From Granulicella sp. WH15 (GTDB lineage Bacteria > Acidobacteriota > Terriglobia > Terriglobales > Acidobacteriaceae), in contig NZ_CP042596.1 of the NCBI RefSeq assembly GCF_009914315.1, forward strand, positions 62,001-126,000: a stretch of DNA of 64,000 nt, read 5' to 3'. Position numbers and translations under genes: made by a program. Shown here in pieces: positions 1 to 64,000 of this stretch (its first letter is position 1; every line of letters starts with the position of its first letter). The notes under the pieces are model-generated. The model saw only the letters and a list, made by a program, of their open reading frames with translations, did not search any database and was not told the DNA's origin.

Positions 1-253
1 TCAAGAGGGACCACCCGCCGTGCCGAAGTGGGATTCGATAATCGAATCATCAAGATAAAAAAATGCAGACGGCCGGTTGCGAAGGCTTTGGAAACGAAAA
101 TCCACTGCTATAGTTGGAGTTCAAAGGTCTCGTTTTCCACGGGCAGCATTATTTTGCTGTCTGTCTATGTCCCAGTTTGTTATCTGGACCCCTTAGGTCC
201 ATGCGGTATATTTTCAATCTCTCGGTAGACGCAGAGGAAGCAGGAACGCACTC
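1..253. other. Leader region before the respiratory operon
   Basis: No convincing gene is visible here. The stretch has AT-rich patches unlike the coding DNA and a small hairpin (GGACC at 186-190 paired with GGTCC at 196-200). It probably holds the promoter and 5' leader of the act/cox operon. Confidence 0.5.
87..114 (+). promoter_or_regulatory. Possible sigma-70 promoter of the act/cox operon
   Basis: TTTGGA (87-92) and TATAGT (109-114) are separated by 16 bp. The -10 box is good and the -35 box is weak. It would give a leader of about 130 bases before actA. This is a match by eye only. Confidence 0.25.
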
Positions 254-1189
254 ATGGCGCAAGTTTTTGACCGCAGTTCGAACGCACTGGCCCGGGCAAG
301 CCTCGTAATCGCTGGCTTGATCGTCATTGCGCTCGGCGTAGGCCTGGATCAGCTGCAGCGTTCGCCCTGGGTGACGCGGCAGGGTCAGCGGCCGGATCAG
401 CCGGTACCGTTCAGCCACAAACACCACGTGGAAGGCCTCGGCCTGCAGTGCCAGTACTGCCACACGTCGGTGGAGAAGTCGAGCTACGCGGGCATCCCGC
501 CGACCAAGACCTGTATTAACTGTCACGCGCAGATCTGGACCAACGCGGCCCTGCTCGAGCCGGTGCGGCACAGCTGGGCGACGGGTGAGTCGATCCACTG
601 GATTCGCGTCCACGACTTGCCGGATTACGTGTACTTCAACCACGAGATCCACGTGAACAAGGGCATCGGCTGCGCGAGCTGTCACGGCCGCGTCGACCAG
701 ATGCCGCTGATGTACCAGCAGAACACGCTGCAGATGGAGTGGTGCTTGAACTGCCACCGCAACCCTGCTGTGAACCTGCGGCCGACCAGCGAGATCTACA
801 ACATGGCGTGGTCTGGTCCCAGCACGGATAAGCCCGTGTGGTGCGCCGAGACGGGCAAGGGCGGCTACGGCGCCTCGACCCCGACCGCGCAGGGCCTCTC
901 CTGCACGACCAAGGACCCCAGTGGCGAGAATCCCAAGGTGGCGATGCTGCAGCAGTTGAGCGCGACGCCACGGGGGATGAGCCAGCCGCAGAGTGGGACC
1001 GAGCTGCAGCCGCACCCGGTAACAGCGGATGGTCAGACGGCGAGCGATCTGCCGCCGGCTAACGCGATCCTGGTTCCTGCCAGCTATCAGAAGTTCACCA
1101 GCCAGGAAGATCTGGGCAAGTATCTGACGCAGAAGTACCACATCCGCACCCCCAACGAGCTTTCGAGCTGCGAGGTGTGCCACCGATGA
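254..1189 (+). CDS. actA: Alternative complex III pentahaem cytochrome c subunit ActA
   Basis: The 311-residue protein has a single N-terminal membrane helix (about residues 14-32), which acts as anchor or signal. It carries five CxxCH haem-c motifs at 66-70, 87-91, 140-144, 164-168 and 306-310. Five haems and first place in front of an ActB homologue fit ActA, the periplasmic subunit that passes electrons from the Fe-S/quinol part of alternative complex III toward the oxidase. AGGAA lies 7 bases before the ATG. The stop overlaps the actB start as ATGA. Confidence 0.92.
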   Translation: MAQVFDRSSNALARASLVIAGLIVIALGVGLDQLQRSPWVTRQGQRPDQPVPFSHKHHVEGLGLQCQYCHTSVEKSSYAGIPPTKTCINCHAQIWTNAALLEPVRHSWATGESIHWIRVHDLPDYVYFNHEIHVNKGIGCASCHGRVDQMPLMYQQNTLQMEWCLNCHRNPAVNLRPTSEIYNMAWSGPSTDKPVWCAETGKGGYGASTPTAQGLSCTTKDPSGENPKVAMLQQLSATPRGMSQPQSGTELQPHPVTADGQTASDLPPANAILVPASYQKFTSQEDLGKYLTQKYHIRTPNELSSCEVCHR

Positions 1190-4100
1190 ACTCGAACACG
1201 GACAACGCGATGACGGAAGAGAAGAACAGCCCGGTAGTGGTGACCTCGATCGCTCCGGCCAAGATGACGCTGGCCCAGGTGCGGGCGAAGCTCGACGGCA
1301 AGACCGGGCGCAAGTACTGGAAGAGCCTGGACGAGCTGGCCGAGACGCCGGAGTTTCAGGAGCTGGTGAACGAGGAGTTTCCGCGGCAGGCTGGTGCGGG
1401 CGAGTGGGTCGATGCGGTAAGCCGTCGCGGCTTCCTGAAGGTGATGGGCGCGTCGTTTGCGCTCGCGGGCCTGGCCGGATGCACCAAGCAGCCGGATGAG
1501 CCGATCTTCCCCTACGTGAAGCAGCCGGAGGACCTGGTCCTCGGCAAGTCGATGTTCTTCGCGACCGCGCACCCCTTCCCGACTGGAGCGATTCCGGTTC
1601 TGGTCAAGTCCGACGCGTTCCGTCCGATCAAGATCGAGGGCAATCCCGACCACCCGATGTCGAAGGGCAAGTCGGATGCGTTCTCGCAGGCCACCCTGCT
1701 CGATCTGTACGATCCCGACCGCTCGCAGCACCCGCTCTATCGCGGCGAGACCAGTGACTTCGGCTCGTTCCAGAAGGCGTTTACGACCGCCGCCAAGAAG
1801 TCTCAGGGCGGACAGGGTATCTACTTCCTGAGCGAGACCATCACCTCGCCGACGCTGGCGGCCCAGTGGAAGACGGTTCAGTCCGCCTATCCGCAGGCCA
1901 AGCTGATCCAGTGGGAGCCGGTAAACCAGGATTCATCGCGTGCCGCATCGAAGGCTGCCTTCGGTAGCTACGCGGATGCGCAGTACAAGCTCGAAGAGGC
2001 GGACGTCATCGTCTCGCTCGACGCCGACTTCCTCGGCGGTATCGCGCACCCCGGCTTCCTGCCGCTGGCTGCCGCGTATGCCGAGCGCCATCGCTACGAA
2101 GAGAACAAGCCGATGAACCGGCTGTACGTCGTCGAGACCATGCCGACGGTCACCGGTTTCAAGGCCGAGCACAGGCTGGCGCTGAAGCCCAGCGAGCTGG
2201 CCGGATTCGCGGCCTCTCTCGCGGGCGGCATGGGGGCGAGCACGTTCTCGAACCCCGAGGCGCAGAAGTTCATGGCCGCGCTGCTCAAGGACCTGAAGTC
2301 CACGGGCGGCAAGTGCGTGGTGATCCCGGGCGAGCAGGCTCCCCCGGTGGTTCACGCCGCGGCCTACATGCTCAACAAGAGCCTGGGCGCAGTCGGCAAG
2401 ACGGTGGTCTACACCGAGACGGTGAACCCGCTTCCGACCGAGCAGCTCAAGGATCTCAAGGCGCTCGTAGCCGACATGAACGCGGGCAAGGTGGAGTGGC
2501 TGGTAGTGATGGGTGTGAACCCGATCTACTCGGCTCCTGCTGACCTCGAGTTCGCGGCGGCGTTTGCCAAGGTTCCGAACACGGTTCACCTCGGCAGCCA
2601 CGTCGACGAGACCGGATTTACCTCGCTCTGGCACCTGAACAAGGCCCACTACCTCGAGAGCTGGTCCGACGCCCGCGCATACGACGGCACCATCTCGATC
2701 ATCCAGCCGATGATCGATCCTCTCTACTCCGGCGTCTCGGCACACAACGTGCTCCAGGCCCTGACGGATAACATTCAGCTTTCGGCCTACGATGTGGTTC
2801 AGGCCAACGCCCGCAACTATATCAAGGGTGACTTCGCAGCCGGTTGGCGCAAGGCGCTGCACGATGGCTGGGTCGAGGGCACTGCCTTCACGGCCAAGTC
2901 CGAAGGCCCGAGCGACGTTCACGTCATGTCCGAGCCGTCCACCGGCACGGGCCTCGAGATCTCCTTCCGCCCCGATCCTTCGATCTACGACGGCCGCTTC
3001 GCGAACGTCGGCTGGTTGCAGGAGCTGCCCAAGCAGGTGACCAGCCTGAGCTGGGACAACGCGGCCCTGATGAGCATGGACACCATGTCCTCGCTCAACA
3101 TCGAAGAGAACGAGACGCTCGAGCTGACGCTCAATGGCCGCAAGGTCATTACGCCGGTCCTGATGGTTCCCGGTCATCCCGATGGCGCGATCACGGTTCA
3201 CCTCGGCTTCGGCCGCACGGACCGCGCGGGCCGCGTCGGTGCGGGAGTTGGCTTCAACGCCTACACGCTGCGCGCCACCACGGGTGTGCTCTCGCAGGGC
3301 GGCCTGACGGCGAAGAAGGGTGAGGGCACGTACGACATCTGCGTGACCAAGGTTCACTCGATCGACCACCGCGGCAGCTTCGCGCAGTCGGACCTGGTGA
3401 CCAAGCACCTCGAAGGCGTCACCTCCCTGCCCGGCAACGAGGCCATGGAGCGCGGCGTCATCCGTTCGGCCACGCTTGAGGAGTTCAAGAAGACTCCGGG
3501 CTTCGCGCACGAAGGCTCTCCGCTGAAGGAGACACCAGAGCACGAGACCAGCTTCTTCCCCGATGCCTGGAACTACAAGCGCACCGACCCCTCCTCGGGC
3601 AAGATCCAGAACGCCTGGGGCATGGCGATCGACCTGAATAGCTGCGTGGGCTGCAACGCCTGTATCGTCAGCTGCTACGCCGAGAACAACATTCCGGTGG
3701 TTGGACGCGAGCAGGTGAAGGTCGGCCGCAACATGCAGTGGCTGCGCATCGACACCTACTTCGAGGGCGATCTGCATGCTCCCAAGGCGCACTTCCAGCC
3801 GATGGCCTGCCAGCACTGCGAGAACGCGGGCTGCGAGCAGGTCTGCCCGGTCGGCGCGACAGTGCATACGCCTGAAGGCTTGAACACGATGGTGTACAAC
3901 CGTTGCGTGGGCACGCGCTACTGCTCGAACAACTGCCCATACAAGGTGCGCCGGTTCAACTTCCTGCTGTACTCGGACTACGACACGGAGAGCCTGAAGT
4001 TCATGCGCAATCCGGACGTCTCGGTTCGCTCGCGCGGTGTCATGGAGAAGTGCTCCTACTGCATCCAGCGTATCGAGGCCGCCAAGATCGAGGCCGACAA

Positions 4101-4317
4101 GGAGAACCGCGAGGTTCGCGACGGAGATATCGTTACGGCCTGCCAGCAGGCTTGCCCGACGAGCGCGATCGCCTTCGGCAACATCAACGACCCTGCCAGC
4201 AAGGTGGCGAAGCTCAAGGCTGAAGAGCGCAACTACCAGGTGCTCGCCGACTTGAACTTCCGCCCGCGCACAAGCTACACGGCTGGCGTCACGAACCCGA
4301 ATCCGGAGCTGGCATAA
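1186..4317 (+). CDS. actB: Alternative complex III subunit ActB (molybdopterin-like plus Fe-S)
   Basis: A protein of about 1,043 residues combining a molybdopterin-oxidoreductase-like region with a C-terminal ferredoxin domain. A twin-arginine motif SRRGFLK (about 79-85) is followed by a hydrophobic stretch and Cys99 in LAGC, so Tat export and possibly lipidation are likely. Cysteine groups begin near residues 820 (CVGCNACIVSC), 875, 907, 956 and 986, enough for several Fe-S clusters. In this family the molybdopterin-like part is thought to have lost its cofactor. I chose ATG 1186, which overlaps the actA stop; GTG 1177 is an alternative. Confidence 0.93.
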   Translation: MNSNTDNAMTEEKNSPVVVTSIAPAKMTLAQVRAKLDGKTGRKYWKSLDELAETPEFQELVNEEFPRQAGAGEWVDAVSRRGFLKVMGASFALAGLAGCTKQPDEPIFPYVKQPEDLVLGKSMFFATAHPFPTGAIPVLVKSDAFRPIKIEGNPDHPMSKGKSDAFSQATLLDLYDPDRSQHPLYRGETSDFGSFQKAFTTAAKKSQGGQGIYFLSETITSPTLAAQWKTVQSAYPQAKLIQWEPVNQDSSRAASKAAFGSYADAQYKLEEADVIVSLDADFLGGIAHPGFLPLAAAYAERHRYEENKPMNRLYVVETMPTVTGFKAEHRLALKPSELAGFAASLAGGMGASTFSNPEAQKFMAALLKDLKSTGGKCVVIPGEQAPPVVHAAAYMLNKSLGAVGKTVVYTETVNPLPTEQLKDLKALVADMNAGKVEWLVVMGVNPIYSAPADLEFAAAFAKVPNTVHLGSHVDETGFTSLWHLNKAHYLESWSDARAYDGTISIIQPMIDPLYSGVSAHNVLQALTDNIQLSAYDVVQANARNYIKGDFAAGWRKALHDGWVEGTAFTAKSEGPSDVHVMSEPSTGTGLEISFRPDPSIYDGRFANVGWLQELPKQVTSLSWDNAALMSMDTMSSLNIEENETLELTLNGRKVITPVLMVPGHPDGAITVHLGFGRTDRAGRVGAGVGFNAYTLRATTGVLSQGGLTAKKGEGTYDICVTKVHSIDHRGSFAQSDLVTKHLEGVTSLPGNEAMERGVIRSATLEEFKKTPGFAHEGSPLKETPEHETSFFPDAWNYKRTDPSSGKIQNAWGMAIDLNSCVGCNACIVSCYAENNIPVVGREQVKVGRNMQWLRIDTYFEGDLHAPKAHFQPMACQHCENAGCEQVCPVGATVHTPEGLNTMVYNRCVGTRYCSNNCPYKVRRFNFLLYSDYDTESLKFMRNPDVSVRSRGVMEKCSYCIQRIEAAKIEADKENREVRDGDIVTACQQACPTSAIAFGNINDPASKVAKLKAEERNYQVLADLNFRPRTSYTAGVTNPNPELA

Positions 4318-5760
4318 ATGGCTACCAAAGGACCTATCCCCGATAACGTTGTGGATCCGATGATCGACCCGCGCACCGGTGAGTACGCGGTCATCGCGCC
4401 CGGCCACAACTTCAAGTCCGTGACCCGGATGATCGCCGACATCGTGCTGACGGAGAACACCCCTCTCGGCTGGTTCTTCGGCCTGCTCGTCGGCGCCGGC
4501 GTGGCCTCGGGCGTCGTGATCGGCATCACCTGGCTCTTCCTCAAGGGCGTTGGCATCTGGGGTGTTACGATCCCGGGCGCCTGGGGCTTCGCCATCATCA
4601 ACTTCGTCTGGTGGATCGGTATCGGCCACGCCGGTACTCTGATCTCGGCGATTCTGCTGCTCTTCAAGCAGACCTGGCGTAACTCGATCAACCGTTTTGC
4701 CGAGGCGATGACGATCTTCGCCGTGGTCTGCGCGGGAACCTTCCCACTGATCCACGTCGGCCGTCCGTGGCTCGCGTACTGGCTCTTCCCGTACCCGAAC
4801 ACGATGAACGTCTGGCCGCAGTTCCGTTCGCCGCTGGCCTGGGACGTCTTCGCGGTATCCACCTACGCGACCATATCGATCGTCTTCTGGTACGTGGGTA
4901 TGATCCCCGACTTCGGCACCATGCGCGATCGCGCGGTGCTGCCGCTGGCCAAGAGCTTCTACGGCATCCTGTCGCTGGGCTGGCGCGGTTCGACCCGCCA
5001 CTGGATCCGCTACGAGACTGCTTCGCTGCTCCTGGCCGGACTCTCGACTCCGCTGGTGCTCTCGGTGCACACGGTCATCAGCTTCGACTTCGCGGTGGCC
5101 TCGCTGCCGGGCTGGCACACGACGATCTTCCCCCCGTACTTCGTCGCCGGTGCTATCTACTCGGGATTCGCCATGGTTATCACGCTGGCGATTCCGATCC
5201 GCAAGTTCTATCACCTTGAGGATCTGGTCACGCTGCGCCACCTGGACAACATGGCCAAGGTCATGCTGGGAACGGGGCTGATCGTAGCCTACGGGTACGG
5301 CATGGAAGTCTTCATGGCGTGGTACTCGGCCAGCCACTGGGAGTTCTTCATGATGTGGAACCGCATGTTCGGACCCATCTGGTGGGGCTACTGGATGCTG
5401 ATCCTGACCAACATCGCGATTCCGCTCACGACTCTCTGGTCGCGCAAGCTGCGGGTCAACGTGACGTATCTCTTCCTGCTCTCGTTCGTGATCAACACGG
5501 GTATGTGGTTCGAGCGCTTCGTCATCGTCGTCACCTCGCTCTACCGTGACTTCCTGCCGTCGAGCTGGGGAACCTACCGCGCGACCAAGTGGGACTACAT
5601 GATCTACGTCGGAACGATGGGTCTGTTCACGTTCCTGTTCTTCCTGTTCGTCCGCTTCCTGCCGATGATCCCGATGTCCGAGATCCGGATGATGCTGCCG
5701 CAGACCAAGGTTCACCGCGGCGGCGCGGACAGCGAAACCGTGATTGAGGAGACTGTCTAA
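4318..5760 (+). CDS. actC: Alternative complex III membrane subunit ActC (NrfD/PsrC family)
   Basis: The 480-residue protein is strongly hydrophobic, with about ten membrane helices. It belongs to the NrfD/PsrC family, which forms a quinol site at the periplasmic face. It begins on the base after the actB stop, so translation is probably coupled. With ActF it makes the paired membrane core of the complex. Homologues are often annotated as hydrogenase-like membrane subunits. A conserved charged segment, WIGIGHAGTLISAILLL, lies in an early helix. Confidence 0.92.
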   Translation: MATKGPIPDNVVDPMIDPRTGEYAVIAPGHNFKSVTRMIADIVLTENTPLGWFFGLLVGAGVASGVVIGITWLFLKGVGIWGVTIPGAWGFAIINFVWWIGIGHAGTLISAILLLFKQTWRNSINRFAEAMTIFAVVCAGTFPLIHVGRPWLAYWLFPYPNTMNVWPQFRSPLAWDVFAVSTYATISIVFWYVGMIPDFGTMRDRAVLPLAKSFYGILSLGWRGSTRHWIRYETASLLLAGLSTPLVLSVHTVISFDFAVASLPGWHTTIFPPYFVAGAIYSGFAMVITLAIPIRKFYHLEDLVTLRHLDNMAKVMLGTGLIVAYGYGMEVFMAWYSASHWEFFMMWNRMFGPIWWGYWMLILTNIAIPLTTLWSRKLRVNVTYLFLLSFVINTGMWFERFVIVVTSLYRDFLPSSWGTYRATKWDYMIYVGTMGLFTFLFFLFVRFLPMIPMSEIRMMLPQTKVHRGGADSETVIEETV

Positions 5761-6302
5761 TGCCACCACGGGAAGGTATCTACGGATTGATCGCCGAGTT
5801 CAATACTCCGAGCGAGCTGGTACACGCCACGGAGATGGCGCGCAGCGCGGGTTATCGCCGGATGGAGTGCTATACGCCGTACCCGGTCGAAGAGGCTGCC
5901 GAGGCGCTGCACTTCCACAAGACGCGCGTGCCGTTGGTCACGCTGCTGGGCGGCATCATGGGTCTGACCACGGCGTGGTTGATGGAGACCTGGATCAACG
6001 TCTGGTCGTATCCGCTCAACATCGCGGGGCGTCCGCTGTTCTCGTGGCCCGCATTCATTATTCCGGCGTACGAGTGGACGATTCTGTTTGCCGGTCTCTC
6101 GGCTGCGTTCGGTATGATCGCGCTGAACGGCCTGCCCCAGCTCTATCACCCGCTCTTCAACGCGCCCAACTTCCGTAACGGCGCGACGACCGATAAGTTC
6201 TTTCTCTGCCTCGAGGCCACCGATCCGAAGTTCTCGCTGACCGAGACGCGGAGCTTCCTCGAGCAGTTCCCCGCGGTCTCCGTGGTGGAGGTGGACCATT
6301 AA
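5760..6302 (+). CDS. actD: Alternative complex III subunit ActD (DUF3341)
   Basis: The 180-residue protein has an N-terminal soluble part, two membrane helices (about residues 58-75 and 95-125) and a cytoplasmic tail. This is the layout of ActD/DUF3341 proteins. Its ATG shares one base with the actC TAA. Its 3' end carries a strong GGAGG (6287-6291), which probably serves the next gene. ActD is thought to be structural, touching ActC and ActF; no cofactor motif is visible. Confidence 0.9.
   Translation: MPPREGIYGLIAEFNTPSELVHATEMARSAGYRRMECYTPYPVEEAAEALHFHKTRVPLVTLLGGIMGLTTAWLMETWINVWSYPLNIAGRPLFSWPAFIIPAYEWTILFAGLSAAFGMIALNGLPQLYHPLFNAPNFRNGATTDKFFLCLEATDPKFSLTETRSFLEQFPAVSVVEVDH
6287..6300 (+). 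promoter_or_regulatory. Ribosome binding site supporting an ATT start for actE
   Basis: GGAGGTGG at 6287-6294 lies inside the end of actD. The core GGAGG ends 6 bases before ATT at 6298, an ideal distance, whereas it is about 60 bases from the first ATG of actE. Confidence 0.55.
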
Positions 6303-7110
6303 TACCCTGGTATCAGCAACTAAGACGCAAGGCACGGCCCGCATCGCCACAATGGCGCTGCTAGGTGGCGTATCGCTGCTGGCCGGCTGCCGTCAGGACA
6401 TGCACGACCAGCCGAAGTTCTTCCCGCAGCGCGGGACGAGCTTCTACGCTGATGGCCGCTCGGTGCGCCCGCAGGTAGAGAACACGGTTGCCCGCGGACA
6501 GTTACACGAAGACGGATACTTCTACACCGGTCTGGTCAGTGGTCAGGAGGGCAATGCAATGCCCTTCCCAGTGACGCATGATGTTCTGGCCCGTGGCCAG
6601 GAGCGTTACAACGTCTATTGCACGCCCTGCCACTCGCGCGTGGGCAACGGTGCCGGTATGATCGTGCAGCGCGGCTACGCGCAGGCAGGCAACTTCCATA
6701 CCCCCCGACTGGAGTCGGCTCCGCTCGGACACTTCTTCAACGTAATGACCAACGGCTACGGTGCGATGCCGGACTATGCGGCACAGCTCACACCGGCTGA
6801 TCGCTGGGCTGTCGTGGCTTACATCAAGGCATTGCAATTGAGCCAGCATGCCACCGAGGCCGATGTTGCCTCCGGCCAGCAGGTCGCCCCTCTTTCGAGC
6901 ATCGCCGAAAAGGAAGGTCTACCCGCGAACTTCGTGGCCGACTGGACTCTCCCGCCGACCTCGGTCACGGGCACTCCGGATGGCCAGCCGTATGTTCTGC
7001 CGGTGAGCCTGGTAGGCAATGGATCACAGTCTTCTTCGAAGCCCGCGGCCTCTGTAAGCGGGGCCACGGAAGCTTCACCGTCGCCGGCGACACCGGCTGG
7101 CGTCAAGTAG
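6298..7110 (+). CDS. actE: Alternative complex III monohaem cytochrome c lipoprotein ActE
   Basis: A lipoprotein cytochrome: hydrophobic MALLGGVSLLAGC gives a lipobox Cys, and one CxxCH motif (YCTPCHSR) follows, with a distal Met likely in GYGAMPDY. It probably hands electrons to the oxidase. Start choice: ATG 6352 has no ribosome site and gives a signal peptide without positive charge. ATT 6298 overlaps the actD stop and sits 6 bases after GGAGG. It would add 18 residues containing K and R, as a lipoprotein signal needs. No ATG, GTG or TTG lies in frame between. I annotate ATT as the more likely start; the conservative alternative is 6352. Confidence 0.85.
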   Translation: MNTLVSATKTQGTARIATMALLGGVSLLAGCRQDMHDQPKFFPQRGTSFYADGRSVRPQVENTVARGQLHEDGYFYTGLVSGQEGNAMPFPVTHDVLARGQERYNVYCTPCHSRVGNGAGMIVQRGYAQAGNFHTPRLESAPLGHFFNVMTNGYGAMPDYAAQLTPADRWAVVAYIKALQLSQHATEADVASGQQVAPLSSIAEKEGLPANFVADWTLPPTSVTGTPDGQPYVLPVSLVGNGSQSSSKPAASVSGATEASPSPATPAGVK

Positions 7111-7149
7111 CACGGAATCTAACTCGAGTCTGACGAAGGCCTGAAACGC

Positions 7150-8487
7150 ATGTCATCTGAACACCTACATCACGAGCAAGCGGGCGATCACCACCACGAC
7201 GCCCACCATGGGCCCCGCACCCTGCCGGCGACGCTCGTCGCTCCTCCGGAGGTGCTGGTCTGGCGGACCCGCGCGCTGATCGTCGCGGTTGTCTTCGCGG
7301 TGATCTCCCTGGCGTTTGCGTTCTCGCCGGACGGACGCAGCCACATGCTGCGCGCCTACCTGCTGGGCGTCATTCTTTCCTTCAGCTTCGCTGGCGGCGG
7401 ACTCGTCCTGTTGATGATGCAGTACGTCTCGGGCGGTAAGTGGGGCCTGCTTCTGCGCCGTCCTCTCGAGGCCATGTCGCGCACCCTCTGGCTGGTCCTG
7501 GCGATGTTCCTGCCCCTCATCTTCTTCATGAAGAAGCTCTACCTCTGGGCTGCTTACCCGACGGTTGAGGCGACGGAAAACGGTGTACTGCACCACCTCA
7601 TCACCGAGGGACAGGCCCACGCGCTCAACTTCAAGCGGCCAATGTTGAGCCCCACCTCCGTCGTGGTTCAGACGCTGATCGTCTTCGCTATCCTCGGAAC
7701 CTTCATGACGCTGCTGAATAAGTGGTCCTTGCAGCGCGACGCCGATCCAGAAGCGGGCACCGAGAGCAGCTTCAACCGCTGGCGCATCAAGTTCGAGAAC
7801 CTGAGCGGTATCGGCGTGCTGATCTATGTGATCGTGATGACCGTCCTAATCATCGACTGGGTGATGGCGCTTAATATCACCTGGTACTCCTCGGTCTGGG
7901 GACTCAAGTTCCTCGTCGGACAAGGCTACGCGGTTCTCGCACTGGGCGTGCTAACCGTCATCCTGCTCTCGAAGTTCGAGCCGATGAAGACGATCTTGCG
8001 CACGACCGAGCAGCACGACCTGGGCAAGTTCCTCTTCGCCTTCGTCATGTTGAATATCTACCTGACCTTCGGCGAGTTCCTCATCATGTGGTCGGGCAAC
8101 GTACCGGATGAGATTCCCTGGTATCTCGACCGCATCCGTGGCGGCTGGTGGTACATCTGCACGCTCGACTTCCTCTGCCACTGGTTGATTCCCTTCTGCA
8201 TCCTGCTCTCGCGCAGCACCAAGCGCAATAAGAAGCGGATGATCTGGGTTACCTGCTTCATGCTCTTCGCGCGCTGCGTCGACCTGTTCTGGATCATCGA
8301 GCCGAACTTCAAGGACTCTGCGGCGAACTTCCATCTTGGCGGCGGCACGCTGGCCTACCTGACGGTCCCGGTTGCGGTCGTCGGTCTTTGGGCCGCCTAT
8401 TATCTGACGCAGTTGGCCGCGCGGCCTCTGGTCAACGTCAACGATCCTCACACCGAGGAGATTCTGGAGCCGGAACATGCCCACTAA
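7150..8487 (+). CDS. actF: Alternative complex III membrane subunit ActF (NrfD-like)
   Basis: A 445-residue integral membrane protein with about ten helices, similar in type to ActC; the quinone-binding subunit 2 of alternative complex III. The N-terminus is very rich in His (HLHHEQAGDHHHDAHHG), which may bind metal or simply be a soluble tail. A GAAGG site precedes the ATG. The end overlaps the next reading frame by 11 bases. Together with ActC it forms the second half of the membrane core. Confidence 0.9.
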   Translation: MSSEHLHHEQAGDHHHDAHHGPRTLPATLVAPPEVLVWRTRALIVAVVFAVISLAFAFSPDGRSHMLRAYLLGVILSFSFAGGGLVLLMMQYVSGGKWGLLLRRPLEAMSRTLWLVLAMFLPLIFFMKKLYLWAAYPTVEATENGVLHHLITEGQAHALNFKRPMLSPTSVVVQTLIVFAILGTFMTLLNKWSLQRDADPEAGTESSFNRWRIKFENLSGIGVLIYVIVMTVLIIDWVMALNITWYSSVWGLKFLVGQGYAVLALGVLTVILLSKFEPMKTILRTTEQHDLGKFLFAFVMLNIYLTFGEFLIMWSGNVPDEIPWYLDRIRGGWWYICTLDFLCHWLIPFCILLSRSTKRNKKRMIWVTCFMLFARCVDLFWIIEPNFKDSAANFHLGGGTLAYLTVPVAVVGLWAAYYLTQLAARPLVNVNDPHTEEILEPEHAH

Positions 8488-9145
8488 TCACAGCTCAGGC
8501 GAACACTCGGGAAATCCTATCCAGCCGGACACAGAGAGCCTCAAGGCCGGCTATGAGATGTCCGACGTCAACGTCGTCAACGTCATCGTCTTCCTCGGTG
8601 GTCTCTTCGGATTCGTGCTGATCTTCTATCTCTTCTGCTTCGGCATGGGTAAGGTCATCAACACTGCACTTGAGAAGCAGGACGGTCCCGTCGACAAGTG
8701 GCATCAGCCGGGTATCTTTGCCGGTGCGTTAAACGACGGCGGCAAGCGCGAGAATCTAGCCAGCACGACGGAGATGCAGCAGAAAGAACTACAGGCTGTG
8801 ACGCAGCAGTTCCCGAACCCGCGGCTCGATACCGACGACGGTAACCAGGCGACGGCCGATCTGCACGCGAAGGAGGATCTGCTGCTCGAGCACTACAGCA
8901 CGGCTCCCGGCGAAGCGGGCATCCGTATCCCGATCGAGCGTGCGATGGAGCTGATCGTCGCCAAGGGGCTTCCGGTTGCGGCAGCAGTTCCCTCTGAGCA
9001 TCTGGCCGGTGATGTTACGCCTAAGGTACAGGCTCCTCTGACCAGCGGCTTCGCCCGGACCGGTTATGAGCTCGAGACGATTGAAGCGCGCGAGCAGAAG
9101 ATGAACTACGGTAAGGCTGAGGCTGCGGCTCACCCGGAAAAGTAA
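8477..9145 (+). CDS. Single-helix membrane protein of the complex III operon, unknown
   Basis: A 222-residue protein with one strong membrane helix (about residues 37-56, VVNVIVFLGGLFGFVLIFYL) and a long, polar, probably exported C-terminal part with no cysteine pair or haem motif. It overlaps actF by 11 bases and precedes the oxidase genes, so it is probably an accessory or assembly subunit of the ACIII/oxidase unit. I cannot match it to ActG or ActH. Its tail includes an amphipathic part (RIPIERAMELIVAKGLP) resembling short motifs near cytochrome c proteins. Confidence 0.8.
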   Translation: MPTNHSSGEHSGNPIQPDTESLKAGYEMSDVNVVNVIVFLGGLFGFVLIFYLFCFGMGKVINTALEKQDGPVDKWHQPGIFAGALNDGGKRENLASTTEMQQKELQAVTQQFPNPRLDTDDGNQATADLHAKEDLLLEHYSTAPGEAGIRIPIERAMELIVAKGLPVAAAVPSEHLAGDVTPKVQAPLTSGFARTGYELETIEAREQKMNYGKAEAAAHPEK

Positions 9146-9210
9146 GCCGGAGGAGTAGATCAGAGCAGTAGATTCGACCGTACTAAACTTGTAGTAACGA
9201 GGAATGACCG

Positions 9211-10125
9211 ATGGTGGCAGCACAGACAAAACGGAAGACGGGATGGAGGGCGGCAGTCGGCTGCGTCCTTCTGCTCGTGGGCCTGTCTGTGCCGTCCATG
9301 GCCCAGGTGTCCTCGTACGGCGATAAGGCTTCCGGTGAGAATACCGGCGACCAGCTCCCCCAGGTACTGCAAAAGGTGGGAGTCTCGCAGCATCTCAACC
9401 GTCAGCTGCCTCTGGACGCGGTGTTCGTCGACGAGACGGGTGCCAAGGTCAAGCTGGGTGACTACTTCGGCAAGCATCCGGCGATCCTGACGATGGTCTA
9501 CTACCAGTGCCCGATGCTGTGCTCGGAAGAGCTTGACGGCCTGACCGGCGCGCTGGAGATGGTACGCATGACCCCGGGTAAGGACTTCGATGTCATCATC
9601 ATCAGCATCGATCCGTCTGAGACGCCCGCGATGGCGGCCAAGAAAAAGGCGTTTTATCTGAAGCGGTACGGACGGCCCGAGACGGCAGCGGGTTGGCACT
9701 TCCTTACCGGCCAGAAACCGGCGATCGACGCGACGACGGATGCGGTTGGATTCGGCTACGTCCGCGTACCGGGACCGGATGGGACGCTCAGCCAGTTTGC
9801 TCATGCCAGCTCCATCGAGCTGGTGACGACCGATGGCAAGCTGGCCCAGTACTACCTTGGCGTGGAGTACTCGCCGAAGGATATTTTGCTCGGGTTGATC
9901 GACGCTTCGGGCAACAAGATCGGATCGCCGGTCGCAAACATTCTGACGTACTGCTATCACTACGATCCCTCGACCAACAAGCATTCGCTGGTTGTGGCCC
10001 GGGTGGTTCAGTTCGGCGGAATGATGACGATGGCCGGCCTTGGCGGTTTCATGTTTCTGATGTTCCGGCGTGACCTGAAGCTCGGGCGTGAGCACGACTT
10101 GACCAAGAGAACGGATAAAGGGTAA
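9211..10125 (+). CDS. SCO1/SenC/PrrC-type copper chaperone for cytochrome oxidase
   Basis: The 304-residue protein has an N-terminal signal (about 12-31), a thioredoxin-like SCO domain with the copper motif CPMLC at 100-104 and a later His198 (QFAHAS), completing a CxxxC...H copper site. A C-terminal membrane helix (about 268-285) anchors it. SCO proteins deliver copper to the CuA centre of subunit II, whose gene follows 2 bases later. GAGGAA precedes the ATG. Confidence 0.92.
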   Translation: MVAAQTKRKTGWRAAVGCVLLLVGLSVPSMAQVSSYGDKASGENTGDQLPQVLQKVGVSQHLNRQLPLDAVFVDETGAKVKLGDYFGKHPAILTMVYYQCPMLCSEELDGLTGALEMVRMTPGKDFDVIIISIDPSETPAMAAKKKAFYLKRYGRPETAAGWHFLTGQKPAIDATTDAVGFGYVRVPGPDGTLSQFAHASSIELVTTDGKLAQYYLGVEYSPKDILLGLIDASGNKIGSPVANILTYCYHYDPSTNKHSLVVARVVQFGGMMTMAGLGGFMFLMFRRDLKLGREHDLTKRTDKG

Positions 10126-10127
10126 CG

Positions 10128-11171
10128 ATGCATATCAGTCCAGTCCTGTGGCAGTTTTTGACCAAATGGCTCGCGGCCTCCGCCCTGTTTCCGGCGGAAG
10201 CGTCGACGATCGCTCCGTATACGGATGCGCTGTACTTCTTTCTGATTGGGATGACCATCGTCGGTCTCATCCTGGTGGGTGTGCTGCTGTTTGGTTTTTC
10301 GATCCGCTACAGCCGCAAGAATAATCCTGTGGCGACGCAGGTCGAAGGCTCGACACTGCTCGAAGCGACGTGGACGATCATTCCGCTGGCGATCTTCCTG
10401 GTGACCTTCGTCTGGGGCGCGTTGCTCTACTTCCGGATCTTCAATCCGCCGACCAACGCGATGAATATCTACGTCGTGGGTAAGCAGTGGATGTGGAAGG
10501 CCGAGCATCCGGGCGGCCAGCACGAGATCAACGCGCTGCACGTCCCCATCGGGCGCCCCGTGCAGCTGACCATGATCTCGCAGGACGTCTTCCACAGCTT
10601 CTCGGTGCCGGACTTCCGCGTCAAGCGTGAGGTCATCCCGGGCCGCTACACGACCGTCTGGTTCAACGCAACGACGCCTGGCACCTACCACATCTTCTGC
10701 ACGCAGTACTGCGGCACCAAGCACTCGGAGATGATCGGCGAGGTCACCGCACTGAGCCCCGAGGACTATGAGAAGTGGACGAAGGATTCGACCAGCGGCA
10801 TGTCGCTGGCGCAGAACGGCGAGCGCCTGTTTGCGAGCATGGGCTGCAACCAGTGCCACTCGGGCAATGCGGCCTCGCGCGGACCGAATCTCGCCGGAGT
10901 CTACGGCTCCAAGCTGCAGTTGACCAATGGATCGCAGGTACTGGTGAACGATGCCTATCTTCGCGATGCCATTCTGAATCCGTCGCAGCATGTGACGGCC
11001 GGATACCAGCCGATCATGCCGACGTACCAGGGGCAGATCAGCGAAGACGGCCTGATTGACCTGGTCGAGTACATCAAGAACCTGAACAGCAACTACCGTG
11101 TCCAGCAAACACTGGGCACCTCACAGTCAGACCTTGCGGCGCCCACAACGCCGGGGATGGTGAAGCCATGA
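10128..11171 (+). CDS. coxB: Cytochrome c oxidase subunit II with fused haem c (caa3 type)
   Basis: The 347-residue subunit has two N-terminal helices, then a CuA cupredoxin domain with His156, Cys191, Cys195, His199 and Met202. A C-terminal cytochrome c domain carries CNQCH (240-244) and a later MPTY methionine. The fused haem marks a caa3-type oxidase, able to take electrons directly from ActE without a soluble cytochrome c. The stop overlaps the coxA ATG as ATGA. Confidence 0.95.
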
Positions 11172-12841
11172 GCGCATCCACGTATACGATCGTCAATCTT
11201 CCGGACCAGGCTACGGCCACAATGCCCAAGCGGCACTACATCAACAACGAGCATGGGTTATTGAGCTGGCTGTTCACCGCCGACCACAAGCGGATCGCCA
11301 TGCTGTACCTGATGTCGATTACGTTCTTCTTCTTTATCGGCGGAGCTTTTGCGGGTCTGATCCGTCTGGAGCTGCTGACGCCGCAGCCGGACTTGGTCGC
11401 GTCCGACACCTACAATAAGTTCTTCACGATGCACGGCATCGTCATGATCTTCCTGTTTCTGGTGCCTTCGGTTCCGGCGACCCTGGGTAACTTCCTGATC
11501 CCGATCATGCTGGGCGCGAAAGATCTTGCATTCCCCAAGATCAACCTGCTGAGCTGGTACCTCTACATGGCGGGTGGCATGTTCACCCTGGCTGCCTTGG
11601 TGCTGGGTGGAGTCGATACGGGCTGGACCTTTACCACGCCGCTCTCGACGCACTACCTGAATACGCACGTCGTCACGGCTGCGACCGCCATCTTCATCGC
11701 GGGTTTCAGCTCCATCTTCACTGGCTTGAACTTCATCGTCACGATTCACCGGATGCGCGCGCCGGGCATGACCTGGTTCCGTATGCCGCTGTTCGTCTGG
11801 GCAAACTATGCAGCTTCAGTCCTGATGGTGCTCGGGACTCCGGTACTTGCCATCGCGATCGTCCTGGTTGCGCTTGAGCGGCTGATCGGCATCGGCGTCT
11901 TCGACCCGACTAAGGGCGGCGACCCGCTGCTCTTCCAGCACCTCTTCTGGTTCTACTCGCATCCGGCCGTGTACATCATGATTCTGCCGGGTATGGGCGT
12001 GATCTCGGAGGTCATCAGCACCTTCAGCCGCAAGCGGGTCTTCGGCTATACAGCCGTGGCGTTCTCCTCGGTAGCCATCGCGGTCTTCGGCTTCTTTGTA
12101 TGGGCGCACCACATGTTCATCATGGGCGTCTCAAACTACTCGGCCCTGGTCTTCTCGCTGCTGACCATGCTGGTTGCGGTGCCGTCGGCGATCAAGATCT
12201 TCAACTGGGCCTTCACCCTGCAGAAGGGATCGATCACCTTCGAGACGCCGATGCTCTATGCCTTCGGCTTCATGGGGCTGTTCACCATCGGAGGTCTGAC
12301 GGGCGTCTTTCTGGGCTCGCTGGGTATGGACATCCATCTGACCGAGACCTACTTCATCGTGGCTCACTTCCACTTCGTCATGGTCGGCGGAATGCTGATG
12401 GCCTTCCTGGCCGGTATCCACTTCTGGTGGCCGAAGATGACGGGCCGCATGTATCCGGAGAGCATGTCGAAGCTGGCTGCGGTCGTTACCTTCATCGGGT
12501 TCAACCTGACCTTCCTCCCGCAGTTTATCCTGGGCTATCTGGGTATGCCGCGGCGGTATCATGCGTATCCGCAGGAGTATCAGGTGCTGAACGTGCTCTC
12601 GACGGCTGGCGCCACGGTGCTTGGTGTGGGCTACCTGCTGCCGATGCTGTACCTGGCGTGGTCTCTGAAGTATGGTGAGATTGCTGGTGATAATCCGTGG
12701 CAGGCCACGGGACTTGAGTGGCAGATCCAGTCGCCACCGTTGACCGAGAACTTTACCGAGATACCGGTTGTGGACTACGAGGCCTACGACTACGAGTGGC
12801 TCGCGAATAAGACAGAACACGAGGTAACGACCGTTGGCTAA
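11168..12841 (+). CDS. coxA: Cytochrome c oxidase subunit I (A2-type haem-copper oxidase)
   Basis: The 557-residue, 12-helix catalytic subunit has the expected ligands: His89 (low-spin haem), His265 and Tyr269 (cross-linked pair), His314/His315 (CuB), and His400 and His402. The helix VI motif is [10 protein letters not shown]. The Tyr-Ser pair replaces the glutamate of A1 enzymes, placing this in the A2 group, which uses YS in its D proton channel. It reduces oxygen to water and pumps protons. Confidence 0.96.
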
Positions 12842-13583
12842 CACGATCGCAGCCCATCACGACGCGGAACTGCACGAGGAACACGAGCACGTCGTGCTCC
12901 CGCAGCATCGCCATCACTTCGAGACGGAAGAACAGCAGCGCGAGGCTGGCAGCTTTGGCATGTGGCTCTTCCTGCTGACCGAGATCATGTTCTTCGGGGG
13001 CATGTTCTTCGCCTACCTGCTGTACCGCAACTGGTACTATCCGGCCTTTGTGGCGGCGTCCAACCAGTTGAATGTGCCGGAGGGGACAGCGAATACCGTC
13101 ATCCTCATCACATCGGGCTTCTTTATGGCGCTCGGCGTGTGGGCGGCGGAGGTCCGGAAGAAGGGTCTTCTGGTCGTCTTCCTGATCCTGACGACGATCT
13201 TTGGATTTGCCTTCCTTGGCGTCAAGGCGGACGAGTATCACGAGAAGTGGGAGAAGCACCATATCCCGGGTGCGAGCTTCGACGTGAAGGAGTTCATCAA
13301 TCCGGCAGCCTATGGCCTGCATGAGGAGCCGCTGGCTCCGGATATGGCGCAGAAGACACAGGTCTTCTTCTTCCTGTATTTTGCGATGACCGGAATGCAC
13401 GCGCTACACATGATTATCGGTCTGGCGTTGTTGTTCTGGCTGACATGGCGGGCGCATAAGGGCGACTTTTCGTCGGGGTACGTCGCTCCGATTGAGAACT
13501 TCGGGCTTTACTGGCACTTCGTCGATATCGTATGGCTGTTCCTGTTCCCGCTGCTGTACCTCATCAATCGCCATCCACTCTAG
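12834..13583 (+). CDS. coxC: Cytochrome c oxidase subunit III
   Basis: The 249-residue membrane protein fits subunit [25 protein letters not shown], a second helix group and a C-terminal [21 protein letters not shown] signature. The reading frame opens with TTG at 12834 inside the end of coxA, preceded by GAGG, so translation is coupled. The N-terminus is His-rich. A central loop of about 60 charged residues is longer than in many family members. Confidence 0.93.
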
Positions 13584-13610
13584 CAAGAGCCTGATCTGAA
13601 GGAGCTTAAC

Positions 13611-13946
13611 GTGTCCGAATACCATGACGCGATGAATGTAACAAACCCGGAGCACGCCGAACACCATATCGTTTCGCCGCGCGAGTACTGTTTTGTCTAC
13701 GGCGCCCTGCTGATCGGGACGATCGTCACGGTTCTGGCTGCGTATAAAGATATGGGCGTCCTGAACCCGATTGTGGCGCTTGGGATTGCCTGCACCAAAG
13801 CCGTAATCGTCATCCTGTTCTTCATGCATGTGAAGTATCAGTCGCGGCTGATCAAGATGACAGTTGGGGCGGGTTTTTTCACGTTTATCGTCCTGGTGAT
13901 GATGTCGCTGTGCGATTACATGAGCCGCGCCTGGGGTCTCTGGTAA
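13611..13946 (+). CDS. coxD: Cytochrome c oxidase subunit IV (caa3 small subunit)
   Basis: The 111-residue protein has three hydrophobic helices and fits the prokaryotic subunit IV family (COX4 pro) that stabilises caa3/bo3 oxidases. It starts with GTG at 13611, preceded at good distance by AAGGAG. It is the last gene of the respiratory operon and is followed by a strong palindrome. Confidence 0.88.
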   Translation: MSEYHDAMNVTNPEHAEHHIVSPREYCFVYGALLIGTIVTVLAAYKDMGVLNPIVALGIACTKAVIVILFFMHVKYQSRLIKMTVGAGFFTFIVLVMMSLCDYMSRAWGLW

Positions 13947-13966
13947 GAGCATTCCTTTATAAAAGT

Positions 13967-13994
13967 AAAAATGCGGCCTGCAGGCCGCATTTTT
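13967..13994. terminator. 28-bp perfect palindrome ending the act/cox operon
   Basis: A perfect inverted repeat, AAAAATGCGGCCTG followed by its complement, ending in TTTTT on + and, read the other way, TTTTT on -. It looks like a bidirectional intrinsic terminator, 20 bases after the subunit IV stop. Confidence 0.85.
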
Positions 13995-14063
13995 GTTTGT
14001 AGTGGTGCGATGGGCGTGGGCGAGCGGCAAGTGTATGCTTCCTTTGAAGTGGGAGGAATGGGT

Positions 14064-14801
14064 ATGAAAATGCGCTTAGCTGTGCTGGTGGGGATGGTTG
14101 GGTTCATGGCGCCGATGCTGGCTGGGCAGACGGTTCAGCAGACCCTGCAGGTGAGCAGGGACAACAAGACAATCTCGGTTACGGCGACGGATACGGCAGA
14201 GGCGCTGGCGGATACGGCCGAGGTGTCGGTGGGGTTTGTTGTCTATGGGGCATCTGAAGACCAGACCTATGCGGACGCCAGCCGGATCTCGAACCGGGTG
14301 ATGAAGGCGCTCGAGGATTCGGGGGTGAAGTCGGACCAGATCCAGAGTGGATCGCAGAACCTGAGTCCGGTCGACCCGAACGACAAGCAGCGGTATGGCG
14401 CGGGGATCCGGTTCGTCTTTCGGCAGAGTTGGCAGGTAAAGGTGCAGGCGTCGTCGGCGGCCGAGGTGCTGCATCTGGCGGTGACGAACGGGGCCAACGA
14501 GAGCGGCGGGATTGCGTGGAGTCTGGCGGCTGAGGGCTCGCTGGAGGCGCAGGCGGCGGAGAAGGCGCTGGCCCATGCGAAACAGATTGCGGAGCGCATG
14601 GCTGCGGGGCTGCATGTGACGTTGGGGCCGTTGGTATACGCGAGCAATCAGGCTGGTATGCGGCCAGGGCCGGTGATGATGGCGATGGCTAATGCGCCGA
14701 GGATGCTGAAGGAGGCGAAGCCGGAAGTGAAGCCGCTGGCCATCTCGCCGGGTAAGGTGAGTCGGTCAGCCACGGTCTACGCAGTATTTGCCCTGGAATA
14801 G
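14064..14801 (+). CDS. Secreted SIMPL-domain (DUF541) protein
   Basis: The 245-residue protein has a signal peptide (MKMRLAVLVGMVGFMAPMLAG) and a SIMPL/DUF541 domain, seen in the opening ISVTATDTAEALADTAEVSVGF, the SQNLSP segment and the EKALAHAKQIAERMA helix. Family members are periplasmic or outer-membrane proteins of poorly known role. GGGAGG (14051-14056) lies 7 bases before ATG 14064, better than ATG 14058. It is probably transcribed apart from the oxidase genes because of the terminator between. Confidence 0.85.
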   Translation: MKMRLAVLVGMVGFMAPMLAGQTVQQTLQVSRDNKTISVTATDTAEALADTAEVSVGFVVYGASEDQTYADASRISNRVMKALEDSGVKSDQIQSGSQNLSPVDPNDKQRYGAGIRFVFRQSWQVKVQASSAAEVLHLAVTNGANESGGIAWSLAAEGSLEAQAAEKALAHAKQIAERMAAGLHVTLGPLVYASNQAGMRPGPVMMAMANAPRMLKEAKPEVKPLAISPGKVSRSATVYAVFALE

Positions 14802-14972
14802 CACTTCGTGCCGTTCTCGGGGCGGCATGGGTGAATTATCTGCATGGAGCCTCCCGCTGGTTGGCAGCGAACATCTTTGTTTCCGACCAACGGGAGGACC
14901 AAGCGAAGCAGTAAAAAGGCGTGCAAACGCCCGCCCTCTGCGGAGGAGGCCCATCCGGCAGGACAGGCCCTT
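14801..14972. repeat. Intergenic hairpin repeat, copy 1
   Basis: Contains the GCAC-TTC-GTGC core, the long hairpin (arms 14850-14864 and 14883-14897), the AAAAA-GGCGT/ACGCC stem (14913-14931) and the CCGGCAGGACA tail. Confidence 0.85.
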
Positions 14973-14976
14973 GAAC

Positions 14977-15369
14977 TTAGTTAGCAGGCTTGGCGGCGGC
15001 GTGCTTGGAGGTCCACACGACTGCCTTGTCGACGACCACATACAGCAACTGGTCGGTATCGGCCTTGGCAGTGCGCTTGATGTACTCGCCCATGCGTTTG
15101 CCTGCGGCTGCGTCGTCGGGCAGGGTGATGCCGCGATTCTTGGCCGAAAGCTCGGCGAGGGTCTCGATCATGCCGAAGAAGACGGTCTCGTCCTTGCCAC
15201 TGGCGATCCAGGCGTCATGCACGGTGGAGGTAACGAGCTGCTCGGTGCTAAGCGTGGTGGCGGCCGGGGTCTGAGCCCGGAGGGCGACCGGCGTCAGGGC
15301 GAGAGTACCGGCGAAGACGGCGCAGGTGGTGAGCTTGCGGAGGCGGAGCATCGGGGACGACGGGATCAT
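14977..15369 (-). CDS. Small secreted protein, unknown
   Basis: I place the start at ATG 15369 (GAAAGG upstream), giving about 130 residues: a basic N-terminus, a signal helix ending at an ALRAQ cleavage-like site, then a mature helical domain (STEQLVTSTVHDAWIASGKD) of about 90 residues with no cysteine. I do not recognise the family. It sits 67 bases downstream of another small secreted protein on the same strand, so the two may be co-transcribed. Confidence 0.75.
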   Translation of the reverse strand: MIPSSPMLRLRKLTTCAVFAGTLALTPVALRAQTPAATTLSTEQLVTSTVHDAWIASGKDETVFFGMIETLAELSAKNRGITLPDDAAAGKRMGEYIKRTAKADTDQLLYVVVDKAVVWTSKHAAAKPAN

Positions 15370-15436
15370 GGCAGTAGCCTTTCTCGTTTTCGTATAGAGC
15401 TGATAGGAAGCAGATTCGCGCCGGTTGCAGAGCTGT

Positions 15437-15769
15437 TTAGCGCCGATAGTAGTTGTCACGGCGGTTATTCTGAGCGGCCTGGCCGACGACAGCTCCGATA
15501 CCGGCTCCGGCTGCACCGCCGATGATCGTTCCCTTGAGGCCGCCGCCGAGCAGCGCCCCCAGAACCGCGCCGCCGCCTGCACCAATCAGCGCACCCTTGC
15601 CAGGCCCGATGCCATTGTCGCGGCGGTGATAGCGGTCTCCGTTGCCATAGTAGCCGCCGCGCCCGCCATTACGGACGCCGCCGTAAAAGTTGTTGCGCTG
15701 GGCGGAGGCTGCAACAGTACTGAGCAATAGGACGAGCACTGCGAAAAAGGATAATTTTCTGTGAAACAT
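15437..15769 (-). CDS. Secreted glycine-zipper protein
   Basis: About 110 residues from ATG 15769, which is preceded by GGAGG. A signal peptide (FFAVLVLLLSTVAASAQ) is followed by a Gly/Arg/Tyr-rich linker and a classic glycine zipper (GKGALIGAGGGAVLGALLGG...GGAAGAGIGAVVG). Such zippers insert in or pack against membranes, as in the YMGG/17-kDa antigen families. The C-terminus is Asn/Arg-rich (NNRRDNYYRR). The exact role is unknown. Confidence 0.8.
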   Translation of the reverse strand: MFHRKLSFFAVLVLLLSTVAASAQRNNFYGGVRNGGRGGYYGNGDRYHRRDNGIGPGKGALIGAGGGAVLGALLGGGLKGTIIGGAAGAGIGAVVGQAAQNNRRDNYYRR

Positions 15770-15962
15770 AGAACCTCCGCGTGCGAGCTTCGTGAAGCCA
15801 TAAAAGAACTTCTGCCCGGTTAGATGCGGACTGAAGCCGGATTGTTGAAGCTCTTTGCAGATAAATCGCGTCCAATCAACTCTGGCAGGAATTCTGCCCC
15901 AACCGATCTCCGACGAGTCCTGACGGATCATTTCGTCCAACCAACCCAATGGAGGGGAAGCA

Positions 15963-16955
15963 ATGGAGTACGTAAATCTTGGAGCGACCGGGACGAAGGT
16001 ATCCCGTCTGTGCCTGGGCATGATGACCTACGGCACCAAGCAGTGGCGGCAGTGGGTGCTCACCGAGGAGGAGTCGAAGCCGCTGATCCGCAGCGCGGTG
16101 GAGGCGGGCATCAACTTCTACGACACGGCCGACATCTACTCGCTGGGCGTGAGCGAGGAGATCACGGGCCGGGCGCTCCGCGAGTTCGGTGGTCCGCGCG
16201 AGGAACTGGTGATCGCCACCAAGGTCTTCAGCCCCATGAGCGAGGGCAAGAATAATCGCGGGCTCTCGCGCAAGCACATCATGGACGGGATCGATAAGAG
16301 CCTGAAACGGCTGGGAGTCGATTACGTTGACCTCTACCAGATCCACCGCTTCGACTACGAGACGCCGATCGAGGAGACGCTGGAGGCGCTGAACGATGTG
16401 GTTCGCGCGGGCAAGGCGCTCTACCTCGGAGCCTCGTCGATGTACGCGTGGCAGTTCATGAAGATGCTGGAGTTCCAGAAGCAGAACGGCCTGGCGCAGT
16501 TTATGACGATGCAGAACCACTACAACCTGGTCTATCGCGAAGAGGAGCGGGAGATGATTCCGCTGTGCCTGTCGGAGAAGATCGGGCTGATTCCGTGGAG
16601 CCCTCTGGCGCGCGGCTTCCTGGCGGGCAACCGCAAGGCCAACGAGGACAAGGCCGCGAGCGAGACGACGCGGGCGCAGACGGACGACTTCGCGCACAAG
16701 CTCTACTACCGGGACTCGGACTTCACAGTGGTGGATCGGTTGACGGAGATTGCGTCGGCGCGCGGAGTGAAGAATGCTCAGGTGGCGTTGGCATGGATGC
16801 TGACAAAGCCGGGAATCTCGGCTCCGATCATTGGTGCGAGCAAGCCGTATCAGTTGGACGATGCGTTGTCGGCGCTGTCGATCAAGCTGACGGAAGATGA
16901 GATCAAGCGTCTGGAAGAGCCTTACGAGCCGCACCCAATCCTGGGCCACAGCTAA
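15963..16955 (+). CDS. Aldo/keto reductase (YajO/AKR-like)
   Basis: The 330-residue protein has a TIM-barrel aldo/keto reductase fold: LGATGTKVSRLCLGMMTYG at the N-terminus, catalytic Asp-Tyr in FYDTADIYSLG, Lys in IATKVF and His in YQIHRFDYE, and a C-terminal NADPH site (APIIGASKPYQ). It reduces carbonyl compounds with NADPH; substrate unknown. GGAGGGGAAGCA precedes the ATG. Its upstream end overlaps nothing and it faces away from the glycine-zipper gene. Confidence 0.9.
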   Translation: MEYVNLGATGTKVSRLCLGMMTYGTKQWRQWVLTEEESKPLIRSAVEAGINFYDTADIYSLGVSEEITGRALREFGGPREELVIATKVFSPMSEGKNNRGLSRKHIMDGIDKSLKRLGVDYVDLYQIHRFDYETPIEETLEALNDVVRAGKALYLGASSMYAWQFMKMLEFQKQNGLAQFMTMQNHYNLVYREEEREMIPLCLSEKIGLIPWSPLARGFLAGNRKANEDKAASETTRAQTDDFAHKLYYRDSDFTVVDRLTEIASARGVKNAQVALAWMLTKPGISAPIIGASKPYQLDDALSALSIKLTEDEIKRLEEPYEPHPILGHS

Positions 16956-17330
16956 GCACTTCGGCACTTCGTGCGGTTCTCGGGGCCGCATGGGAAAGTA
17001 ATCCGCATGGGGCCTCCCATTGGTCGGCAGCAAGAATCTTTGTTTCCGACCAACGGGAGGACCACTCGAAGCAGTAAAAAGGCGTGTAAACGCCCGCCTG
17101 CCCGGCGCAAGGGCGCTATTGCAGTTGCTGTTGCCTGTTTTCTTGGTTGTCATTCAGGAGCGAAGCGGAGGAATCTGCTTCTGTCTTTGCCGTTGCCGTT
17201 GCTTCTGGGGTAGGTCCGGGCTTTAGCCCCCGAGGTATGCTTTCTTTTCTCAACTTCAAAAGCAAAGGCAAAAGCGCCCTCACGCCGGGCGGGCGGCACT
17301 TCGTGCGGTCTTGGACGCTTCGCGTGAGAG
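16956..17330. repeat. Intergenic hairpin repeat, copy 2 (long composite)
   Basis: The most complete array: core, long hairpin (17013-17027 with 17046-17060), AAAAA-GGCGT/ACGCC stem (17076-17094), the CATTCAGGAGCGAAGCGGAG module (17132-17250) and a second core near 17290. It fills most of the gap between the reductase and the epimerase. Confidence 0.85.
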
Positions 17331-17433
17331 GCCAAGATCTCCAGGCTCCGCTCTTATCCTTTTTTCCTTTTTATCCCCGTTTCGCCTTGCTTTTCGTTCT
17401 AAAGATGAACGCCGCCGCGTCCTTGTAAGCTGG

Positions 17434-18432
17434 ATGTGGAGCACTGATACCACTTTGGCGAAGTATCTTATTACCGGAGTAGCCGGATTCATCGGATCGC
17501 ACCTGGCCCACGCACTGGTGGCGCACGGGCACGAGGTGCGCGGGCTGGACAACTTCTCCACCGGCCTTCTGCGCAATCTTAACGGGCTGAGCGGCCGCCT
17601 GGAGCTTTACGAGACCGACCTGCGCGATGCCGACGGCGTCTGCCGCGCCTGCGAGGGCGTCGATTTCATCCTGCACCAGGGCGCTCTGCCCAGCGTGCCG
17701 CGCTCGGTCAAAGACCCGCGCACGAGCCACGAGTCGAACATCAACGGCACCTTCAACCTGCTCGAGGGCGCGCGGGCGGCGGGGGTAAAGCGCGTGGTCT
17801 ATGCGGCTTCGTCCTCGGCCTACGGCAACCAGCCCGGCTTTCCGCGGCGCGAGACGATGGCCCCGCAGCCCATCGCGCCCTACCCGGTACAGAAGCTCAC
17901 CGGCGAGCTGTACATGCAGTCCTACTGGCGTGTCTACGGGCTGGAGACGGTGTGCCTGCGCTACTTCAACATCTTCGGCCCGCGCCAGGTACCGGATTCT
18001 CCCTACTCCGGCGTCATGGCGAAGTTCATCCTGCAAATGATGCGCGGCGAGCGGCCGGTAATCTTCGGCGACGGCGAGCAGGGGCGCGACTTCACCTACG
18101 TCGAGAACGCCGTGCAGGCGAACCTGCTGGCGATGTCGGCTCCGGCAGACAAGGTCGCGGGCCGTGTCTTCAACGTAGCCTGTGGCGAGCGCCATACGCT
18201 GAACGAAACCTATTCCGTCATCGCGGGTTTACTCGGTTACACGGAGCCGCCGCAGTACGGTCCGGAGCGCACCGGCGACGTACGCGACTCGCTGGCGGAC
18301 GTGAGTGCGGCATGTGAAGCGTTCGGTTACCGTCCGGTCGTCGGCTTTGAAGAAGGCCTGCGGAGGACGGTGGAGTGGTATCGCGAAGAGCATGGCGGAG
18401 AGTTGGATTTGAATGAGGATGTGGCGAAGTGA
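17434..18432 (+). CDS. UDP-N-acetylglucosamine 4-epimerase-like (WbpP/TviC type)
   Basis: About 332 residues, extended SDR epimerase. NAD motif TGVAGFIGSH, then GLDNFSTG, a feature of the WbpP/TviC group, Ser in AASSSAYG and the catalytic Tyr-Lys in PYPVQKLTGE. It would interconvert UDP-GlcNAc and UDP-GalNAc (or the acids) for surface polysaccharide. The start is set at ATG 17434; upstream codons are repeat-derived. The next gene begins inside its stop codon (GTGA), so the two form an operon. Confidence 0.85.
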   Translation: MWSTDTTLAKYLITGVAGFIGSHLAHALVAHGHEVRGLDNFSTGLLRNLNGLSGRLELYETDLRDADGVCRACEGVDFILHQGALPSVPRSVKDPRTSHESNINGTFNLLEGARAAGVKRVVYAASSSAYGNQPGFPRRETMAPQPIAPYPVQKLTGELYMQSYWRVYGLETVCLRYFNIFGPRQVPDSPYSGVMAKFILQMMRGERPVIFGDGEQGRDFTYVENAVQANLLAMSAPADKVAGRVFNVACGERHTLNETYSVIAGLLGYTEPPQYGPERTGDVRDSLADVSAACEAFGYRPVVGFEEGLRRTVEWYREEHGGELDLNEDVAK

Positions 18433-19787
18433 CTCCTGATACGGCTGCGGCGACGCTCGACGAGTGGCTAGGGCGGGTCAGCGGGCGTACGGCGCGAATC
18501 GGGATTGTAGGCCTGGGATACGTCGGTCTGCCCCTGGCGCTGCTCTTCAGCGAGGACGGCTTCCGCATCACCGGGCTGGACATCGACCCGGAGAAGGTAG
18601 CCAAGCTGAACCGCAGCGAGAGCTACATCCACCGGATCGAGCCGGAGCACCTCGACGCCGCTCGCAGCGCGGGTTTTGTGGCTACCACGGACTTCGCCAG
18701 CGTGCGCGAACTGGACGCCATACTCATCTGCGTGCCCACACCGCTCTACCGCGACCACACCCCGGACATGCGTGCCGTGACCGCCACGATAGAGGCTCTG
18801 GGGCCACACCTGCGCACCGGGCAGCTCGTCGTGCTCGAGAGCACCACCTACCCCGGCACCACCGACGAGATCATAGTGGCGACGATCGAGCGCCACGGCC
18901 AGCGAGTACAGCGCGTGGTGCCGGGAGCAGAATCAACCCCCCTGGACGGGGTCATGGTGGCCTTCTCGCCCGAGCGCGAAGACCCCGGCAACGTGACCAC
19001 GCCGCGCCGCGATATCCCCAAGGTCGTCGGCGGAGTGGACACCTCGGCCAGCGCGGCGGCCTGCGCCCTGTACGGCTCGGTCTTCCACCGCACGGTGCCG
19101 GTCTCCTCCACGGCGGCGGCGGAGATGACCAAGTTGCTCGAGAACATCTACCGCTGCGTCAACATCGCGCTGGTCAACGAGCTGAAGCAGCTCTGCCTGC
19201 ACATGGGCATCGACATCTGGGAGGTGATCGACGCGGCGGCGACCAAGCCCTTCGGCTTCCAGCCCTTCTACCCCGGCCCCGGCGTGGGCGGCCACTGCAT
19301 CCCGGTCGACCCCTTCTACCTGAGCTGGAAGGCGAAGCAGTTCGGCTTCTCTACGCGGTTCATCGAGCTGGCCGGAGAGACCAACGAGGCGATGCCTGCC
19401 TACGTGGTCAAGACGCTGGAGCGGGCCCTCAAGCGGGCCGGAACAGCCCTCGCCGGGGCGAAGGTGCTGGTGCTGGGCGTAGCCTATAAGCGCGATGTGG
19501 ACGACCTGCGCGAGTCGCCGTCGCTGACCATGATCGGGCTGCTGCGCGAGGCGGGCGCGGAGGTTCGGTACAACGACCCCTTCTTCCCGCGCGTGGGCAC
19601 GGGGCGCAAGTACGACCTCCAGATGGAGTCCACGCCGCTCGACGGGCTGGCCGAGTACGACTGCGTGCTGATCGCCACCGACCATAGCGAATATGATTAC
19701 GAAAAAATCGTGCAAGAGGCTCGCTTGGTGATAGATTCTAGGAACGCGACACAATCCCTGACATCAGAGAAGATTGTGCGTTGTTAA
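18429..19787 (+). CDS. UDP-N-acetyl-hexosamine 6-dehydrogenase (WbpA/WbpO/TviB family)
   Basis: The 452-residue enzyme has an N-terminal NAD domain (IGIVGLGYVGLPLALLFSE), a central helix domain and the catalytic Cys in GVGGHCIPVDPFYLSWKAKQ, then a C-terminal UDP-binding domain (VLGVAYKRDVDDLRESP). It oxidises the 6-OH of a UDP-HexNAc to a uronic acid. With the epimerase it makes a two-step route like TviB/TviC. It starts at GTG 18429, overlapping the previous stop. No glycosyltransferase lies beside it. Confidence 0.9.
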   Translation: MTPDTAAATLDEWLGRVSGRTARIGIVGLGYVGLPLALLFSEDGFRITGLDIDPEKVAKLNRSESYIHRIEPEHLDAARSAGFVATTDFASVRELDAILICVPTPLYRDHTPDMRAVTATIEALGPHLRTGQLVVLESTTYPGTTDEIIVATIERHGQRVQRVVPGAESTPLDGVMVAFSPEREDPGNVTTPRRDIPKVVGGVDTSASAAACALYGSVFHRTVPVSSTAAAEMTKLLENIYRCVNIALVNELKQLCLHMGIDIWEVIDAAATKPFGFQPFYPGPGVGGHCIPVDPFYLSWKAKQFGFSTRFIELAGETNEAMPAYVVKTLERALKRAGTALAGAKVLVLGVAYKRDVDDLRESPSLTMIGLLREAGAEVRYNDPFFPRVGTGRKYDLQMESTPLDGLAEYDCVLIATDHSEYDYEKIVQEARLVIDSRNATQSLTSEKIVRC

Positions 19788-20021
19788 GTGCAAGCCAATC
19801 GCGAGCGCCGAAGAGTTGCCGCGAAACACTCTCCTCCCCAATCATTTATTCCCGTTCTGGGACTCTTCCGTCTGTATTCTGCAAATTCCCCTCCGTTCTA
19901 CCCTCTGACACCTCTGGCTCCGTTGTAAGTTGATCTCAGCCGAAAGCGGCTTTGAGACCTTCTGGACTTTTCCAGACGTTTGCCCGGCTCGCGCGGACCT
20001 GCGTCCGTTCGGGCCGCCTGA
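19788..20021 (+). other. Leader of the giant surface-protein gene
   Basis: No gene seen. The stretch is C/T-rich and contains two small hairpins, AGCCG-AAAG-CGGCT (about 19938-19951) and TCTGG/CCAGA just after. It may be a 5' untranslated region; no known riboswitch recognised. Confidence 0.4.
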
Positions 20022-23000
20022 ATGGACCAGTGGAGCCCTGTGCTTTTTGACTGCACCACCTTGCTGTCGTCTGCCTGGTATCGCCGCAAACAGCGCCTTG
20101 CCGCGTTTATCGTTGGCTGCGTGCTGGCGTTGGCGGCAGGCTCAGCGTGGGGCCAGCAGCTCGTCCCCTTGCAGGCCGCAAGCAGCAGAAGGCTGACGGC
20201 AAACACCCTGCGGACGCAGAGATTTCTGCGCGGCCGTTCAGTTGCGGACGGTCACATCTCGGCCCAGGCGCTGGCTACGGCCCGGCAGCAGCATCTGGAG
20301 TTGGCCGCGCTGCCCCGCGCGTCGAGCCTGAGCGCGGCGTGGACGCCGGTAGGCCCGGTACAGGTAGCCACAGCGGCCTACGGCAACGTCACCGGACGGG
20401 TGACAGCCATCGCCATCGACCCGGCAGATGCCACGGGTAACACGGTCTACGTGGGCACGACCGGAGGTGGCGTGTGGAAGTCCACCAATGCGGCTGGCCC
20501 GGTGGCGGATGTCCACTTCACACCGCTCACCGACACTCTTCCGGTCTTCGACGCCGGAGCGGGAGCCTCCGTGCTGCCCTCGCTGAGCATCGGCGCGCTG
20601 TCCCTCGCGAACGGCGTACTGCTCGCGGGCACGGGCGACCCGAACGACGCCTCGGACTCCTACTACGGCGGCGGCGTGCTGCGCTCGACCGACGGCGGAG
20701 TCACCTGGACGCTGATCCAGCAGACCCCCATCGGGCTGGCGGGCAGCTTCAGCTTCCTCGGGCTCAGCTTCGCGGGCTTCGCCTCCTCCAGCACCACGGT
20801 CGTAGCGGCGGTCACGCAGGCTGGCGACGCGGCCACGGTGAACGCGGTGCCGCTCTCGAACAGCCGTATGGGCCTCTTCTACTCGCAGGATGCGGGCGCG
20901 ACGTGGCAGATGGCCACCATCATGGACGGCAGCCAGACGGTGCAGTCGCCTACCTCGTCGAGCGGCGGCGGCAACGCGGCCACGTCGGTGGTATGGAACC
21001 CGGTGCGCAAACGTTTCTACGCGGCGCTGCGCTACCACGGCTACTACGAGTCGCTCGACGGCATCACCTGGATGCGGCTGGCGGCGCAGCCCGGCGCAGG
21101 ATTGGCCCAACCGGCTTGCACGGCCAACACCGGCCCACCGGGCGAGTATGCCTGCCCCCTCTTTCGCGGCGCGCTGGCGGTGCAGCCTGCGACGGGCGAC
21201 ATGTTCGCCCTGACGACGGACGGCAACAACCTCGACCAGGGACTGTGGCAGGACGTCTGCGCCCCCACGGGCAGCGGCTGCGGCAACGCGACGGTTGCGT
21301 GGGGCAAGCAGATCGGGACGAGCCAGCTCGAGGTCGCCAACGGCAGCACCGAGATCGTGCAGGCCGGGTACAACCTGGAGCTGGCAGCCGCGCCAGCAGG
21401 TGCGGACACGGTGCTCTACGCCGGAACGGTGGACCTCTTCCGCTGCTCGCTGACGGCGGGGTGCGTGTGGCGCGACACGACCAACGCGCTGAACGGCTGC
21501 GCGGCCCCGGCCAGGGTTGCGCCCTCGCAGCACGCGCTGGCGCTTCTGGGTGGCAGCAGCTTGCTCTACCTGGGCAACGACGGCGGCCTCTGGCGCTCAA
21601 CCGACGGAGCGAACGAGTCCGGCAGCCCCTGTTCGTCCACTGACGCGAGCCACTTCGACAACCTGAACGGCGGGCTAGGCTCGCTGGCCGAGGTGGTGAG
21701 CTTCGCCCAGCACCCCACCGACCCGGCGACGCTGCTGGTGGGCCTGGGCGCGAACGGCACCGCAGGAACTGGTTCAGCGGGAACGAATCCGTGGACACAA
21801 CTGGCGACAGGCGAGGGTGGGACGGTCGCGATCGACCCTGCGGACCCGAGCCTCTGGTATCTCTCGACCGCCGCCGGGGTGAACATTGGTCGTTGCGCGA
21901 ACGGCGCAGCCTGCACTGCTGGTGATTTCGCCGGGCTGGCCACCATCGGGCAGGCCCAGGTGGACAACGACACCTCCGAGACCGACGCGCCCTGGCTGCT
22001 CGACCCGGCTCTGACCTCGAACCTCATCGTAGGAACCTGCCGTGAGTGGCGCGGACCCGCCGCAAACGGTTCGCAGTGGTCGAGCAGCGATGCGATCAGC
22101 AGCCCCTTTGGCGATTCGACGGCGAGCAGTTGCAGCTCCACTCTGCCGCTGGTGCGGTCTCTGGCGGCGGGCGGCGTAACGAGCGACGCGACGGCAAACA
22201 TGGGTTCGCCCGTACTGTACGCGGGGCTGGCCGGAACCTCCGATGGCGGCGGCGGCCTGCCCGGCCACCTCTTTATGACCAAGGCGGCGGCCACCGCGAG
22301 CAGCACGACAGCATGGACCGACGCCGCGCTCTCCAGCGTGAGCAACGATCCTGCGTCGGCAGGCGTCTTCAACCCCGGCGGCTTCGATCTCTCCTCCGTC
22401 ACGGCGGACCCGCACGACACAACCGGCGCGACGGTCTACGCGACGGTGATGGGCTTCGCGGGCAACGGCGTCAACGCGCCGCACGTCTACCGGTCGGTCG
22501 ACTTCGGCGCGGACTGGACAAACATCTCCGGCAACCTGCCCAACGCGCCCGCCAACAGCCTGGTCGTCGACCCGAACGACGCCAACACGGTCTACGTCGC
22601 GATGGACACGGGCATATATGTAACAACAAATGTATCAAGTTGCGCCAGCACCAACTGCTGGACGATCTACGGTTCTGCCCTGCCCGATTCGCCGGTGGTC
22701 GGACTCGCAGCGGCGGCGGGAATGGCCGCCGGCGACGGTCGCACGGGCGAACTGCGGGCGGCGACCTACGGCCGTGGCATCTGGCAGATCCCGCTGCTGA
22801 CGGCGCTAGGCCCATCTGCTCCCGCGATCTCGCTCACCCCGTCGTCCCTGACCTTCGCCAGCCAACAGCAGAGCACGGCGAGCGCCCCCCAGAGCGTCAC
22901 CGTAACCAACACCGGCAGCACGGCGATGACGGTCAGCAGCATCACGACCTCGGCGGGCTATGCGCAGACCAGCGACTGCATCGCCACACCAATCCAGCCC

Positions 23001-24542
23001 GGAGCGACGTGCACCGTGCAGGTGACCTTCTCGCCCGTGGCGACAGGCGCGAGCAGCGGCCTGTTGACGGTCTACGCCAATGTCCCCGGCGGCCAGGGCA
23101 CGGTCGCGCTCAACGGCACAGGCACAGCCCCGGCGGCAATTGTGCTGACGCCACTGGCGCTCACCTTCCCCAGCACGCTGATTGGGTCCACCAGCGCGGT
23201 GCAGAACGTCACCGTCTCGAACACGGGCGGCGCGCCGGTCGCGCTCGAGACGCCGAGCATCTCCGGCCCCTTCAAGATCGCGGCCAACACCTGCGGCACG
23301 AGCCTGCCGTCCCAGACCGGGTGCACGGTCTCGATCGCCTTCGCCCCCAACGCATCGGGCGCGGCCACCGGCACCTTCACCATCGCGGACGACGTGGGCA
23401 TCCAGACGGCGAGCCTTTCGGGTACCGGCACCTCTCCCGCCACCGACACCCTCGCGCCGCTGAGCCTGACCTTCGCGGCGCAGCAGCAGGGCACGGCCAG
23501 CGCGACCCAGCAGGTGACCCTGACCAACTCCGGCGACGTGGCCCTGACCCTGATCGCGGCCACGATCACCGGCGGAGACTATGCGGTGGTGAACGGTTGC
23601 GGCAACTCGCTGAACGCGCACTCCAGTTGCGCGTTTTCGGTCTCGTATACGCCGCGCAGCATCGGCGCAAACACGGGCACGCTCACGGTCTCGGACGAGT
23701 TCCGCAGCCAGCAGGTGGCGCTCAGCGGCTTCGGCCTGGCCCCGCCGGGAGTCTCGCTCTCACCGTCGCTGCCGCTGGTCTTCGCGGCGGCTCCGCTGGG
23801 CGTGGCCTCGGCGGCCCAGATCGTTACCCTGACCAACAACGGCGGGGTTCCGCTGTCGGTCGGGAACGTGACGGTAAGCGGCGACTTTGCGGTTGCGGCG
23901 GGGTCGAACACCTGCGGCAGCACGCTGGCGGCGGGGGCGGCCTGCACACTCGGGATCGTGTTTACGCCCACGGGGGCGGGTCTGCGCGGCGGGGTACTTA
24001 CGATTGCGGATAGCGCGGCCAACTCGCCGCAGACGCTGGCCCTGACGGGGGCCGGGGTGGACTTTACTCTGGCGGCCAACGGGCCGACCAGCATGACGCT
24101 GACGGGCGGCGGAGCCGGGACATTTGCGCTGCTGCTCAGCTCTCCGGCGGGGGTACCGGGGTCGGCGACGTTTACCTGCTCGGGGCTGCCAGCATACGCG
24201 AAGTGCATGGTGACGCCGTCCACCGTGGCCTTGGGGACGACCACGACGGTCTCAGTGGCTGTGGCTACCGATGTGGTGAGCGCGTCGGTAGTGAACCGTA
24301 AAGTGGTATGGCTTGCCGGGTTGCTGCCTTTGGGGCTGCTGGCTCTGCGACGGAGGCGGTTTGCCGGGGTGGTTTTGTTGGTTTTGATTGGGGTGACGGG
24401 GTGCGGGTGGGGGCGGCTGGTGCCGGGCGACGGGACGCCAACGGGGCCTTCGACGACGCCGGGTGGGAGTTCTACGATTGTGGTTTCGGCGAGTAGCGCG
24501 GGGCTGGTGCGGAGCGTGAACCTGACACTGGCGGTGCAGTAA
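20022..24542 (+). CDS. Giant secreted beta-propeller and Ig-like repeat protein
   Basis: The 1,506-residue protein has a signal region (about 27-45), then a sortilin/BNR-type beta-propeller (repeated SxDGGxTW-like boxes, e.g. VLRSTDGGVTWTLI and SVDFGADWTNI). About four ~100-residue choice-of-anchor-D/HYDIN-like Ig domains follow (LTFASQQQSTASAPQSVTVTN and relatives), each with a Cys pair. Near the C-terminus is a hydrophobic segment with an Arg cluster (LPLGLLALRRRR) followed by another beta strand set. Probably surface-exposed. Substrate or adhesion role unknown. Confidence 0.8.
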   Translation: MDQWSPVLFDCTTLLSSAWYRRKQRLAAFIVGCVLALAAGSAWGQQLVPLQAASSRRLTANTLRTQRFLRGRSVADGHISAQALATARQQHLELAALPRASSLSAAWTPVGPVQVATAAYGNVTGRVTAIAIDPADATGNTVYVGTTGGGVWKSTNAAGPVADVHFTPLTDTLPVFDAGAGASVLPSLSIGALSLANGVLLAGTGDPNDASDSYYGGGVLRSTDGGVTWTLIQQTPIGLAGSFSFLGLSFAGFASSSTTVVAAVTQAGDAATVNAVPLSNSRMGLFYSQDAGATWQMATIMDGSQTVQSPTSSSGGGNAATSVVWNPVRKRFYAALRYHGYYESLDGITWMRLAAQPGAGLAQPACTANTGPPGEYACPLFRGALAVQPATGDMFALTTDGNNLDQGLWQDVCAPTGSGCGNATVAWGKQIGTSQLEVANGSTEIVQAGYNLELAAAPAGADTVLYAGTVDLFRCSLTAGCVWRDTTNALNGCAAPARVAPSQHALALLGGSSLLYLGNDGGLWRSTDGANESGSPCSSTDASHFDNLNGGLGSLAEVVSFAQHPTDPATLLVGLGANGTAGTGSAGTNPWTQLATGEGGTVAIDPADPSLWYLSTAAGVNIGRCANGAACTAGDFAGLATIGQAQVDNDTSETDAPWLLDPALTSNLIVGTCREWRGPAANGSQWSSSDAISSPFGDSTASSCSSTLPLVRSLAAGGVTSDATANMGSPVLYAGLAGTSDGGGGLPGHLFMTKAAATASSTTAWTDAALSSVSNDPASAGVFNPGGFDLSSVTADPHDTTGATVYATVMGFAGNGVNAPHVYRSVDFGADWTNISGNLPNAPANSLVVDPNDANTVYVAMDTGIYVTTNVSSCASTNCWTIYGSALPDSPVVGLAAAAGMAAGDGRTGELRAATYGRGIWQIPLLTALGPSAPAISLTPSSLTFASQQQSTASAPQSVTVTNTGSTAMTVSSITTSAGYAQTSDCIATPIQPGATCTVQVTFSPVATGASSGLLTVYANVPGGQGTVALNGTGTAPAAIVLTPLALTFPSTLIGSTSAVQNVTVSNTGGAPVALETPSISGPFKIAANTCGTSLPSQTGCTVSIAFAPNASGAATGTFTIADDVGIQTASLSGTGTSPATDTLAPLSLTFAAQQQGTASATQQVTLTNSGDVALTLIAATITGGDYAVVNGCGNSLNAHSSCAFSVSYTPRSIGANTGTLTVSDEFRSQQVALSGFGLAPPGVSLSPSLPLVFAAAPLGVASAAQIVTLTNNGGVPLSVGNVTVSGDFAVAAGSNTCGSTLAAGAACTLGIVFTPTGAGLRGGVLTIADSAANSPQTLALTGAGVDFTLAANGPTSMTLTGGGAGTFALLLSSPAGVPGSATFTCSGLPAYAKCMVTPSTVALGTTTTVSVAVATDVVSASVVNRKVVWLAGLLPLGLLALRRRRFAGVVLLVLIGVTGCGWGRLVPGDGTPTGPSTTPGGSSTIVVSASSAGLVRSVNLTLAVQ

Positions 24543-24544
24543 AC

Positions 24545-24675
24545 GCGCAGCGTCGAGTACCGCACGAAGTGCCGCCTGCCCGGCGTTAGGGCGCTTTTGC
24601 TGTTGTTTGTCCTGCCGGACGGGCCCGCTGCGCGCGGGGCGGGCGTTTGCACGCCTTTTTACTGCTTCGCGTGGT
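24545..24675. repeat. Intergenic hairpin repeat, copy 3
   Basis: Complement of the core (CCGCACGAAGTGCC), TGTCCTGCCGGAC and the stem GGCGT-TTGC-ACGCC-TTTTT (24642-24660). Here the T-run follows the stem on the + strand, so it could terminate the giant gene. Confidence 0.85.
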
Positions 24676-24679
24676 GGAA

Positions 24680-25855
24680 CTAAGCGACCTGCCCGGCAGC
24701 GAAGCCAGAGGCCCAGGCCCACTGGAAGTTGTATCCGCCCAGCCAGCCCGTCACATCGACGACCTCGCCGATGAAGAACAGCCCCGGAACCGCGCGGGAT
24801 TGCAGGGTCCGGGCGTCGAGGTCGGCGGTATCGACGCCGCCGCAGGTGACCTCAGCTTTGGCGTAGCCCTCGGTGCCCGCAGGGGTGAGGGTCCAGTCGT
24901 GCAGTTGACGCTCGGCGGCGGCGAGTGAGGGGTTAGTCCAGTCGGACGGAGGATGCAGAGCCAGCCAGCGCTCGGCCAGTCGTGTGGGGAAGATGGATCG
25001 AAGAGCCTGGGCAAAGGCGGGGGGATCGCGGCGGGCGTTGGGAGCCAGCAGAGGAGCCAGCACATCGGCACCGGGGGCCAGGTCGAAGCTGAGGGGTTGG
25101 CCCGCCTGCCAGTAGGAGGAGATCTGGAGGATCGCCGGACCGCTGAGGCCGCGATGGGTGATGAGCGCCTTCTCCCGAAACGCAGGGGTGCGCGGCTGCG
25201 CGGTGGCGGCGACGACCTCGGCGGAGAGGCCCGCAAGGTCGCACCATTGGTCGCGGTCGTCGGGGTGCAGCACCAGCGGGACGAGGCCGGGGCGCGGCTC
25301 CACGATACGCAGGCCGAAGTGGCGGGCGATCTCGTAGCCAAGGCCGGTGGCTCCCATCTTCGGAATGGAGAGACCGCCGGTAGCGACAACGACGGAGTCC
25401 GCCCGGAGGATGCCGGAGGAGGTCTCGATGCGGAAAGCCTCCCCGTCGCGGGTCGCTTTGGCTATGCGGGTCTCGAGTGCGAGCCGGACCCCAGCCTCGG
25501 CGCACTCGCGCTCGAGCATCTGGACGATCTCCTTCGCGGAGCGGTCGCAGAAGAGCTGGCCGAGGGTCTTCTCGTGGTACGGAATACCGTGCTTTTCGAC
25601 CAGCGCGATGATATCCGCCGGGGTGAACCGTGCCAGGGCGGACTTGGCGAAGTGGGGGTTTTGCGAGAGGAAGTTCGCGGCAGTGGCGTGGAGGTTGGTG
25701 AAGTTGCAGCGGCCTCCGCCGGAGATGAGGATCTTCTTGCCGGGCTTGTCGGCGTGGTCGAGGACGAGCACGCGGCGTCCGCGCCGACCGGCTTCGAGGG
25801 CGCACATGAGACCGGCGGCACCGGCTCCGAGGATGGCTACATCTACTTCCTGCAC
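24680..25855 (-). CDS. BaiN/YhiN/HI0933-type flavoprotein
   Basis: About 391 residues with the FAD motif ILGAGAAGLMCALEAGRRG near the N-terminus, GGGRCNFTN (family signature), VVATGGLSIPKMGATG and C-terminal GLFFIGEVVDVTGWLGGYNFQWAWASG. The family is an HI0933-like NAD(P)/FAD oxidoreductase of mostly unknown substrate; BaiN of gut clostridia acts on bile acids. I chose GTG 25855 because GAGAGGGG lies 9 bases before it and the FAD motif then starts near residue 9. ATG 25924 and 25960 are alternatives. Confidence 0.85.
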   Translation of the reverse strand: MQEVDVAILGAGAAGLMCALEAGRRGRRVLVLDHADKPGKKILISGGGRCNFTNLHATAANFLSQNPHFAKSALARFTPADIIALVEKHGIPYHEKTLGQLFCDRSAKEIVQMLERECAEAGVRLALETRIAKATRDGEAFRIETSSGILRADSVVVATGGLSIPKMGATGLGYEIARHFGLRIVEPRPGLVPLVLHPDDRDQWCDLAGLSAEVVAATAQPRTPAFREKALITHRGLSGPAILQISSYWQAGQPLSFDLAPGADVLAPLLAPNARRDPPAFAQALRSIFPTRLAERWLALHPPSDWTNPSLAAAERQLHDWTLTPAGTEGYAKAEVTCGGVDTADLDARTLQSRAVPGLFFIGEVVDVTGWLGGYNFQWAWASGFAAGQVA

Positions 25856-26009
25856 GTCTTGTAGCCCCTCTCCCGCCCGGCTCAATTGCCGCTCATTCAT
25901 TTTAACTGGGGATGAAATCTTCATCCTCCCTTGAACGAAGGTTTGTCTGCCGTGGTGCATCTAATCTATGCTTGGCGTTCCAATCCTTGGGTAGGTGTGG
26001 AGGTTTCTT

Positions 26010-26897
26010 GTGAGCAATAGTGGAGTTCTTTCCGCGGCGGCGGCCGGTACGTTTACGGTGGGCGGCGATCTGACGGTCAACCGGATGGGCTATGGGGCCA
26101 TGCGGATCACCGGGCCGGGTATCTGGGGCCCTCCGGCCGATAAGGAGTCGGCGCTGGCGACGCTGCGGCGGGCGGTCGAGCTGGGTGTCAACCTGATCGA
26201 TACGGCGGACTCGTACGGCCCGGGGGTCTCCGAGGAATTGATCGCCGAGGCGCTGTACCCCTATCCGGCGGACCTGGTGATCGCGACCAAGGGCGGGTGG
26301 CAGCGGCCGGGGCCGAACCAGTGGACGCACAACGCCGGTCCCAAGCATCTGGCGGAGGCGCTCGAAGGCAGCCTGAAGCGGCTGCGGCTGGAGCGGATCG
26401 ACATCTACCAGCTTCACGCGCCGGATAACGCGGTCTCGTTCGAGGCGTCGGTGGGGGCGCTGGCCAAGTTGCGCGAGCAGGGCAAGATCCGCCACGTGGC
26501 GCTCTCGAACGTGACCCGTGAGCATGTGGAGCGGGCGTCCGCGATTGTGCCGATTGTGTCGGTGCAGAACCGCTATAGCTTTGCCGACCGGGAGTCGGAC
26601 TTCATCGTCGACCACTGTGAGAAGCACGGGATTGGGTTTATGCCGTGGGCTCCGCTGGGGCAGGCGAAGGAGGCGCACGAGGCCGTGAAGAAGGAGGCGG
26701 AGGTGCTGGGGGCGACGCCATTGCAGGTGGCGCTGGCGTGGCTGCTCAAGCGGTCGAAGGTGATTCTGCCGATTCCGGGCACGTCGTCGATTGCGCATCT
26801 TGAGGAGAACATTGCAGCGGCAAGTTTAGAGCTGCCGCAGGCGGCTTACGATGCGTTGTCGGCGGTAAGCCACCCTCCCGCGAGCTTGCGCCCCTAA
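26010..26897 (+). CDS. Aldo/keto reductase (YdbC/PdxI-like group)
   Basis: About 295 residues from GTG 26010, which has GGAGG 6 bases upstream. Aldo/keto reductase barrel with NRMGYGAMRITG, catalytic DTADSYG, ATKGGW and His in IYQLHAPDN, and the C-terminal PIPGTSSIAHLEEN cofactor site. Distinct subfamily from the enzyme at 15,963. It is divergent from the flavoprotein, sharing a control region of about 150 bases. Confidence 0.88.
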   Translation: MSNSGVLSAAAAGTFTVGGDLTVNRMGYGAMRITGPGIWGPPADKESALATLRRAVELGVNLIDTADSYGPGVSEELIAEALYPYPADLVIATKGGWQRPGPNQWTHNAGPKHLAEALEGSLKRLRLERIDIYQLHAPDNAVSFEASVGALAKLREQGKIRHVALSNVTREHVERASAIVPIVSVQNRYSFADRESDFIVDHCEKHGIGFMPWAPLGQAKEAHEAVKKEAEVLGATPLQVALAWLLKRSKVILPIPGTSSIAHLEENIAAASLELPQAAYDALSAVSHPPASLRP

Positions 26898-26976
26898 GCA
26901 AAAACGGCCCTCCCGACCGACGGGAGGGCCACGCGAAGCCGAGAACCGCACGAAGTGCCCCGTCCGGTAGGACATG
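26898..26976. repeat. Intergenic hairpin repeat, copy 4
   Basis: A perfect 10-bp stem, GGCCCTCCCG (26906-26915) with CGGGAGGGCC (26921-26930) and a 5-base loop, then CCACGCGAAGC and the core complement. It may end transcription of the reductase. Confidence 0.8.
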
Positions 26977-27004
26977 TCTTTGCTTCTAAGGAAGGGACGA
27001 AGGG

Positions 27005-28321
27005 ATGCCCGAAGCCGGAGTAGACGAGCGCGCGACCTATGCCCGGGTCACCTGGCGTCTGCTGCCGATCCTCTTCCTCTGCTACGTCATCGCCTACCTC
27101 GACCGGGTAAACGTCGGCTTCGCCAAGCTTCAGATGCTGCACGACCTGCGCTTCAGCGAGGCGACCTACGGGCTGGGCGCGGGCATCTTCTTCATCGGCT
27201 ATTGTTGCTTCGAGCTGCCCAGCAATCTGCTGCTCAGCCGCTTCGGCGCTCGGCGCTGGATGGCGCGGATCATGGTCACCTGGGGCATCATCTCAGCCTG
27301 CATGTTGTTCGTGCGAACGCCCGCGAGCTTCTACACGATGCGCTGCCTGCTGGGTGTGGCCGAGGCGGGGATGTTCCCCGGCGTCATCTTCTACCTGACG
27401 TTCTGGTATCCGGCGTGGCGGCGCGGGCGGATGGTGGCGCTGTTCATGACGGCGCAGCCGGTCTCCGGCGTCATCGGCGGGCCGCTCTCGGGCTGGATAT
27501 TGCAACAGTTCAACGGGGTGCGGCACCTGGCGGGATGGCAGTGGCTCTTCCTGCTGGAGGCGCTGCCCGCCATCGCGATGGGCGTGGTGCTGTTCTTCTG
27601 GCTGGACGACGGCATCCACGACGCGCGCTGGCTGAGCGAGGCCGAGAAGAGCCTGCTGCTGGGCCACCTCGAAGCAGAGGCACAGCATAAGGAGTCGTAC
27701 CACTCCATTCTGGGCGTGCTGCGCAACCGCTGGGTGTGGCTGCTGAGCCTGATTACCTTCAGCTCGGTGATGGGGCTGTACGGCATCAGCTTCTGGCTGC
27801 CGACGATTATCAAGGCGACCGGGATCACAAAGCCTCTCTCCATCGGCCTGCTGACGATGATCCCCTACGGCGCGGCGGCGGTGGCGATGATCCTGGTAAG
27901 CCGCAGCGCAGACCGCAGCGGCGAGCGGCGCTGGCATCTGGCGCTCTCGACTACGGCGGGCGGGCTGGGGCTGATCTTTGCCACGATCTTCGCGGGGGAT
28001 ACGGCGCTCTCGCTCGCCGGACTGACGCTGGCGACGGCGGGTATCATCACCAGCCAGCCACTCTTCTGGAGCCTGCCGACGGCGTTCCTGGGCGGCACGG
28101 CCGCGGCGGCGGGAATAGCGCTCATCAACACGGCGGGCAACTCAGCCGGGTTTGTCAGCCCATACGTGATCGGGTGGATCAGCAGCGCGACCCAGAGCAC
28201 GCGGGCGGGGATGTACGTGCTGGCGGGATCGCTGTTTCTTGGATCGGCACTGACGCTGCTGGTGCCGAAGAAGCTGGTCGAGCGCGGACGGGCAATAGAA
28301 ACAACAACAAAAGCGTCCTAA
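27005..28321 (+). CDS. MFS transporter, anion:cation symporter-like
   Basis: The 438-residue protein has 12 helices and an MFS signature of the ACS family (phthalate/hexuronate/tartrate type): RLLPILFLCYVIAYLDRVNVGFAKLQM, then GLGAGIFFIGYCCFELPSNLLL and the RIMVTWGIISA loop. Likely imports an organic acid by proton symport; substrate unknown. GAAGGG precedes the ATG. The last few codons and the stop fall within an intergenic repeat unit. Confidence 0.85.
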   Translation: MPEAGVDERATYARVTWRLLPILFLCYVIAYLDRVNVGFAKLQMLHDLRFSEATYGLGAGIFFIGYCCFELPSNLLLSRFGARRWMARIMVTWGIISACMLFVRTPASFYTMRCLLGVAEAGMFPGVIFYLTFWYPAWRRGRMVALFMTAQPVSGVIGGPLSGWILQQFNGVRHLAGWQWLFLLEALPAIAMGVVLFFWLDDGIHDARWLSEAEKSLLLGHLEAEAQHKESYHSILGVLRNRWVWLLSLITFSSVMGLYGISFWLPTIIKATGITKPLSIGLLTMIPYGAAAVAMILVSRSADRSGERRWHLALSTTAGGLGLIFATIFAGDTALSLAGLTLATAGIITSQPLFWSLPTAFLGGTAAAAGIALINTAGNSAGFVSPYVIGWISSATQSTRAGMYVLAGSLFLGSALTLLVPKKLVERGRAIETTTKAS

Positions 28322-28366
28322 CGCCGGACGGGCGGCACTTCGTGTGGTTCTCGACGCTTCGCGTAT
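28301..28366. repeat. Intergenic hairpin repeat, copy 5 (overlaps a gene end)
   Basis: A short module (AACAACAAAAGCGTCCTAACGC, then GGGCGGCACTTCGTG and TCTCGACGCTTCGCG). It supplies the last codons of the MFS gene. Confidence 0.75.
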
Positions 28367-28399
28367 TTCTCCGTCATAACTCCGTGCGACCATGGAACT

Positions 28400-29674
28400 A
28401 TGGCAAAGACGAACGAACTTCGGCCGCTCCGGGTTGGAACGGCACACACGCAAGGCCCGGCGGCGGTCATTACCAGACGCGCGGCAGACAGGCTCCGCGC
28501 AGGGCATCTCTGGGTCTACCGGACCGACGTGGAGCAGCTCCTCCCCGCGCTCGGCGCGACGGCAATCGAGCCGGGAGCCGTCGTCACGGTTCTGGACGGA
28601 CGCGGCATCCCGCTAGGCTCGGCGCTCTTCAGCGCGGCCTCGCAGATCACGCTGCGGATGGTCTCAAACACACCGGCACTGGACCGCGAGGGCTATCTCG
28701 CCGACGTAGCCGAGCGCGTAAAAGCCGCACTGGCACTGCGCGCAGAGCTATCGCCCGAGACCGCCGAGGACAACGCCTGCCGCCTGATCTTCTCCGAGGC
28801 CGACGGCCTGCCGGGGATCGTGGCCGACCGCTACAACGACCTTGTCGTTCTCCAGTTGCTCACACAGGGAACGGCGCAGACAGACGTTCGCAGCATACTG
28901 GCGCGGGAGCTTGCCCTGCCCGGCGTGGCGACCGTAGTCGAGCGCCCCGACCCACGCGTGCGAGAGCTGGAAGAGCTGGGACCAGCGCCTGCGGAGGCCA
29001 TGTTCGCGGAGAATCCCGAAGCCCCCAAGCTGGCGACGGAGTTTACGATCAACGGGTTGCGGTTCCACTACGACGCCTCCGCAGGCCAGAAGACCGGGGC
29101 CTTTCTGGACCAGCGTCTGAACTACGCGGCGGCGGCCCGGCACGGACGCGGACGGGCGCTGGACGTCTGCACCTATCAAGGCGGATTCGCTCTGCACCTG
29201 GCCCAGACCTGCGAGCAGGTGACGGGCGTGGACGCGAGCCGGTCGGCGCTTGAAGTCGCGGATCGGAACCTCGAACTGAACCCGACCCTGAAGGCCAAGG
29301 TGGACTGGATTGAGGCCGACGCCTTCGACTTGCTGCGAGCGTATGAGGATGGCGGCGAGCGCTATGACACGATCGTGCTGGACCCGCCCGCGTTTGCGAA
29401 GAGCAAGCGGGCGATGGAGGGCGCGCTGCGCGGTTACAAGGAGCTGAACCTGCGGGCGATGAAGATGCTGCGTCCGGGCGGCACGCTGGTGACGTGCTCG
29501 TGCTCGCAGCACGTGTCGCTGGCGGAGTTTACCGAAGTGGTGGCGAGCGCGGCAGCCGATGCCCGCGTGCGAGTGCAGGTGCTGGAGACACGCGGCGCAG
29601 CCCCGGATCATCCGTCGGTGGTGACCCTGCCCGAGACGGCGTACCTGAAGTGCCTCATCTGCCGCGTGGGATAA
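28400..29674 (+). CDS. 23S rRNA cytosine methyltransferase, RlmI-like
   Basis: The 424-residue protein fits class I SAM methyltransferases of the RlmI/RlmK (YccW) group. It has an N-terminal PUA-like part (RAADRLRAGHLWVYRTDV), a Rossmann domain with ALDVCTYQGGFALHLA, and the motif VLDPPAFAKSKRAMEGALRG followed by LRPGGTLVTCSCSQHVSLAEF, containing a Cys pair typical of m5C enzymes. It likely methylates C1962-equivalent of 23S rRNA. A strong terminator follows. Confidence 0.85.
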   Translation: MAKTNELRPLRVGTAHTQGPAAVITRRAADRLRAGHLWVYRTDVEQLLPALGATAIEPGAVVTVLDGRGIPLGSALFSAASQITLRMVSNTPALDREGYLADVAERVKAALALRAELSPETAEDNACRLIFSEADGLPGIVADRYNDLVVLQLLTQGTAQTDVRSILARELALPGVATVVERPDPRVRELEELGPAPAEAMFAENPEAPKLATEFTINGLRFHYDASAGQKTGAFLDQRLNYAAAARHGRGRALDVCTYQGGFALHLAQTCEQVTGVDASRSALEVADRNLELNPTLKAKVDWIEADAFDLLRAYEDGGERYDTIVLDPPAFAKSKRAMEGALRGYKELNLRAMKMLRPGGTLVTCSCSQHVSLAEFTEVVASAAADARVRVQVLETRGAAPDHPSVVTLPETAYLKCLICRVG

Positions 29675-29699
29675 ATCTGCGGCTCGCTACAAAGAAACG

Positions 29700-29735
29700 C
29701 CCCTGTCTCAACTCTGAGACAGGGGTGTTTTATTT
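29700..29735 (+). terminator. Intrinsic terminator after the rRNA methyltransferase
   Basis: Stem CCCCTGTCTCA (29700-29710), loop ACTC, complement TGAGACAGGGG (29715-29725), then TGTTTTATTT. Perfect 11-bp stem with T-run. Confidence 0.9.
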
Positions 29736-29808
29736 GTAACTAAAAATGATCCTTATAAATATTCGAGCGGTTAGGGAGCTGGCGCGTCTGTCCTTGTAGA
29801 AGGGGCCT

Positions 29809-30357
29809 ATGACGTTGACTGAGGAGTCCAGCTTGGCCGTACCGGCAACTGCGAAAGATGAGGTTGACCTGGCTGGGCTGGTCGAGACGTACTCGGGATT
29901 GCTGTTTCGCGTGGCGCACGCAGTGCTGCGGAACCCGAGCGAGGCCGAGGACGTGGTGCAGGACACGTTCGTGCGAGTGTTGCAGCACCGCAGCAAGCTG
30001 GCGAAGGTGCTGGATGTGCGGGTGTGGTTGGTCCGAATCGCGTGGAACCTGGCGCTCGACCGCAGGCGGCGCGTGAGGCCGGACCAGATGGACGAGGCAT
30101 TTGCCGCGGCCCTGGTGGCGCAGAGCCTGTTGCAGGACGAGGTCTTTGCCGAGGCGACGCAGTTGAAGCGAGTGCTGGCCGTGATCGAGGGGCTTCCGGG
30201 CAAAGAGCGCAAGGCCCTGCTGCTCGCGGCGATAGAGGAGCTGGGCACGGCGGAGCTGGCGGCGGTGTTGGGCAAGAGCGAGTCGGCGGTGCGGTCGCTG
30301 CTGTTTCGAGCGAGGGCGCGGCTGAAGGAGCGATTGGCGAAGGGAGGTTTCGCATGA
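29809..30357 (+). CDS. ECF-type sigma-70 factor
   Basis: The 182-residue protein has region 2 (LVETYSGLLFRVAHAVLRNPSEAEDVVQDTFVRVLQ) and region 4 (LKRVLAVIEGLPGKERKALLL...LGTAELAAVLGKSESAVRSLLFRARARLKE), with no region 3. This is the layout of ECF/group 4 factors. AGAAGGGG precedes the ATG. The next gene begins inside its stop codon (ATGA), so it is translated with a membrane protein that probably controls it. Confidence 0.9.
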   Translation: MTLTEESSLAVPATAKDEVDLAGLVETYSGLLFRVAHAVLRNPSEAEDVVQDTFVRVLQHRSKLAKVLDVRVWLVRIAWNLALDRRRRVRPDQMDEAFAAALVAQSLLQDEVFAEATQLKRVLAVIEGLPGKERKALLLAAIEELGTAELAAVLGKSESAVRSLLFRARARLKERLAKGGFA

Positions 30358-30965
30358 ACGATCAAAATGAGGAGCAAGTAGAGAGGGTGTTGGCGGCCCT
30401 GGGAGCGGTCGAGCCGCCGCCCGGAATGCAGCGGCGCATCCTCGAGCTTCTGGAAGAAGAGGCGGCGGAGGATGCCACGGAGTGGTGGCGGCTGCGGCCA
30501 AGCGGCGTGCTGGGCGGCATGGCCTTCGCGGCGATGCTTGCCTTCGCGGTGATGGTTCCGACGAGCCATCGGCATCGGAGCAGCCCCGTCGTTATCGAGC
30601 CACCGCAGCCCATTGTGATGGCCGTGCCCGAAGCCTCTGCGAGGCGCGTGCAGATGCCTCCCCTGCGCAGAATCTCGGCGCGGAGAGCCATCGCTGCGCG
30701 TAAGAGCGATGACGATTCCATCGCGATGCAGGAGATGCGCGCGAAGAGCTTTCCCGCGCCGCCGCTGCCTCTGACCAAGGAAGAGCGCCTTCTGCGAAGC
30801 ATCGCGCATAAGGGCGATCCGGCGGAGATGGCGATGCTGGAACCCGAGACTCGCGCAGCGGAGGCAGCCGCGGAGACGGCGGCGTTTCAGCAGTTTTTTG
30901 AACCACCCAAAACGGAAGAACAGCAACCGGAAAAGCTAGAGAAAGAAGAGGGAGAGGGAAGATGA
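30354..30965 (+). CDS. Probable membrane anti-sigma factor
   Basis: 203 residues from ATG 30354, with AGGGAGG upstream. A short cytoplasmic N-terminus (EEQVERVLAALGAVEPPPGMQRRILELLEEE) resembles anti-sigma domains, then one helix (VLGGMAFAAMLAFAVMVP, about 50-67) and a long basic, Ala/Glu-rich, probably periplasmic tail. No zinc HxxxCxxC motif is visible. Anti-sigma role is inferred from layout and coupling to the sigma gene. Confidence 0.65.
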   Translation: MNDQNEEQVERVLAALGAVEPPPGMQRRILELLEEEAAEDATEWWRLRPSGVLGGMAFAAMLAFAVMVPTSHRHRSSPVVIEPPQPIVMAVPEASARRVQMPPLRRISARRAIAARKSDDDSIAMQEMRAKSFPAPPLPLTKEERLLRSIAHKGDPAEMAMLEPETRAAEAAAETAAFQQFFEPPKTEEQQPEKLEKEEGEGR

Positions 30966-31666
30966 AAGTAGTTCGCGGAGTGTTTGTAGCGGCGTTGTTT
31001 CTGGGGCTGATGGCAATGGGCGCACGGGCGCAGGCTCCTGCTTCGGTGCAGACGTTTTACCTGAGCGGCCAGCCTGCCGATCTGGGCGAGGTGCTTGCTG
31101 TATTGCGTAACTCGCTCGATGCGGATGCCAAGGTGAATGCGGTGGGATCGCAGAACGCGATTGTGGTGCGCGGGAGCGCGGAGCAGCTGGCGGCCGCGCA
31201 GAAGCTCATCACCGAGCTGAATCGGCCCAGGAAGAACTTTCGGTTGACCTACACGATTACGGAGGTAGAGGACGGCAAGCGAATCGGCGTGCAGCACTCG
31301 AGCATCATCCTGGTCTCGGGCCAGAAGACCACGTTGAAGAACGGCAGCAAGGTTCCGGTGGAGACGGGGAGCTACAACATGGCGTCCGCGTCGCAGACCC
31401 AGATGACATACCTGGATGTGGGGTTGAATATCGACGCTACGGTGGAGGAGTCACCGGAGGGGGTGCGGCTGCAGACGAAGGTGGAGCGGTCGGGCGTCGC
31501 GGAGGAGAAGTCGATGGTGGGACCGAGGGACCCGGTGATCCGGCAGGCTGTGGTGTGGGGCGCGTCGATGCTGACGCCGGGCAAGCCGCTGATGCTGGGA
31601 TCGTTCGACTTTCCCGGGACGACGCGGCACATGGATGTCGAGGTGATGGCGGAGGCTGTGAAGTAG
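30962..31666 (+). CDS. Secreted protein with secretin-N1-like domain
   Basis: The 234-residue protein has a signal peptide (VFVAALFLGLMAMGARAQA). The N-terminal part (TFYLSGQPADLGEVLAVLRN, then NAIVVRGSAEQLAAAQKLITELNRPR) resembles the N0/N1 ring-building domain of secretins, and a beta-rich C-terminal part (LTYTITEVEDGKRIG) follows. It has no pore-forming secretin core. It overlaps the anti-sigma gene (ATGA), forming a tight three-gene operon. It may be an envelope sensor or an accessory to a secretin. Confidence 0.65.
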   Translation: MKVVRGVFVAALFLGLMAMGARAQAPASVQTFYLSGQPADLGEVLAVLRNSLDADAKVNAVGSQNAIVVRGSAEQLAAAQKLITELNRPRKNFRLTYTITEVEDGKRIGVQHSSIILVSGQKTTLKNGSKVPVETGSYNMASASQTQMTYLDVGLNIDATVEESPEGVRLQTKVERSGVAEEKSMVGPRDPVIRQAVVWGASMLTPGKPLMLGSFDFPGTTRHMDVEVMAEAVK

Positions 31667-31803
31667 GTACTTCGTACGGTTCTCGGGGCAATGTGGAGAG
31701 AAAATTATCGCTGCCGACCAGTGGGAGGCCCTCAGACGCTAATTTCCCATGCCGCCCCGAGAACCGCACGAAGTGCCGCCCGCCCGGCGTGAGGGCGTTT
31801 TTT
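31667..31803. repeat. Intergenic hairpin repeat, copy 6
   Basis: Core variant GTAC-TTC-GTAC, then a degenerate long hairpin, then the core complement CCGCACGAAGTGCC. The core and its complement can pair as an inverted repeat. The short stem has kept pairing while its bases changed. Confidence 0.8.
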
Positions 31804-31843
31804 GATCTTTTGAGAGCGAAACTTAGGCGAATATAATTGTGTT

Positions 31844-33166
31844 GTGAGCGATGCCGCCCAGCCCGATTTCTTCGGCTTCCTGCACGTCGACCTGAACAGC
31901 TTCTTCGCGTCGGTCGAGCAGCAGCTGCACCCCGAGTACCGGGGCAAGCCGCTGGGCGTCGTCGGCACCATGGCCGACACCGGCGCGCTCATCGCCGCCA
32001 GCTACGAGGCCAAGGCCCTCGGCATCCATACCCTCACCAAGGTCGGCGAGGCGAAGAAGATCTGTCCCGAGATCATCCTGGTGGACGGCTCGCACTCCGT
32101 CTACTCGGAGTACTCGCACAAGATTGCGGTGGCGGTGGAGCGTTGCTGTCCCGTCGCGCACACGCCCTCCATCGACGAGATGGCGTGCCAGCTAATAGGC
32201 CGCGAGCGTGTGCCTGCGACGGCGCGAAAGATCGCGCTCGCGATCAAGCAGGCCATCAGAGACGACGTGGGCTCGACGCTACGCTGCTCCATCGGCATGG
32301 CTCCCAACCGCTACCTGGCCAAGATCGCCAGCGATATGCAGAAGCCGGATGGGTTGATCGGCCTGCTGCCCTCGCAGTTGCCGCGGGCGATAGCCCATCT
32401 GGATCTGCGCGACCTGCCCGGCGTGGGCGCGAAGACCGAGGCCCGGCTGAACGCGAAGGGCATCACCACCATGGAGCAGCTTCTGGCGCTCGACCGCAAC
32501 GGGATGCACCGGGTCTGGGACTCGGTGTGGGGCGACCGGCTGTACCACTGGCTGCGCGGCTCGGATACGGGCGACGATGGCGCGCCGGTGCCGAGCGAGG
32601 TGCAGAAGTCGCTGGGCCACAGTCACGTGCTGGGGCCGGAGTTCCGCACCGACGAGGGCGCATGGGCCATCGCGCACAAGCTGCTGCACAAGGCCGCCAT
32701 GCGGCTGCGGATGGAGAAGTTCTACTGCGGCACGCTGGCCGTGACGATCAAGTACGCGCTGACGCGGGAGCAGGCAGCTCGGGCCGAGAAGAGCAAGAAA
32801 CATTCGAGCGGAATCGTGCACCAGGGCTGGGGGATGGAGGCACGGTTTCGCGACTGTCAGGACACGTTGAGCCTGCTCGATGTGCTGCGGAACGTGTGGA
32901 AGCAGAGGCCGCGCGGCGCGGAGTACGAGCGGCCGTTCTTCGTCGGAGTCACGCTGCGCGAGCTGATCCCGGAGTCGGAGCATCAGGCCACGCTCTTCGG
33001 CGATCCCGACAATCGGGCCGAGCTTTCGCGCACCATGGACCGGCTGAACCTGAAGTTCGGCCATACGACGCTGCACTTCGCGGGGATGCTGCCCGCACGG
33101 GAGTCCGCGCCGACGCGGATCGCGTTCACGCAGATTCCCGTGCTGTACGGGGCGGAGTATATGTAA
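31844..33166 (+). CDS. Y-family DNA polymerase (Pol IV-like)
   Basis: The 440-residue protein starts at GTG 31844. Palm residues are present: HVDLNSFFASVEQQ (metal Asp) and the second motif CPVAHTPSIDEMACQ (Asp-Glu). A helix-hairpin-helix is visible at LRDLPGVGAKTEARLNAKG and a little-finger region follows. The motif after SIDE is MACQL instead of the usual YLD, so it is not a standard DinB. It is probably a translesion polymerase. No LexA-like box is visible upstream. Confidence 0.85.
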   Translation: MSDAAQPDFFGFLHVDLNSFFASVEQQLHPEYRGKPLGVVGTMADTGALIAASYEAKALGIHTLTKVGEAKKICPEIILVDGSHSVYSEYSHKIAVAVERCCPVAHTPSIDEMACQLIGRERVPATARKIALAIKQAIRDDVGSTLRCSIGMAPNRYLAKIASDMQKPDGLIGLLPSQLPRAIAHLDLRDLPGVGAKTEARLNAKGITTMEQLLALDRNGMHRVWDSVWGDRLYHWLRGSDTGDDGAPVPSEVQKSLGHSHVLGPEFRTDEGAWAIAHKLLHKAAMRLRMEKFYCGTLAVTIKYALTREQAARAEKSKKHSSGIVHQGWGMEARFRDCQDTLSLLDVLRNVWKQRPRGAEYERPFFVGVTLRELIPESEHQATLFGDPDNRAELSRTMDRLNLKFGHTTLHFAGMLPARESAPTRIAFTQIPVLYGAEYM

Positions 33167-33210
33167 CTATTTTTGTATCTTAATGGCTTAAATGTAACTT
33201 ATTGTGTTTC

Positions 33211-33582
33211 TTATTCTTTTGCAGGCATGTTGGTGGACTGCCAGAGCGCGAAGGCGGCTCCGGCGGGGTCGCCGAGAATGCTGAACCAGCCCATGTCGGG
33301 AACTTCCTGGGGGCCGATGTGCAGGGTTGCGCCGAGCGAGACGGCTTTTTCGGTGGATTGCTTGATATCTTCCACGCCCACGTAGGCGAGCCAGCGAGTC
33401 GGCATGTCGGGTATGGAGAAGATGCCGCCGCCGGGGCCTTCGGCGGGCTTGAATACGGAGTAGACGATGCCGTTACCCATGTCATTGTCGGTGAAGGTCC
33501 AGCCGAAGAGGCCGGAGTAGAACTCCTTGGCTGCGGCGGTGTCGGTGGTGTTGAGCTCGAGGTGAACGAAGGGGTTGCCCAT
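33211..33582 (-). CDS. VOC (glyoxalase-like) family protein
   Basis: 123 residues from ATG 33582 (GAAAGGA upstream). One vicinal-oxygen-chelate domain: FVHLELNTTDTAAAKEFYSGLFGW with a His near residue 6, the paired strand and GWFSILGDPAGAAFALWQ. Convergent with the polymerase gene, 44 bases apart. Role unknown; related proteins occur as small detoxification or antibiotic-binding proteins. Confidence 0.85.
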   Translation of the reverse strand: MGNPFVHLELNTTDTAAAKEFYSGLFGWTFTDNDMGNGIVYSVFKPAEGPGGGIFSIPDMPTRWLAYVGVEDIKQSTEKAVSLGATLHIGPQEVPDMGWFSILGDPAGAAFALWQSTNMPAKE

Positions 33583-33759
33583 GGTGTGTCCTTTCGGAGC
33601 GATTTTAGGGGCCGGTGGAAGGCTCGGAGGCCGGGTGCTGATGATCCTACGCGGGCAGTGGGGCTGGTGGGTGTGAATTTCTCTTTTAGAAGAGAGGCAG
33701 GGACGGATACCTCTTTTGAGATGGGCTGCATCTGAACGTCTCGGGATCAGGAGGGACGT

Positions 33760-34392
33760 ATGAACTCGATACAACGGATTGTGGGAGCGGTTGGGCTTGT
33801 GGGTTTGCTGGCCGGTGCGGGCTGTAAGAAGACGAGCGATAACACGCTGAACTACCGTAGCGCGATCGACACGTACTACTCGTCGCGGCCCTCGTGTCTG
33901 TGGAGCGATGAGGTGAAGTTCCCGGTACAGGCGGATACGTCGGATGTATCGAAGACGACGGGCTACGACGCGCTGGTGGACCAGGGGCTGCTGCAGCGGA
34001 CGACGGCGGAGAAGAAACGGTTCATCCTCGGGTCCAAGCAGGTGACGAACTACGACCTGACCGACAAGGGGCGGAGCGCGTGGACGGCGGATCAGTCGCA
34101 GCCGGGGTTTGGGAACTTCTGCTATGGGACGCGGAAGGTGTCGAGCATCGACAGCGCCACGCCGTCGAACTCGCAGCCGGGCGCGACGACGACGGTGAAC
34201 TATCACTACACGCTGAGCGGGACGCCGGGATGGGCAACTGCGGCCGAGACGCAGACGGCGTTTCCGCAGGTCAAGAACGATGTGACCGGGCCGCTAACGG
34301 CGGTGGCTTCGCTGACCAATACGACGAACGGATGGGCGGTATCGGGCGCTCCGAAGCCAGCGAGCGGAGCAGACGGAACCATCGTCCAGTAG
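33760..34392 (+). CDS. Lipoprotein, unknown
   Basis: The 210-residue protein has a lipobox (LLAGAGC, Cys22). The mature part, with TYYSSRPSCLWSDEV, two more cysteines and LVDQGLLQRTTAEKKR, looks like a wing-like or small alpha/beta domain, then a Ser/Thr-rich beta part. I do not recognise it. AGGAGGGACGT precedes the ATG. It is followed by a repeat copy. Confidence 0.75.
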   Translation: MNSIQRIVGAVGLVGLLAGAGCKKTSDNTLNYRSAIDTYYSSRPSCLWSDEVKFPVQADTSDVSKTTGYDALVDQGLLQRTTAEKKRFILGSKQVTNYDLTDKGRSAWTADQSQPGFGNFCYGTRKVSSIDSATPSNSQPGATTTVNYHYTLSGTPGWATAAETQTAFPQVKNDVTGPLTAVASLTNTTNGWAVSGAPKPASGADGTIVQ

Positions 34393-34521
34393 GGGCACTT
34401 CGTGCGGTTCTTGGGGAGGTATGGGGAAGTGATCTTCTGAGGGCCTCCCGTTGGTCGGCAGCGAGCATTTTTCTTTCCGACCAACGGAAGGGCCACACGA
34501 AGCCGGGAATGGCACGAAGTG
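34393..34521. repeat. Intergenic hairpin repeat, copy 7
   Basis: Core, long hairpin CTCCCGTTGGTCGG / CCGACCAACGGAAG, and core complement. It lies between convergent genes. Confidence 0.8.
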
Positions 34522-35859
34522 CTACGGCAGCTTGAAGCCGGGAGCGACGTACTCGTGGCCCATGCCCATGACGAAGGACGGCTTGGTGGTCAAGGTGATG
34601 TCGTCGATGGGGCTGCCGTTGAAGGCGACGATATCGGCTGATTTACCGGGCTCGAGCGTGCCCACCTTGTCGGAGATGCTGAGCAGGTCGGCGTTGCCGA
34701 GCGTGTCGGCCTTCAGCACGTCGAGCGCAGGGACGCCGCACTTCTGCACCAGTATGACCATCTCGCCGCCCAGCGTGCCGCCGAAGTCGGTGCCGACGGC
34801 CATCTTGACGCCGTACTTCTGCGCCAGCCGCACCTGTCGTCCGAGGACGCCGGGCTTCTCGTCGGGCATCCGCAGGATCTTGTTCTTGGTGTTCTGGCTC
34901 AGCGCGGGCGAGCCTTCGTGCAGCAGGTTGACGACGTCGTCGAGCGCGGTCAGGGTCGCGTCGAGATAGACGCCCTTCTCCTTCATCATCTTCGCGCCCT
35001 CATCGTCGAGGTAGATGCCGTGCTCGATCGAATCCACACCCGCGCGGACCGCGGCCTTGATACCCTCCTGGCCGATGGCGTGGGCCATCACCTTGCGCTT
35101 CATCAGGTGCGCGGTCTCGATGATGACCTTGAGTTCGGCGTCGGAGAACTGCTGCTCGAGCCCGGTATCGGAGTCATCGGCGACGCCGGCGGTGGCCATG
35201 ATCTTGATCTGGTCGGCTCCGAGCTGGATCTGCTCGCGGACCTTCATGCGGCAGTTGTCTTCGCCGTCGCAGATGCCGGTGGAGAAGGCGGGCGGCGCGA
35301 GCGAGGCGAGGAAGTTGCCGTTGCGGAAGTCGCCGTGCCCGCCGGTGGTGCTGATGGGTGCGCCCGAGGCCAGGATGCGCGGGCCGTACGCGAGGCTCTG
35401 GGCGATGGCGTCGCGTAGCGGGAAGATAAGCTCGGGCGTCGAGCCTGCGTCCCGCGCGGTAGTGACGCCGGAGAGGATCTTCTCGCGCGAGATGCGCAGG
35501 GCGCTGACGAGGTTTCCGTTGGCGATGTGGGTGTGGGCGTCGATCAGGCCCGCCATGACGAACTTGTCTTTGAGGTCGATGACCTGAACGATGGCGGGTG
35601 GCGCGACTCCGAGCGATGCGGCGTCGACGTAGCCGGGCTTGATGGAGTCGATCTTGTCGTTCTTGACGATGACCGAGACCTGCTTGGCGACGGGTTTCGA
35701 GGCGTCTGCCATCAGGGTGCCCGCGTGCAGGATGTACCAGCTATCGGGCAGCTTGGCGGCCTTGACGTCGAGGACGGAGGGGGCCGATTGAGCATGGAGC
35801 GCAATGGCAGTGAAAGCGAGGAGGAGAGCAGCGAACAACCGGCTGGAGAGAGTCTTCAT
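34522..35859 (-). CDS. Secreted amidohydrolase, paralogue A
   Basis: About 445 residues from ATG 35859, with a signal peptide (LFAALLLAFTAIALHAQ). Metal-dependent amidohydrolase: HxH motif in GLIDAHTHIANG, later His residues in TAHLMKRKVMAHAIGQ and DSIEHGIYLDD, and Asp in AVGTDFGGT. This is the imidazolonepropionase/prolidase-like group, which in soil bacteria includes Xaa-Pro and cyclic-dipeptide hydrolases. It is highly similar to its neighbour, indicating tandem duplication. Confidence 0.85.
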   Translation of the reverse strand: MKTLSSRLFAALLLAFTAIALHAQSAPSVLDVKAAKLPDSWYILHAGTLMADASKPVAKQVSVIVKNDKIDSIKPGYVDAASLGVAPPAIVQVIDLKDKFVMAGLIDAHTHIANGNLVSALRISREKILSGVTTARDAGSTPELIFPLRDAIAQSLAYGPRILASGAPISTTGGHGDFRNGNFLASLAPPAFSTGICDGEDNCRMKVREQIQLGADQIKIMATAGVADDSDTGLEQQFSDAELKVIIETAHLMKRKVMAHAIGQEGIKAAVRAGVDSIEHGIYLDDEGAKMMKEKGVYLDATLTALDDVVNLLHEGSPALSQNTKNKILRMPDEKPGVLGRQVRLAQKYGVKMAVGTDFGGTLGGEMVILVQKCGVPALDVLKADTLGNADLLSISDKVGTLEPGKSADIVAFNGSPIDDITLTTKPSFVMGMGHEYVAPGFKLP

Positions 35860-35867
35860 GATGGAGC

Positions 35868-36079
35868 CTCGTGCGGTTCTCGGGATATGGAGCAGTGATT
35901 GTGAAAGGCCCTCCCGTTGAAGAATTTTCATTCCGACCAACGGGAGGACCGAGATTGTTGATTCACCAAGACAAGTATGAAAGTCACGAAGTGACCGCCC
36001 TCCGCGTAGGAGGGCCGTCCGGCAGGACAAAAGCAACTACGCCCTCACGCCAGGCGGGCGGCACTTCGTGCGGTTCTCG
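35868..36079. repeat. Intergenic hairpin repeat, copy 8 (between the two paralogues)
   Basis: Core, partial long hairpin, GTCCGGCAGGACA and a second core near 36060. Separates the duplicated amidohydrolases. Confidence 0.8.
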
Positions 36080-37402
36080 TTACGGCAGCTCGAAGCCGGG
36101 TCCCTTGTACTCATGGCCCTGGCTCATCACGAAGGTGACCTTGGTGGCGTTCTCGATATCGTCGATGGGGCTGCCCGTGAAGGCGACGATATCGGCGGAC
36201 TTGCCCGGCTCCAGCGTGCCCACCTTGTCCGAGATGCCGAGCAGATCGGCGTTCGAGATCGTCGCGGCCTTCAGGGCTTCGAGCGGCTTGATGCCGCCGT
36301 CGTGAACCAATAGCACCATCTCGCCCGAGGGCGTGCCGCCGAAGTCGGTGGCCACAGCCAGCTTGACGCCATACTTGGTTGCCAGCCGCACCTGCCGTCC
36401 GATGCCGTTGGGCTGCGCCTCGGGCATCCGCATGATCTTGTTGTAGGTGTTCTTGCTCAGCGGCCGCGCGCCGGGCTCGGGGTGCAGGGCGCGCTTCAGC
36501 ACGTCGGCTGGAGCGGTCAGCGTGGCGGAGAGATAAACGCCCTTGGCCGCCATCATCTTCGCACCCTCGTCGTCCAGGTAGTTGCCGTGCTCGATGGAGT
36601 CGACGCCCGCGATGACGGCGGCCTTGATGCCCTCCTGGCCGATGGCGTGGGCCATTACCTTGCGCTTCATCAGGTGGGCGGACTCCACGATGACCTTCAT
36701 CTCGGGCAGCGAGAACTGCTGTTCGAGGCCCGTGTCGGAGTCGTCGAGCACGCCCGCGGTGGCGATGAGTTTGATCTGGTCGGCTCCAAGCTGGATCTGG
36801 CGGCGGGTGACCTTGCGGCACTCGTCCTCTCCGTCGCAGATGCCGGAGTCGAAGGCGGGCGGTTCCAGCGACTCGAGGAAGTTGCCGTTGCGGTGGTCGC
36901 CATGTCCGCCGGTGGTGCTGATCGGAGAACCGGAAGCCAGGATGCGCGGACCGTACGCGAGTCCCTGATTGATGGAGTCGCGCAGCGGGAAGATCAGCTC
37001 GGGGTTCGATCCGGCGTCGCGAGCGGTGGTGACGCCGCTGATGACCTTCTCGCGTGCGGTGCGCAGGGCCGCGACCCAGTTTTGCCCGGCGATGTGGACG
37101 TGGGCGTCGATCAGCCCGGCCATGACGAACTTGTCTTTCAAGTCCACTACGTGGACAGTCGTGGAATCCACTCCGGGGATCGAATCCACGAAGCCGGGCT
37201 TGATGGAGTCGATCTTATCGTTCTTGACGATGACCGAGACCTTGGTGGCGATGGGCTTGGTGGCGTCGGCCATCAGGGTGCCGGACTGGATGATGAACCA
37301 GCGGTCGGCGGTCTTAGCTGGGGTCTGCGCGTAGGCAAGGGGGCTGGCGAGGGTGAAGGCGACGGCTGCGGTGGCGAGTAGCCGTTGGGCGAGAGGCTTC
37401 AT
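36080..37402 (-). CDS. Secreted amidohydrolase, paralogue B
   Basis: The 440-residue protein has a signal peptide (AVAFTLASPLAYAQ) and the same metal ligands as paralogue A (DAHVHIAG; SAHLMKRKVMAHAIGQ; DSIEHGNYLDD; AVATDFGGTPSGE). Long identical stretches, e.g. KVSVIVKNDKIDSIKPG and DLKDKFVMAGLIDAH, show recent duplication. With the S9 peptidase upstream it suggests a periplasmic dipeptide-degrading set. Confidence 0.87.
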   Translation of the reverse strand: MKPLAQRLLATAAVAFTLASPLAYAQTPAKTADRWFIIQSGTLMADATKPIATKVSVIVKNDKIDSIKPGFVDSIPGVDSTTVHVVDLKDKFVMAGLIDAHVHIAGQNWVAALRTAREKVISGVTTARDAGSNPELIFPLRDSINQGLAYGPRILASGSPISTTGGHGDHRNGNFLESLEPPAFDSGICDGEDECRKVTRRQIQLGADQIKLIATAGVLDDSDTGLEQQFSLPEMKVIVESAHLMKRKVMAHAIGQEGIKAAVIAGVDSIEHGNYLDDEGAKMMAAKGVYLSATLTAPADVLKRALHPEPGARPLSKNTYNKIMRMPEAQPNGIGRQVRLATKYGVKLAVATDFGGTPSGEMVLLVHDGGIKPLEALKAATISNADLLGISDKVGTLEPGKSADIVAFTGSPIDDIENATKVTFVMSQGHEYKGPGFELP

Positions 37403-37654
37403 GGGTTGCTCCTGAATAGCGTGGATGGACGACGCACGGGGCGGCGTCGAGACAGGGATGCCTGGGCGACGGGGAATCCAGTTTTAGTGATGGATACCAA
37501 TATAATCCCGACCAGCGGGAGGACCACGCGAAGCAGAAAAAAGGCGTGCAAACGCCCGCCCCGCGCGCAGCGGGTCCGTCCGGCAGGACATAGAAGCAAA
37601 AGCGCCCTAACGCCGGGCGGGCGGCACTTCGTGCGGTTCTCGACGCTTCGCGTG
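37403..37654. repeat. Intergenic hairpin repeat, copy 9
   Basis: From about 37500: AAAAAA-GGCGT/ACGCC stem (37537-37556), GTCCGGCAGGACA, then the core at 37620. The T-run falls after the stem on the minus strand, which fits termination of the S9 peptidase gene. The first 100 bases are plain leader. Confidence 0.8.
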
Positions 37655-40051
37655 CTACGGCGCGAGCAACTTCTGAATTTCCGCGTAGGGCTTCATCTCG
37701 TACTCATGTGGAGGCGTGCCGCCCCCGAGGTAGCGGACAAAGTAATCCCAACGCCGCCGCATGGCATACTGCGCCGCCGCCGCATAGCCGTGCTGGGCAT
37801 TGGGGATCATCACCAGATCGAAGTCCTTGTTGGCCTTGATGAGCGCATCGACTACCAGCAGAGTATTGACCGGCGGAACATTGTCGTCGGCGGTCCCGTG
37901 CATCAACAGCAGGTGGCCCTTGAGGTCCTTGGCATAGGTCTGGTTGGCCTGAGCGGTGTAGTTGTCGGTGCCGTCGGCGTTGGAGACCAGTAGCCCTTGA
38001 TACTTCTCGCCCCAGTCGTCCTCGTAGACGCGGTTGTCGTGGTTGCCCGACTCCGAGATGCCGACCTTGAAGAAGTCGGGAAAGCGGAACATGGCCGCGG
38101 CGGTCGCGGCTCCACCGCCCGAGTGCCCCCAGATGCCGACGCGGTCGAGGTCGATCCAGGGGTAGCGCGCGCCGAGATCGCGGATTCCGGCCACTTGGTC
38201 GGGAATGGTGTAGTCGGCCATGTTGCCGTAGGCGGCCGTGTGGAAGGCCTTGCTGCGCCCCGGCGTACCCATGCCGTCGATGCACACGACGATGAAGCCC
38301 AGCTCGGCGAGCGCCTGCATATCGCGGTGCGAGGCCGTGAAGGAGCGCGACCCATTGGGCGCGCCGCACGAGCCCTGCTGCGGGCCGGGATAGACCAGAT
38401 CGACGACGGGGTATTTGGCATCAGTCGAAAAGTTAGTGGGCCGGAAGAGCAGGCCATAGAGGTCGGTCTGGCGGTCGCGCGCCTTCACCATGATGGGCAC
38501 GGGCGGCTGCCAGCCGGTAGCGACGAGGCGGGAGATGTCCTGATGAGCGATCGCCTGCACGATGTTGCCGCCGGAGTCGCGCAGCACGGTCATCTGCGGC
38601 TTGGTGGGCGTCGAGTAGGTGTCCACGAAGAACTTGCGGTCGGGCGAGAGCGTGATGGTGTGGTCGGCTGGCTCAGGCGTCAGCAGCTTCAGGTTATTGC
38701 CGTCGAAGTTGACGCTGTAGAAGAGCTGGTAGTACGGGTCGAGGCTGGGCTCCTTGCCCACGGCGAGGAAGTAAAGCGTGCGCTGATCTTCATCGACGCC
38801 GAGCACCTGGGTCACGTTGCCGTCGCCGCGCGTGATGGGGTGCTTGAGCTTACCGGAGGCGATGTCATAGAGATAGAGCTGGCCCCAGTTGTCGCGCTCG
38901 GAGAACCAGAGCAGCTCGTTGGATTTGGAGAGGTAGCGCCAGTTCACCCGGCCGTTGCCCGACTCGAAGAAGGTGGGGACAGTCTCGCCCATCACCTCGC
39001 GGACGTCGCCGGTCTCGGGGTTGGCGAGCCGCATCCACTCCTGCTTATGGTCGCGGCTGGTGCTCACGAAGGCTAGGCTCTTCGAGTCGGCGGACCACTG
39101 CACGTCGTCCCAGCCGCTGCTTCCCTGGCACGAGATGTCGTCGCACAAGGAAGACCGATGCTGGTCGGGAGCCATCTTCAGGCGGACGATGCGCGGCTTG
39201 GGCTCGGCCTTTGCGCCAAGGTCGATGACGACGCGCTCGATCATGGTGACGTCCTTATCGCCGGGCAGCGGGTTCTTCAGCGTGGCCAGTTCGGGGTGGC
39301 CTGCGACGACGTTGGTCAGGTAGACCTCGCCGGTCTTGCGCTGGTCCTGCTGGAAGGTGGCGATGCGCTGCGAATCGGGGCTCCAGACCAGGATGGCGTG
39401 GTCGGAGTGGGTCCAGCCCGCGTTGTCGGTGGCGTAGCCGTAGTTGGGCACGCCGTCGCGGGTCAACGGGGTCTCTTTGCCGGTGTTGAGGTCGCGGAGC
39501 CACAGGTTCCAGTCGCGAATGAAGGCGGCGCGGCGGCCATCGGGCGAGGTCTCGGGGGGACCGCCGGAGGGCTTGGCGTTGGGGGCCGCAGCAGGCTCGG
39601 GCGACTTGCAGACGCCTGAGCCGGAGAGGTCGCAGTCGAAGCGTTTGCCATGCAGCACCACGGCGACGGTCTGGTCCTTATCCGCCAGGTTGAAGGCCTG
39701 TATGGGCAGGTGCTGCGGGTCGAGCGCGGGCTCGGCGTGCATGGCGGCGGTCAGGGCCGTGGCCAGCTTGGCCTGATCGAAGGCCGGAGCCTTGCTGGCA
39801 TGGGCCGGGTCTACAAGGATGTAGCTGGTGCCATTGGCCCCGCGGTCGCGATACCAGACGCGCCCGTCGGGCAGCCACGCAGGCTCGGTGACGGTATGGA
39901 GCACGAGCGGGTTCACGTTGTAGTTCATAAATCGCTCGGCGCGGGCGTAGTCGTCGGCGGTGTAGACGCGGCCTTGCGGCTGGATCTGCGTTTGGGCCAG
40001 TGCAGCGGAGGCGAGGAGCAGCGTGGCGGCAAAGGTTTTGGCAAGGTGCAT
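37655..40051 (-). CDS. Secreted S9 prolyl oligopeptidase/DPP-IV-like peptidase
   Basis: The 798-residue protein has a signal peptide (TFAATLLLASAALAQ), an N-terminal beta-propeller and a C-terminal alpha/beta hydrolase domain with the triad Ser in WGHSGGGAATA, Asp in HGTADDNVPP and His in NAQHGYAAAAQ. The SGNHDNRVYED segment fits the DPP-IV branch. It probably removes dipeptides from proline-containing peptides in the periplasm. It lies upstream of the amidohydrolase pair on the same strand. Confidence 0.9.
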   Translation of the reverse strand: MHLAKTFAATLLLASAALAQTQIQPQGRVYTADDYARAERFMNYNVNPLVLHTVTEPAWLPDGRVWYRDRGANGTSYILVDPAHASKAPAFDQAKLATALTAAMHAEPALDPQHLPIQAFNLADKDQTVAVVLHGKRFDCDLSGSGVCKSPEPAAAPNAKPSGGPPETSPDGRRAAFIRDWNLWLRDLNTGKETPLTRDGVPNYGYATDNAGWTHSDHAILVWSPDSQRIATFQQDQRKTGEVYLTNVVAGHPELATLKNPLPGDKDVTMIERVVIDLGAKAEPKPRIVRLKMAPDQHRSSLCDDISCQGSSGWDDVQWSADSKSLAFVSTSRDHKQEWMRLANPETGDVREVMGETVPTFFESGNGRVNWRYLSKSNELLWFSERDNWGQLYLYDIASGKLKHPITRGDGNVTQVLGVDEDQRTLYFLAVGKEPSLDPYYQLFYSVNFDGNNLKLLTPEPADHTITLSPDRKFFVDTYSTPTKPQMTVLRDSGGNIVQAIAHQDISRLVATGWQPPVPIMVKARDRQTDLYGLLFRPTNFSTDAKYPVVDLVYPGPQQGSCGAPNGSRSFTASHRDMQALAELGFIVVCIDGMGTPGRSKAFHTAAYGNMADYTIPDQVAGIRDLGARYPWIDLDRVGIWGHSGGGAATAAAMFRFPDFFKVGISESGNHDNRVYEDDWGEKYQGLLVSNADGTDNYTAQANQTYAKDLKGHLLLMHGTADDNVPPVNTLLVVDALIKANKDFDLVMIPNAQHGYAAAAQYAMRRRWDYFVRYLGGGTPPHEYEMKPYAEIQKLLAP

Positions 40052-40098
40052 GGGGCCTCCGGTGACTCTGGTCAGTGTACTTGTAACGCTTTTAGGGA

Positions 40099-40839
40099 CT
40101 ATTTACGAACAGCGTGCAGCAGTTGGCGCAGGATGCCGGACCAGACAGTTGCATCGGACGACGTGAGGGCCATGCGCAGGACGAGGCGGCGGGTGGCGGC
40201 TTCACGGGAGTTGGCGGGGTGGCGGCGGCTGTAGCCGGAGTCGTCGAGCACCTCGCGGAAGAGGCCGTGGATGCGGTCCACCTCGGCGGCGCTGGCGGGC
40301 GGGTCGGGGTCGGGAGCGGCTGCGGGGGCAGGCTCCAGCGCCAGTTGATAGAGGCAGACGGCGGCGGCCTGACCAAGGTTCATGGAGAGGTGCCGGTCGC
40401 CCGAGCGGTCGTTCATAGGGATGGTGACGAGCGCGTGGCAGTGGCTCAGTTCGTCGTTCGAGAGGCCGGTCTTCTCCGACCCGAAGAGCAGGGCGACCCT
40501 GGCCTCGGGCGTAGCCAGAGCCTCGGCAACGACGGGCGCGGCCTGGGGGAGCAGGTAGAGCGGGTGCTCGAGGACACGCTCCCCGACGGCAGTGGTGCCG
40601 AGCACAAGGGTGCAGTCCGCAAGCGCATCGGCGAGCGAGGTGTGCTCGGTGGCGGCGTCCAGCACAGAGCTGGCGTCCACGGCGGACTTGGCCGCGGCAA
40701 AGGGAACGGGGTACTCGTTGACGATGCGGAGATGGGTGTAGCCGAGGTCGTGCATGGCGCGGGCGACGGCCCCGATGTTGGAGGGGTTACGGGCACGAAC
40801 CAGGACGACGACGACACGGGACTGAAGCTCAGGCTGCAT
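40099..40839 (-). CDS. TrmH/SpoU-family RNA methyltransferase (TrmJ-like)
   Basis: About 246 residues from ATG 40839. SPOUT trefoil-knot motifs: VVVVLVRARNPSNIGAVARAM (motif 1), LLFGSEKTGLSNDELSHC (motif 2) and IPMNDRSGDRHLSMNLGQAAAVCLYQLA (motif 3). It resembles TrmJ, which 2'-O-methylates tRNA position 32. It has no extra N-terminal substrate domain but has a C-terminal helical extension. Upstream in-frame codons to 41082 are repeat-derived and not real. Confidence 0.85.
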   Translation of the reverse strand: MQPELQSRVVVVLVRARNPSNIGAVARAMHDLGYTHLRIVNEYPVPFAAAKSAVDASSVLDAATEHTSLADALADCTLVLGTTAVGERVLEHPLYLLPQAAPVVAEALATPEARVALLFGSEKTGLSNDELSHCHALVTIPMNDRSGDRHLSMNLGQAAAVCLYQLALEPAPAAAPDPDPPASAAEVDRIHGLFREVLDDSGYSRRHPANSREAATRRLVLRMALTSSDATVWSGILRQLLHAVRK

Positions 40840-40892
40840 AAAGAAATTGTATGGAGTTCGTGCTTTTCGTGCGCTCGGCGCAGCTCTGTCCT

Positions 40893-40969
40893 GCCGGACG
40901 GGCCGCCTGCGCGGCGGGCGGGCGTTTGCACGCCTTTTTACTGCTTCGCGTGGTCCTCCCGCTGGTCGA
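40893..40969. repeat. Intergenic hairpin repeat, copy 10
   Basis: TGTCCTGCCGGAC, then stem GGCGT-TTGC-ACGCC-TTTTT (40921-40939) on the + strand, although both flanking genes are on the minus strand. Confidence 0.8.
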
Positions 40970-41869
40970 TCAAAGGGTCTTGCCCTTTCTGGCCCGCCAC
41001 AACGCCCCGGCCACCGGATCAACCACTCCATCCAGCACCCCGACCCCGGGAAACTCCCGCCGCACCGCCTCCACCATCGCATCCCGCACCGGCATCACCT
41101 TCTCCAGCACACTGCCCGCACAGGCCATCGTCGAAACCCCATCCAGTCGCCGCATTACCAGACGCACCAGGTACCCCAGCTCCTCCCCCTGACGTTGCAG
41201 GACCTCTCCGGCCACCACATCGCCCTGCTCCGCCAGCCGCACCACCGGCTCCGTCAGCCGCGAAAAATCGGGCGGCGGCACGCTGTTCGCATACTCCATC
41301 AGCTCCTCCACCGACCCCAGCCCCCAGAACTCCATCACGGCCCCGAGCAGCCCGGTCTCCCGCCGCTCATCCCGGGATAAAAACCCAGCCCGCAGCCCCT
41401 CGTACCCGATCCTGTACCCCGAGCCCTGATCCGACAGCACCGGCCCCGTGCCGCCCGCCGTCTCGATCACCCCGGCCAGCCCCCGGCCCGCGACATTCGA
41501 GCCCGTCCCCGCCATCACCAGCACCCCCGGCCCACCGGGAAACGCCGCGTCCAGTGCGATCTCCACGTCGCCCACCAGCACCAGCTCCCCGCCCACCCGA
41601 GCCGCGAACGCCTCGCGCAGCCACGCGGCCACCAGCGGCACGCTCTCGCCCGCTGTGCCCACGCACGTCCGCGTCACGTCGCGCAAGGAGACCCCGCCCT
41701 TAGCCACAATCTCTGCCAACCCCGCGTCGAGGTTCGCCGCAGCCGTTGCCGCATCCACCCGCATCCGCTTGATCGTGCCCGTCCGCACCCGCGCCAGCTC
41801 GCGCGCCTCATCGGCCAGCACCAGGTCGGCCTTAGTCCCGCCCGCATCCACCGCCAGAAAAAAACTCAT
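40970..41869 (-). CDS. BadF/BcrA-type sugar kinase, GlcNAc-kinase-like
   Basis: About 299 residues from ATG 41869, with AGGGA before it. ASKHA-fold kinase: N-terminal LAVDAGGTKADLVLADE phosphate motif, GTAGESV, VMAGTGSNVAGRG (ATP site) and a C-terminal AC(A)GSVLEKVMP loop. It resembles N-acetylglucosamine kinase of the BadF/NAGK type, which feeds amino-sugar recycling. murQ lies 5 kb away on the same strand. Confidence 0.78.
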   Translation of the reverse strand: MSFFLAVDAGGTKADLVLADEARELARVRTGTIKRMRVDAATAAANLDAGLAEIVAKGGVSLRDVTRTCVGTAGESVPLVAAWLREAFAARVGGELVLVGDVEIALDAAFPGGPGVLVMAGTGSNVAGRGLAGVIETAGGTGPVLSDQGSGYRIGYEGLRAGFLSRDERRETGLLGAVMEFWGLGSVEELMEYANSVPPPDFSRLTEPVVRLAEQGDVVAGEVLQRQGEELGYLVRLVMRRLDGVSTMACAGSVLEKVMPVRDAMVEAVRREFPGVGVLDGVVDPVAGALWRARKGKTL

Positions 41870-41898
41870 CGTATCCCTAGAAAAACACACTTAAACAG

Positions 41899-41925
41899 AA
41901 AAAGGAGCAGACCGAAGTCCGCTCC
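41899..41925 (-). terminator. Intrinsic terminator downstream of transaldolase
   Basis: On the minus strand GGAGC, G, GAC, a TTCG tetraloop, GTC, T, GCTCC, then TTTTT. Placed 20 bases after the transaldolase stop. Confidence 0.85.
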
Positions 41926-41946
41926 TCCTTTTTGCCTTGCCGATCC

Positions 41947-42927
41947 TTACTTGTCCAGCTCGCTCAGCCGCTTCGACAGCAGCTTTTCGAGGTCCACGAG
42001 TGCCTTCGAGAAGCCGTCGATTCCCTCCTGCAGCTTGTCCTTGGCCATGCGGTCCTCGGCGTGCATCGCGTCGAAGGTCGCCTTATCCATCGGAATCTTC
42101 TGGATATCGAGCGTCTTGGCGTGAGCCGCGTCCAGCTTCTTGGGTAGCTCGCCCTCGGTCGCGTCCAGCTCGGCCAGCAGCTTCGGAGCGATCGTCAGCA
42201 GATCGCAACCGGCCAGCTCCTCGATCTCGCCGATATTACGGAAGCTCGCGCCCATGACGACCGTCTTGTAGTCGAATTTCTTGTAGTAGTTGAAGATCGT
42301 CGTGACCGACTTGACGCCGGGGTCCTCAGCGCCGGTGTACTCCTTGCCGGTGTCCTTCTTGTACCAGTCGAGGATACGGCCGACGAACGGCGAGATCAGG
42401 GTCACCTTGGCCTCGGCGCAGGCAATCGCCTGGTGCAGGCCGAAGAGCAGCGTCAGGTTGCAGTGGATGCCCTCAAGCTCGAGCTTCTCCGCAGCCTTGA
42501 TGCCCTCCCAGGTGGACGCCAGCTTGATGAGCACGCGGTCGCGCGAGATTCCCGCCTTGTCGTACTGCGCGATGATGTCCTTTGCAGCAGCGATGGAGCC
42601 CTCTTCGTCGAACGAGAGGCGTGCATCGACCTCGGTCGAGACGCGGCCGGGAACGATCTCGAGAATCTTCTTGCCGAAGGCCACGGCCAGCGACTTGAAC
42701 GCCAGCTTGGCCACTTCGTCATCGGTCGCGCCGGTACCGGCGTCGATGCGGGCCTGCCGCAGCACGCCGTCCACGATGTCCGCGTACTCGGGCTGTGCCG
42801 CGGCGGCGGCGATCAGCGAAGGATTGGTCGTCGAATCCTGCGGCTTGAACTTTTCAATCGAGTTAATGTCGCCCGTATCGGCAACCACCGTCGTCATCGA
42901 GCGAAGCTGTTCCAGCAACGTAGCCAT
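41947..42927 (-). CDS. tal: Transaldolase
   Basis: About 326 residues from ATG 42927, with GAGGATAAAA before it. Type 1 transaldolase: N-terminal [33 protein letters not shown], Schiff-base Lys in [22 protein letters not shown] and PFVGRILDW. It transfers a dihydroxyacetone unit between sugar phosphates in the non-oxidative pentose phosphate pathway. Terminated by a clear hairpin. Confidence 0.96.
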
Positions 42928-43286
42928 TTTTTTATCCTCAATCTTCTGGAGCGATTCTACCAAGACTCCCGCACAACCATGTTACGGGCCACCCGCCCTT
43001 TGGGAGAATCCTCCACCAATTTAGATGATCTTCCCGTAAAAAAGATGGTCTGTTCGAATCGAGTACGCTTGAGTCGAGACCATGAGCACCCTCGCACTTG
43101 TCAGCCTCGTCATCACCGCGGCAGCTTTCTTCGGCTGGCTGAGCGTCCGCGCATCCGGTTCGAGGAGCTGATCCTGCACAGGATGCTGGGCCTGCTCTTC
43201 GCTATCTGACCGAAGAGAAACTATAGGGCGGCACGCCGGATCTTTTTCTAGAGAAAGCTGGCAGGTACGAGAATCCTCCGCCAATC
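42928..43286. other. Gap with antiporter-like remnant and flanking direct repeats
   Basis: No intact gene. An imperfect direct repeat (GAGAATCCTCC[A/G]CCAAT...TTAG) occurs at 43004-43024 and 43269-43290, one copy touching the end of the next gene. Between them lies a short ORF-like remnant described separately. Confidence 0.55.
43082..43209 (+). pseudogene. Remnant of a CPA1-type Na+/H+ antiporter gene (probable)
   Basis: ATG 43082 opens STLALVSLVITAAAFFGWLSVR, a typical first helix of NhaP/CPA1 antiporters, but stops after 29 codons. In another frame FEELILHRMLGLLFAI, up to the TGA at 43207, matches the FxExLLHGMLxFLLFAG part of the same family. Together they suggest an internal deletion, frameshift and truncation. 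The parts do not resemble the intact antiporter at 56,542. Recognition is by eye. Confidence 0.5.
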
Positions 43287-44351
43287 TTAGCGGCCCGTCT
43301 CCTTCACCGCTCCGCTGCGCGCACTCTCGTTGCCGTTGGCGTCGAGCGCCGTCACCCGGTACTCGTACTCGGTGCCCGCGGCTGCCGTGGTGTCGCGAAA
43401 CGCAGGACCGGCCACTGGTTCCGTGGTCAGCTTCGTCTGCGCGCCGTCCGGGCCGGTCCGATAGACGTTGTACCCCGCCAGATCCGGTTGGTCCCCTGCA
43501 TCCCACGAGAGGTCGATCGAGCCCTCCGACGGCACCGCCACCAACCCCTGCGGCACTCGCGGGGCCGACATCTCCCGCAGCGAAAAGCTCACCTCCGGCG
43601 ACTCCGGCCCGCGAATCTCTACCGCCCGCCCGCCCACGGTCACCAGCCTCACCCGCTGCGCCGTGTACCGGTAGTGCGCCTCGCGCTCCGCCCCGGTGTC
43701 GACGAGGCCACCCTGATCGGGCACCTTGCCGTCACCCTCGCCGCCGCGCAGCACAATCGCCGCCGCGCTCTTCCCCGCCGGAAGATCCAGCCGCAACCGG
43801 CTGACCTCCACCCAGCTCTCATCGTCCTTCTGGGCCTGCCACGTCACCAGAGCACCCGCCCGCCGACTGGCCACCGCCAGCCGTGACACCACTCCCGGGG
43901 TATTGCCCGAGGCCGTCCACGCCGGTTCCGACAGCCCCGCCGACCGGCCATTCTCGTTCTTCAGCTCCACCCGGTAGGCCAGCGAGCGCGGATTGCCGCT
44001 CGTCAGCTCCGGCGGCAGCGTCTCCAGCGCCTCCACCGCCGCGCCCGGCAATACGACCTTCCGGTCCACCGGCGCGCACGTCCCCGGTCCGCGCCGACGG
44101 CTGGGCTGCTCCCGGCAGATTACGGCCGTCATGGTTCCCTTCAGCTTCAGGTGGTCGGTGGTCTCGGTGGGGGTGGTCCAGCGCAGCGTCACCTGGTCGA
44201 CGACGCGGTTGGCGCTCAGGTTCTTCACCGTCTCCGGCAGCTTGAGCGACGGGGGCTTGGGCACGCTCGGGCTGGCGCAGCCCACGGCGCCGGCGGCCAC
44301 GAGCAGCGCGCCCCACCCCAAAGCTCGCCGTCTCTCGCGTGCCTCACACAT
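43287..44351 (-). CDS. Lipoprotein with fibronectin III-like domains
   Basis: The 354-residue protein has a basic N-terminus and a lipobox (LLVAAGAVGC, Cys25). Two or more fibronectin-III-like domains are seen: LPETVKNLSANRVVDQVTLRWTTP, and VPQGLVAVPSEGSIDLSWDAG with LAGYNVYRTGPDG and YEYRVTALDANGNES. No enzyme domain. Probably an outer-membrane or periplasmic binding or structural lipoprotein. Confidence 0.78.
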   Translation of the reverse strand: MCEARERRRALGWGALLVAAGAVGCASPSVPKPPSLKLPETVKNLSANRVVDQVTLRWTTPTETTDHLKLKGTMTAVICREQPSRRRGPGTCAPVDRKVVLPGAAVEALETLPPELTSGNPRSLAYRVELKNENGRSAGLSEPAWTASGNTPGVVSRLAVASRRAGALVTWQAQKDDESWVEVSRLRLDLPAGKSAAAIVLRGGEGDGKVPDQGGLVDTGAEREAHYRYTAQRVRLVTVGGRAVEIRGPESPEVSFSLREMSAPRVPQGLVAVPSEGSIDLSWDAGDQPDLAGYNVYRTGPDGAQTKLTTEPVAGPAFRDTTAAAGTEYEYRVTALDANGNESARSGAVKETGR

Positions 44352-44374
44352 CCTTGTGCCAGCCTAGCACCTTC

Positions 44375-44568
44375 ACGCGCAGTGTCCAAAACCGCACGAA
44401 GTGCCGCCCGTCCGGCGTGAGGACGTTGTTGTTGTTGCCTGTTCTTTTGGTTGTCATTCAGGAGCGAAGCGGAGGAATCTGCCGTTGTCTTTGCTTCTCA
44501 GCCGCAAAAGCAAAGGCAAAAGCACCCTCACGCCGGGCACTTCGTGCGGTTCTCGACGCTTCGCGTGT
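44375..44568. repeat. Intergenic hairpin repeat, copy 11
   Basis: Core complement, the CATTCAGGAGCGAAGCGGAG module (about 44430-44500) and a second core. The last part touches the ruvB stop. Confidence 0.8.
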
Positions 44569-45606
44569 TTAGAAGAGGCTCAATCGACCCGGCATCTCAA
44601 TGCCCAGGTGCTCATACGCCAGCCGCGTCGCCACCCGGCCACGTGGCGTCCGGTCGAGGAAGCCGATCTGGATCAAAAACGGCTCGTAGACCTCCTCGAG
44701 CGCGTCCTGCTCCTCAGCCAACGCAGCGGCCAGCGTGTTCAGCCCCACCGGCCCGCCATCGTACTTCTCGATAATCGTCCGCAGCAGCCGCCGGTCCAGC
44801 TCATCGAAGCCGTGTGCATCGACCTCCAGCATCTCCAGAGCGGCCATCGCCGTGGGCCGGTCGATATGGCCATTGGCCCGCACCTGCGCATAGTCGCGCA
44901 CCCGACGCAGCAGCCGGTTGGCGATCCTCGGCGTCCCCCGCGAGCGCATGGCGATCTCCGCCGCCCCATCGCGGTCGATGGGCACACCCAGCACCTCGGC
45001 CGAACGCTCGACGACAAAACGCAGCTCGTCGTCGGTATAAAACTCCAGCCGCAGCAGGATGCCGAAGCGCGCCCGCATGGGCGAGGAGAGCAGCCCCGGC
45101 CGGGTCGTCGCTGCGACAAAGGTAAAGGGCTTGATATCAAGGATGAACGTCCGCGCGGCAGGCCCGGAGCCGATCATGATATCCAGCGAGTAATCCTCAA
45201 GCGCGGTGTAGAGCTTCTCCTGCAAGACAGGTTGCAGGCGGTGCATCTCGTCCAGAAACAGCACCTGCTTATCCTTGATATTCGAGAGGATAGCGGTCAG
45301 GTCGCCCTGAATCTGCAACGCCGGTCCACTGGTCTGCTGGAAGCCGACGCCCATCTCATTGGCGATGATGGTCGCGAGCGTGGTCTTGCCCAGACCCGGA
45401 GGCCCGAAGAGCAGCACGTGGTCCAGCGCCTCGCCGCGGCTCTTGGCGGCCTCGAGCGCGATGGCGAGCTGCTCCTTGGCCTTGGTCTGGCCAATGAACT
45501 CGGAGAGCCGCGTAGGCCGCAGCTTCAGCTCGAAAGCGTCGTCGTCTTCGACGCGTCCAGCGGAGACGATGCGGTCAGGATCGTTCGGATTGGTGGGGTC
45601 GCTCAA
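44569..45606 (-). CDS. ruvB: Holliday junction branch-migration ATPase RuvB
   Basis: The 345-residue AAA+ protein has Walker A in [21 protein letters not shown], Walker B in LFLDEMHRL, sensor 1 in [19 protein letters not shown] and the C-terminal winged helix (TRLAYEHLG). It drives branch migration with RuvA/RuvC, neither of which is in the window. The frame opens at TTG 45606 with a weak ribosome site; the start may lie elsewhere within a few codons. Confidence 0.95.
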
Positions 45607-45660
45607 CAGAAAGTTCTCAGGCCGATAGTAGATGTTTCGGCTGTGGGGAGCAAAGTGAGG

Positions 45661-45688
45661 TTGCTCCGAGGCCGAATGGAGTTATGAT
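45661..45688 (+). promoter_or_regulatory. Possible sigma-70 promoter of the diguanylate cyclase gene
   Basis: TTGCTC (45661-45666) and TATGAT (45683-45688) with a 16-bp spacer, in the ruvB/cyclase divergent region. Confidence 0.4.
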
Positions 45689-45709
45689 TACCGCTTATAC
45701 AGGCTTTTG

Positions 45710-47128
45710 ATGCGAATCCCACTCCCCGGCATGGCTCTCCCTGCTTTTTTCACATCCCCCATGGACTACCGGACCCTCTTCATCTCGGACCTTACCTCTC
45801 ATGTCATCTACATGATCGCGCTGTGCGCGCTGGCGGTAGGCAATCGCCGGGTGCGTGGGTTGCGCTGGTTCGCGGCCTGCCTGCTGGTGGACGTCCTCAA
45901 GGTCGTCATGCAGTCGCTGCGCGGGTTCCATCCGCTGCCGCTTACGACCTTCCTGGCCGTCTTCGTCGGCAATGAGCTTAACGACTTCAGCTTCATCGCC
46001 ATGTACCTCGGCTATCGCTGGTTCCTGTTACGGCAACCCCTGGGACATCAGCCTTTGGGGCAACCGGCTTTGCCGCGCCAGCCCCAGCGCAGCCGGCTCG
46101 GGCTGGGCCTGCTCCTGGGCAGTATGGCGCTCTACGGGGTCGTTCTCCTGCTGCACACCCCCTGGATCTTCTTCTTCGCCATCCTGCCCGTCTTCGTCGC
46201 CTGTGTCCTCTCCGTCGTGCTGCTGTTGCGCACGCCCCGGGGGCCGTTCTTCGTCGTCTCGAGGGTGACGGCAGCTATCTTCGGGCTACAGATTCTCGTC
46301 ATGGCCTACCGTACCGTGCTGATTACGCTGGACTTCAGCGGCCCCAACATCCACGCGCCGATGACCGACCCGCGCTGGCTCGTCTCCATGATGCTGCTGA
46401 CGATGCTCGACTCCTGCTTCGTCGCCACGTTCCTCTGGTTCTACGTCGTGGAGCTGCAAGCCACGCTGCGCCACCAGGCCCGCACTGACAACCTGACCGG
46501 AGCGCTCAACCGCCGGGCGCTGGACGAGGAGGCCGAGCGCGAGATCAGCCGATGTCGCCGTCAGGGCCTGCCCCTCTCGCTGATCGTGCTCGACATCGAC
46601 CACTTCAAGATCCTGAACGACGCGCGCGGCCACGACGCCGGAGATATCGCCCTGCGCTCCTTCGTCTCGCTGCTCTCCACCAAGCTGCGCTCGCAGGACT
46701 GGATCGGCAGGTCGGGCGGGGAGGAGTTCATGGTGCTGCTGCCCGAGACGCCGATGTCCGAGGCTCTCGAAGTAGCCGAGCGCATGAGGGCCGCCACCGC
46801 GTCCCATGCGGTCCTGTACGAGGGCCAGCCGATCTGCATCACGGCCAGCCTGGGCGTGGCCGTACTCAAGGCCTCGCAGGATTCCAGCGATTCGTGGGAG
46901 TCCCTGCGGCGGCGCGGAGACCTCGCGATGTATACGGCCAAGCGTCACGGCCGCAACTGCGTCGTCGAGCAGATTGAGGAGGCTCCCGTCCTGCTGCGGG
47001 AACCGGCCAGCGTGATTACCTTTTTCCAGCCGGAAGGATTGTCCTCAGCCGCCCACTGCTGGTCCGCAGGCGCTGCTCTGCAGCCGCACGGTCTACCCCC
47101 AGCATCTGCATCGCAATCGCGATCTTGA
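45710..47128 (+). CDS. Membrane-bound diguanylate cyclase (GGDEF)
   Basis: About 472 residues: seven or so N-terminal helices as sensor, then a GGDEF domain with active motif GGEEF (336-340) and an RSQD (327-330) inhibitory site exactly five residues before it. It therefore probably makes cyclic di-GMP and is product-inhibited. The C-terminal tail of about 37 codons overlaps the end of murQ on the other strand (47016-47128). ATG 45710 chosen over adjacent TTG 45707. Confidence 0.88.
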   Translation: MRIPLPGMALPAFFTSPMDYRTLFISDLTSHVIYMIALCALAVGNRRVRGLRWFAACLLVDVLKVVMQSLRGFHPLPLTTFLAVFVGNELNDFSFIAMYLGYRWFLLRQPLGHQPLGQPALPRQPQRSRLGLGLLLGSMALYGVVLLLHTPWIFFFAILPVFVACVLSVVLLLRTPRGPFFVVSRVTAAIFGLQILVMAYRTVLITLDFSGPNIHAPMTDPRWLVSMMLLTMLDSCFVATFLWFYVVELQATLRHQARTDNLTGALNRRALDEEAEREISRCRRQGLPLSLIVLDIDHFKILNDARGHDAGDIALRSFVSLLSTKLRSQDWIGRSGGEEFMVLLPETPMSEALEVAERMRAATASHAVLYEGQPICITASLGVAVLKASQDSSDSWESLRRRGDLAMYTAKRHGRNCVVEQIEEAPVLLREPASVITFFQPEGLSSAAHCWSAGAALQPHGLPPASASQSRS

Positions 47129-47924
47129 CGCTTCCGCCCTCGGCCAGCAGCCGGGCCGCGCGCGGCATATCGCAGCCCGTGGCCGCGACGATGATACGCT
47201 CGGCGCGATCGACCAGCTTCTCGTTGGTGGGCTGCACGTTGACCATCAGGTTGCCGAAGACCGCTCCCTGACGCACCATCACGCCGGTCGAGATCATGTT
47301 CAGCACCATCTTGGTCGCGGTTCCGGCCTTCATGCGGGTGGAGCCGGTGAGCACCTCCGGCCCGGTGACGACTTCGATGGAGTGGTCGGCGACGCGGCCC
47401 ATCTCCGAACCCGCGACGCAGGTCAGGGCGACGGTAAGACCTCCGAGCTGGCGGGCATACTCCAGCGCGCCGATGACGTAGGGCGTGCGGCCGCTGGCGG
47501 CGATCCCTACCAGCGAGTCGCCCGCGCCGAACCCAGCGGCGGCAAGGTCGCGTGCTCCCTCCTCCTTTGAGTCCTCGCTCTTTTCCGACGAGCGGCGCAG
47601 GGCGGAGTCGCCTCCCGCGATGAGGCCGACGAACAGCTCCGGCGAGACCGAGAAGGTCGGCGGGCACTCGCTGGCGTCGAGCACGCCCAGCCGCCCGCTG
47701 GTTCCGGCTCCGATGTAGAAGAGGCGTCCGCCTGTGGTGAAGCGTGCGGAGATGGCGTCGACGACCTGCGCGACGGTGGGCAGCGCGGCCCGGACGGTGG
47801 CGGCGACGGTGGCGTCCTCGTCGTTGACGACGGTGAGCAGATCGAGCGTGGATAGCTCGTCGAGCTGCTCGGAGCGCGGGTTGCGGGCTTCGGTGGAGAG
47901 GGCTGCGAGATCAGTACTGGCCAT
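47016..47924 (-). CDS. murQ: N-acetylmuramic acid 6-phosphate etherase MurQ
   Basis: The 302-residue protein has a SIS-domain signature RLFYIGAGTSGRLGVLDASECPPTF, a later GSTRMKAGTATKMVLNMIS stretch and the catalytic Glu/His context typical of MurQ. It cleaves the lactyl ether of MurNAc-6-P to GlcNAc-6-P during peptidoglycan recycling. AAAGGAAATC precedes the ATG. Its 3' end overlaps the cyclase ORF by 113 bases. Confidence 0.93.
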   Translation of the reverse strand: MASTDLAALSTEARNPRSEQLDELSTLDLLTVVNDEDATVAATVRAALPTVAQVVDAISARFTTGGRLFYIGAGTSGRLGVLDASECPPTFSVSPELFVGLIAGGDSALRRSSEKSEDSKEEGARDLAAAGFGAGDSLVGIAASGRTPYVIGALEYARQLGGLTVALTCVAGSEMGRVADHSIEVVTGPEVLTGSTRMKAGTATKMVLNMISTGVMVRQGAVFGNLMVNVQPTNEKLVDRAERIIVAATGCDMPRAARLLAEGGSVKIAIAMQMLGVDRAAAEQRLRTSSGRLRTILPAGKR

Positions 47925-47985
47925 GATTTCCTTTGACGACCGAGGTGCTCGGAAGATGGCTCATCATAACGCGGCAGCAAAGAAA

Positions 47986-48160
47986 CACGCGCAGCGTCCA
48001 AAACCGCACGAAGTGCCGCCCGCCTGGCGTAAGGGCGCTTTTGCTGTTGTCCTGCCGGATGGGCCCGCTACGCGCGGAGCGGGCGTTCACACGCCTTTTT
48101 AAAGCTTCGCGTGGACCTCCCGTTGGCCGGAAGAAAGAGCTCTACTTCCGGCCAACGAGA
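47986..48160. repeat. Intergenic hairpin repeat, copy 12
   Basis: Core complement, TGTCCTGCCGGA-like part (48052), stem GGCGT-TCAC-ACGCC-TTTTT (48082-48100), and a long hairpin (TTGGCCGGAAG with CTTCCGGCCAA) just before the SDR stop. The long-hairpin stem differs from other copies but remains fully paired. Confidence 0.8.
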
Positions 48161-48165
48161 AGTGC

Positions 48166-48927
48166 TCAATGGTGCGGATTCTGGGTGATGATGTCGTTGA
48201 ACTGGTTGACGAACGCAGCCTCATTCGGACCGGCGTTATTCCGCAGCGGCAGCACTCTCTGGACCAGAATCTCCTCCGCATCGGTCCCCAGCAACTGGAT
48301 CGTCTCGGCGATGTAATCCGCCAGCGGCATAGCCCGAGGATCGCTGGCCTGGTGCGTCCCCATCAGCTCCGTCTGGACGTACGGCGGGACGATCTCGATC
48401 ACCTTTACCGACGTGCCCTTCAGCTTGTACCGCTCGGAGAGCGTGTAGGAGTGCAGCGCCGCCTTGGTGGCCGAGTAGATCGCTGTCGGGGCCATCGGCG
48501 TGTAAGCTAGTCCCGAGGTCACGTTCATCACCGCCGCCGCGGGCTGTGCCTTCAGATGCTCGATGAGCGCGGAGGTCATCCGCACGGGGCCGAGCAGGTT
48601 CGTCGTCACGGTCGAGACCAGCACCTCATCGCTGACAGGAGCCGAGGCGTCGTCGATCTGCATGATGCCCGCGTTGTTGATGAGCACGTTCAGCGCGGGG
48701 AAGTCGGCGATCAGCTTGGCCGCGACCGCCGCGATGCTCGCCGGGTCTTCAATGTTCAGCTCCACGGACTGCATCCCCGGATTGGCCTCGGTCGTGGCGT
48801 CCAGGTGGGTCTTGCGGCGTCCCGAGATGATGACCTGGTTGCCCAGCTTGTGCAGCGCCTCGGCCAGAGCCCGGCCGATGCCGGAGCCGCCGCCCGTGAT
48901 AAAGATCGTATTTCCTGTCAGATTCAT
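48166..48927 (-). CDS. Short-chain dehydrogenase/reductase (DltE-like)
   Basis: The 253-residue SDR has TGGGSGIGRALAEALHKLG (cofactor), NNAGIM, catalytic Ser in VTSGLAY and Tyr-Lys in YSATKAALHSY. It reduces or oxidises an unknown alcohol or carbonyl using NAD(P). DltE-type naming is by general resemblance. Upstream starts at ATG 48927. Confidence 0.87.
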   Translation of the reverse strand: MNLTGNTIFITGGGSGIGRALAEALHKLGNQVIISGRRKTHLDATTEANPGMQSVELNIEDPASIAAVAAKLIADFPALNVLINNAGIMQIDDASAPVSDEVLVSTVTTNLLGPVRMTSALIEHLKAQPAAAVMNVTSGLAYTPMAPTAIYSATKAALHSYTLSERYKLKGTSVKVIEIVPPYVQTELMGTHQASDPRAMPLADYIAETIQLLGTDAEEILVQRVLPLRNNAGPNEAAFVNQFNDIITQNPHH

Positions 48928-49041
48928 GGAATAGCCTCGCAGGGGGCAGTGTACCCCCGAATAACACTATTTATAAGCAGCCCGATTAGAATAGAAACAA
49001 CAAGAAGAGATGAGCTTCAACCAAGGAAGATTCGCAAAGAG

Positions 49042-49995
49042 ATGACCGCAACCATGTCCACGATCAACGCCGCACTGCCCACCCAGGTCGCCGCCGCCGC
49101 TGCCTCCGCCGGTCTCACCGTCCTCTCGTCCGCGCCCGCGGTGGACTTCAACGGCAACCCGACGACGCGCTTCACGCTCGCCCTCGCGGCTTCTCCGGAA
49201 AAAACCCAGCAGCTTGAGCTCTCGCAGGGCTTCGACCTGAACGCGCAGCCCGGCAACCCCGACTTCGCCTCCTCCATCAAGCTCTTCTTCACCGAGGCCA
49301 CCACCCGCCTGCGCAATCCGCGCCCGGACACTTACCTGACCCTGCACGGCATTCCGCTCAGCTTCTCGCAGTTCTCCTGGCCCTTCCACGAGTCCAGCGC
49401 CGGTGCGGACACCTCGGTCGTCCACGGCCAGATCAACCTCGAAGACGGCGAGCCCAGCGTGCTGCACGCCAAGATCGCCGCAGCCATGACCCTGACCTTC
49501 CGCGAGATCGTCCCGGCGCCCGAGCAGCCATTTGCCGAGGCGTTCCTCTTCAACGCCGTGCGCAAGACGCTCGACCAGGGCCAGCTCGAGCTGGTGAAGT
49601 CGGGCAACCGCCAGCCGGTGCCGATCACGACGCGCTATTACTCGACCAAGCAGAAGAAGTATACCTTCAACGACACGACGGCGGCTGACCGCGAGACCTT
49701 CCTGATGGGCAAGACGTTCTGGCTCTCGGGTGTCCTCGGCAACGGCGAGCCGGTGTGGCTGCTGGACCCGCGCGACGCGCAGTACCTGAACACCACGCTG
49801 GCGGAGCTGAAGGCGTCGATCGAGGCGCTCATCAAAAAGGGCCTGATTCAACTGGCGCATGACCCGGCCTTCGCCACGCCCACGGCGGCTCTGATGGAGA
49901 AGAAGGCGGAGTATCAGGCTCATCTGGTCGAAGCGCTGGCCTTCATCAAGCCCAGCTTCAACGAAGACATGCGCGGCGGCCACACCAATATGTAA
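49042..49995 (+). CDS. Protein of unknown function, 317 residues
   Basis: From ATG 49042 (ATG 49054 is an alternative). No signal peptide. The N-terminus is a helical, Ala-rich segment (AALPTQVAAAAASAGLTVLSS), then a beta-rich body with SFSQFSWPFHESSAG, then a C-terminal helix set (LAELKASIEALIKKGLIQLAHDP) and a His/Met tail. It is not recognised by me. It is separated from the SDR gene by about 114 bases and followed by a repeat array. Confidence 0.7.
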   Translation: MTATMSTINAALPTQVAAAAASAGLTVLSSAPAVDFNGNPTTRFTLALAASPEKTQQLELSQGFDLNAQPGNPDFASSIKLFFTEATTRLRNPRPDTYLTLHGIPLSFSQFSWPFHESSAGADTSVVHGQINLEDGEPSVLHAKIAAAMTLTFREIVPAPEQPFAEAFLFNAVRKTLDQGQLELVKSGNRQPVPITTRYYSTKQKKYTFNDTTAADRETFLMGKTFWLSGVLGNGEPVWLLDPRDAQYLNTTLAELKASIEALIKKGLIQLAHDPAFATPTAALMEKKAEYQAHLVEALAFIKPSFNEDMRGGHTNM

Positions 49996-50004
49996 ACGCC
50001 AGAG

Positions 50005-50270
50005 GTGCCCTAACGCCGGGCGGCACCTCGTGCGGTTCTCGGGGTTGCACGGGTGAGTTGTCAGCAAAGGGCCTTCCGCTGGTCGGCAGCGAGCATTTTG
50101 TCTTTGCCGTTGCCTGTTTTCTTGGTTGTCATTCAGGAGCGAAGCGGAGGAATCTGCTTCTGCTTTTGTCCTTGTTGTTGCTCTTGCCGTTGCTTCGGGG
50201 GTAGGTCGGGGCTTTAGCCCCTGAGGTATGCTTTTTTCAAACCAGCAAAGACGCCCTGCCGGGACAGGTC
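50005..50270. repeat. Intergenic hairpin repeat, copy 13 (composite)
   Basis: Core, partial long hairpin and the CATTCAGGAGCGAAGCGGAG module, including GGGGCTTTAGCCCC (about 50208). It fills the 339-base gap before the glycosidase together with the 21-bp hairpin. Confidence 0.8.
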
Positions 50271-50279
50271 TTACCAATT

Positions 50280-50327
50280 CCTTATAGAGTAAAGGGGCTC
50301 CCACAAGAGCCCCTTTACTCTATAAGG
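50280..50327. promoter_or_regulatory. 21-bp perfect hairpin directly before the GH31 start
   Basis: Left arm 50280-50300, loop CCACAA, right arm 50307-50327, fully complementary. The right arm contains the ribosome-binding AAGG, 7 bases from ATG 50335. If transcribed, it could hide the site. It has no T-run, so it is not an ordinary terminator. Confidence 0.7.
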
Positions 50328-50334
50328 ACGGCAC

Positions 50335-52623
50335 ATGCACCCCTTCTCTTCGAAGCTGCTTCTGACCCTTGCCCTGCCCCTCGCGAGCCTGACCGCAACG
50401 GCCCAAACGAACGTCGCCGCCTCCCCGACTGCTCCGCGCCTCGAACCGACTGTCCCCGGCTTCGTGCGCGTGAACGCCGACTCCCTGGCCCTGACCGTGC
50501 CGGGCATGAAGACGCCGCCCAAGTTCGAGGCCGGACCGCTGTTGCTGCACGACTTCGACTTTAACGGCGAGCCGGTCGCTACCTCGAAGCTACACCTGCG
50601 CCAGCTCTCCCCCGGCGTCGTCGAGATCACCTCCGTCGCTCCCACCATCGGCTACTGGCGCTTCCGCATCCATGACGGCGGCAATTACTACGGCCTGGGC
50701 GAGCGCTTCGACACCCTGAACCACGCCCACACTGTCGTCCGCAACGCGGGGCTGGACCAGGCCGGGCCGAAGGGCGCAACCACCTACAAGCCGATCCCGT
50801 TCTTCATGTCCACCACCGGCTATGGGCTCTGGCTCGACACCACCGCCGAGGCCACCTTCGACATGAACGTCGCCCAGCAGGAGGAGATCACCATCGACGC
50901 CACCGCCGGACGGCTGCGCGTCGTGCTCTTCACCGGGCCGCGCTTTCCCGAGATCCTCGAGCACTTCACCGCGCTCGAAGGCCGCGCCGTGCTGCCGCCC
51001 TACTGGGCCTTCGCGCCGTGGAAGGCCCGCGACGTTCATCAGAACGACGCCGATGTGCTGGAGGATATCGACAAGACCCGCGCGCTGGGGCTGCCCGCCT
51101 CGGTCATCCTGATCGACTCGCCGTGGGCCTCGGGTTACAACAGCTACAAGTTCAACCCCAAGCAGTTCCACGACGTTCCGGGGATGATCCAGCACCTGCA
51201 CTCCGAGGGCTTCAAGCTGGTTCTCTGGCACACGGGCTGGATCAACAATAAGTCCGATGTGCCCAAGGAGGCGGGCTTCGCCGATAAGGTGGATCTGCTC
51301 TCGTCGAACTACGCCGAAGCCGCCAGCCAGGGCTTCTTCGTCAAGAACCCCGACGGCACACCGTGGGTAGGGCGCTGGTGGAAGGGCCAGGGGTCGCTGA
51401 TCGACTTCACCAACCCTCGCGCGAAGCAGTGGTGGCAGGACCAGTTGCGGCAGGTCATCAAGCAGGGAGCAGACGGCTTCAAGGACGACGACGCCGAGGG
51501 CAGCTTCGTCGGCGGGGCCGACCAGGTGAGGTTTGCCGACGGCACCGACCAGCGGTTGATGCGCAACAAGTATGCCGTACTCTACAACAACGCGGTCGAG
51601 GAGCTGGTCCAGAAGGACCTGAAGGGCAACGGCGTCCTCTTCGCCCGCTCGGCGACGGTGGGGGCCAACGGCATCGGCTTCCTGTGGGGCGGCGATAACG
51701 AGGCCAGCTTCAGCCCGGAGAACGGCCTGCCGACCGCGGTTACGGCTGGTCTGGGCGCGGGCCTCTCGGGGATGCCGCTGTGGTCGGCCGACCTGGGCGG
51801 CTACCTCGGCATCGCCGACACCCCCAACCAACAGCTACTGATGCGCTGGACCGAGTACGCCGCCTTCTCGCCCGTCATGGAGGTGATGAGCACGAAGAAC
51901 ATCTCGCCGTGGAACTTCGACGCCAACGCTGGAGGCACCAAGGCGCTCGATGCCTATAAACGCTACTCCATCCTGCACATGTCGATGTTCCCCTACCGCT
52001 ACGCCGCCGCGCAGGTCTCGGCCAAGACCGGAATCCCGATCCTGCGGGCTCTGGTGCTCGACTACCAGGACGACCAGCACGCCCGCGAGGCCAAGGACGA
52101 GTACCTCTTCGGGCCGGACCTGCTGGTCGCACCGGTGATCGACGAGAACGTCAGCCGCGTGGTCTACCTGCCGGAGGGCGAGTGGATCGACTTCTTCACC
52201 GGGGCAGCGGTCAAGGGCGGACAGAGCATCGTGGCCAACGCGCCGCTCGATGCGATCCCCGTCTACGCCCGCGCCGGAACCATCCTGCCCAAGATTCCCG
52301 AGGACGTGATGACGCTGGTGCCGCAGTCCGAGTCCGGCAACAGCAGCGTCAAGACGCTCGACAACCGCCGCGTCTACGAGCTGCTGGGACCGGCGGCGTC
52401 GAAGCCCACCAGCATCACGGACTTCGAGGGCCGGACACTGGTGCGGACGGGCGATACGCTCGACATCGTGGGAAGCGCGGCGGCGCGCATGATCGTGCGC
52501 TTCCGCTTCCAGCACCCGCGCAGCGTCACCTGTAACGGAGCACCTGTCTCGATCAAAAACGACGCCAACGGCCCCTACATCGAGTTTGACCACGCGGGGA
52601 GCAGCAAGATCACCTGGCAGTAG
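50335..52623 (+). CDS. Secreted GH31 alpha-glycosidase (alpha-xylosidase/glucosidase)
   Basis: The 762-residue protein has a signal peptide (LLLTLALPLASLTATAQ), an N-terminal beta domain and a TIM barrel of glycoside hydrolase family 31: WAFAPWKARDV, the nucleophile region GADGFKDDDAEGSF, the acid/base region near FLWGGDNEASF, then a C-terminal beta domain (GPDLLVAPVIDE). It would release glucose or xylose from oligosaccharides. Its ribosome site lies inside a hairpin. Confidence 0.87.
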   Translation: MHPFSSKLLLTLALPLASLTATAQTNVAASPTAPRLEPTVPGFVRVNADSLALTVPGMKTPPKFEAGPLLLHDFDFNGEPVATSKLHLRQLSPGVVEITSVAPTIGYWRFRIHDGGNYYGLGERFDTLNHAHTVVRNAGLDQAGPKGATTYKPIPFFMSTTGYGLWLDTTAEATFDMNVAQQEEITIDATAGRLRVVLFTGPRFPEILEHFTALEGRAVLPPYWAFAPWKARDVHQNDADVLEDIDKTRALGLPASVILIDSPWASGYNSYKFNPKQFHDVPGMIQHLHSEGFKLVLWHTGWINNKSDVPKEAGFADKVDLLSSNYAEAASQGFFVKNPDGTPWVGRWWKGQGSLIDFTNPRAKQWWQDQLRQVIKQGADGFKDDDAEGSFVGGADQVRFADGTDQRLMRNKYAVLYNNAVEELVQKDLKGNGVLFARSATVGANGIGFLWGGDNEASFSPENGLPTAVTAGLGAGLSGMPLWSADLGGYLGIADTPNQQLLMRWTEYAAFSPVMEVMSTKNISPWNFDANAGGTKALDAYKRYSILHMSMFPYRYAAAQVSAKTGIPILRALVLDYQDDQHAREAKDEYLFGPDLLVAPVIDENVSRVVYLPEGEWIDFFTGAAVKGGQSIVANAPLDAIPVYARAGTILPKIPEDVMTLVPQSESGNSSVKTLDNRRVYELLGPAASKPTSITDFEGRTLVRTGDTLDIVGSAAARMIVRFRFQHPRSVTCNGAPVSIKNDANGPYIEFDHAGSSKITWQ

Positions 52624-52625
52624 GG

Positions 52626-52720
52626 GTACTTCGTACCGTTCTCGGGGCGGCGTGGGTGAGTCATCGGCAAGGGGGGTCGGCAGCGAAGATTTTAAAACCG
52701 GCCCGGGGAGGCCCTTGCAC
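52626..52720. repeat. Intergenic hairpin repeat, copy 14 (degenerate)
   Basis: Core variant GGTAC-TTC-GTACC, the GGCGGCGTGGGTGAGT spacer and a truncated long hairpin. Both sides of the core stem changed together relative to GCAC/GTGC copies. Confidence 0.75.
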
Positions 52721-52812
52721 GACCTGCATCACCCCGGTCGGGATGGTAGTCTTTTGCTCAGATACATCCACCCCGCACGAGCAAGCACTGGATGAAAGGA
52801 AACGCTTTAGCG

Positions 52813-54024
52813 ATGGAGACCTCCCCCACCAAGCAGAAGCCGTTCGTGGTCGCCTTCAACCGGGACCGCGACTTCTACCAGGTTCCCCTGGCCCTCGAAG
52901 AGGGAGGCATGCTCGAGACGTTCATCACCGACCTCTACTCCAGCCCACAGAACGAGCGCATCTTTCCCAGCCTCAAACATCGCAAGATCGAAGGCCTTCC
53001 CCCCAGCCGGACGCGCAACAGCCTGAAGGCGCTGCTGTTGCAGGTCTTCGGCCCGCGCCTGGGGATGAAGCCGCTCGACCTCTGGTGGAAGGTGGACTCG
53101 GAGCTGGGCCGCCGCGCCGCCAACGAGGCCATCCGCACCGGCGCCGACCTCTTCCTCTACAGCCAGTACGCCTACGAGGCCTTCACCCACCCCAAACTCG
53201 CGGATCGTCGCCGCGTACTCTTCTGGGTCCACCCCCATCGCACCCTCATCGTCAACACGCTGGCCGAGGATCAGGAGCGCTTCCCCGAGTTCGCCTGGGC
53301 CGTCAAGGAGAACGTTCAGGAGGAGCGCAAGCAGGTACGCGAGGACGTCGAGCTGGAGCGGGCCGACCTGATCTTCTGCGCCAGCTCGTTCACCAAGCGC
53401 TCGCTGCTCTGCGCGGGCAAGGCCGCCGAGACCATCCACGTGGCTCCCTACGGCGCGACGCCCCAGAAGTCCTTCTCGGTGCCGCGCACCGGGCCTGAGT
53501 GCCGCTTCCTCTTCGTCGGGCAGGGCAGGCAGCGCAAGGGATTGCATCATCTGCTGATGGCGTGGAAGCGGCTCGCGCTGCCCAACGCCACCCTCACCCT
53601 CATCTGCTCGCACCTGGACGCGGCCCTGCAGCCCCACGTGACCCCCGACATCCGGGTCCGGTCGAATATCCCCAAGAACGAGCTGAACGCCGAGTTCGCC
53701 AACGCCCACGTCTTCATCATGCCGTCGCTGGTCGAGGGCTTCGGCCTCGTCTACCTCGAGGCGCTGGCGGCCGGCTGCTACGTGATCGGCACGGAGAACA
53801 CGGGGCTGCCCGATCTCGGGGTTCCGCCCGATCTCGCCAGCGTCGTCGATGCCGGGGGCATGGAGCAGATGATGCAGGCGCTCGAGGGAGCCTACCAGCG
53901 GCACTTCCGCGAGGGGCTGCCCCATGCGGAGATCGAGAAGTTCTCCGACGAGCTGCGCTGGAGCGGCTTCCGCGAGCGCATCCGCGAAGGGCTGGCCGCC
54001 TCCCTGGTGAGCGCCGGTTCTTAG
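52813..54024 (+). CDS. Glycosyltransferase family 4 protein
   Basis: About 403 residues from ATG 52813; ATG 52792 is an alternative. GT4-type GT-B fold: C-terminal CRFLFVGQGRQRKGLHHLL and the EGFGLVYLEALAAGCYVIGTENTGLPDL donor-sugar motif (E-x7-E). The N-terminus begins VVAFNRDRDFYQVPLALEEGG. It probably adds a sugar to a lipid or polysaccharide. No other glycan genes lie beside it. Confidence 0.85.
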   Translation: METSPTKQKPFVVAFNRDRDFYQVPLALEEGGMLETFITDLYSSPQNERIFPSLKHRKIEGLPPSRTRNSLKALLLQVFGPRLGMKPLDLWWKVDSELGRRAANEAIRTGADLFLYSQYAYEAFTHPKLADRRRVLFWVHPHRTLIVNTLAEDQERFPEFAWAVKENVQEERKQVREDVELERADLIFCASSFTKRSLLCAGKAAETIHVAPYGATPQKSFSVPRTGPECRFLFVGQGRQRKGLHHLLMAWKRLALPNATLTLICSHLDAALQPHVTPDIRVRSNIPKNELNAEFANAHVFIMPSLVEGFGLVYLEALAAGCYVIGTENTGLPDLGVPPDLASVVDAGGMEQMMQALEGAYQRHFREGLPHAEIEKFSDELRWSGFRERIREGLAASLVSAGS

Positions 54025-54593
54025 CCGCCGGACCTGTTTTCCTTGTTTTCCACAAACTTAATCCTCAACTGTGGATCGCTTTTTAGAAGCAAAAGCTTCC
54101 TCACATCGGGCAGTCAGCACTTGCGGTTGCCTGTTTTCTTGGTTGTCATTCAGGAGCGAAGCGGAGGAATCTGCTTCTGTCCTTGCTGTTGCTTCTGGGG
54201 CAGGTTCGGACTTTACTCCCGAGGCTTGCTTTCTTCAGAAACAACAGCAAAAGCGTCCTCACGCCGGACGGGCGGCACTTCGTGCAGTCTTGGACGCTTC
54301 GCGTGTTTCCACTCCCAATAGGAATCTTTTTCCAATCTGGAGCGTCTAAGAATATGGTATTCTGTGATTCGCTGGGGACGTGTGCCTCTGAATGCTCTGA
54401 CTTTCGCCAACGTGCACATAAAGTCACTGAGCTTGCCACCGCGGTCTAAACCGCACCTTATCTCCCGCGCCTTACGACACAACCAAGGGATAACTCCGCC
54501 TGCAAGTGACCTGGGACGACTAGAAGTGACCAGGTTTCGACTCCGGCAGAGCCTTCCCAAACAAAATTTTCTCCCGCAGGAGCGCGTTTAGCC
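54025..54593 (+). other. Long gap before rpoD: repeat array plus leader
   Basis: The first 280 bases hold repeat copy 15 (54086-54307: the CATTCAGGAGCGAAGCGGAG module, then the core). From about 54308 a repeat-free leader of about 285 bases leads to rpoD. It contains TTGCCA (54433-54438), a possible -10-like TTATCT (54458-54463) and a hairpin GCGGT-CTAA-ACCGC. TTTTCCACA and TGTGGAT near 54050 are DnaA-box-like but isolated. Confidence 0.5.
54086..54307. repeat. Intergenic hairpin repeat, copy 15
   Basis: CTTGGTTGTCATTCAGGAGC module followed by the GAGGCTTGCTTTCTTC part and the core (near 54280). Fifth-type module shared with copies 2, 11, 13 and 17. Confidence 0.8.
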
Positions 54594-56297
<1,704 letters not shown>

Positions 56298-56512
56298 AAA
56301 GCGCCCTAATGCCGGGCGGGCGGCACTTCGTGCGGTTCTCGGGGCGGTATGAGTGAGTAATCTTCAAGGGTCCTCCCGCTGGTCGGAAGCGAAATTCTCG
56401 TTTCCGACCAGCGGGAGGACCCTTGCTTTTTAAATCACCAAGACAAGGTATACGCGTCACGAAGTGACCGCCCCGCGCGTAGCGGGCCTGTCCGGCAGGA
56501 CAAGGTTTTTTC
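56298..56512. repeat. Intergenic hairpin repeat, copy 16
   Basis: Core, long hairpin with CCTCCCGCTGGTCGG (56372-56386) and CCGACCAGCGGGAGG (56404-56418), then GTCCGGCAGGACA. The stem carries GC where other copies have GT/AC; the partner strand changed too. Confidence 0.85.
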
Positions 56513-56541
56513 GGCTAATCTTTCTCTGACAGGGGGCGACA

Positions 56542-58179
56542 ATGCCGTTGGCGGGCAATTTACATACAGCAGAGACGGTCTTCCTCTTCCTGCTCGTGCT
56601 GGTTGCTCTCTTTGCCGCGCTGGCGCAGCGGCTTAAGATTCCCTATCCTATCGTGCTGGTGCTGGCGGGGCTGGGAATCAGCTTCGTCCCCAGCGTGCCG
56701 CGAATCCCCCTCGATCCGAACCTCATCTTCCTGGTTTTTCTGCCGCCGCTGCTCTACGCCTCGGCATGGAATACCAACCTCCGCGAGTTCCGCAAGAACC
56801 TCGTCACCATCGCGATGCTGGCGCTGGGGCTGGTGGCCTTCACGGTCTGGGGCGTCGCCGAGGTGGCCGACCGCTTCATCACCGCGCTGGACTGGAAGAG
56901 CGGCTTCCTGCTGGGCGCGGTCGTGGCCACGACGGACGCCATCGCCGCCGCCTCCATCGCCAAGTCCATCGGACTGCCGCAGGGCATCGTCGATATCCTC
57001 GAGGGCGAGAGCCTGGTCAACGACGCCACCGGCCTGCTGGCGCTGGAGTTCGGCCTGGGCCTGCTGCTGCGCAACGAGACCCCGACGGTTGCGGGCGGAG
57101 CCATCCGGCTCCTCTGGCTGCTGGGCGGCGGCGTGCTCGTGGGGCTGCTGCTGGGCGTGGTCATCGCCTGGCTGGAGCGCTGGGTGGACGACGGCCCGGT
57201 GGAGATGGTCGTCAGCGTCATCGCCCCCTACGCCGCCTACCTGGCGGGCGAGGGCATCCGCTCCTCCGGCGTCATCGCCGTGGTGACCTGCGGGCTCTAC
57301 CTGAGCCGCCGCAGCGCGCAGTTCTTCTCCCCGACGACACGTATCCAGATCCTCGGCGCATGGGACGCGCTGAACTTCATGCTGAACGGCCTGGTCTTCG
57401 TCCTGATCGGCCTGCAACTGCCCTATGTGATGACGGGCATCCGCAACGAGAGTTGGCCGACCCTGCTACAGTACGGCTCCGTCTTCAGCCTGGTGCTCAT
57501 CGTGCTGCGCCTCATCTGGATGTACCCGGCGTCGATCTTCGCCAGCTTCGTGCGCCGCAAGCTGCTGAAGCAGCCGGTCGAGCGTCCGCAGGGCCGGGAG
57601 ATCTTCGTGCTCGGCTGGACGGGGATGCGCGGCGTGGTGGCGCTGGCCGCGGCCATCAGCCTGCCGGAGACGCTGGGGGACGGCCGCGTCTTCGCGCAGC
57701 GCAACCTGATCGTCTTCCTCACTTTTTCGGTCATCCTGGTGACGCTGGTGGTGCAGGGGCTGAGCCTTCCGGCGCTGATCCGTCGGCTGGGGCTGGCCAA
57801 AACCCCGGGCGAGGGGCCGGACGGGGAGAAGGAGGAGCGGTACGCTCGGCGCGTCATGCTGCGGGCGGCCATCGAGCATCTGGAGGCGGGCGCTCGCGGC
57901 GGAACGAGCGGCGCAGCGGCCAGCGAGGCCGAGACACACGCCTATCGCGAGCTGCTGAACCGTTATCGCTACCGGCTGGAGGCGGTCCAGGGTGTTGGCC
58001 AGAACCTGCAAGGCGCGGGAGCCGCCCTGCAGCGGGGCAAGGAGCTTCAGTTGGACGCGTTGCGCATTGAACGGAGCACGCTGATCGAGCTGCGCGACAA
58101 CGAGACCATCGGCGACGACGTACTGCGCCATCTGGAGACCGAATTGGACCTCTCCGAAGCCCGCCTGACCACTCGCTAG
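56542..58179 (+). CDS. Na+/H+ antiporter, CPA1 family
   Basis: The 545-residue protein has about 12 helices with FLPPLLYASAWNTN, GAVVATTDAIAAASI (ion-binding Asp in TDA) and GESLVNDATGLLAL, all typical of CPA1/NhaP/NHE. A cytoplasmic C-terminal helical tail follows (about residues 430-545). It exports Na+ or K+ for H+, controlling pH. AGGGGGCGAC precedes the ATG. Adjacent to rpoD but separated by a repeat array. Confidence 0.9.
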   Translation: MPLAGNLHTAETVFLFLLVLVALFAALAQRLKIPYPIVLVLAGLGISFVPSVPRIPLDPNLIFLVFLPPLLYASAWNTNLREFRKNLVTIAMLALGLVAFTVWGVAEVADRFITALDWKSGFLLGAVVATTDAIAAASIAKSIGLPQGIVDILEGESLVNDATGLLALEFGLGLLLRNETPTVAGGAIRLLWLLGGGVLVGLLLGVVIAWLERWVDDGPVEMVVSVIAPYAAYLAGEGIRSSGVIAVVTCGLYLSRRSAQFFSPTTRIQILGAWDALNFMLNGLVFVLIGLQLPYVMTGIRNESWPTLLQYGSVFSLVLIVLRLIWMYPASIFASFVRRKLLKQPVERPQGREIFVLGWTGMRGVVALAAAISLPETLGDGRVFAQRNLIVFLTFSVILVTLVVQGLSLPALIRRLGLAKTPGEGPDGEKEERYARRVMLRAAIEHLEAGARGGTSGAAASEAETHAYRELLNRYRYRLEAVQGVGQNLQGAGAALQRGKELQLDALRIERSTLIELRDNETIGDDVLRHLETELDLSEARLTTR

Positions 58180-58188
58180 GCACTTCAC

Positions 58189-58415
58189 CACCAGAAAAAC
58201 ACGCGAAGCGTCCAAGACCGCACGAAGTGCCGCCCGCCCGGCGCAAGGGCGCATTTGCCGTTGTTTGTTTTTTGTCTGTTGCCGTTGCTTGTTTTCTTGG
58301 TTGTCATTCAGGAGCGAAGCGGAGGAATCTGCTTCTGCCTTTGCAGTTACCGTTGTTCTTGCTTCTGAGGTGGGTCAGGGCTTTAGCCCCCGAGGTATGC
58401 TTTCTTCTCCCGGCC
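58189..58415. repeat. Intergenic hairpin repeat, copy 17 (composite)
   Basis: Core complement, then the CATTCAGGAGCGAAGCGGAG module (58265-58410) with CAGGGCTTTAGCCCCCG. Located between the antiporter and the DinB-like gene. Confidence 0.82.
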
Positions 58416-58465
58416 CAGAAGAACAATCCACAGCCAATGGATAATATTGTGGAAAACGAGGAAAA

Positions 58466-59005
58466 ATGGATTCCCACGAACGGCAATTCCTTCTGAATCA
58501 ACTGGCTGCGAGCGAGGCCCAGCTACTGAAGCTCACCAACGGCCTGACCCCGGAACAATGGAGCTTCCGCGAGTCCCCGGAGCGCTGGTCCATCGCCGAA
58601 AACATCGAGCACTGCATCGCCTTCGAGCACTTCATCACCGACGTGATCGAAAGATCACTGGCCACCCCAGCCGATCCCGGCAAAAAGGAGCTGTCCGCCA
58701 CCAAAGAACCCCTCGTACTCGGACTGGCAACCTCCCGCGCCAACCGGCTCAACGCCCGCGAGACCGTCCGCCCCACCGGCCGCTGGCCCGATCCCGCCGA
58801 GAAGATCGCGGAGCTGCGCAAAGCCCGCGCCCGCACCATCGCCTTCGCCACCGAGATCCAGGCCGACCTGCGCGACCACTTCTTTCCCCACATCGCCTTT
58901 GGCGATCTTGATTGCTACCAGTGGCTGCTGGTGATCGCCCAGCACGCCTCGCGGCACGCCCTCCAGATCGAGCAGATTCAGGCCGATCCGGCGTATCCCG
59001 CTTAA
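58466..59005 (+). CDS. DinB-like four-helix metal-binding protein
   Basis: The 179-residue protein has a DinB/YfiT-type four-helix bundle: LLNQLAASEAQLLKLTNGLTPEQWSFRESPERWSIAENIEHCIAFE at the N-terminus with a His, and a C-terminal HASRHALQIEQI His pair. These His residues bind a divalent metal in the family. Some members are bacillithiol-, mycothiol- or glutathione-dependent enzymes; role here unknown. GAGGAAAA precedes the ATG. Confidence 0.83.
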   Translation: MDSHERQFLLNQLAASEAQLLKLTNGLTPEQWSFRESPERWSIAENIEHCIAFEHFITDVIERSLATPADPGKKELSATKEPLVLGLATSRANRLNARETVRPTGRWPDPAEKIAELRKARARTIAFATEIQADLRDHFFPHIAFGDLDCYQWLLVIAQHASRHALQIEQIQADPAYPA

Positions 59006-59072
59006 GAACAACGGCAAAAGCGCCCTCGCGCCGGGCGGGCGGTACTTCGTACCGTTCTCGACGCTGCGCGTG
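59006..59072. repeat. Intergenic hairpin repeat, copy 18
   Basis: Short unit AACAACGGCAAAAGCGCCCT, then GGTAC-TTC-GTACC and GTTCTCGACGCTGCGCG. Between convergent genes. Confidence 0.78.
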
Positions 59073-59074
59073 TT

Positions 59075-60850
59075 TTACCGCAGCCGCAACTCCCGATCAA
59101 CCGCCATTTTTTCGACCATCAACTTCTCCACCATCGCCTGATCCCCCCGCCGCTCAGCCTCCGCGATGCTCGCCCGCAGCTCCCGCTGTCGCCGCTGCAT
59201 CCGCCGCACCTCCAGCGTCTGCAACGCACCATCGACCTCCTCGGCCGTCAACAACCCATCATGCGCCGTGTGCAGCACCTCCGCCAGCAGCGCCCGCGAA
59301 TCGTTATCGGCCGCCGCATCCAGGGGATTCTCCGGCACCGGCCCCTGCGCCAGCACATCGAAGAGCGGCCCCGCCGCCAGTCCGTCGTACCAGTCCGTAT
59401 TAGCCGCCAGCCGCTCCGCCGCCAGCGTACGAGCGCCATCCCCCTCCGGCTGCACCAGCGCCCGCAGCAGCACACGCTCCACCTCGCTCGCCGGGTCCGC
59501 CCGGTGCGAGCGCACGCTCCCCAGCTTCTGCGCCGCCGCCTCCCTCAGCTCCTGCCGCAGCAGCGCCGAGTCGATCCCCAGCTTCTGCGCCGCGTCCGCC
59601 GCGAACTCATCCCGCTGAATCCGGTTCGGCATCCGCCGGATGTACGGCAGCAGAAAGTTCATCGCCTTCACCTTGGCCTCGGAGGTCCGGCCCGGAAACT
59701 CCGTCCGCGCCCGCTCGATCAGGTAATCCGAGTACCGCTGCGCCCCCTGGATCGCCGCCACGTAAGCCTGCACCCCGTGCTGCCGCACATACTGGTCGGG
59801 GTCCAGCCCGTCCTCCAGCGCAATGACCTTGACCTCAAAGTCCTCCTCGGTCAGCAGCGCAATCGACTTCTCCATCGCCTCCCGGCCCGCAGTGTCGGGG
59901 TCAAAGTTGAGGTAAACCCGCTGCGTAAACCGCCGCAGCAGCCGCACCTGCGCATCGGTAAACGCCGTGCCGCTGGTGGCCACCACGCTCTTCACCCCGG
60001 CCATGTACACCGAGATGCAGTCCATCTGTCCCTCGACCAGCAGCGCGCCGTTGTTGGCCCGGATCGCGGCCTTGGCCTTGTCGAGATTGAAGAGGATATT
60101 CCCCTTCGTATACAGCGGCGTTTCGGGCGAGTTCATGTACTTGGCGATGGGCCGCCCCTTGTCGTCGGTCGCCTCGAGCGCCCGCGCCGTGAAGGCAATC
60201 GTCTTACCCTGCTCATTCGCAATCGGGAAGGTAATCCGCTTGCGAAACCGCGCATACATCTGTCCCTGGCCGCCGTCGGCCTGCTCCTTGCTCGAGAAGA
60301 GACCGGAGGCGCGCATCACCTCTTCGTTGAAGTGCCCCTTCAGCCGGTCGCGCATATCGTTGAAGTCGTCGGGCGCGTAGCCGATGCGGAACTGCGCGAT
60401 GGTATCGGGGCCGACGCCCCGACCGGTCAGGTACTCGCGCGCGCGGGCCGCGCCGGGGCTCTTAAGGTGCGCCTCGAAGTATTGCGTCGCGGCCTCGTGG
60501 ATGTCGATGAGGTGCCGCCGTATCCCGGCCTCGCGGGCCTCTTCGGGCGAGCTGAACTCGCGCTTGGGCAGCGGGATTCCGGCCTTCTGGGCGACCGCCC
60601 GCACGGCCTCGGGGAAGCTCAGCGACTCCATCTTCATCACGAAGGTGAAGACGTCGCCCTTCTCGTGGCAGCCGAAGCAGTAGAAGTACTGGTGGGTCGC
60701 GTTGACCGAGAAGGAGCCGGTCTTTTCCTTGTGGAAGGGGCACAGCCCGGTGTAGTTCTGGGCACCGCTTTTGCGCAGCTTCAGGTAGCCTTCGACGATC
60801 TTGACGATGTCTACCTGCTGCTTTACGGTCTGTGCAAAGTTATCGGCCAT
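59075..60850 (-). CDS. dnaG: DNA primase DnaG
   Basis: About 591 residues from ATG 60850. N-terminal zinc-binding domain CPFHKEKTGSFSVNATHQYF then CFGCHEKGD; TOPRIM domain (LLVEGQMDCISVYMAGVKSVVATSGTA...YLNFDPDTAGREA); C-terminal helicase-binding region ending in a coiled, Arg/Glu-rich tail. It makes RNA primers for replication. It is convergent with rpoD/antiporter, an unusual separation from rpoD. Upstream in-frame codons to 61015 come from a repeat. Confidence 0.94.
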   Translation of the reverse strand: MADNFAQTVKQQVDIVKIVEGYLKLRKSGAQNYTGLCPFHKEKTGSFSVNATHQYFYCFGCHEKGDVFTFVMKMESLSFPEAVRAVAQKAGIPLPKREFSSPEEAREAGIRRHLIDIHEAATQYFEAHLKSPGAARAREYLTGRGVGPDTIAQFRIGYAPDDFNDMRDRLKGHFNEEVMRASGLFSSKEQADGGQGQMYARFRKRITFPIANEQGKTIAFTARALEATDDKGRPIAKYMNSPETPLYTKGNILFNLDKAKAAIRANNGALLVEGQMDCISVYMAGVKSVVATSGTAFTDAQVRLLRRFTQRVYLNFDPDTAGREAMEKSIALLTEEDFEVKVIALEDGLDPDQYVRQHGVQAYVAAIQGAQRYSDYLIERARTEFPGRTSEAKVKAMNFLLPYIRRMPNRIQRDEFAADAAQKLGIDSALLRQELREAAAQKLGSVRSHRADPASEVERVLLRALVQPEGDGARTLAAERLAANTDWYDGLAAGPLFDVLAQGPVPENPLDAAADNDSRALLAEVLHTAHDGLLTAEEVDGALQTLEVRRMQRRQRELRASIAEAERRGDQAMVEKLMVEKMAVDRELRLR

Positions 60851-60890
60851 CGGCTTAACTATTGAGTGTAGAAGAAAAGAACGCCTTTCA

Positions 60891-61037
60891 CGTGAAGCGT
60901 CCAATACCCCACGAAGTGGCGCCCGCCCGGCGTGAGGGCGCTTTTGCCGTTGCTTCTCAACGACAAAAGACGTCCTGCCGGACTGGCCTCCTGCGCGGAG
61001 GGCGGGCGTTCGCACGCCTTTTTAAAGCTTCGCGTGG
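60891..61037. repeat. Intergenic hairpin repeat, copy 19
   Basis: CACGAAGTGGCGCC core variant, TCCTGCCGGAC and stem GGCGT-TCGC-ACGCC-TTTTT (61005-61023). The T-run is on the + strand although both neighbours are minus. Confidence 0.8.
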
Positions 61038-61042
61038 CTACT

Positions 61043-61831
61043 TCAGTTCTGCTGATGAAAGAGCGAGTGGTTGATGTCCGGCCAGAACTCCTTGAACAGG
61101 AAGGTAGCCGCATCAATCCCGATATTCGTGCCCCACATCTGCGCCGTATTGCTGAACGTGCGCTCCGGCGACGGATAGTACAGGTTCGAGATTCCCGCAC
61201 CCATCCCGGCACCTACAATCTCGCTGATGTTGACCGTATCGGCCCCCTTATCCGAGCGCGTCACCACCACCCGGCTCAGCGAGTAGCCCGCCCGCTTCAG
61301 AAAACCGCCCTTGCCCAGCGTGTAGTAGCGCGTGTCCTCATGGGTTATCACCGGCACAATGAACTCCACGGAGTAGTTCTCTACTGCCTGGTCCACATAC
61401 GAGTGCCAGAAGTACCGCCCGTAGGCCGGCGCTCCCTGGTGAAACTCCGGCGTATTGTTCCGCGCCTGGTTGATGCCCGCTACCACCACCGGCAGCAGGA
61501 GCGAGGAGTAGTCGAACGAATCCTGACTCGCAGTGATGAACTTGTCCTTTACCGACTGCGCCGGAGGATGCTGGTCGGCGGTAACCGCACGAAAGTTCGG
61601 AATGACACCCAGGATGCGCTTCGTCTGGACGTCTTGATGCGGAGCCTGCGCGTGCGCCTCCTGCGCCGGATCATCCGGCAGGCTCGACGACGAAGAGGAG
61701 GCATCATCAGAGGCCGAGAGGCTCGGCGGCGTCAACGCGGCCTGCTCCTGCGCATGGCTAAAACGGCTCGAGGATATCGTGAAAAACGCGACAAAGGCGC
61801 ATAGCAGGGGAGTACATGGGGTCTTTGGCAT
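61043..61831 (-). CDS. Secreted protein, unknown
   Basis: The 262-residue protein has a signal peptide (LLCAFVAFFTISSSRFSHAQ), a Ser/Asp/Pro-rich linker, then a body with ILGVIPNFRAVTADQHPPAQSVKD, several YF/W pairs and GIDAATFLFKEFWPDINHSLF at the C-terminus. It may form a membrane-associated beta/alpha domain; I cannot name a family. The ribosome site is weak (ATCAAAACT). Confidence 0.75.
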   Translation of the reverse strand: MPKTPCTPLLCAFVAFFTISSSRFSHAQEQAALTPPSLSASDDASSSSSSLPDDPAQEAHAQAPHQDVQTKRILGVIPNFRAVTADQHPPAQSVKDKFITASQDSFDYSSLLLPVVVAGINQARNNTPEFHQGAPAYGRYFWHSYVDQAVENYSVEFIVPVITHEDTRYYTLGKGGFLKRAGYSLSRVVVTRSDKGADTVNISEIVGAGMGAGISNLYYPSPERTFSNTAQMWGTNIGIDAATFLFKEFWPDINHSLFHQQN

Positions 61832-61939
61832 AGTTTTGATTGGTACTTACACTCCTTTGACTGGTTTAGGCTGGATTTAGATTCAGAAACGAATCCACAG
61901 GGCATTAAAGGGCACGCCTTCAGCCGCTTTCTTATGCAG

Positions 61940-62065
61940 AGAACGGCACTTCTTGCAGTACTTCGCGTGCTCCTCCCGTTGGTCGAAGACAAAAATCTTC
62001 GCTGCCGACCAGCGGAGGCTTTTAAAAACCAATTCCCCATGCAGCCCGAGAACGGTTCGAAGTAC
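61940..62065. repeat. Intergenic hairpin repeat, copy 20 (degenerate)
   Basis: GGCACTTCTTGCAGTACTTCG, CTCCCGTTGGTCG, CGACCAGCGGAGG and CCGAGAACGGTTCGAAGTACC. Stems are partly mismatched, so it may be an older copy. Confidence 0.7.
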
Positions 62066-62272
62066 CCAACCAAGGGCTGGGAACAGGCATCTATGTGGGG
62101 AGCAGGACGAAGTGAGAGAGCAGGATCAAGAGAAAAACGGGAATCATCCTTCACCGCCGATGGGTGGCTTTAGGCACAGCATGACCCCTTCTCTAGCCTT
62201 TTATGCAGCTCTATCCTGGCCCTCGTACAATCGGGCTTGAAGACCTTCCCTGTCTGTTGACATTTTCCTTGT

Positions 62273-62329
62273 CGGTTCAGTGCTGCCTATTCCATAGACC
62301 GTCCAAGAGACGGCCCGATCGCTGAACCG
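62273..62329 (+). ncRNA. Structured leader candidate
   Basis: CGGTTCAGTG (62273-62282) can pair with CGCTGAACCG (62320-62329) with one GU pair, and CCGTC (62299-62303) with GACGG (62309-62313) inside it. Together they form a stem with an inner hairpin about 87 bases before the next gene. No known RNA family recognised. Confidence 0.35.
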
Positions 62330-62416
62330 GACAACAGAACAGCGCCCCTCCCCTGGGCGTTCGACCCAACATGTTTCATGAACCGACTCCATTTTTGAAC
62401 GGCAGGAGCCTGCTTG

Positions 62417-63349
62417 ATGACAATGTTTACTTCTCTTTCGGCGCGCCCGATTACGCGTGCGTGCGCACTTCTATTCCTTCTCACCGGCGGCGCGGGCTAT
62501 GTATCCGCGCAGAGCGCGGCACCGCTGCTTCCCCGATGGACGGCGGAGTCTACCGGAACTTTAGTGGCATCGGCCGAGCCGCTGTCTTCCTCGTCCGTAC
62601 CGGCGGTGGAGACGCCGGAGGCCCCGGCCCCCGCTGCCGCCGCCGCGGCTGGCGGGCAGGCGATCCCCGCCTCGTCGCAGGGACGCTGGGCCTTCTCCTC
62701 GTTCGCGGTAGCGGCCAAGGCCAGCTCCAACGGCTTCGGCGTCGATATCGCTACTCCTCTGGCGAGACAGGTCAACCTGCGTGTGGGCGGCTCGTTCACC
62801 TCGTTCACCACTAACCTGAACGATGACGGATTGCACATCAACGGCACCCTGACGCTCCAGGGCGTCATCGCCGCAGTGGACTACTATCCGTTCCGGCACT
62901 CATCGTTCCATATCAGCCCTGGGGCAAACTTTTACAACGACACCCATATTGGCGCGCTGTTGAGCGTGCCCGCGGGCGGACACTTCTCGCTGGGCGACGG
63001 GGATTACACCAGCTCCGCGTCCGACCCGATCCACGGTACCACGCACTTTGTCTTCGGCAACCACGTGGTGCCTCGGCTGACGGTCGGCTTCGGCAATATG
63101 ATTCCGCGCGGCAGCGGGCACTGGAGCGTGCCGTTCGAGATCGGGTTCCAGTACATCTCGGCCCCGACGGTGCAGTTGGACCTGGCTGGCTCAGCCTGCT
63201 CGTCCGATGGTTGCGGAACAATCGTGGGTGACCCGAATATCGCGATCGAGCGGAAGGATCTGGAGAACGACCTGAGCGCGCTGCGGGTCTTTCCCGTGGT
63301 GAGCATTGGAGTCAGTTACAGATTCGGCAACGGCAACAGAAATCGTTAG
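62417..63349 (+). CDS. Secreted outer-membrane beta-barrel-like protein
   Basis: 310 residues from ATG 62417, with AGGAG 8 bases upstream. Signal peptide (ACALLFLLTGGAGYVSAQ), a Pro/Ala-rich linker, then an alternating beta-strand body (WAFSSFAVAAKASSNGFGV, VNLRVGGSFTSFTTNL, HISPGANFYNDTHIGALLS) ending GVSYRFGNGN, as in outer-membrane barrels with a terminal aromatic. Ligand unknown; possibly a porin-like or surface protein. Confidence 0.75.
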   Translation: MTMFTSLSARPITRACALLFLLTGGAGYVSAQSAAPLLPRWTAESTGTLVASAEPLSSSSVPAVETPEAPAPAAAAAAGGQAIPASSQGRWAFSSFAVAAKASSNGFGVDIATPLARQVNLRVGGSFTSFTTNLNDDGLHINGTLTLQGVIAAVDYYPFRHSSFHISPGANFYNDTHIGALLSVPAGGHFSLGDGDYTSSASDPIHGTTHFVFGNHVVPRLTVGFGNMIPRGSGHWSVPFEIGFQYISAPTVQLDLAGSACSSDGCGTIVGDPNIAIERKDLENDLSALRVFPVVSIGVSYRFGNGNRNR

Positions 63350-63505
63350 TACTTCGCACCGTTCTCGGGGCGGTATGGGGGAATTGGCTTCTGAGGGCCT
63401 CCCGCTGGTCGGCAGCGAAGATTTTTGTCTTCGACCAACGGGAGGACCGCGCGAAGATGGGTACTGCACGAAGTGCCGCGCATAGCGGGCTCGTCCGGCA
63501 GGACA
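63350..63505. repeat. Intergenic hairpin repeat, copy 21
   Basis: Core variant GTAC-TTC-GCAC, then CCTCCCGCTGGTCGG / CGACCAACGGGAGG, core complement and CCGGCAGGACA. It is followed at once by the perfect hairpin. Confidence 0.8.
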
Positions 63506-63553
63506 GTCCCTTTACGCATCTATCGGAACCTGCCGATAGATGCGTAAAGGGAC
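63506..63553. promoter_or_regulatory. 21-bp perfect hairpin before the terminal hydrolase
   Basis: Arms 63506-63526 and 63533-63553 with loop AACCTG. The second of two such hairpins in the window; both contain CCCTTTAC / GTAAAGGG. It ends 33 bases before ATG 63587. Confidence 0.7.
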
Positions 63554-63586
63554 ACAAGCGTAGAATCAGTCCACCTCAACCTGCTT

Positions 63587-64000
63587 ATGCCGAGCCTTCT
63601 TCGCACCCTCATGCGCACGTCCCTGCTGCTGACTCTGCCGTTCGCCCTGTTGGCGACGCCGGACGCGACGGCCAAGTCGAAGTCGGACCCGACGCCCGAG
63701 GTGGTGCATATGCCCTCCGGCACCGTGGAGGTGGGCACTCTCTCCTCGACCCCCTACCGGATCGACATCCCGACCGTGTGGAACCACGCGCTGATCGTCT
63801 ACTACCACGGCTACGCGGAGCGGCCCTGGGGCTACCGGGCGACCAGCGCCCTGAACGAGCAGACGCAACCCATGTTCGACCGGGGCTACGCTATCGTGCA
63901 GTCCGGCTACTCGGCCACGGGCTGGGCGCTGGAGCAGGCGTACCCGGAGACCGAGCAGTTGCGGCAGTACTTCCTCAAAAAGTACGGCCAGCCCGCGGCG
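63587..64000 (+). CDS. Secreted alpha/beta hydrolase, partial at window end
   Basis: An open frame from ATG 63587 runs 138 codons off the end without a stop. Signal peptide (LLLTLPFALLATPDATA), then beta-rich start and ALIVYYHGYAERPWGYR, whose HG is a typical oxyanion-hole motif of alpha/beta hydrolases, followed by FDRGYAIVQSGYSATGWALEQAY. The catalytic Ser, Asp and His lie beyond the window. It resembles prolyl-oligopeptidase-like or tannase-like secreted esterases. Confidence 0.75.
   Translation, partial: MPSLLRTLMRTSLLLTLPFALLATPDATAKSKSDPTPEVVHMPSGTVEVGTLSSTPYRIDIPTVWNHALIVYYHGYAERPWGYRATSALNEQTQPMFDRGYAIVQSGYSATGWALEQAYPETEQLRQYFLKKYGQPAA

Follow-up and report, generated by a model that had tools for sequence, protein, structure and literature searches.

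Our analysis of a 64,000-nt window of the Granulicella sp. WH15 genome (GCF_009914315.1, NZ_CP042596.1, positions 62,001-126,000, forward strand; the window is the whole of this stretch) points to a family of intergenic hairpin modules that are probably BIME-like mosaics of REP-type palindromes, spread by an agent for which no enzyme has come to light, tolerated at gene 3' ends and perhaps co-opted there.

Arrays of these modules occupy 21 gaps of the window, namely 20 closed gaps and the last, open gap after position 63349 (Table 1). An earlier note on this DNA had counted about 21, and its description of the module letters agrees with the sequence. As that note also held, the respiratory operon is free of copies, no array lying before position 14801, and one copy does complete an MFS gene. 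Gene calls come from a simple script based on codon usage, not from a standard gene finder. One of the calls, the small ORF at 48169-48510, has no Pfam match and may be spurious.

Table 1. Module arrays in the window.
Positions	Strand	Feature	Basis
14801..14964	+	Arm C - central hairpin - arm A; starts on last stop-codon base of gene 14064-14801	Profile matches CL+ CH A+, sequence
16963..17325	+	Compound: core/C arm, central hairpin, arm A, arm B (-), D1, D2, arm B (+)	Profile matches
24543..24667	-	Arm B tail-to-tail with arm A, immediately 3' of stop of gene 20040-24542	Profile matches, sequence
26931..26958	-	C-arm end; shortened central hairpin ahead, from ~26906	Profile matches, sequence
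28309..28364	+	Solo arm B supplying TAA stop of MFS gene 27005-28321	Profile matches
31666..31802	.	C arm and inverted C arm either side of central segment; terminal hairpin with T6 in addition; cores GTAC/GTAC (left) and GCAC/GTGC (right)	Profile matches, sequence; fold 31667-31790 z -6.31
34394..34522	.	Complete C - central hairpin - C' fold-back, filling convergent gap	Profile matches; fold 34396-34522 z -5.43
35911..36079	+	Central hairpin, arm A2 (GTCAC-GAA-GTGAC type), arm B	Profile matches
37504..37642	+	Central-hairpin half, arm A, arm B	Profile matches
40888..40968	-	Arm A, T5-tailed stem	Profile matches
44375..44566	.	Inverted B arms flanking D1: arm B (-), D1, arm B (+)	Profile matches
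47987..48160	-	Arm B, arm A, central hairpin	Profile matches
50005..50234	+	Terminal hairpin/C arm, half central hairpin, D1, D2 (GGGGCTTTAGCCCC)	Profile matches
52626..52656	+	C-arm end, GTAC/GTAC core	Profile matches
54135..54304	+	D1 (54135-54178), degenerate D2, arm B (54249-54304)	Profile matches
56297..56502 (start ~56290)	+	Most complete element in the window: terminal hairpin and C arm, then central hairpin of 23 pairs (one G-T) and arm A2	Profile matches, sequence; fold 56370-56503 z -9.83
58201..58404	.	Arm B (-), D1, D2	Profile matches
59016..59071	+	Solo arm B, GTAC/GTAC core, in convergent gap	Profile matches
60890..61030	-	Arm B (CCAC/GTGG core) + arm A	Profile matches
61968..62065	-	Central hairpin + C arm within 870-nt gap	Profile matches, sequence
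63349..63505	+	C arm - central hairpin - A2-like arm, 3' of stop of gene ending 63349	Profile matches; fold 63349-63498 z -2.74

The building unit of the family is an arm (A, B or C) of about 55-85 nt that holds two or three small hairpins. Arms stand alone, are joined two by two, head-to-head, around a long central hairpin, or are combined with the repeats D1 and D2. Module order and orientation are mixed across 136 clusters, as reported earlier, and arrays lie on both strands. The core has 11 nt (GCAC-TTC-GTGC), and its stem takes the forms GCAC, GTAC, CCAC, CTAC and ACAC, with compensated changes, both within the genome and across species. In this regard, the replacement of GCAC/GTGC by GTAC/GTAC proposed by the earlier note is borne out: GTACTTCGTAC is found at 31667, 52626 and 59042, and core covariation holds in alignments. 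Among perfect 5-bp-stem triloops of intergenic DNA, GAA/TTC is the top loop (23/183, with non-independent copies); GCGAAGC mini-hairpins are known for extra stability.

Exact 11-nt cores number 476 genome-wide, compared with five for the reversed pattern that served as control. Placement statistics were drawn from an 864-kb sample of the same genome, in which 418 of the 14016 bp covered by 134 arrays fall inside called CDS and four of these arrays lie more than 50% within CDS. The claim that the family occurs only between genes can thus be sharpened to gene 3' ends: the median distance from an array to the nearest stop codon is 9 nt, and 72 of 103 distances do not exceed 30 nt. Among high-GC gaps of at least 60 nt, arrays are found in 38 of 46 convergent, 50 of 133 co-directional and 11 of 52 divergent ones. 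Low-GC stretches, set apart at a GC of 0.61 that was chosen after the values of the stretches had been seen, are almost free of arrays, and the high-GC DNA is presumed to be native.

Within 21 high-GC stretches, copy number drops with distance from dnaA (Spearman -0.52, p 0.017). Arrays occupy 45/90 co-directional gaps in the origin half versus 5/43 in the far half, and 26/28 versus 12/18 convergent gaps. A B copy lies about 70 nt past a DnaA profile match, so that copies adjoin the origin, unlike the REPs of Pseudomonas, which PMC3390384 describes as typically absent from its vicinity. An origin preference as a property of the elements was set aside, the copies of genome G014 looking, by eye, spread over contigs; the gradient is treated here as a trait of the Granulicella sp. 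WH15 genome and not of its elements.

The position at gene ends could also mean that the elements act as intrinsic terminators in both directions or stabilise 3' ends, that selection keeps them there and that copies spread through their usefulness, which we consider unlikely. On the transcript strand, 61/126 array-bearing 3' ends of the high-GC sample have a stem with a T-rich run behind it, versus 9/126 after one letter shuffle each, and REPs of E. coli that lie no more than 15 nt from a stop codon are reported to stall ribosomes (PMC12306157). All convergent gaps longer than 74 nt in the high-GC sample carry an array, an occupancy that is partly circular, since the element itself adds to gap length. 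However, array-free convergent gaps have terminator-like sites as often (8/16 ends), and orientation towards the upstream gene in co-directional gaps is close to even (sense/anti: BL 20/18, BR 23/24, CL 18/20, A 10/10, A2 8/8, D2 9/9), with a lean in D1 (9/5) and the 26/27 of CH uninformative because this module is palindromic. As the T-tailed arms A and BL face both ways equally, a directional terminator is rejected as the primary function; stem and T-run show no preferred alignment with the upstream gene, despite the terminator-like ends. In central hairpins, G-T mismatches on the transcript strand barely exceed C-A (15 vs 13), and the arms, with strand not resolved, gave 9 vs 12 and 10 vs 9. 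Given the near-even orientation of most modules and G-T counts that do not stand above C-A, there is no sign of selection acting on a single RNA strand.

Within arms, the core, terminal and arm-A stems covary (alignments A1 and A2): cells paired, cells changed on both sides and the covariation score surpass all 500 shuffles and all slid versions of the alignments. Two of the five shuffle measures were not extreme, double-change pairs being reached in 26/500 and 22/500 shuffles and further types in 134/500 and 55/500. The most variable pair across the central hairpin (TA 11, CG 5, CA 10, TG 7, other 2 among 35 central hairpins of the 864-kb sample, each arm at most 4 substitutions from consensus) is uncoupled (Fisher p = 1.0, 33 hairpins), and the change from GTTGG/CCAAC to GCTGG/CCAGC, which had been read as covariation, therefore shows no coupling genome-wide. 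The earlier note made its proposal of selection on, or copying by, structure depend on covariation; this is present in the short within-arm hairpins, for which the proposal is supported, and missing at the pair of the long central hairpin, for which it is not supported. Four stretches with a central hairpin fold at z -2.7 to -9.8; a solo arm B (z 0.55) and an arm A (z -0.89) were also folded, neither of them better than its shuffles. Within an element, the two arms vary independently, left and right cores being unlike in 6/9 paired elements. Since covariation is found within arms and none at the most variable pair of the central hairpin, the arm looks like the inherited unit and arms appear to reassort.

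This independence argues against true MITEs, be they decayed remnants or non-autonomous derivatives of a DDE-type insertion sequence, with C - central hairpin - C' as the intact form. Terminal inverted repeats give a mixed picture: inverted ends that include the core occur in the C - hairpin - C' elements at 34394-34522 and 31666-31802, and solo arms have none. No single architecture is more frequent than the solo arm B (16 BL+ BR+ among 136 clusters), and an origin of this kind seems very improbable. Scarcely credible are DNA-uptake-type signals, that is, short native-DNA words set as inverted gene-end pairs. The core is indeed a short word of high copy number at gene ends in mostly high-GC DNA, but the conserved unit is the arm and no word, the word itself changes with compensation, and the 11-nt pattern occurs 1-28 times per genome, mostly near the reversed control, in the other 61 members of the genus, many of which have the modules despite these counts.

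The preferred reading of BIME-like mosaics invites comparison with described systems. REPs are seldom found in protein-coding regions and measure 14-40 nt in E. coli (PMC12306157) and 20-60 nt in Pseudomonas, with deserts in foreign DNA (PMC3390384); they lie in convergent and co-directional gaps, often less than 20 bp from gene ends, and supply stop codons (PMC3733652). BIMEs are mosaics in which palindromic units alternate in orientation and are accompanied by defined spacer motifs (PMC2817692). Like GTAG REPs and the BIMEs of enterobacteria, the modules are extragenic, rarely overlapping CDS, form palindromic stem-loops, share a consensus over hundreds of copies, sit at gene ends, leave presumably foreign DNA almost empty and build alternating mosaics of palindromic units (136 clusters). 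Unlike GTAG REPs, they are built of arms that each hold two or three hairpins and share a long one between them; the conserved units, of 56 and 81 model positions, are not of REP size, the single hairpins within them are. The GTAG consensus is absent from the base profiles at either end of the 55 own arm-B copies. CGTC-tagged REPs also combine REP-like placement with the lack of a dedicated transposase (PMC3733652), and the terminus of arm A (CCCGTCC-GGCA-GGAC) contains CGTC; unlike in those repeats, its GTC is paired in the terminal stem (alignment A2 columns 75-77) and there is no unpaired tag. The same source reports CGTC repeats from five phyla, Acidobacteria not among them, and describes an Acidobacteria TIRYT group. 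A search of Rfam at gathering cut-offs returned 0 matches, and plasmid and phage collections queried with 37480-37660 gave none. No description of the modules was met in a literature search over titles and the starts of abstracts, with subscription journals and preprints outside its scope.

No PF01797 gene lies in the window, in keeping with the earlier statement that it holds no RAYT, and two are found elsewhere in the genome. Both are TIRYT-like and, compared by description, resemble the Acidobacteria TIRYT group with its TIRs in having flanking hairpins (CCTGGGGC-GAA-GCCCCAGG), which are unrelated to modules A-D; no exact copy of CTGGGGCTTCGCCCCAG occurs in the first 464 kb that were sampled. 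PF01797 had 129 matches in 49/60 genomes, of which one locus per genome and both own copies were read, some loci being cut by contig ends. None of the 31 genes read has an arm A, B or C next to it, apart from a lone 19-nt partial BR match that sits at the margin of one locus, well away from the gene. The genomes G014 and G002 are rich in arm A, yet have no PF01797 match. D2 resembles an ordinary RAYT REP in that D2-like hairpins border PF01797 genes in 2/31 cases, both in other species (G021, locus L056; G062, locus L057), and differs in being unlinked in its own genome, where neither PF01797 gene is bordered by it; in Granulicella sp. WH15 it looks like an orphan.

As to how BIME-like mosaics of this kind might arise, we infer copying as folded DNA, arm exchange and purifying selection behind placement. 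Arms would be copied to many sites, probably via folded single-stranded or cruciform DNA, a movement suggested by copy number, and would reassort between elements, such exchange being the putative cause of their independence. Copies would persist almost solely just 3' of the stops of native genes, insertions in coding sequence, promoters and operons being lost. A more specific version, which we put forward tentatively as possible though doubtful, is a strand-symmetric system whose inherited unit is the two- or three-hairpin arm. An enzyme other than a tyrosine (Y1) transposase would write arms at the 3' ends of genes and recombine them in pairs around the central hairpin, so that stems would drift with compensation within arms and in a species-specific manner. 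The family offers a well-sampled REP/BIME-like system in Acidobacteriota. Strand-neutral placement, the lack of RNA-side mismatch bias and within- versus cross-arm covariation can be separated here, which makes it testable whether such an element acts as RNA or DNA. Families differ by species on a common framework with no evident transposase, as reported for CGTC REPs, which makes the copying enzyme a target.

In relatives, the same modules stand at gene ends, often with other stems. The 58 distinct copies collected, which are best-scoring matches and no random draw, comprise 28 in convergent, 23 in co-directional and 4 in divergent gaps and 3 at contig edges; 2/58 lie mostly in CDS, and 41/51 are within 30 nt of a stop. 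The region at 37504-37642 served as DNA query in relatives. R1 matched 33 of the order's 249 genomes; 30 belong to the genus, and the other 3, which matched weakly, to a single further genus of the family, a mostly genus-restricted distribution. In the probe gene, DNA identity to the nearest relative is about 78%, and orthologous gene ends gave only 5 comparable pairs, 2 of them with an array on the side of Granulicella sp. WH15. Of the 44 loci downstream of the orthologue of gene 50335-52623, 22 were inspected by eye; they showed no arm A, B or C and a single D1-like segment.

Profile searches place 23 clusters of repeat modules in 21 intergenic gaps of the window and none before position 14801, in agreement with the modular hairpin family that the earlier note had described in about 21 gaps from that point onwards; a repeat search also finds many repeat families on both strands of the window. 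The whole genome (4.67 Mb, a single contig) bears this out, with 245 + 231 copies of the 11-nt core GYACTTCGTRC, where the reversed control pattern has 5 + 0. The window lies near the origin, since dnaA is located by a profile match at the start of the contig. Among named records, those closest to one window protein are mostly from Acidobacteriaceae, headed by Granulicella rosea at 71% identity, the strain's own record possibly having been left out.

A common plan can be read from the window gaps together with 75 full arm-A and 80 full arm-B copies from this genome and its relatives. A long central hairpin (CCTCCCGTTGGTCGG ... CCGACCAACGGGAGG) may bear an arm on either side. Arm B is built of three hairpins, namely the terminal one (CGCCC/GGGCG), the core (GCAC-TTC-GTGC) and one reading ACGC-TTC-GCGT. 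Arm C has the core in common with arm B, plus the terminal hairpin where complete, and then runs into the central hairpin. In arm A the first stem is T5-tailed (or reads GTCAC-GAA-GTGAC), the second is CCCGC/GCGGG, and GTCC-GGCA-GGAC forms the terminal hairpin. Two separate motifs, D1 and D2, often lie beside or between B arms. The unit B - central hairpin - A is found in a relative (G019, locus L005). Solo arm B is the most frequent architecture, with 16 of the 136 clusters in an 864-kb sample of the genome (the same hits as the 134 arrays counted below, where they are merged), and many mosaics are seen once.

Coordinates of features in the window and on contig C1 of Granulicella sp. WH15 (G000)
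Feature	Position	Reference	Remark
Window	62001-126000	G000:C1	
dnaA (profile match)	40-1443	contig	
Arm-B copy	1512-1567	C1	~70 nt downstream of dnaA (profile match)
Y1 transposase, L001	529168	C1	
Y1 transposase, L002	1879404	C1	
Gene for 1500-aa protein	20040-24542	window	ASH/Cep192/HYDIN-like Ig domains
Amidohydrolase	34522-35859	window	tandem paralogue; separate repeat array after it
Amidohydrolase	36080-37402	window	tandem paralogue; separate repeat array after it
Query for relatives	37500-37660	window	
Long near-perfect hairpin (CCTTATAGAGTAAAGGGGCTC...)	~50280-50327	window	after an array, unrelated in sequence to the modules; directly precedes the next gene
Gene with orthologue at L070	50335-52623	window	
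Long near-perfect hairpin (GTCCCTTTACGCATCTATCGG...)	~63506-63553	window	after an array, unrelated in sequence to the modules

In the arm-B alignment (79 of 80 copies, one with an insertion being left out), 96.9% of cells are paired and 34 carry a change on both sides, where shuffles give 5.5; the varying pairs are CG 61/UA 11 in the terminal hairpin, and GC 64/CG 12 and CG 70/UA 6 in the core. Unaided, RNAalifold recovers 7 pairs of this arm, 3 of them with double changes. In arm A (56 of 75 copies; nearly all of the 19 left out carry long inserts), double-sided changes reach 50 cells against 13.9, and two pairs of the second stem vary as CG 35/UA 11/GC 3 and GC 23/CG 16/AU 10. Just 79% of cells are paired in the first stem, because two alternative hairpins occupy that site out of register. 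Two of the five measures in the shuffle tests were not extreme in either alignment. Among 35 copies of the central hairpin, Watson-Crick pairs make up 444 of 525 cells, and there is no coupling at the pair that varies most (TA 11, CG 5, CA 10, TG 7; p 1.0, p-values treating as independent copies that are not). Thus, the co-variation claimed earlier for the stems stands for the arms but not for this central pair. Moreover, the left and right cores of the same element are unlike in six of nine cases, the core being itself mismatched in three of those. Taken as a whole, covariation within arms, the uncoupled central pair and the unlike cores indicate coupling inside the arm and none between arms. 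From this pattern we infer that arms would be copied and exchanged as units.

A constraint acting on one of the two strands as RNA is expected to produce an excess of G-U pairs. In arm B, G-T mismatches number 9 and C-A mismatches 12 (counted in 66 of 79 rows, after leaving out 13 that have end gaps); the respective numbers are 10 and 9 for stems two and three of arm A, and 15 and 13 for central hairpins of co-directional gaps, read on the transcript strand. Arms are oriented about evenly with and against the upstream gene, with the exception of D1 (9/5). When folded as single-stranded DNA, four stretches that hold the central hairpin beat shuffles (z -5.4, -6.3, -9.8 and -2.7), while a single arm A and a single arm B, likewise folded, do not. 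For REP stems, Di Nocera et al. take GT pairing to support an RNA role (PMC3733652). Terminator-like sites occur at 61 of 126 array-bearing gene ends versus 24 of 99 array-free ends (9 and 7 in one-shuffle controls), a difference that makes a secondary role of the arrays in termination possible.

Placement was assessed in the 864-kb sample, made up of the window and 40 stretches of 20 kb at even spacing, and divided into a high-GC set (21 stretches with GC > 0.61, window included; 464 kb) and a low-GC set (20 stretches; 400 kb). Among gaps of 60 nt or more in the high-GC set, arrays are found in 38 of 46 convergent, 50 of 133 co-directional and 11 of 52 divergent ones, an occupancy that is partly circular because the elements themselves lengthen the gaps. 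Convergent gaps of this size class lack an array in eight cases, all 60-74 nt in length; 14 further convergent gaps measure less than 60 nt. When mapped against gene ends, arrays of this set lie a median of 9 nt from the nearest stop, and within 30 nt in 72 of 103 cases; eight stop codons fall entirely within an array. Low-GC stretches carry 11 of the 134 arrays, copy number correlates with GC (Spearman 0.71), and the origin half is richer in copies even within high-GC DNA. As sampled at loci L011-L030 and L105-L124, the chromosome has two compartments: GC is mostly 0.62-0.65 with a few low-GC stretches towards the origin, and mostly 0.53-0.60 with scattered high-GC stretches from about 0.86 to 3.3 Mb.

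The exact core is scarce in the 61 other genus members (1-28 per genome, mostly close to the reversed control and above it in a few: G019, 28 vs 6; G017, 23 vs 6; G006, 17 vs 4); its mass amplification is therefore special to this genome among them. The modules themselves are more widespread. The window query matched 21 of 41 genomes, 20 of them from the genus; the remaining match, a weak one, is in a different family of the order. Arm A is present in all seven genomes selected for it (G014 gave 165 candidates at first look), and so is arm B in the five selected for it, although G014 has only one weak arm-B match and G005 only two. The covariance model of arm B (R1), a check raised by the earlier note, reached 38 of 62 genus genomes, with at least 91 matches in G000 and in G021, and 33 of 249 across the order (30 within the genus and three weak ones in a single further genus of the family); both runs applied stricter filters, at the cost of weak matches. 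In relatives, copies follow the same gene-end rule: among 58 distinct copies at the best-scoring loci, 28 are convergent, 23 co-directional, 4 divergent and 3 at contig edges, two lie mostly inside a CDS, and the median distance to a stop is 9 nt.

Published REPs lie in convergent and co-directional gaps less than 20 bp from gene ends, can supply the stop codon of a gene, and leave deserts where the DNA is foreign (PMC3733652, PMC3390384). The repeats studied here share the gene-end placement and stop-codon supply and have deserts in low-GC DNA; unlike published REPs, they have a multi-hairpin arm, two independent arms and copies that extend as far as the origin. Accordingly, we file them with the REP/BIME kind, with these as variant features. 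They are placed outside the GTAG and CGTC super-families, since arm B lacks the GTAG tag and arm A the CGTC tag. For Granulicella aggregans, the RepRanger table gives 5,307 REPs and 1,009 terminators, with no account of families there (PMC12306157).

Regarding mobilization, the window has no RAYT gene, as noted earlier, but the genome encodes elsewhere two Y1 transposases of 150 aa, nearly identical to each other and flanked by hairpins of their own. GAA/TTC-loop hairpins (CCTGGGGC-GAA-GCCCCAGG) stand on both sides of the transposase at L001 and downstream at L002, and each gene with its hairpins is probably a TIRYT element. Arms A, B and C adjoin a PF01797 (Y1 transposase) gene at 0 of 31 inspected loci, a minority of the 129 matches spread over 49 of 60 genomes, the sole exception being a 19-nt partial match at a locus edge. 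A arms are numerous in G014 and G002, two genomes with zero PF01797 matches. D2 looks to be an ordinary REP that has no transposase of its own in this genome, as D2-like hairpins (GGGCTTTAGCCC) adjoin PF01797 genes at L056 and L057 (G021 and G062); here, D2 is present without such a neighbor. At L070, downstream of the orthologue of a window gene in another acidobacterial genome, a D1-like segment (GTCATCCTGAGCGAAGCG...) suggests that D1 may be part of a wider repeat family.
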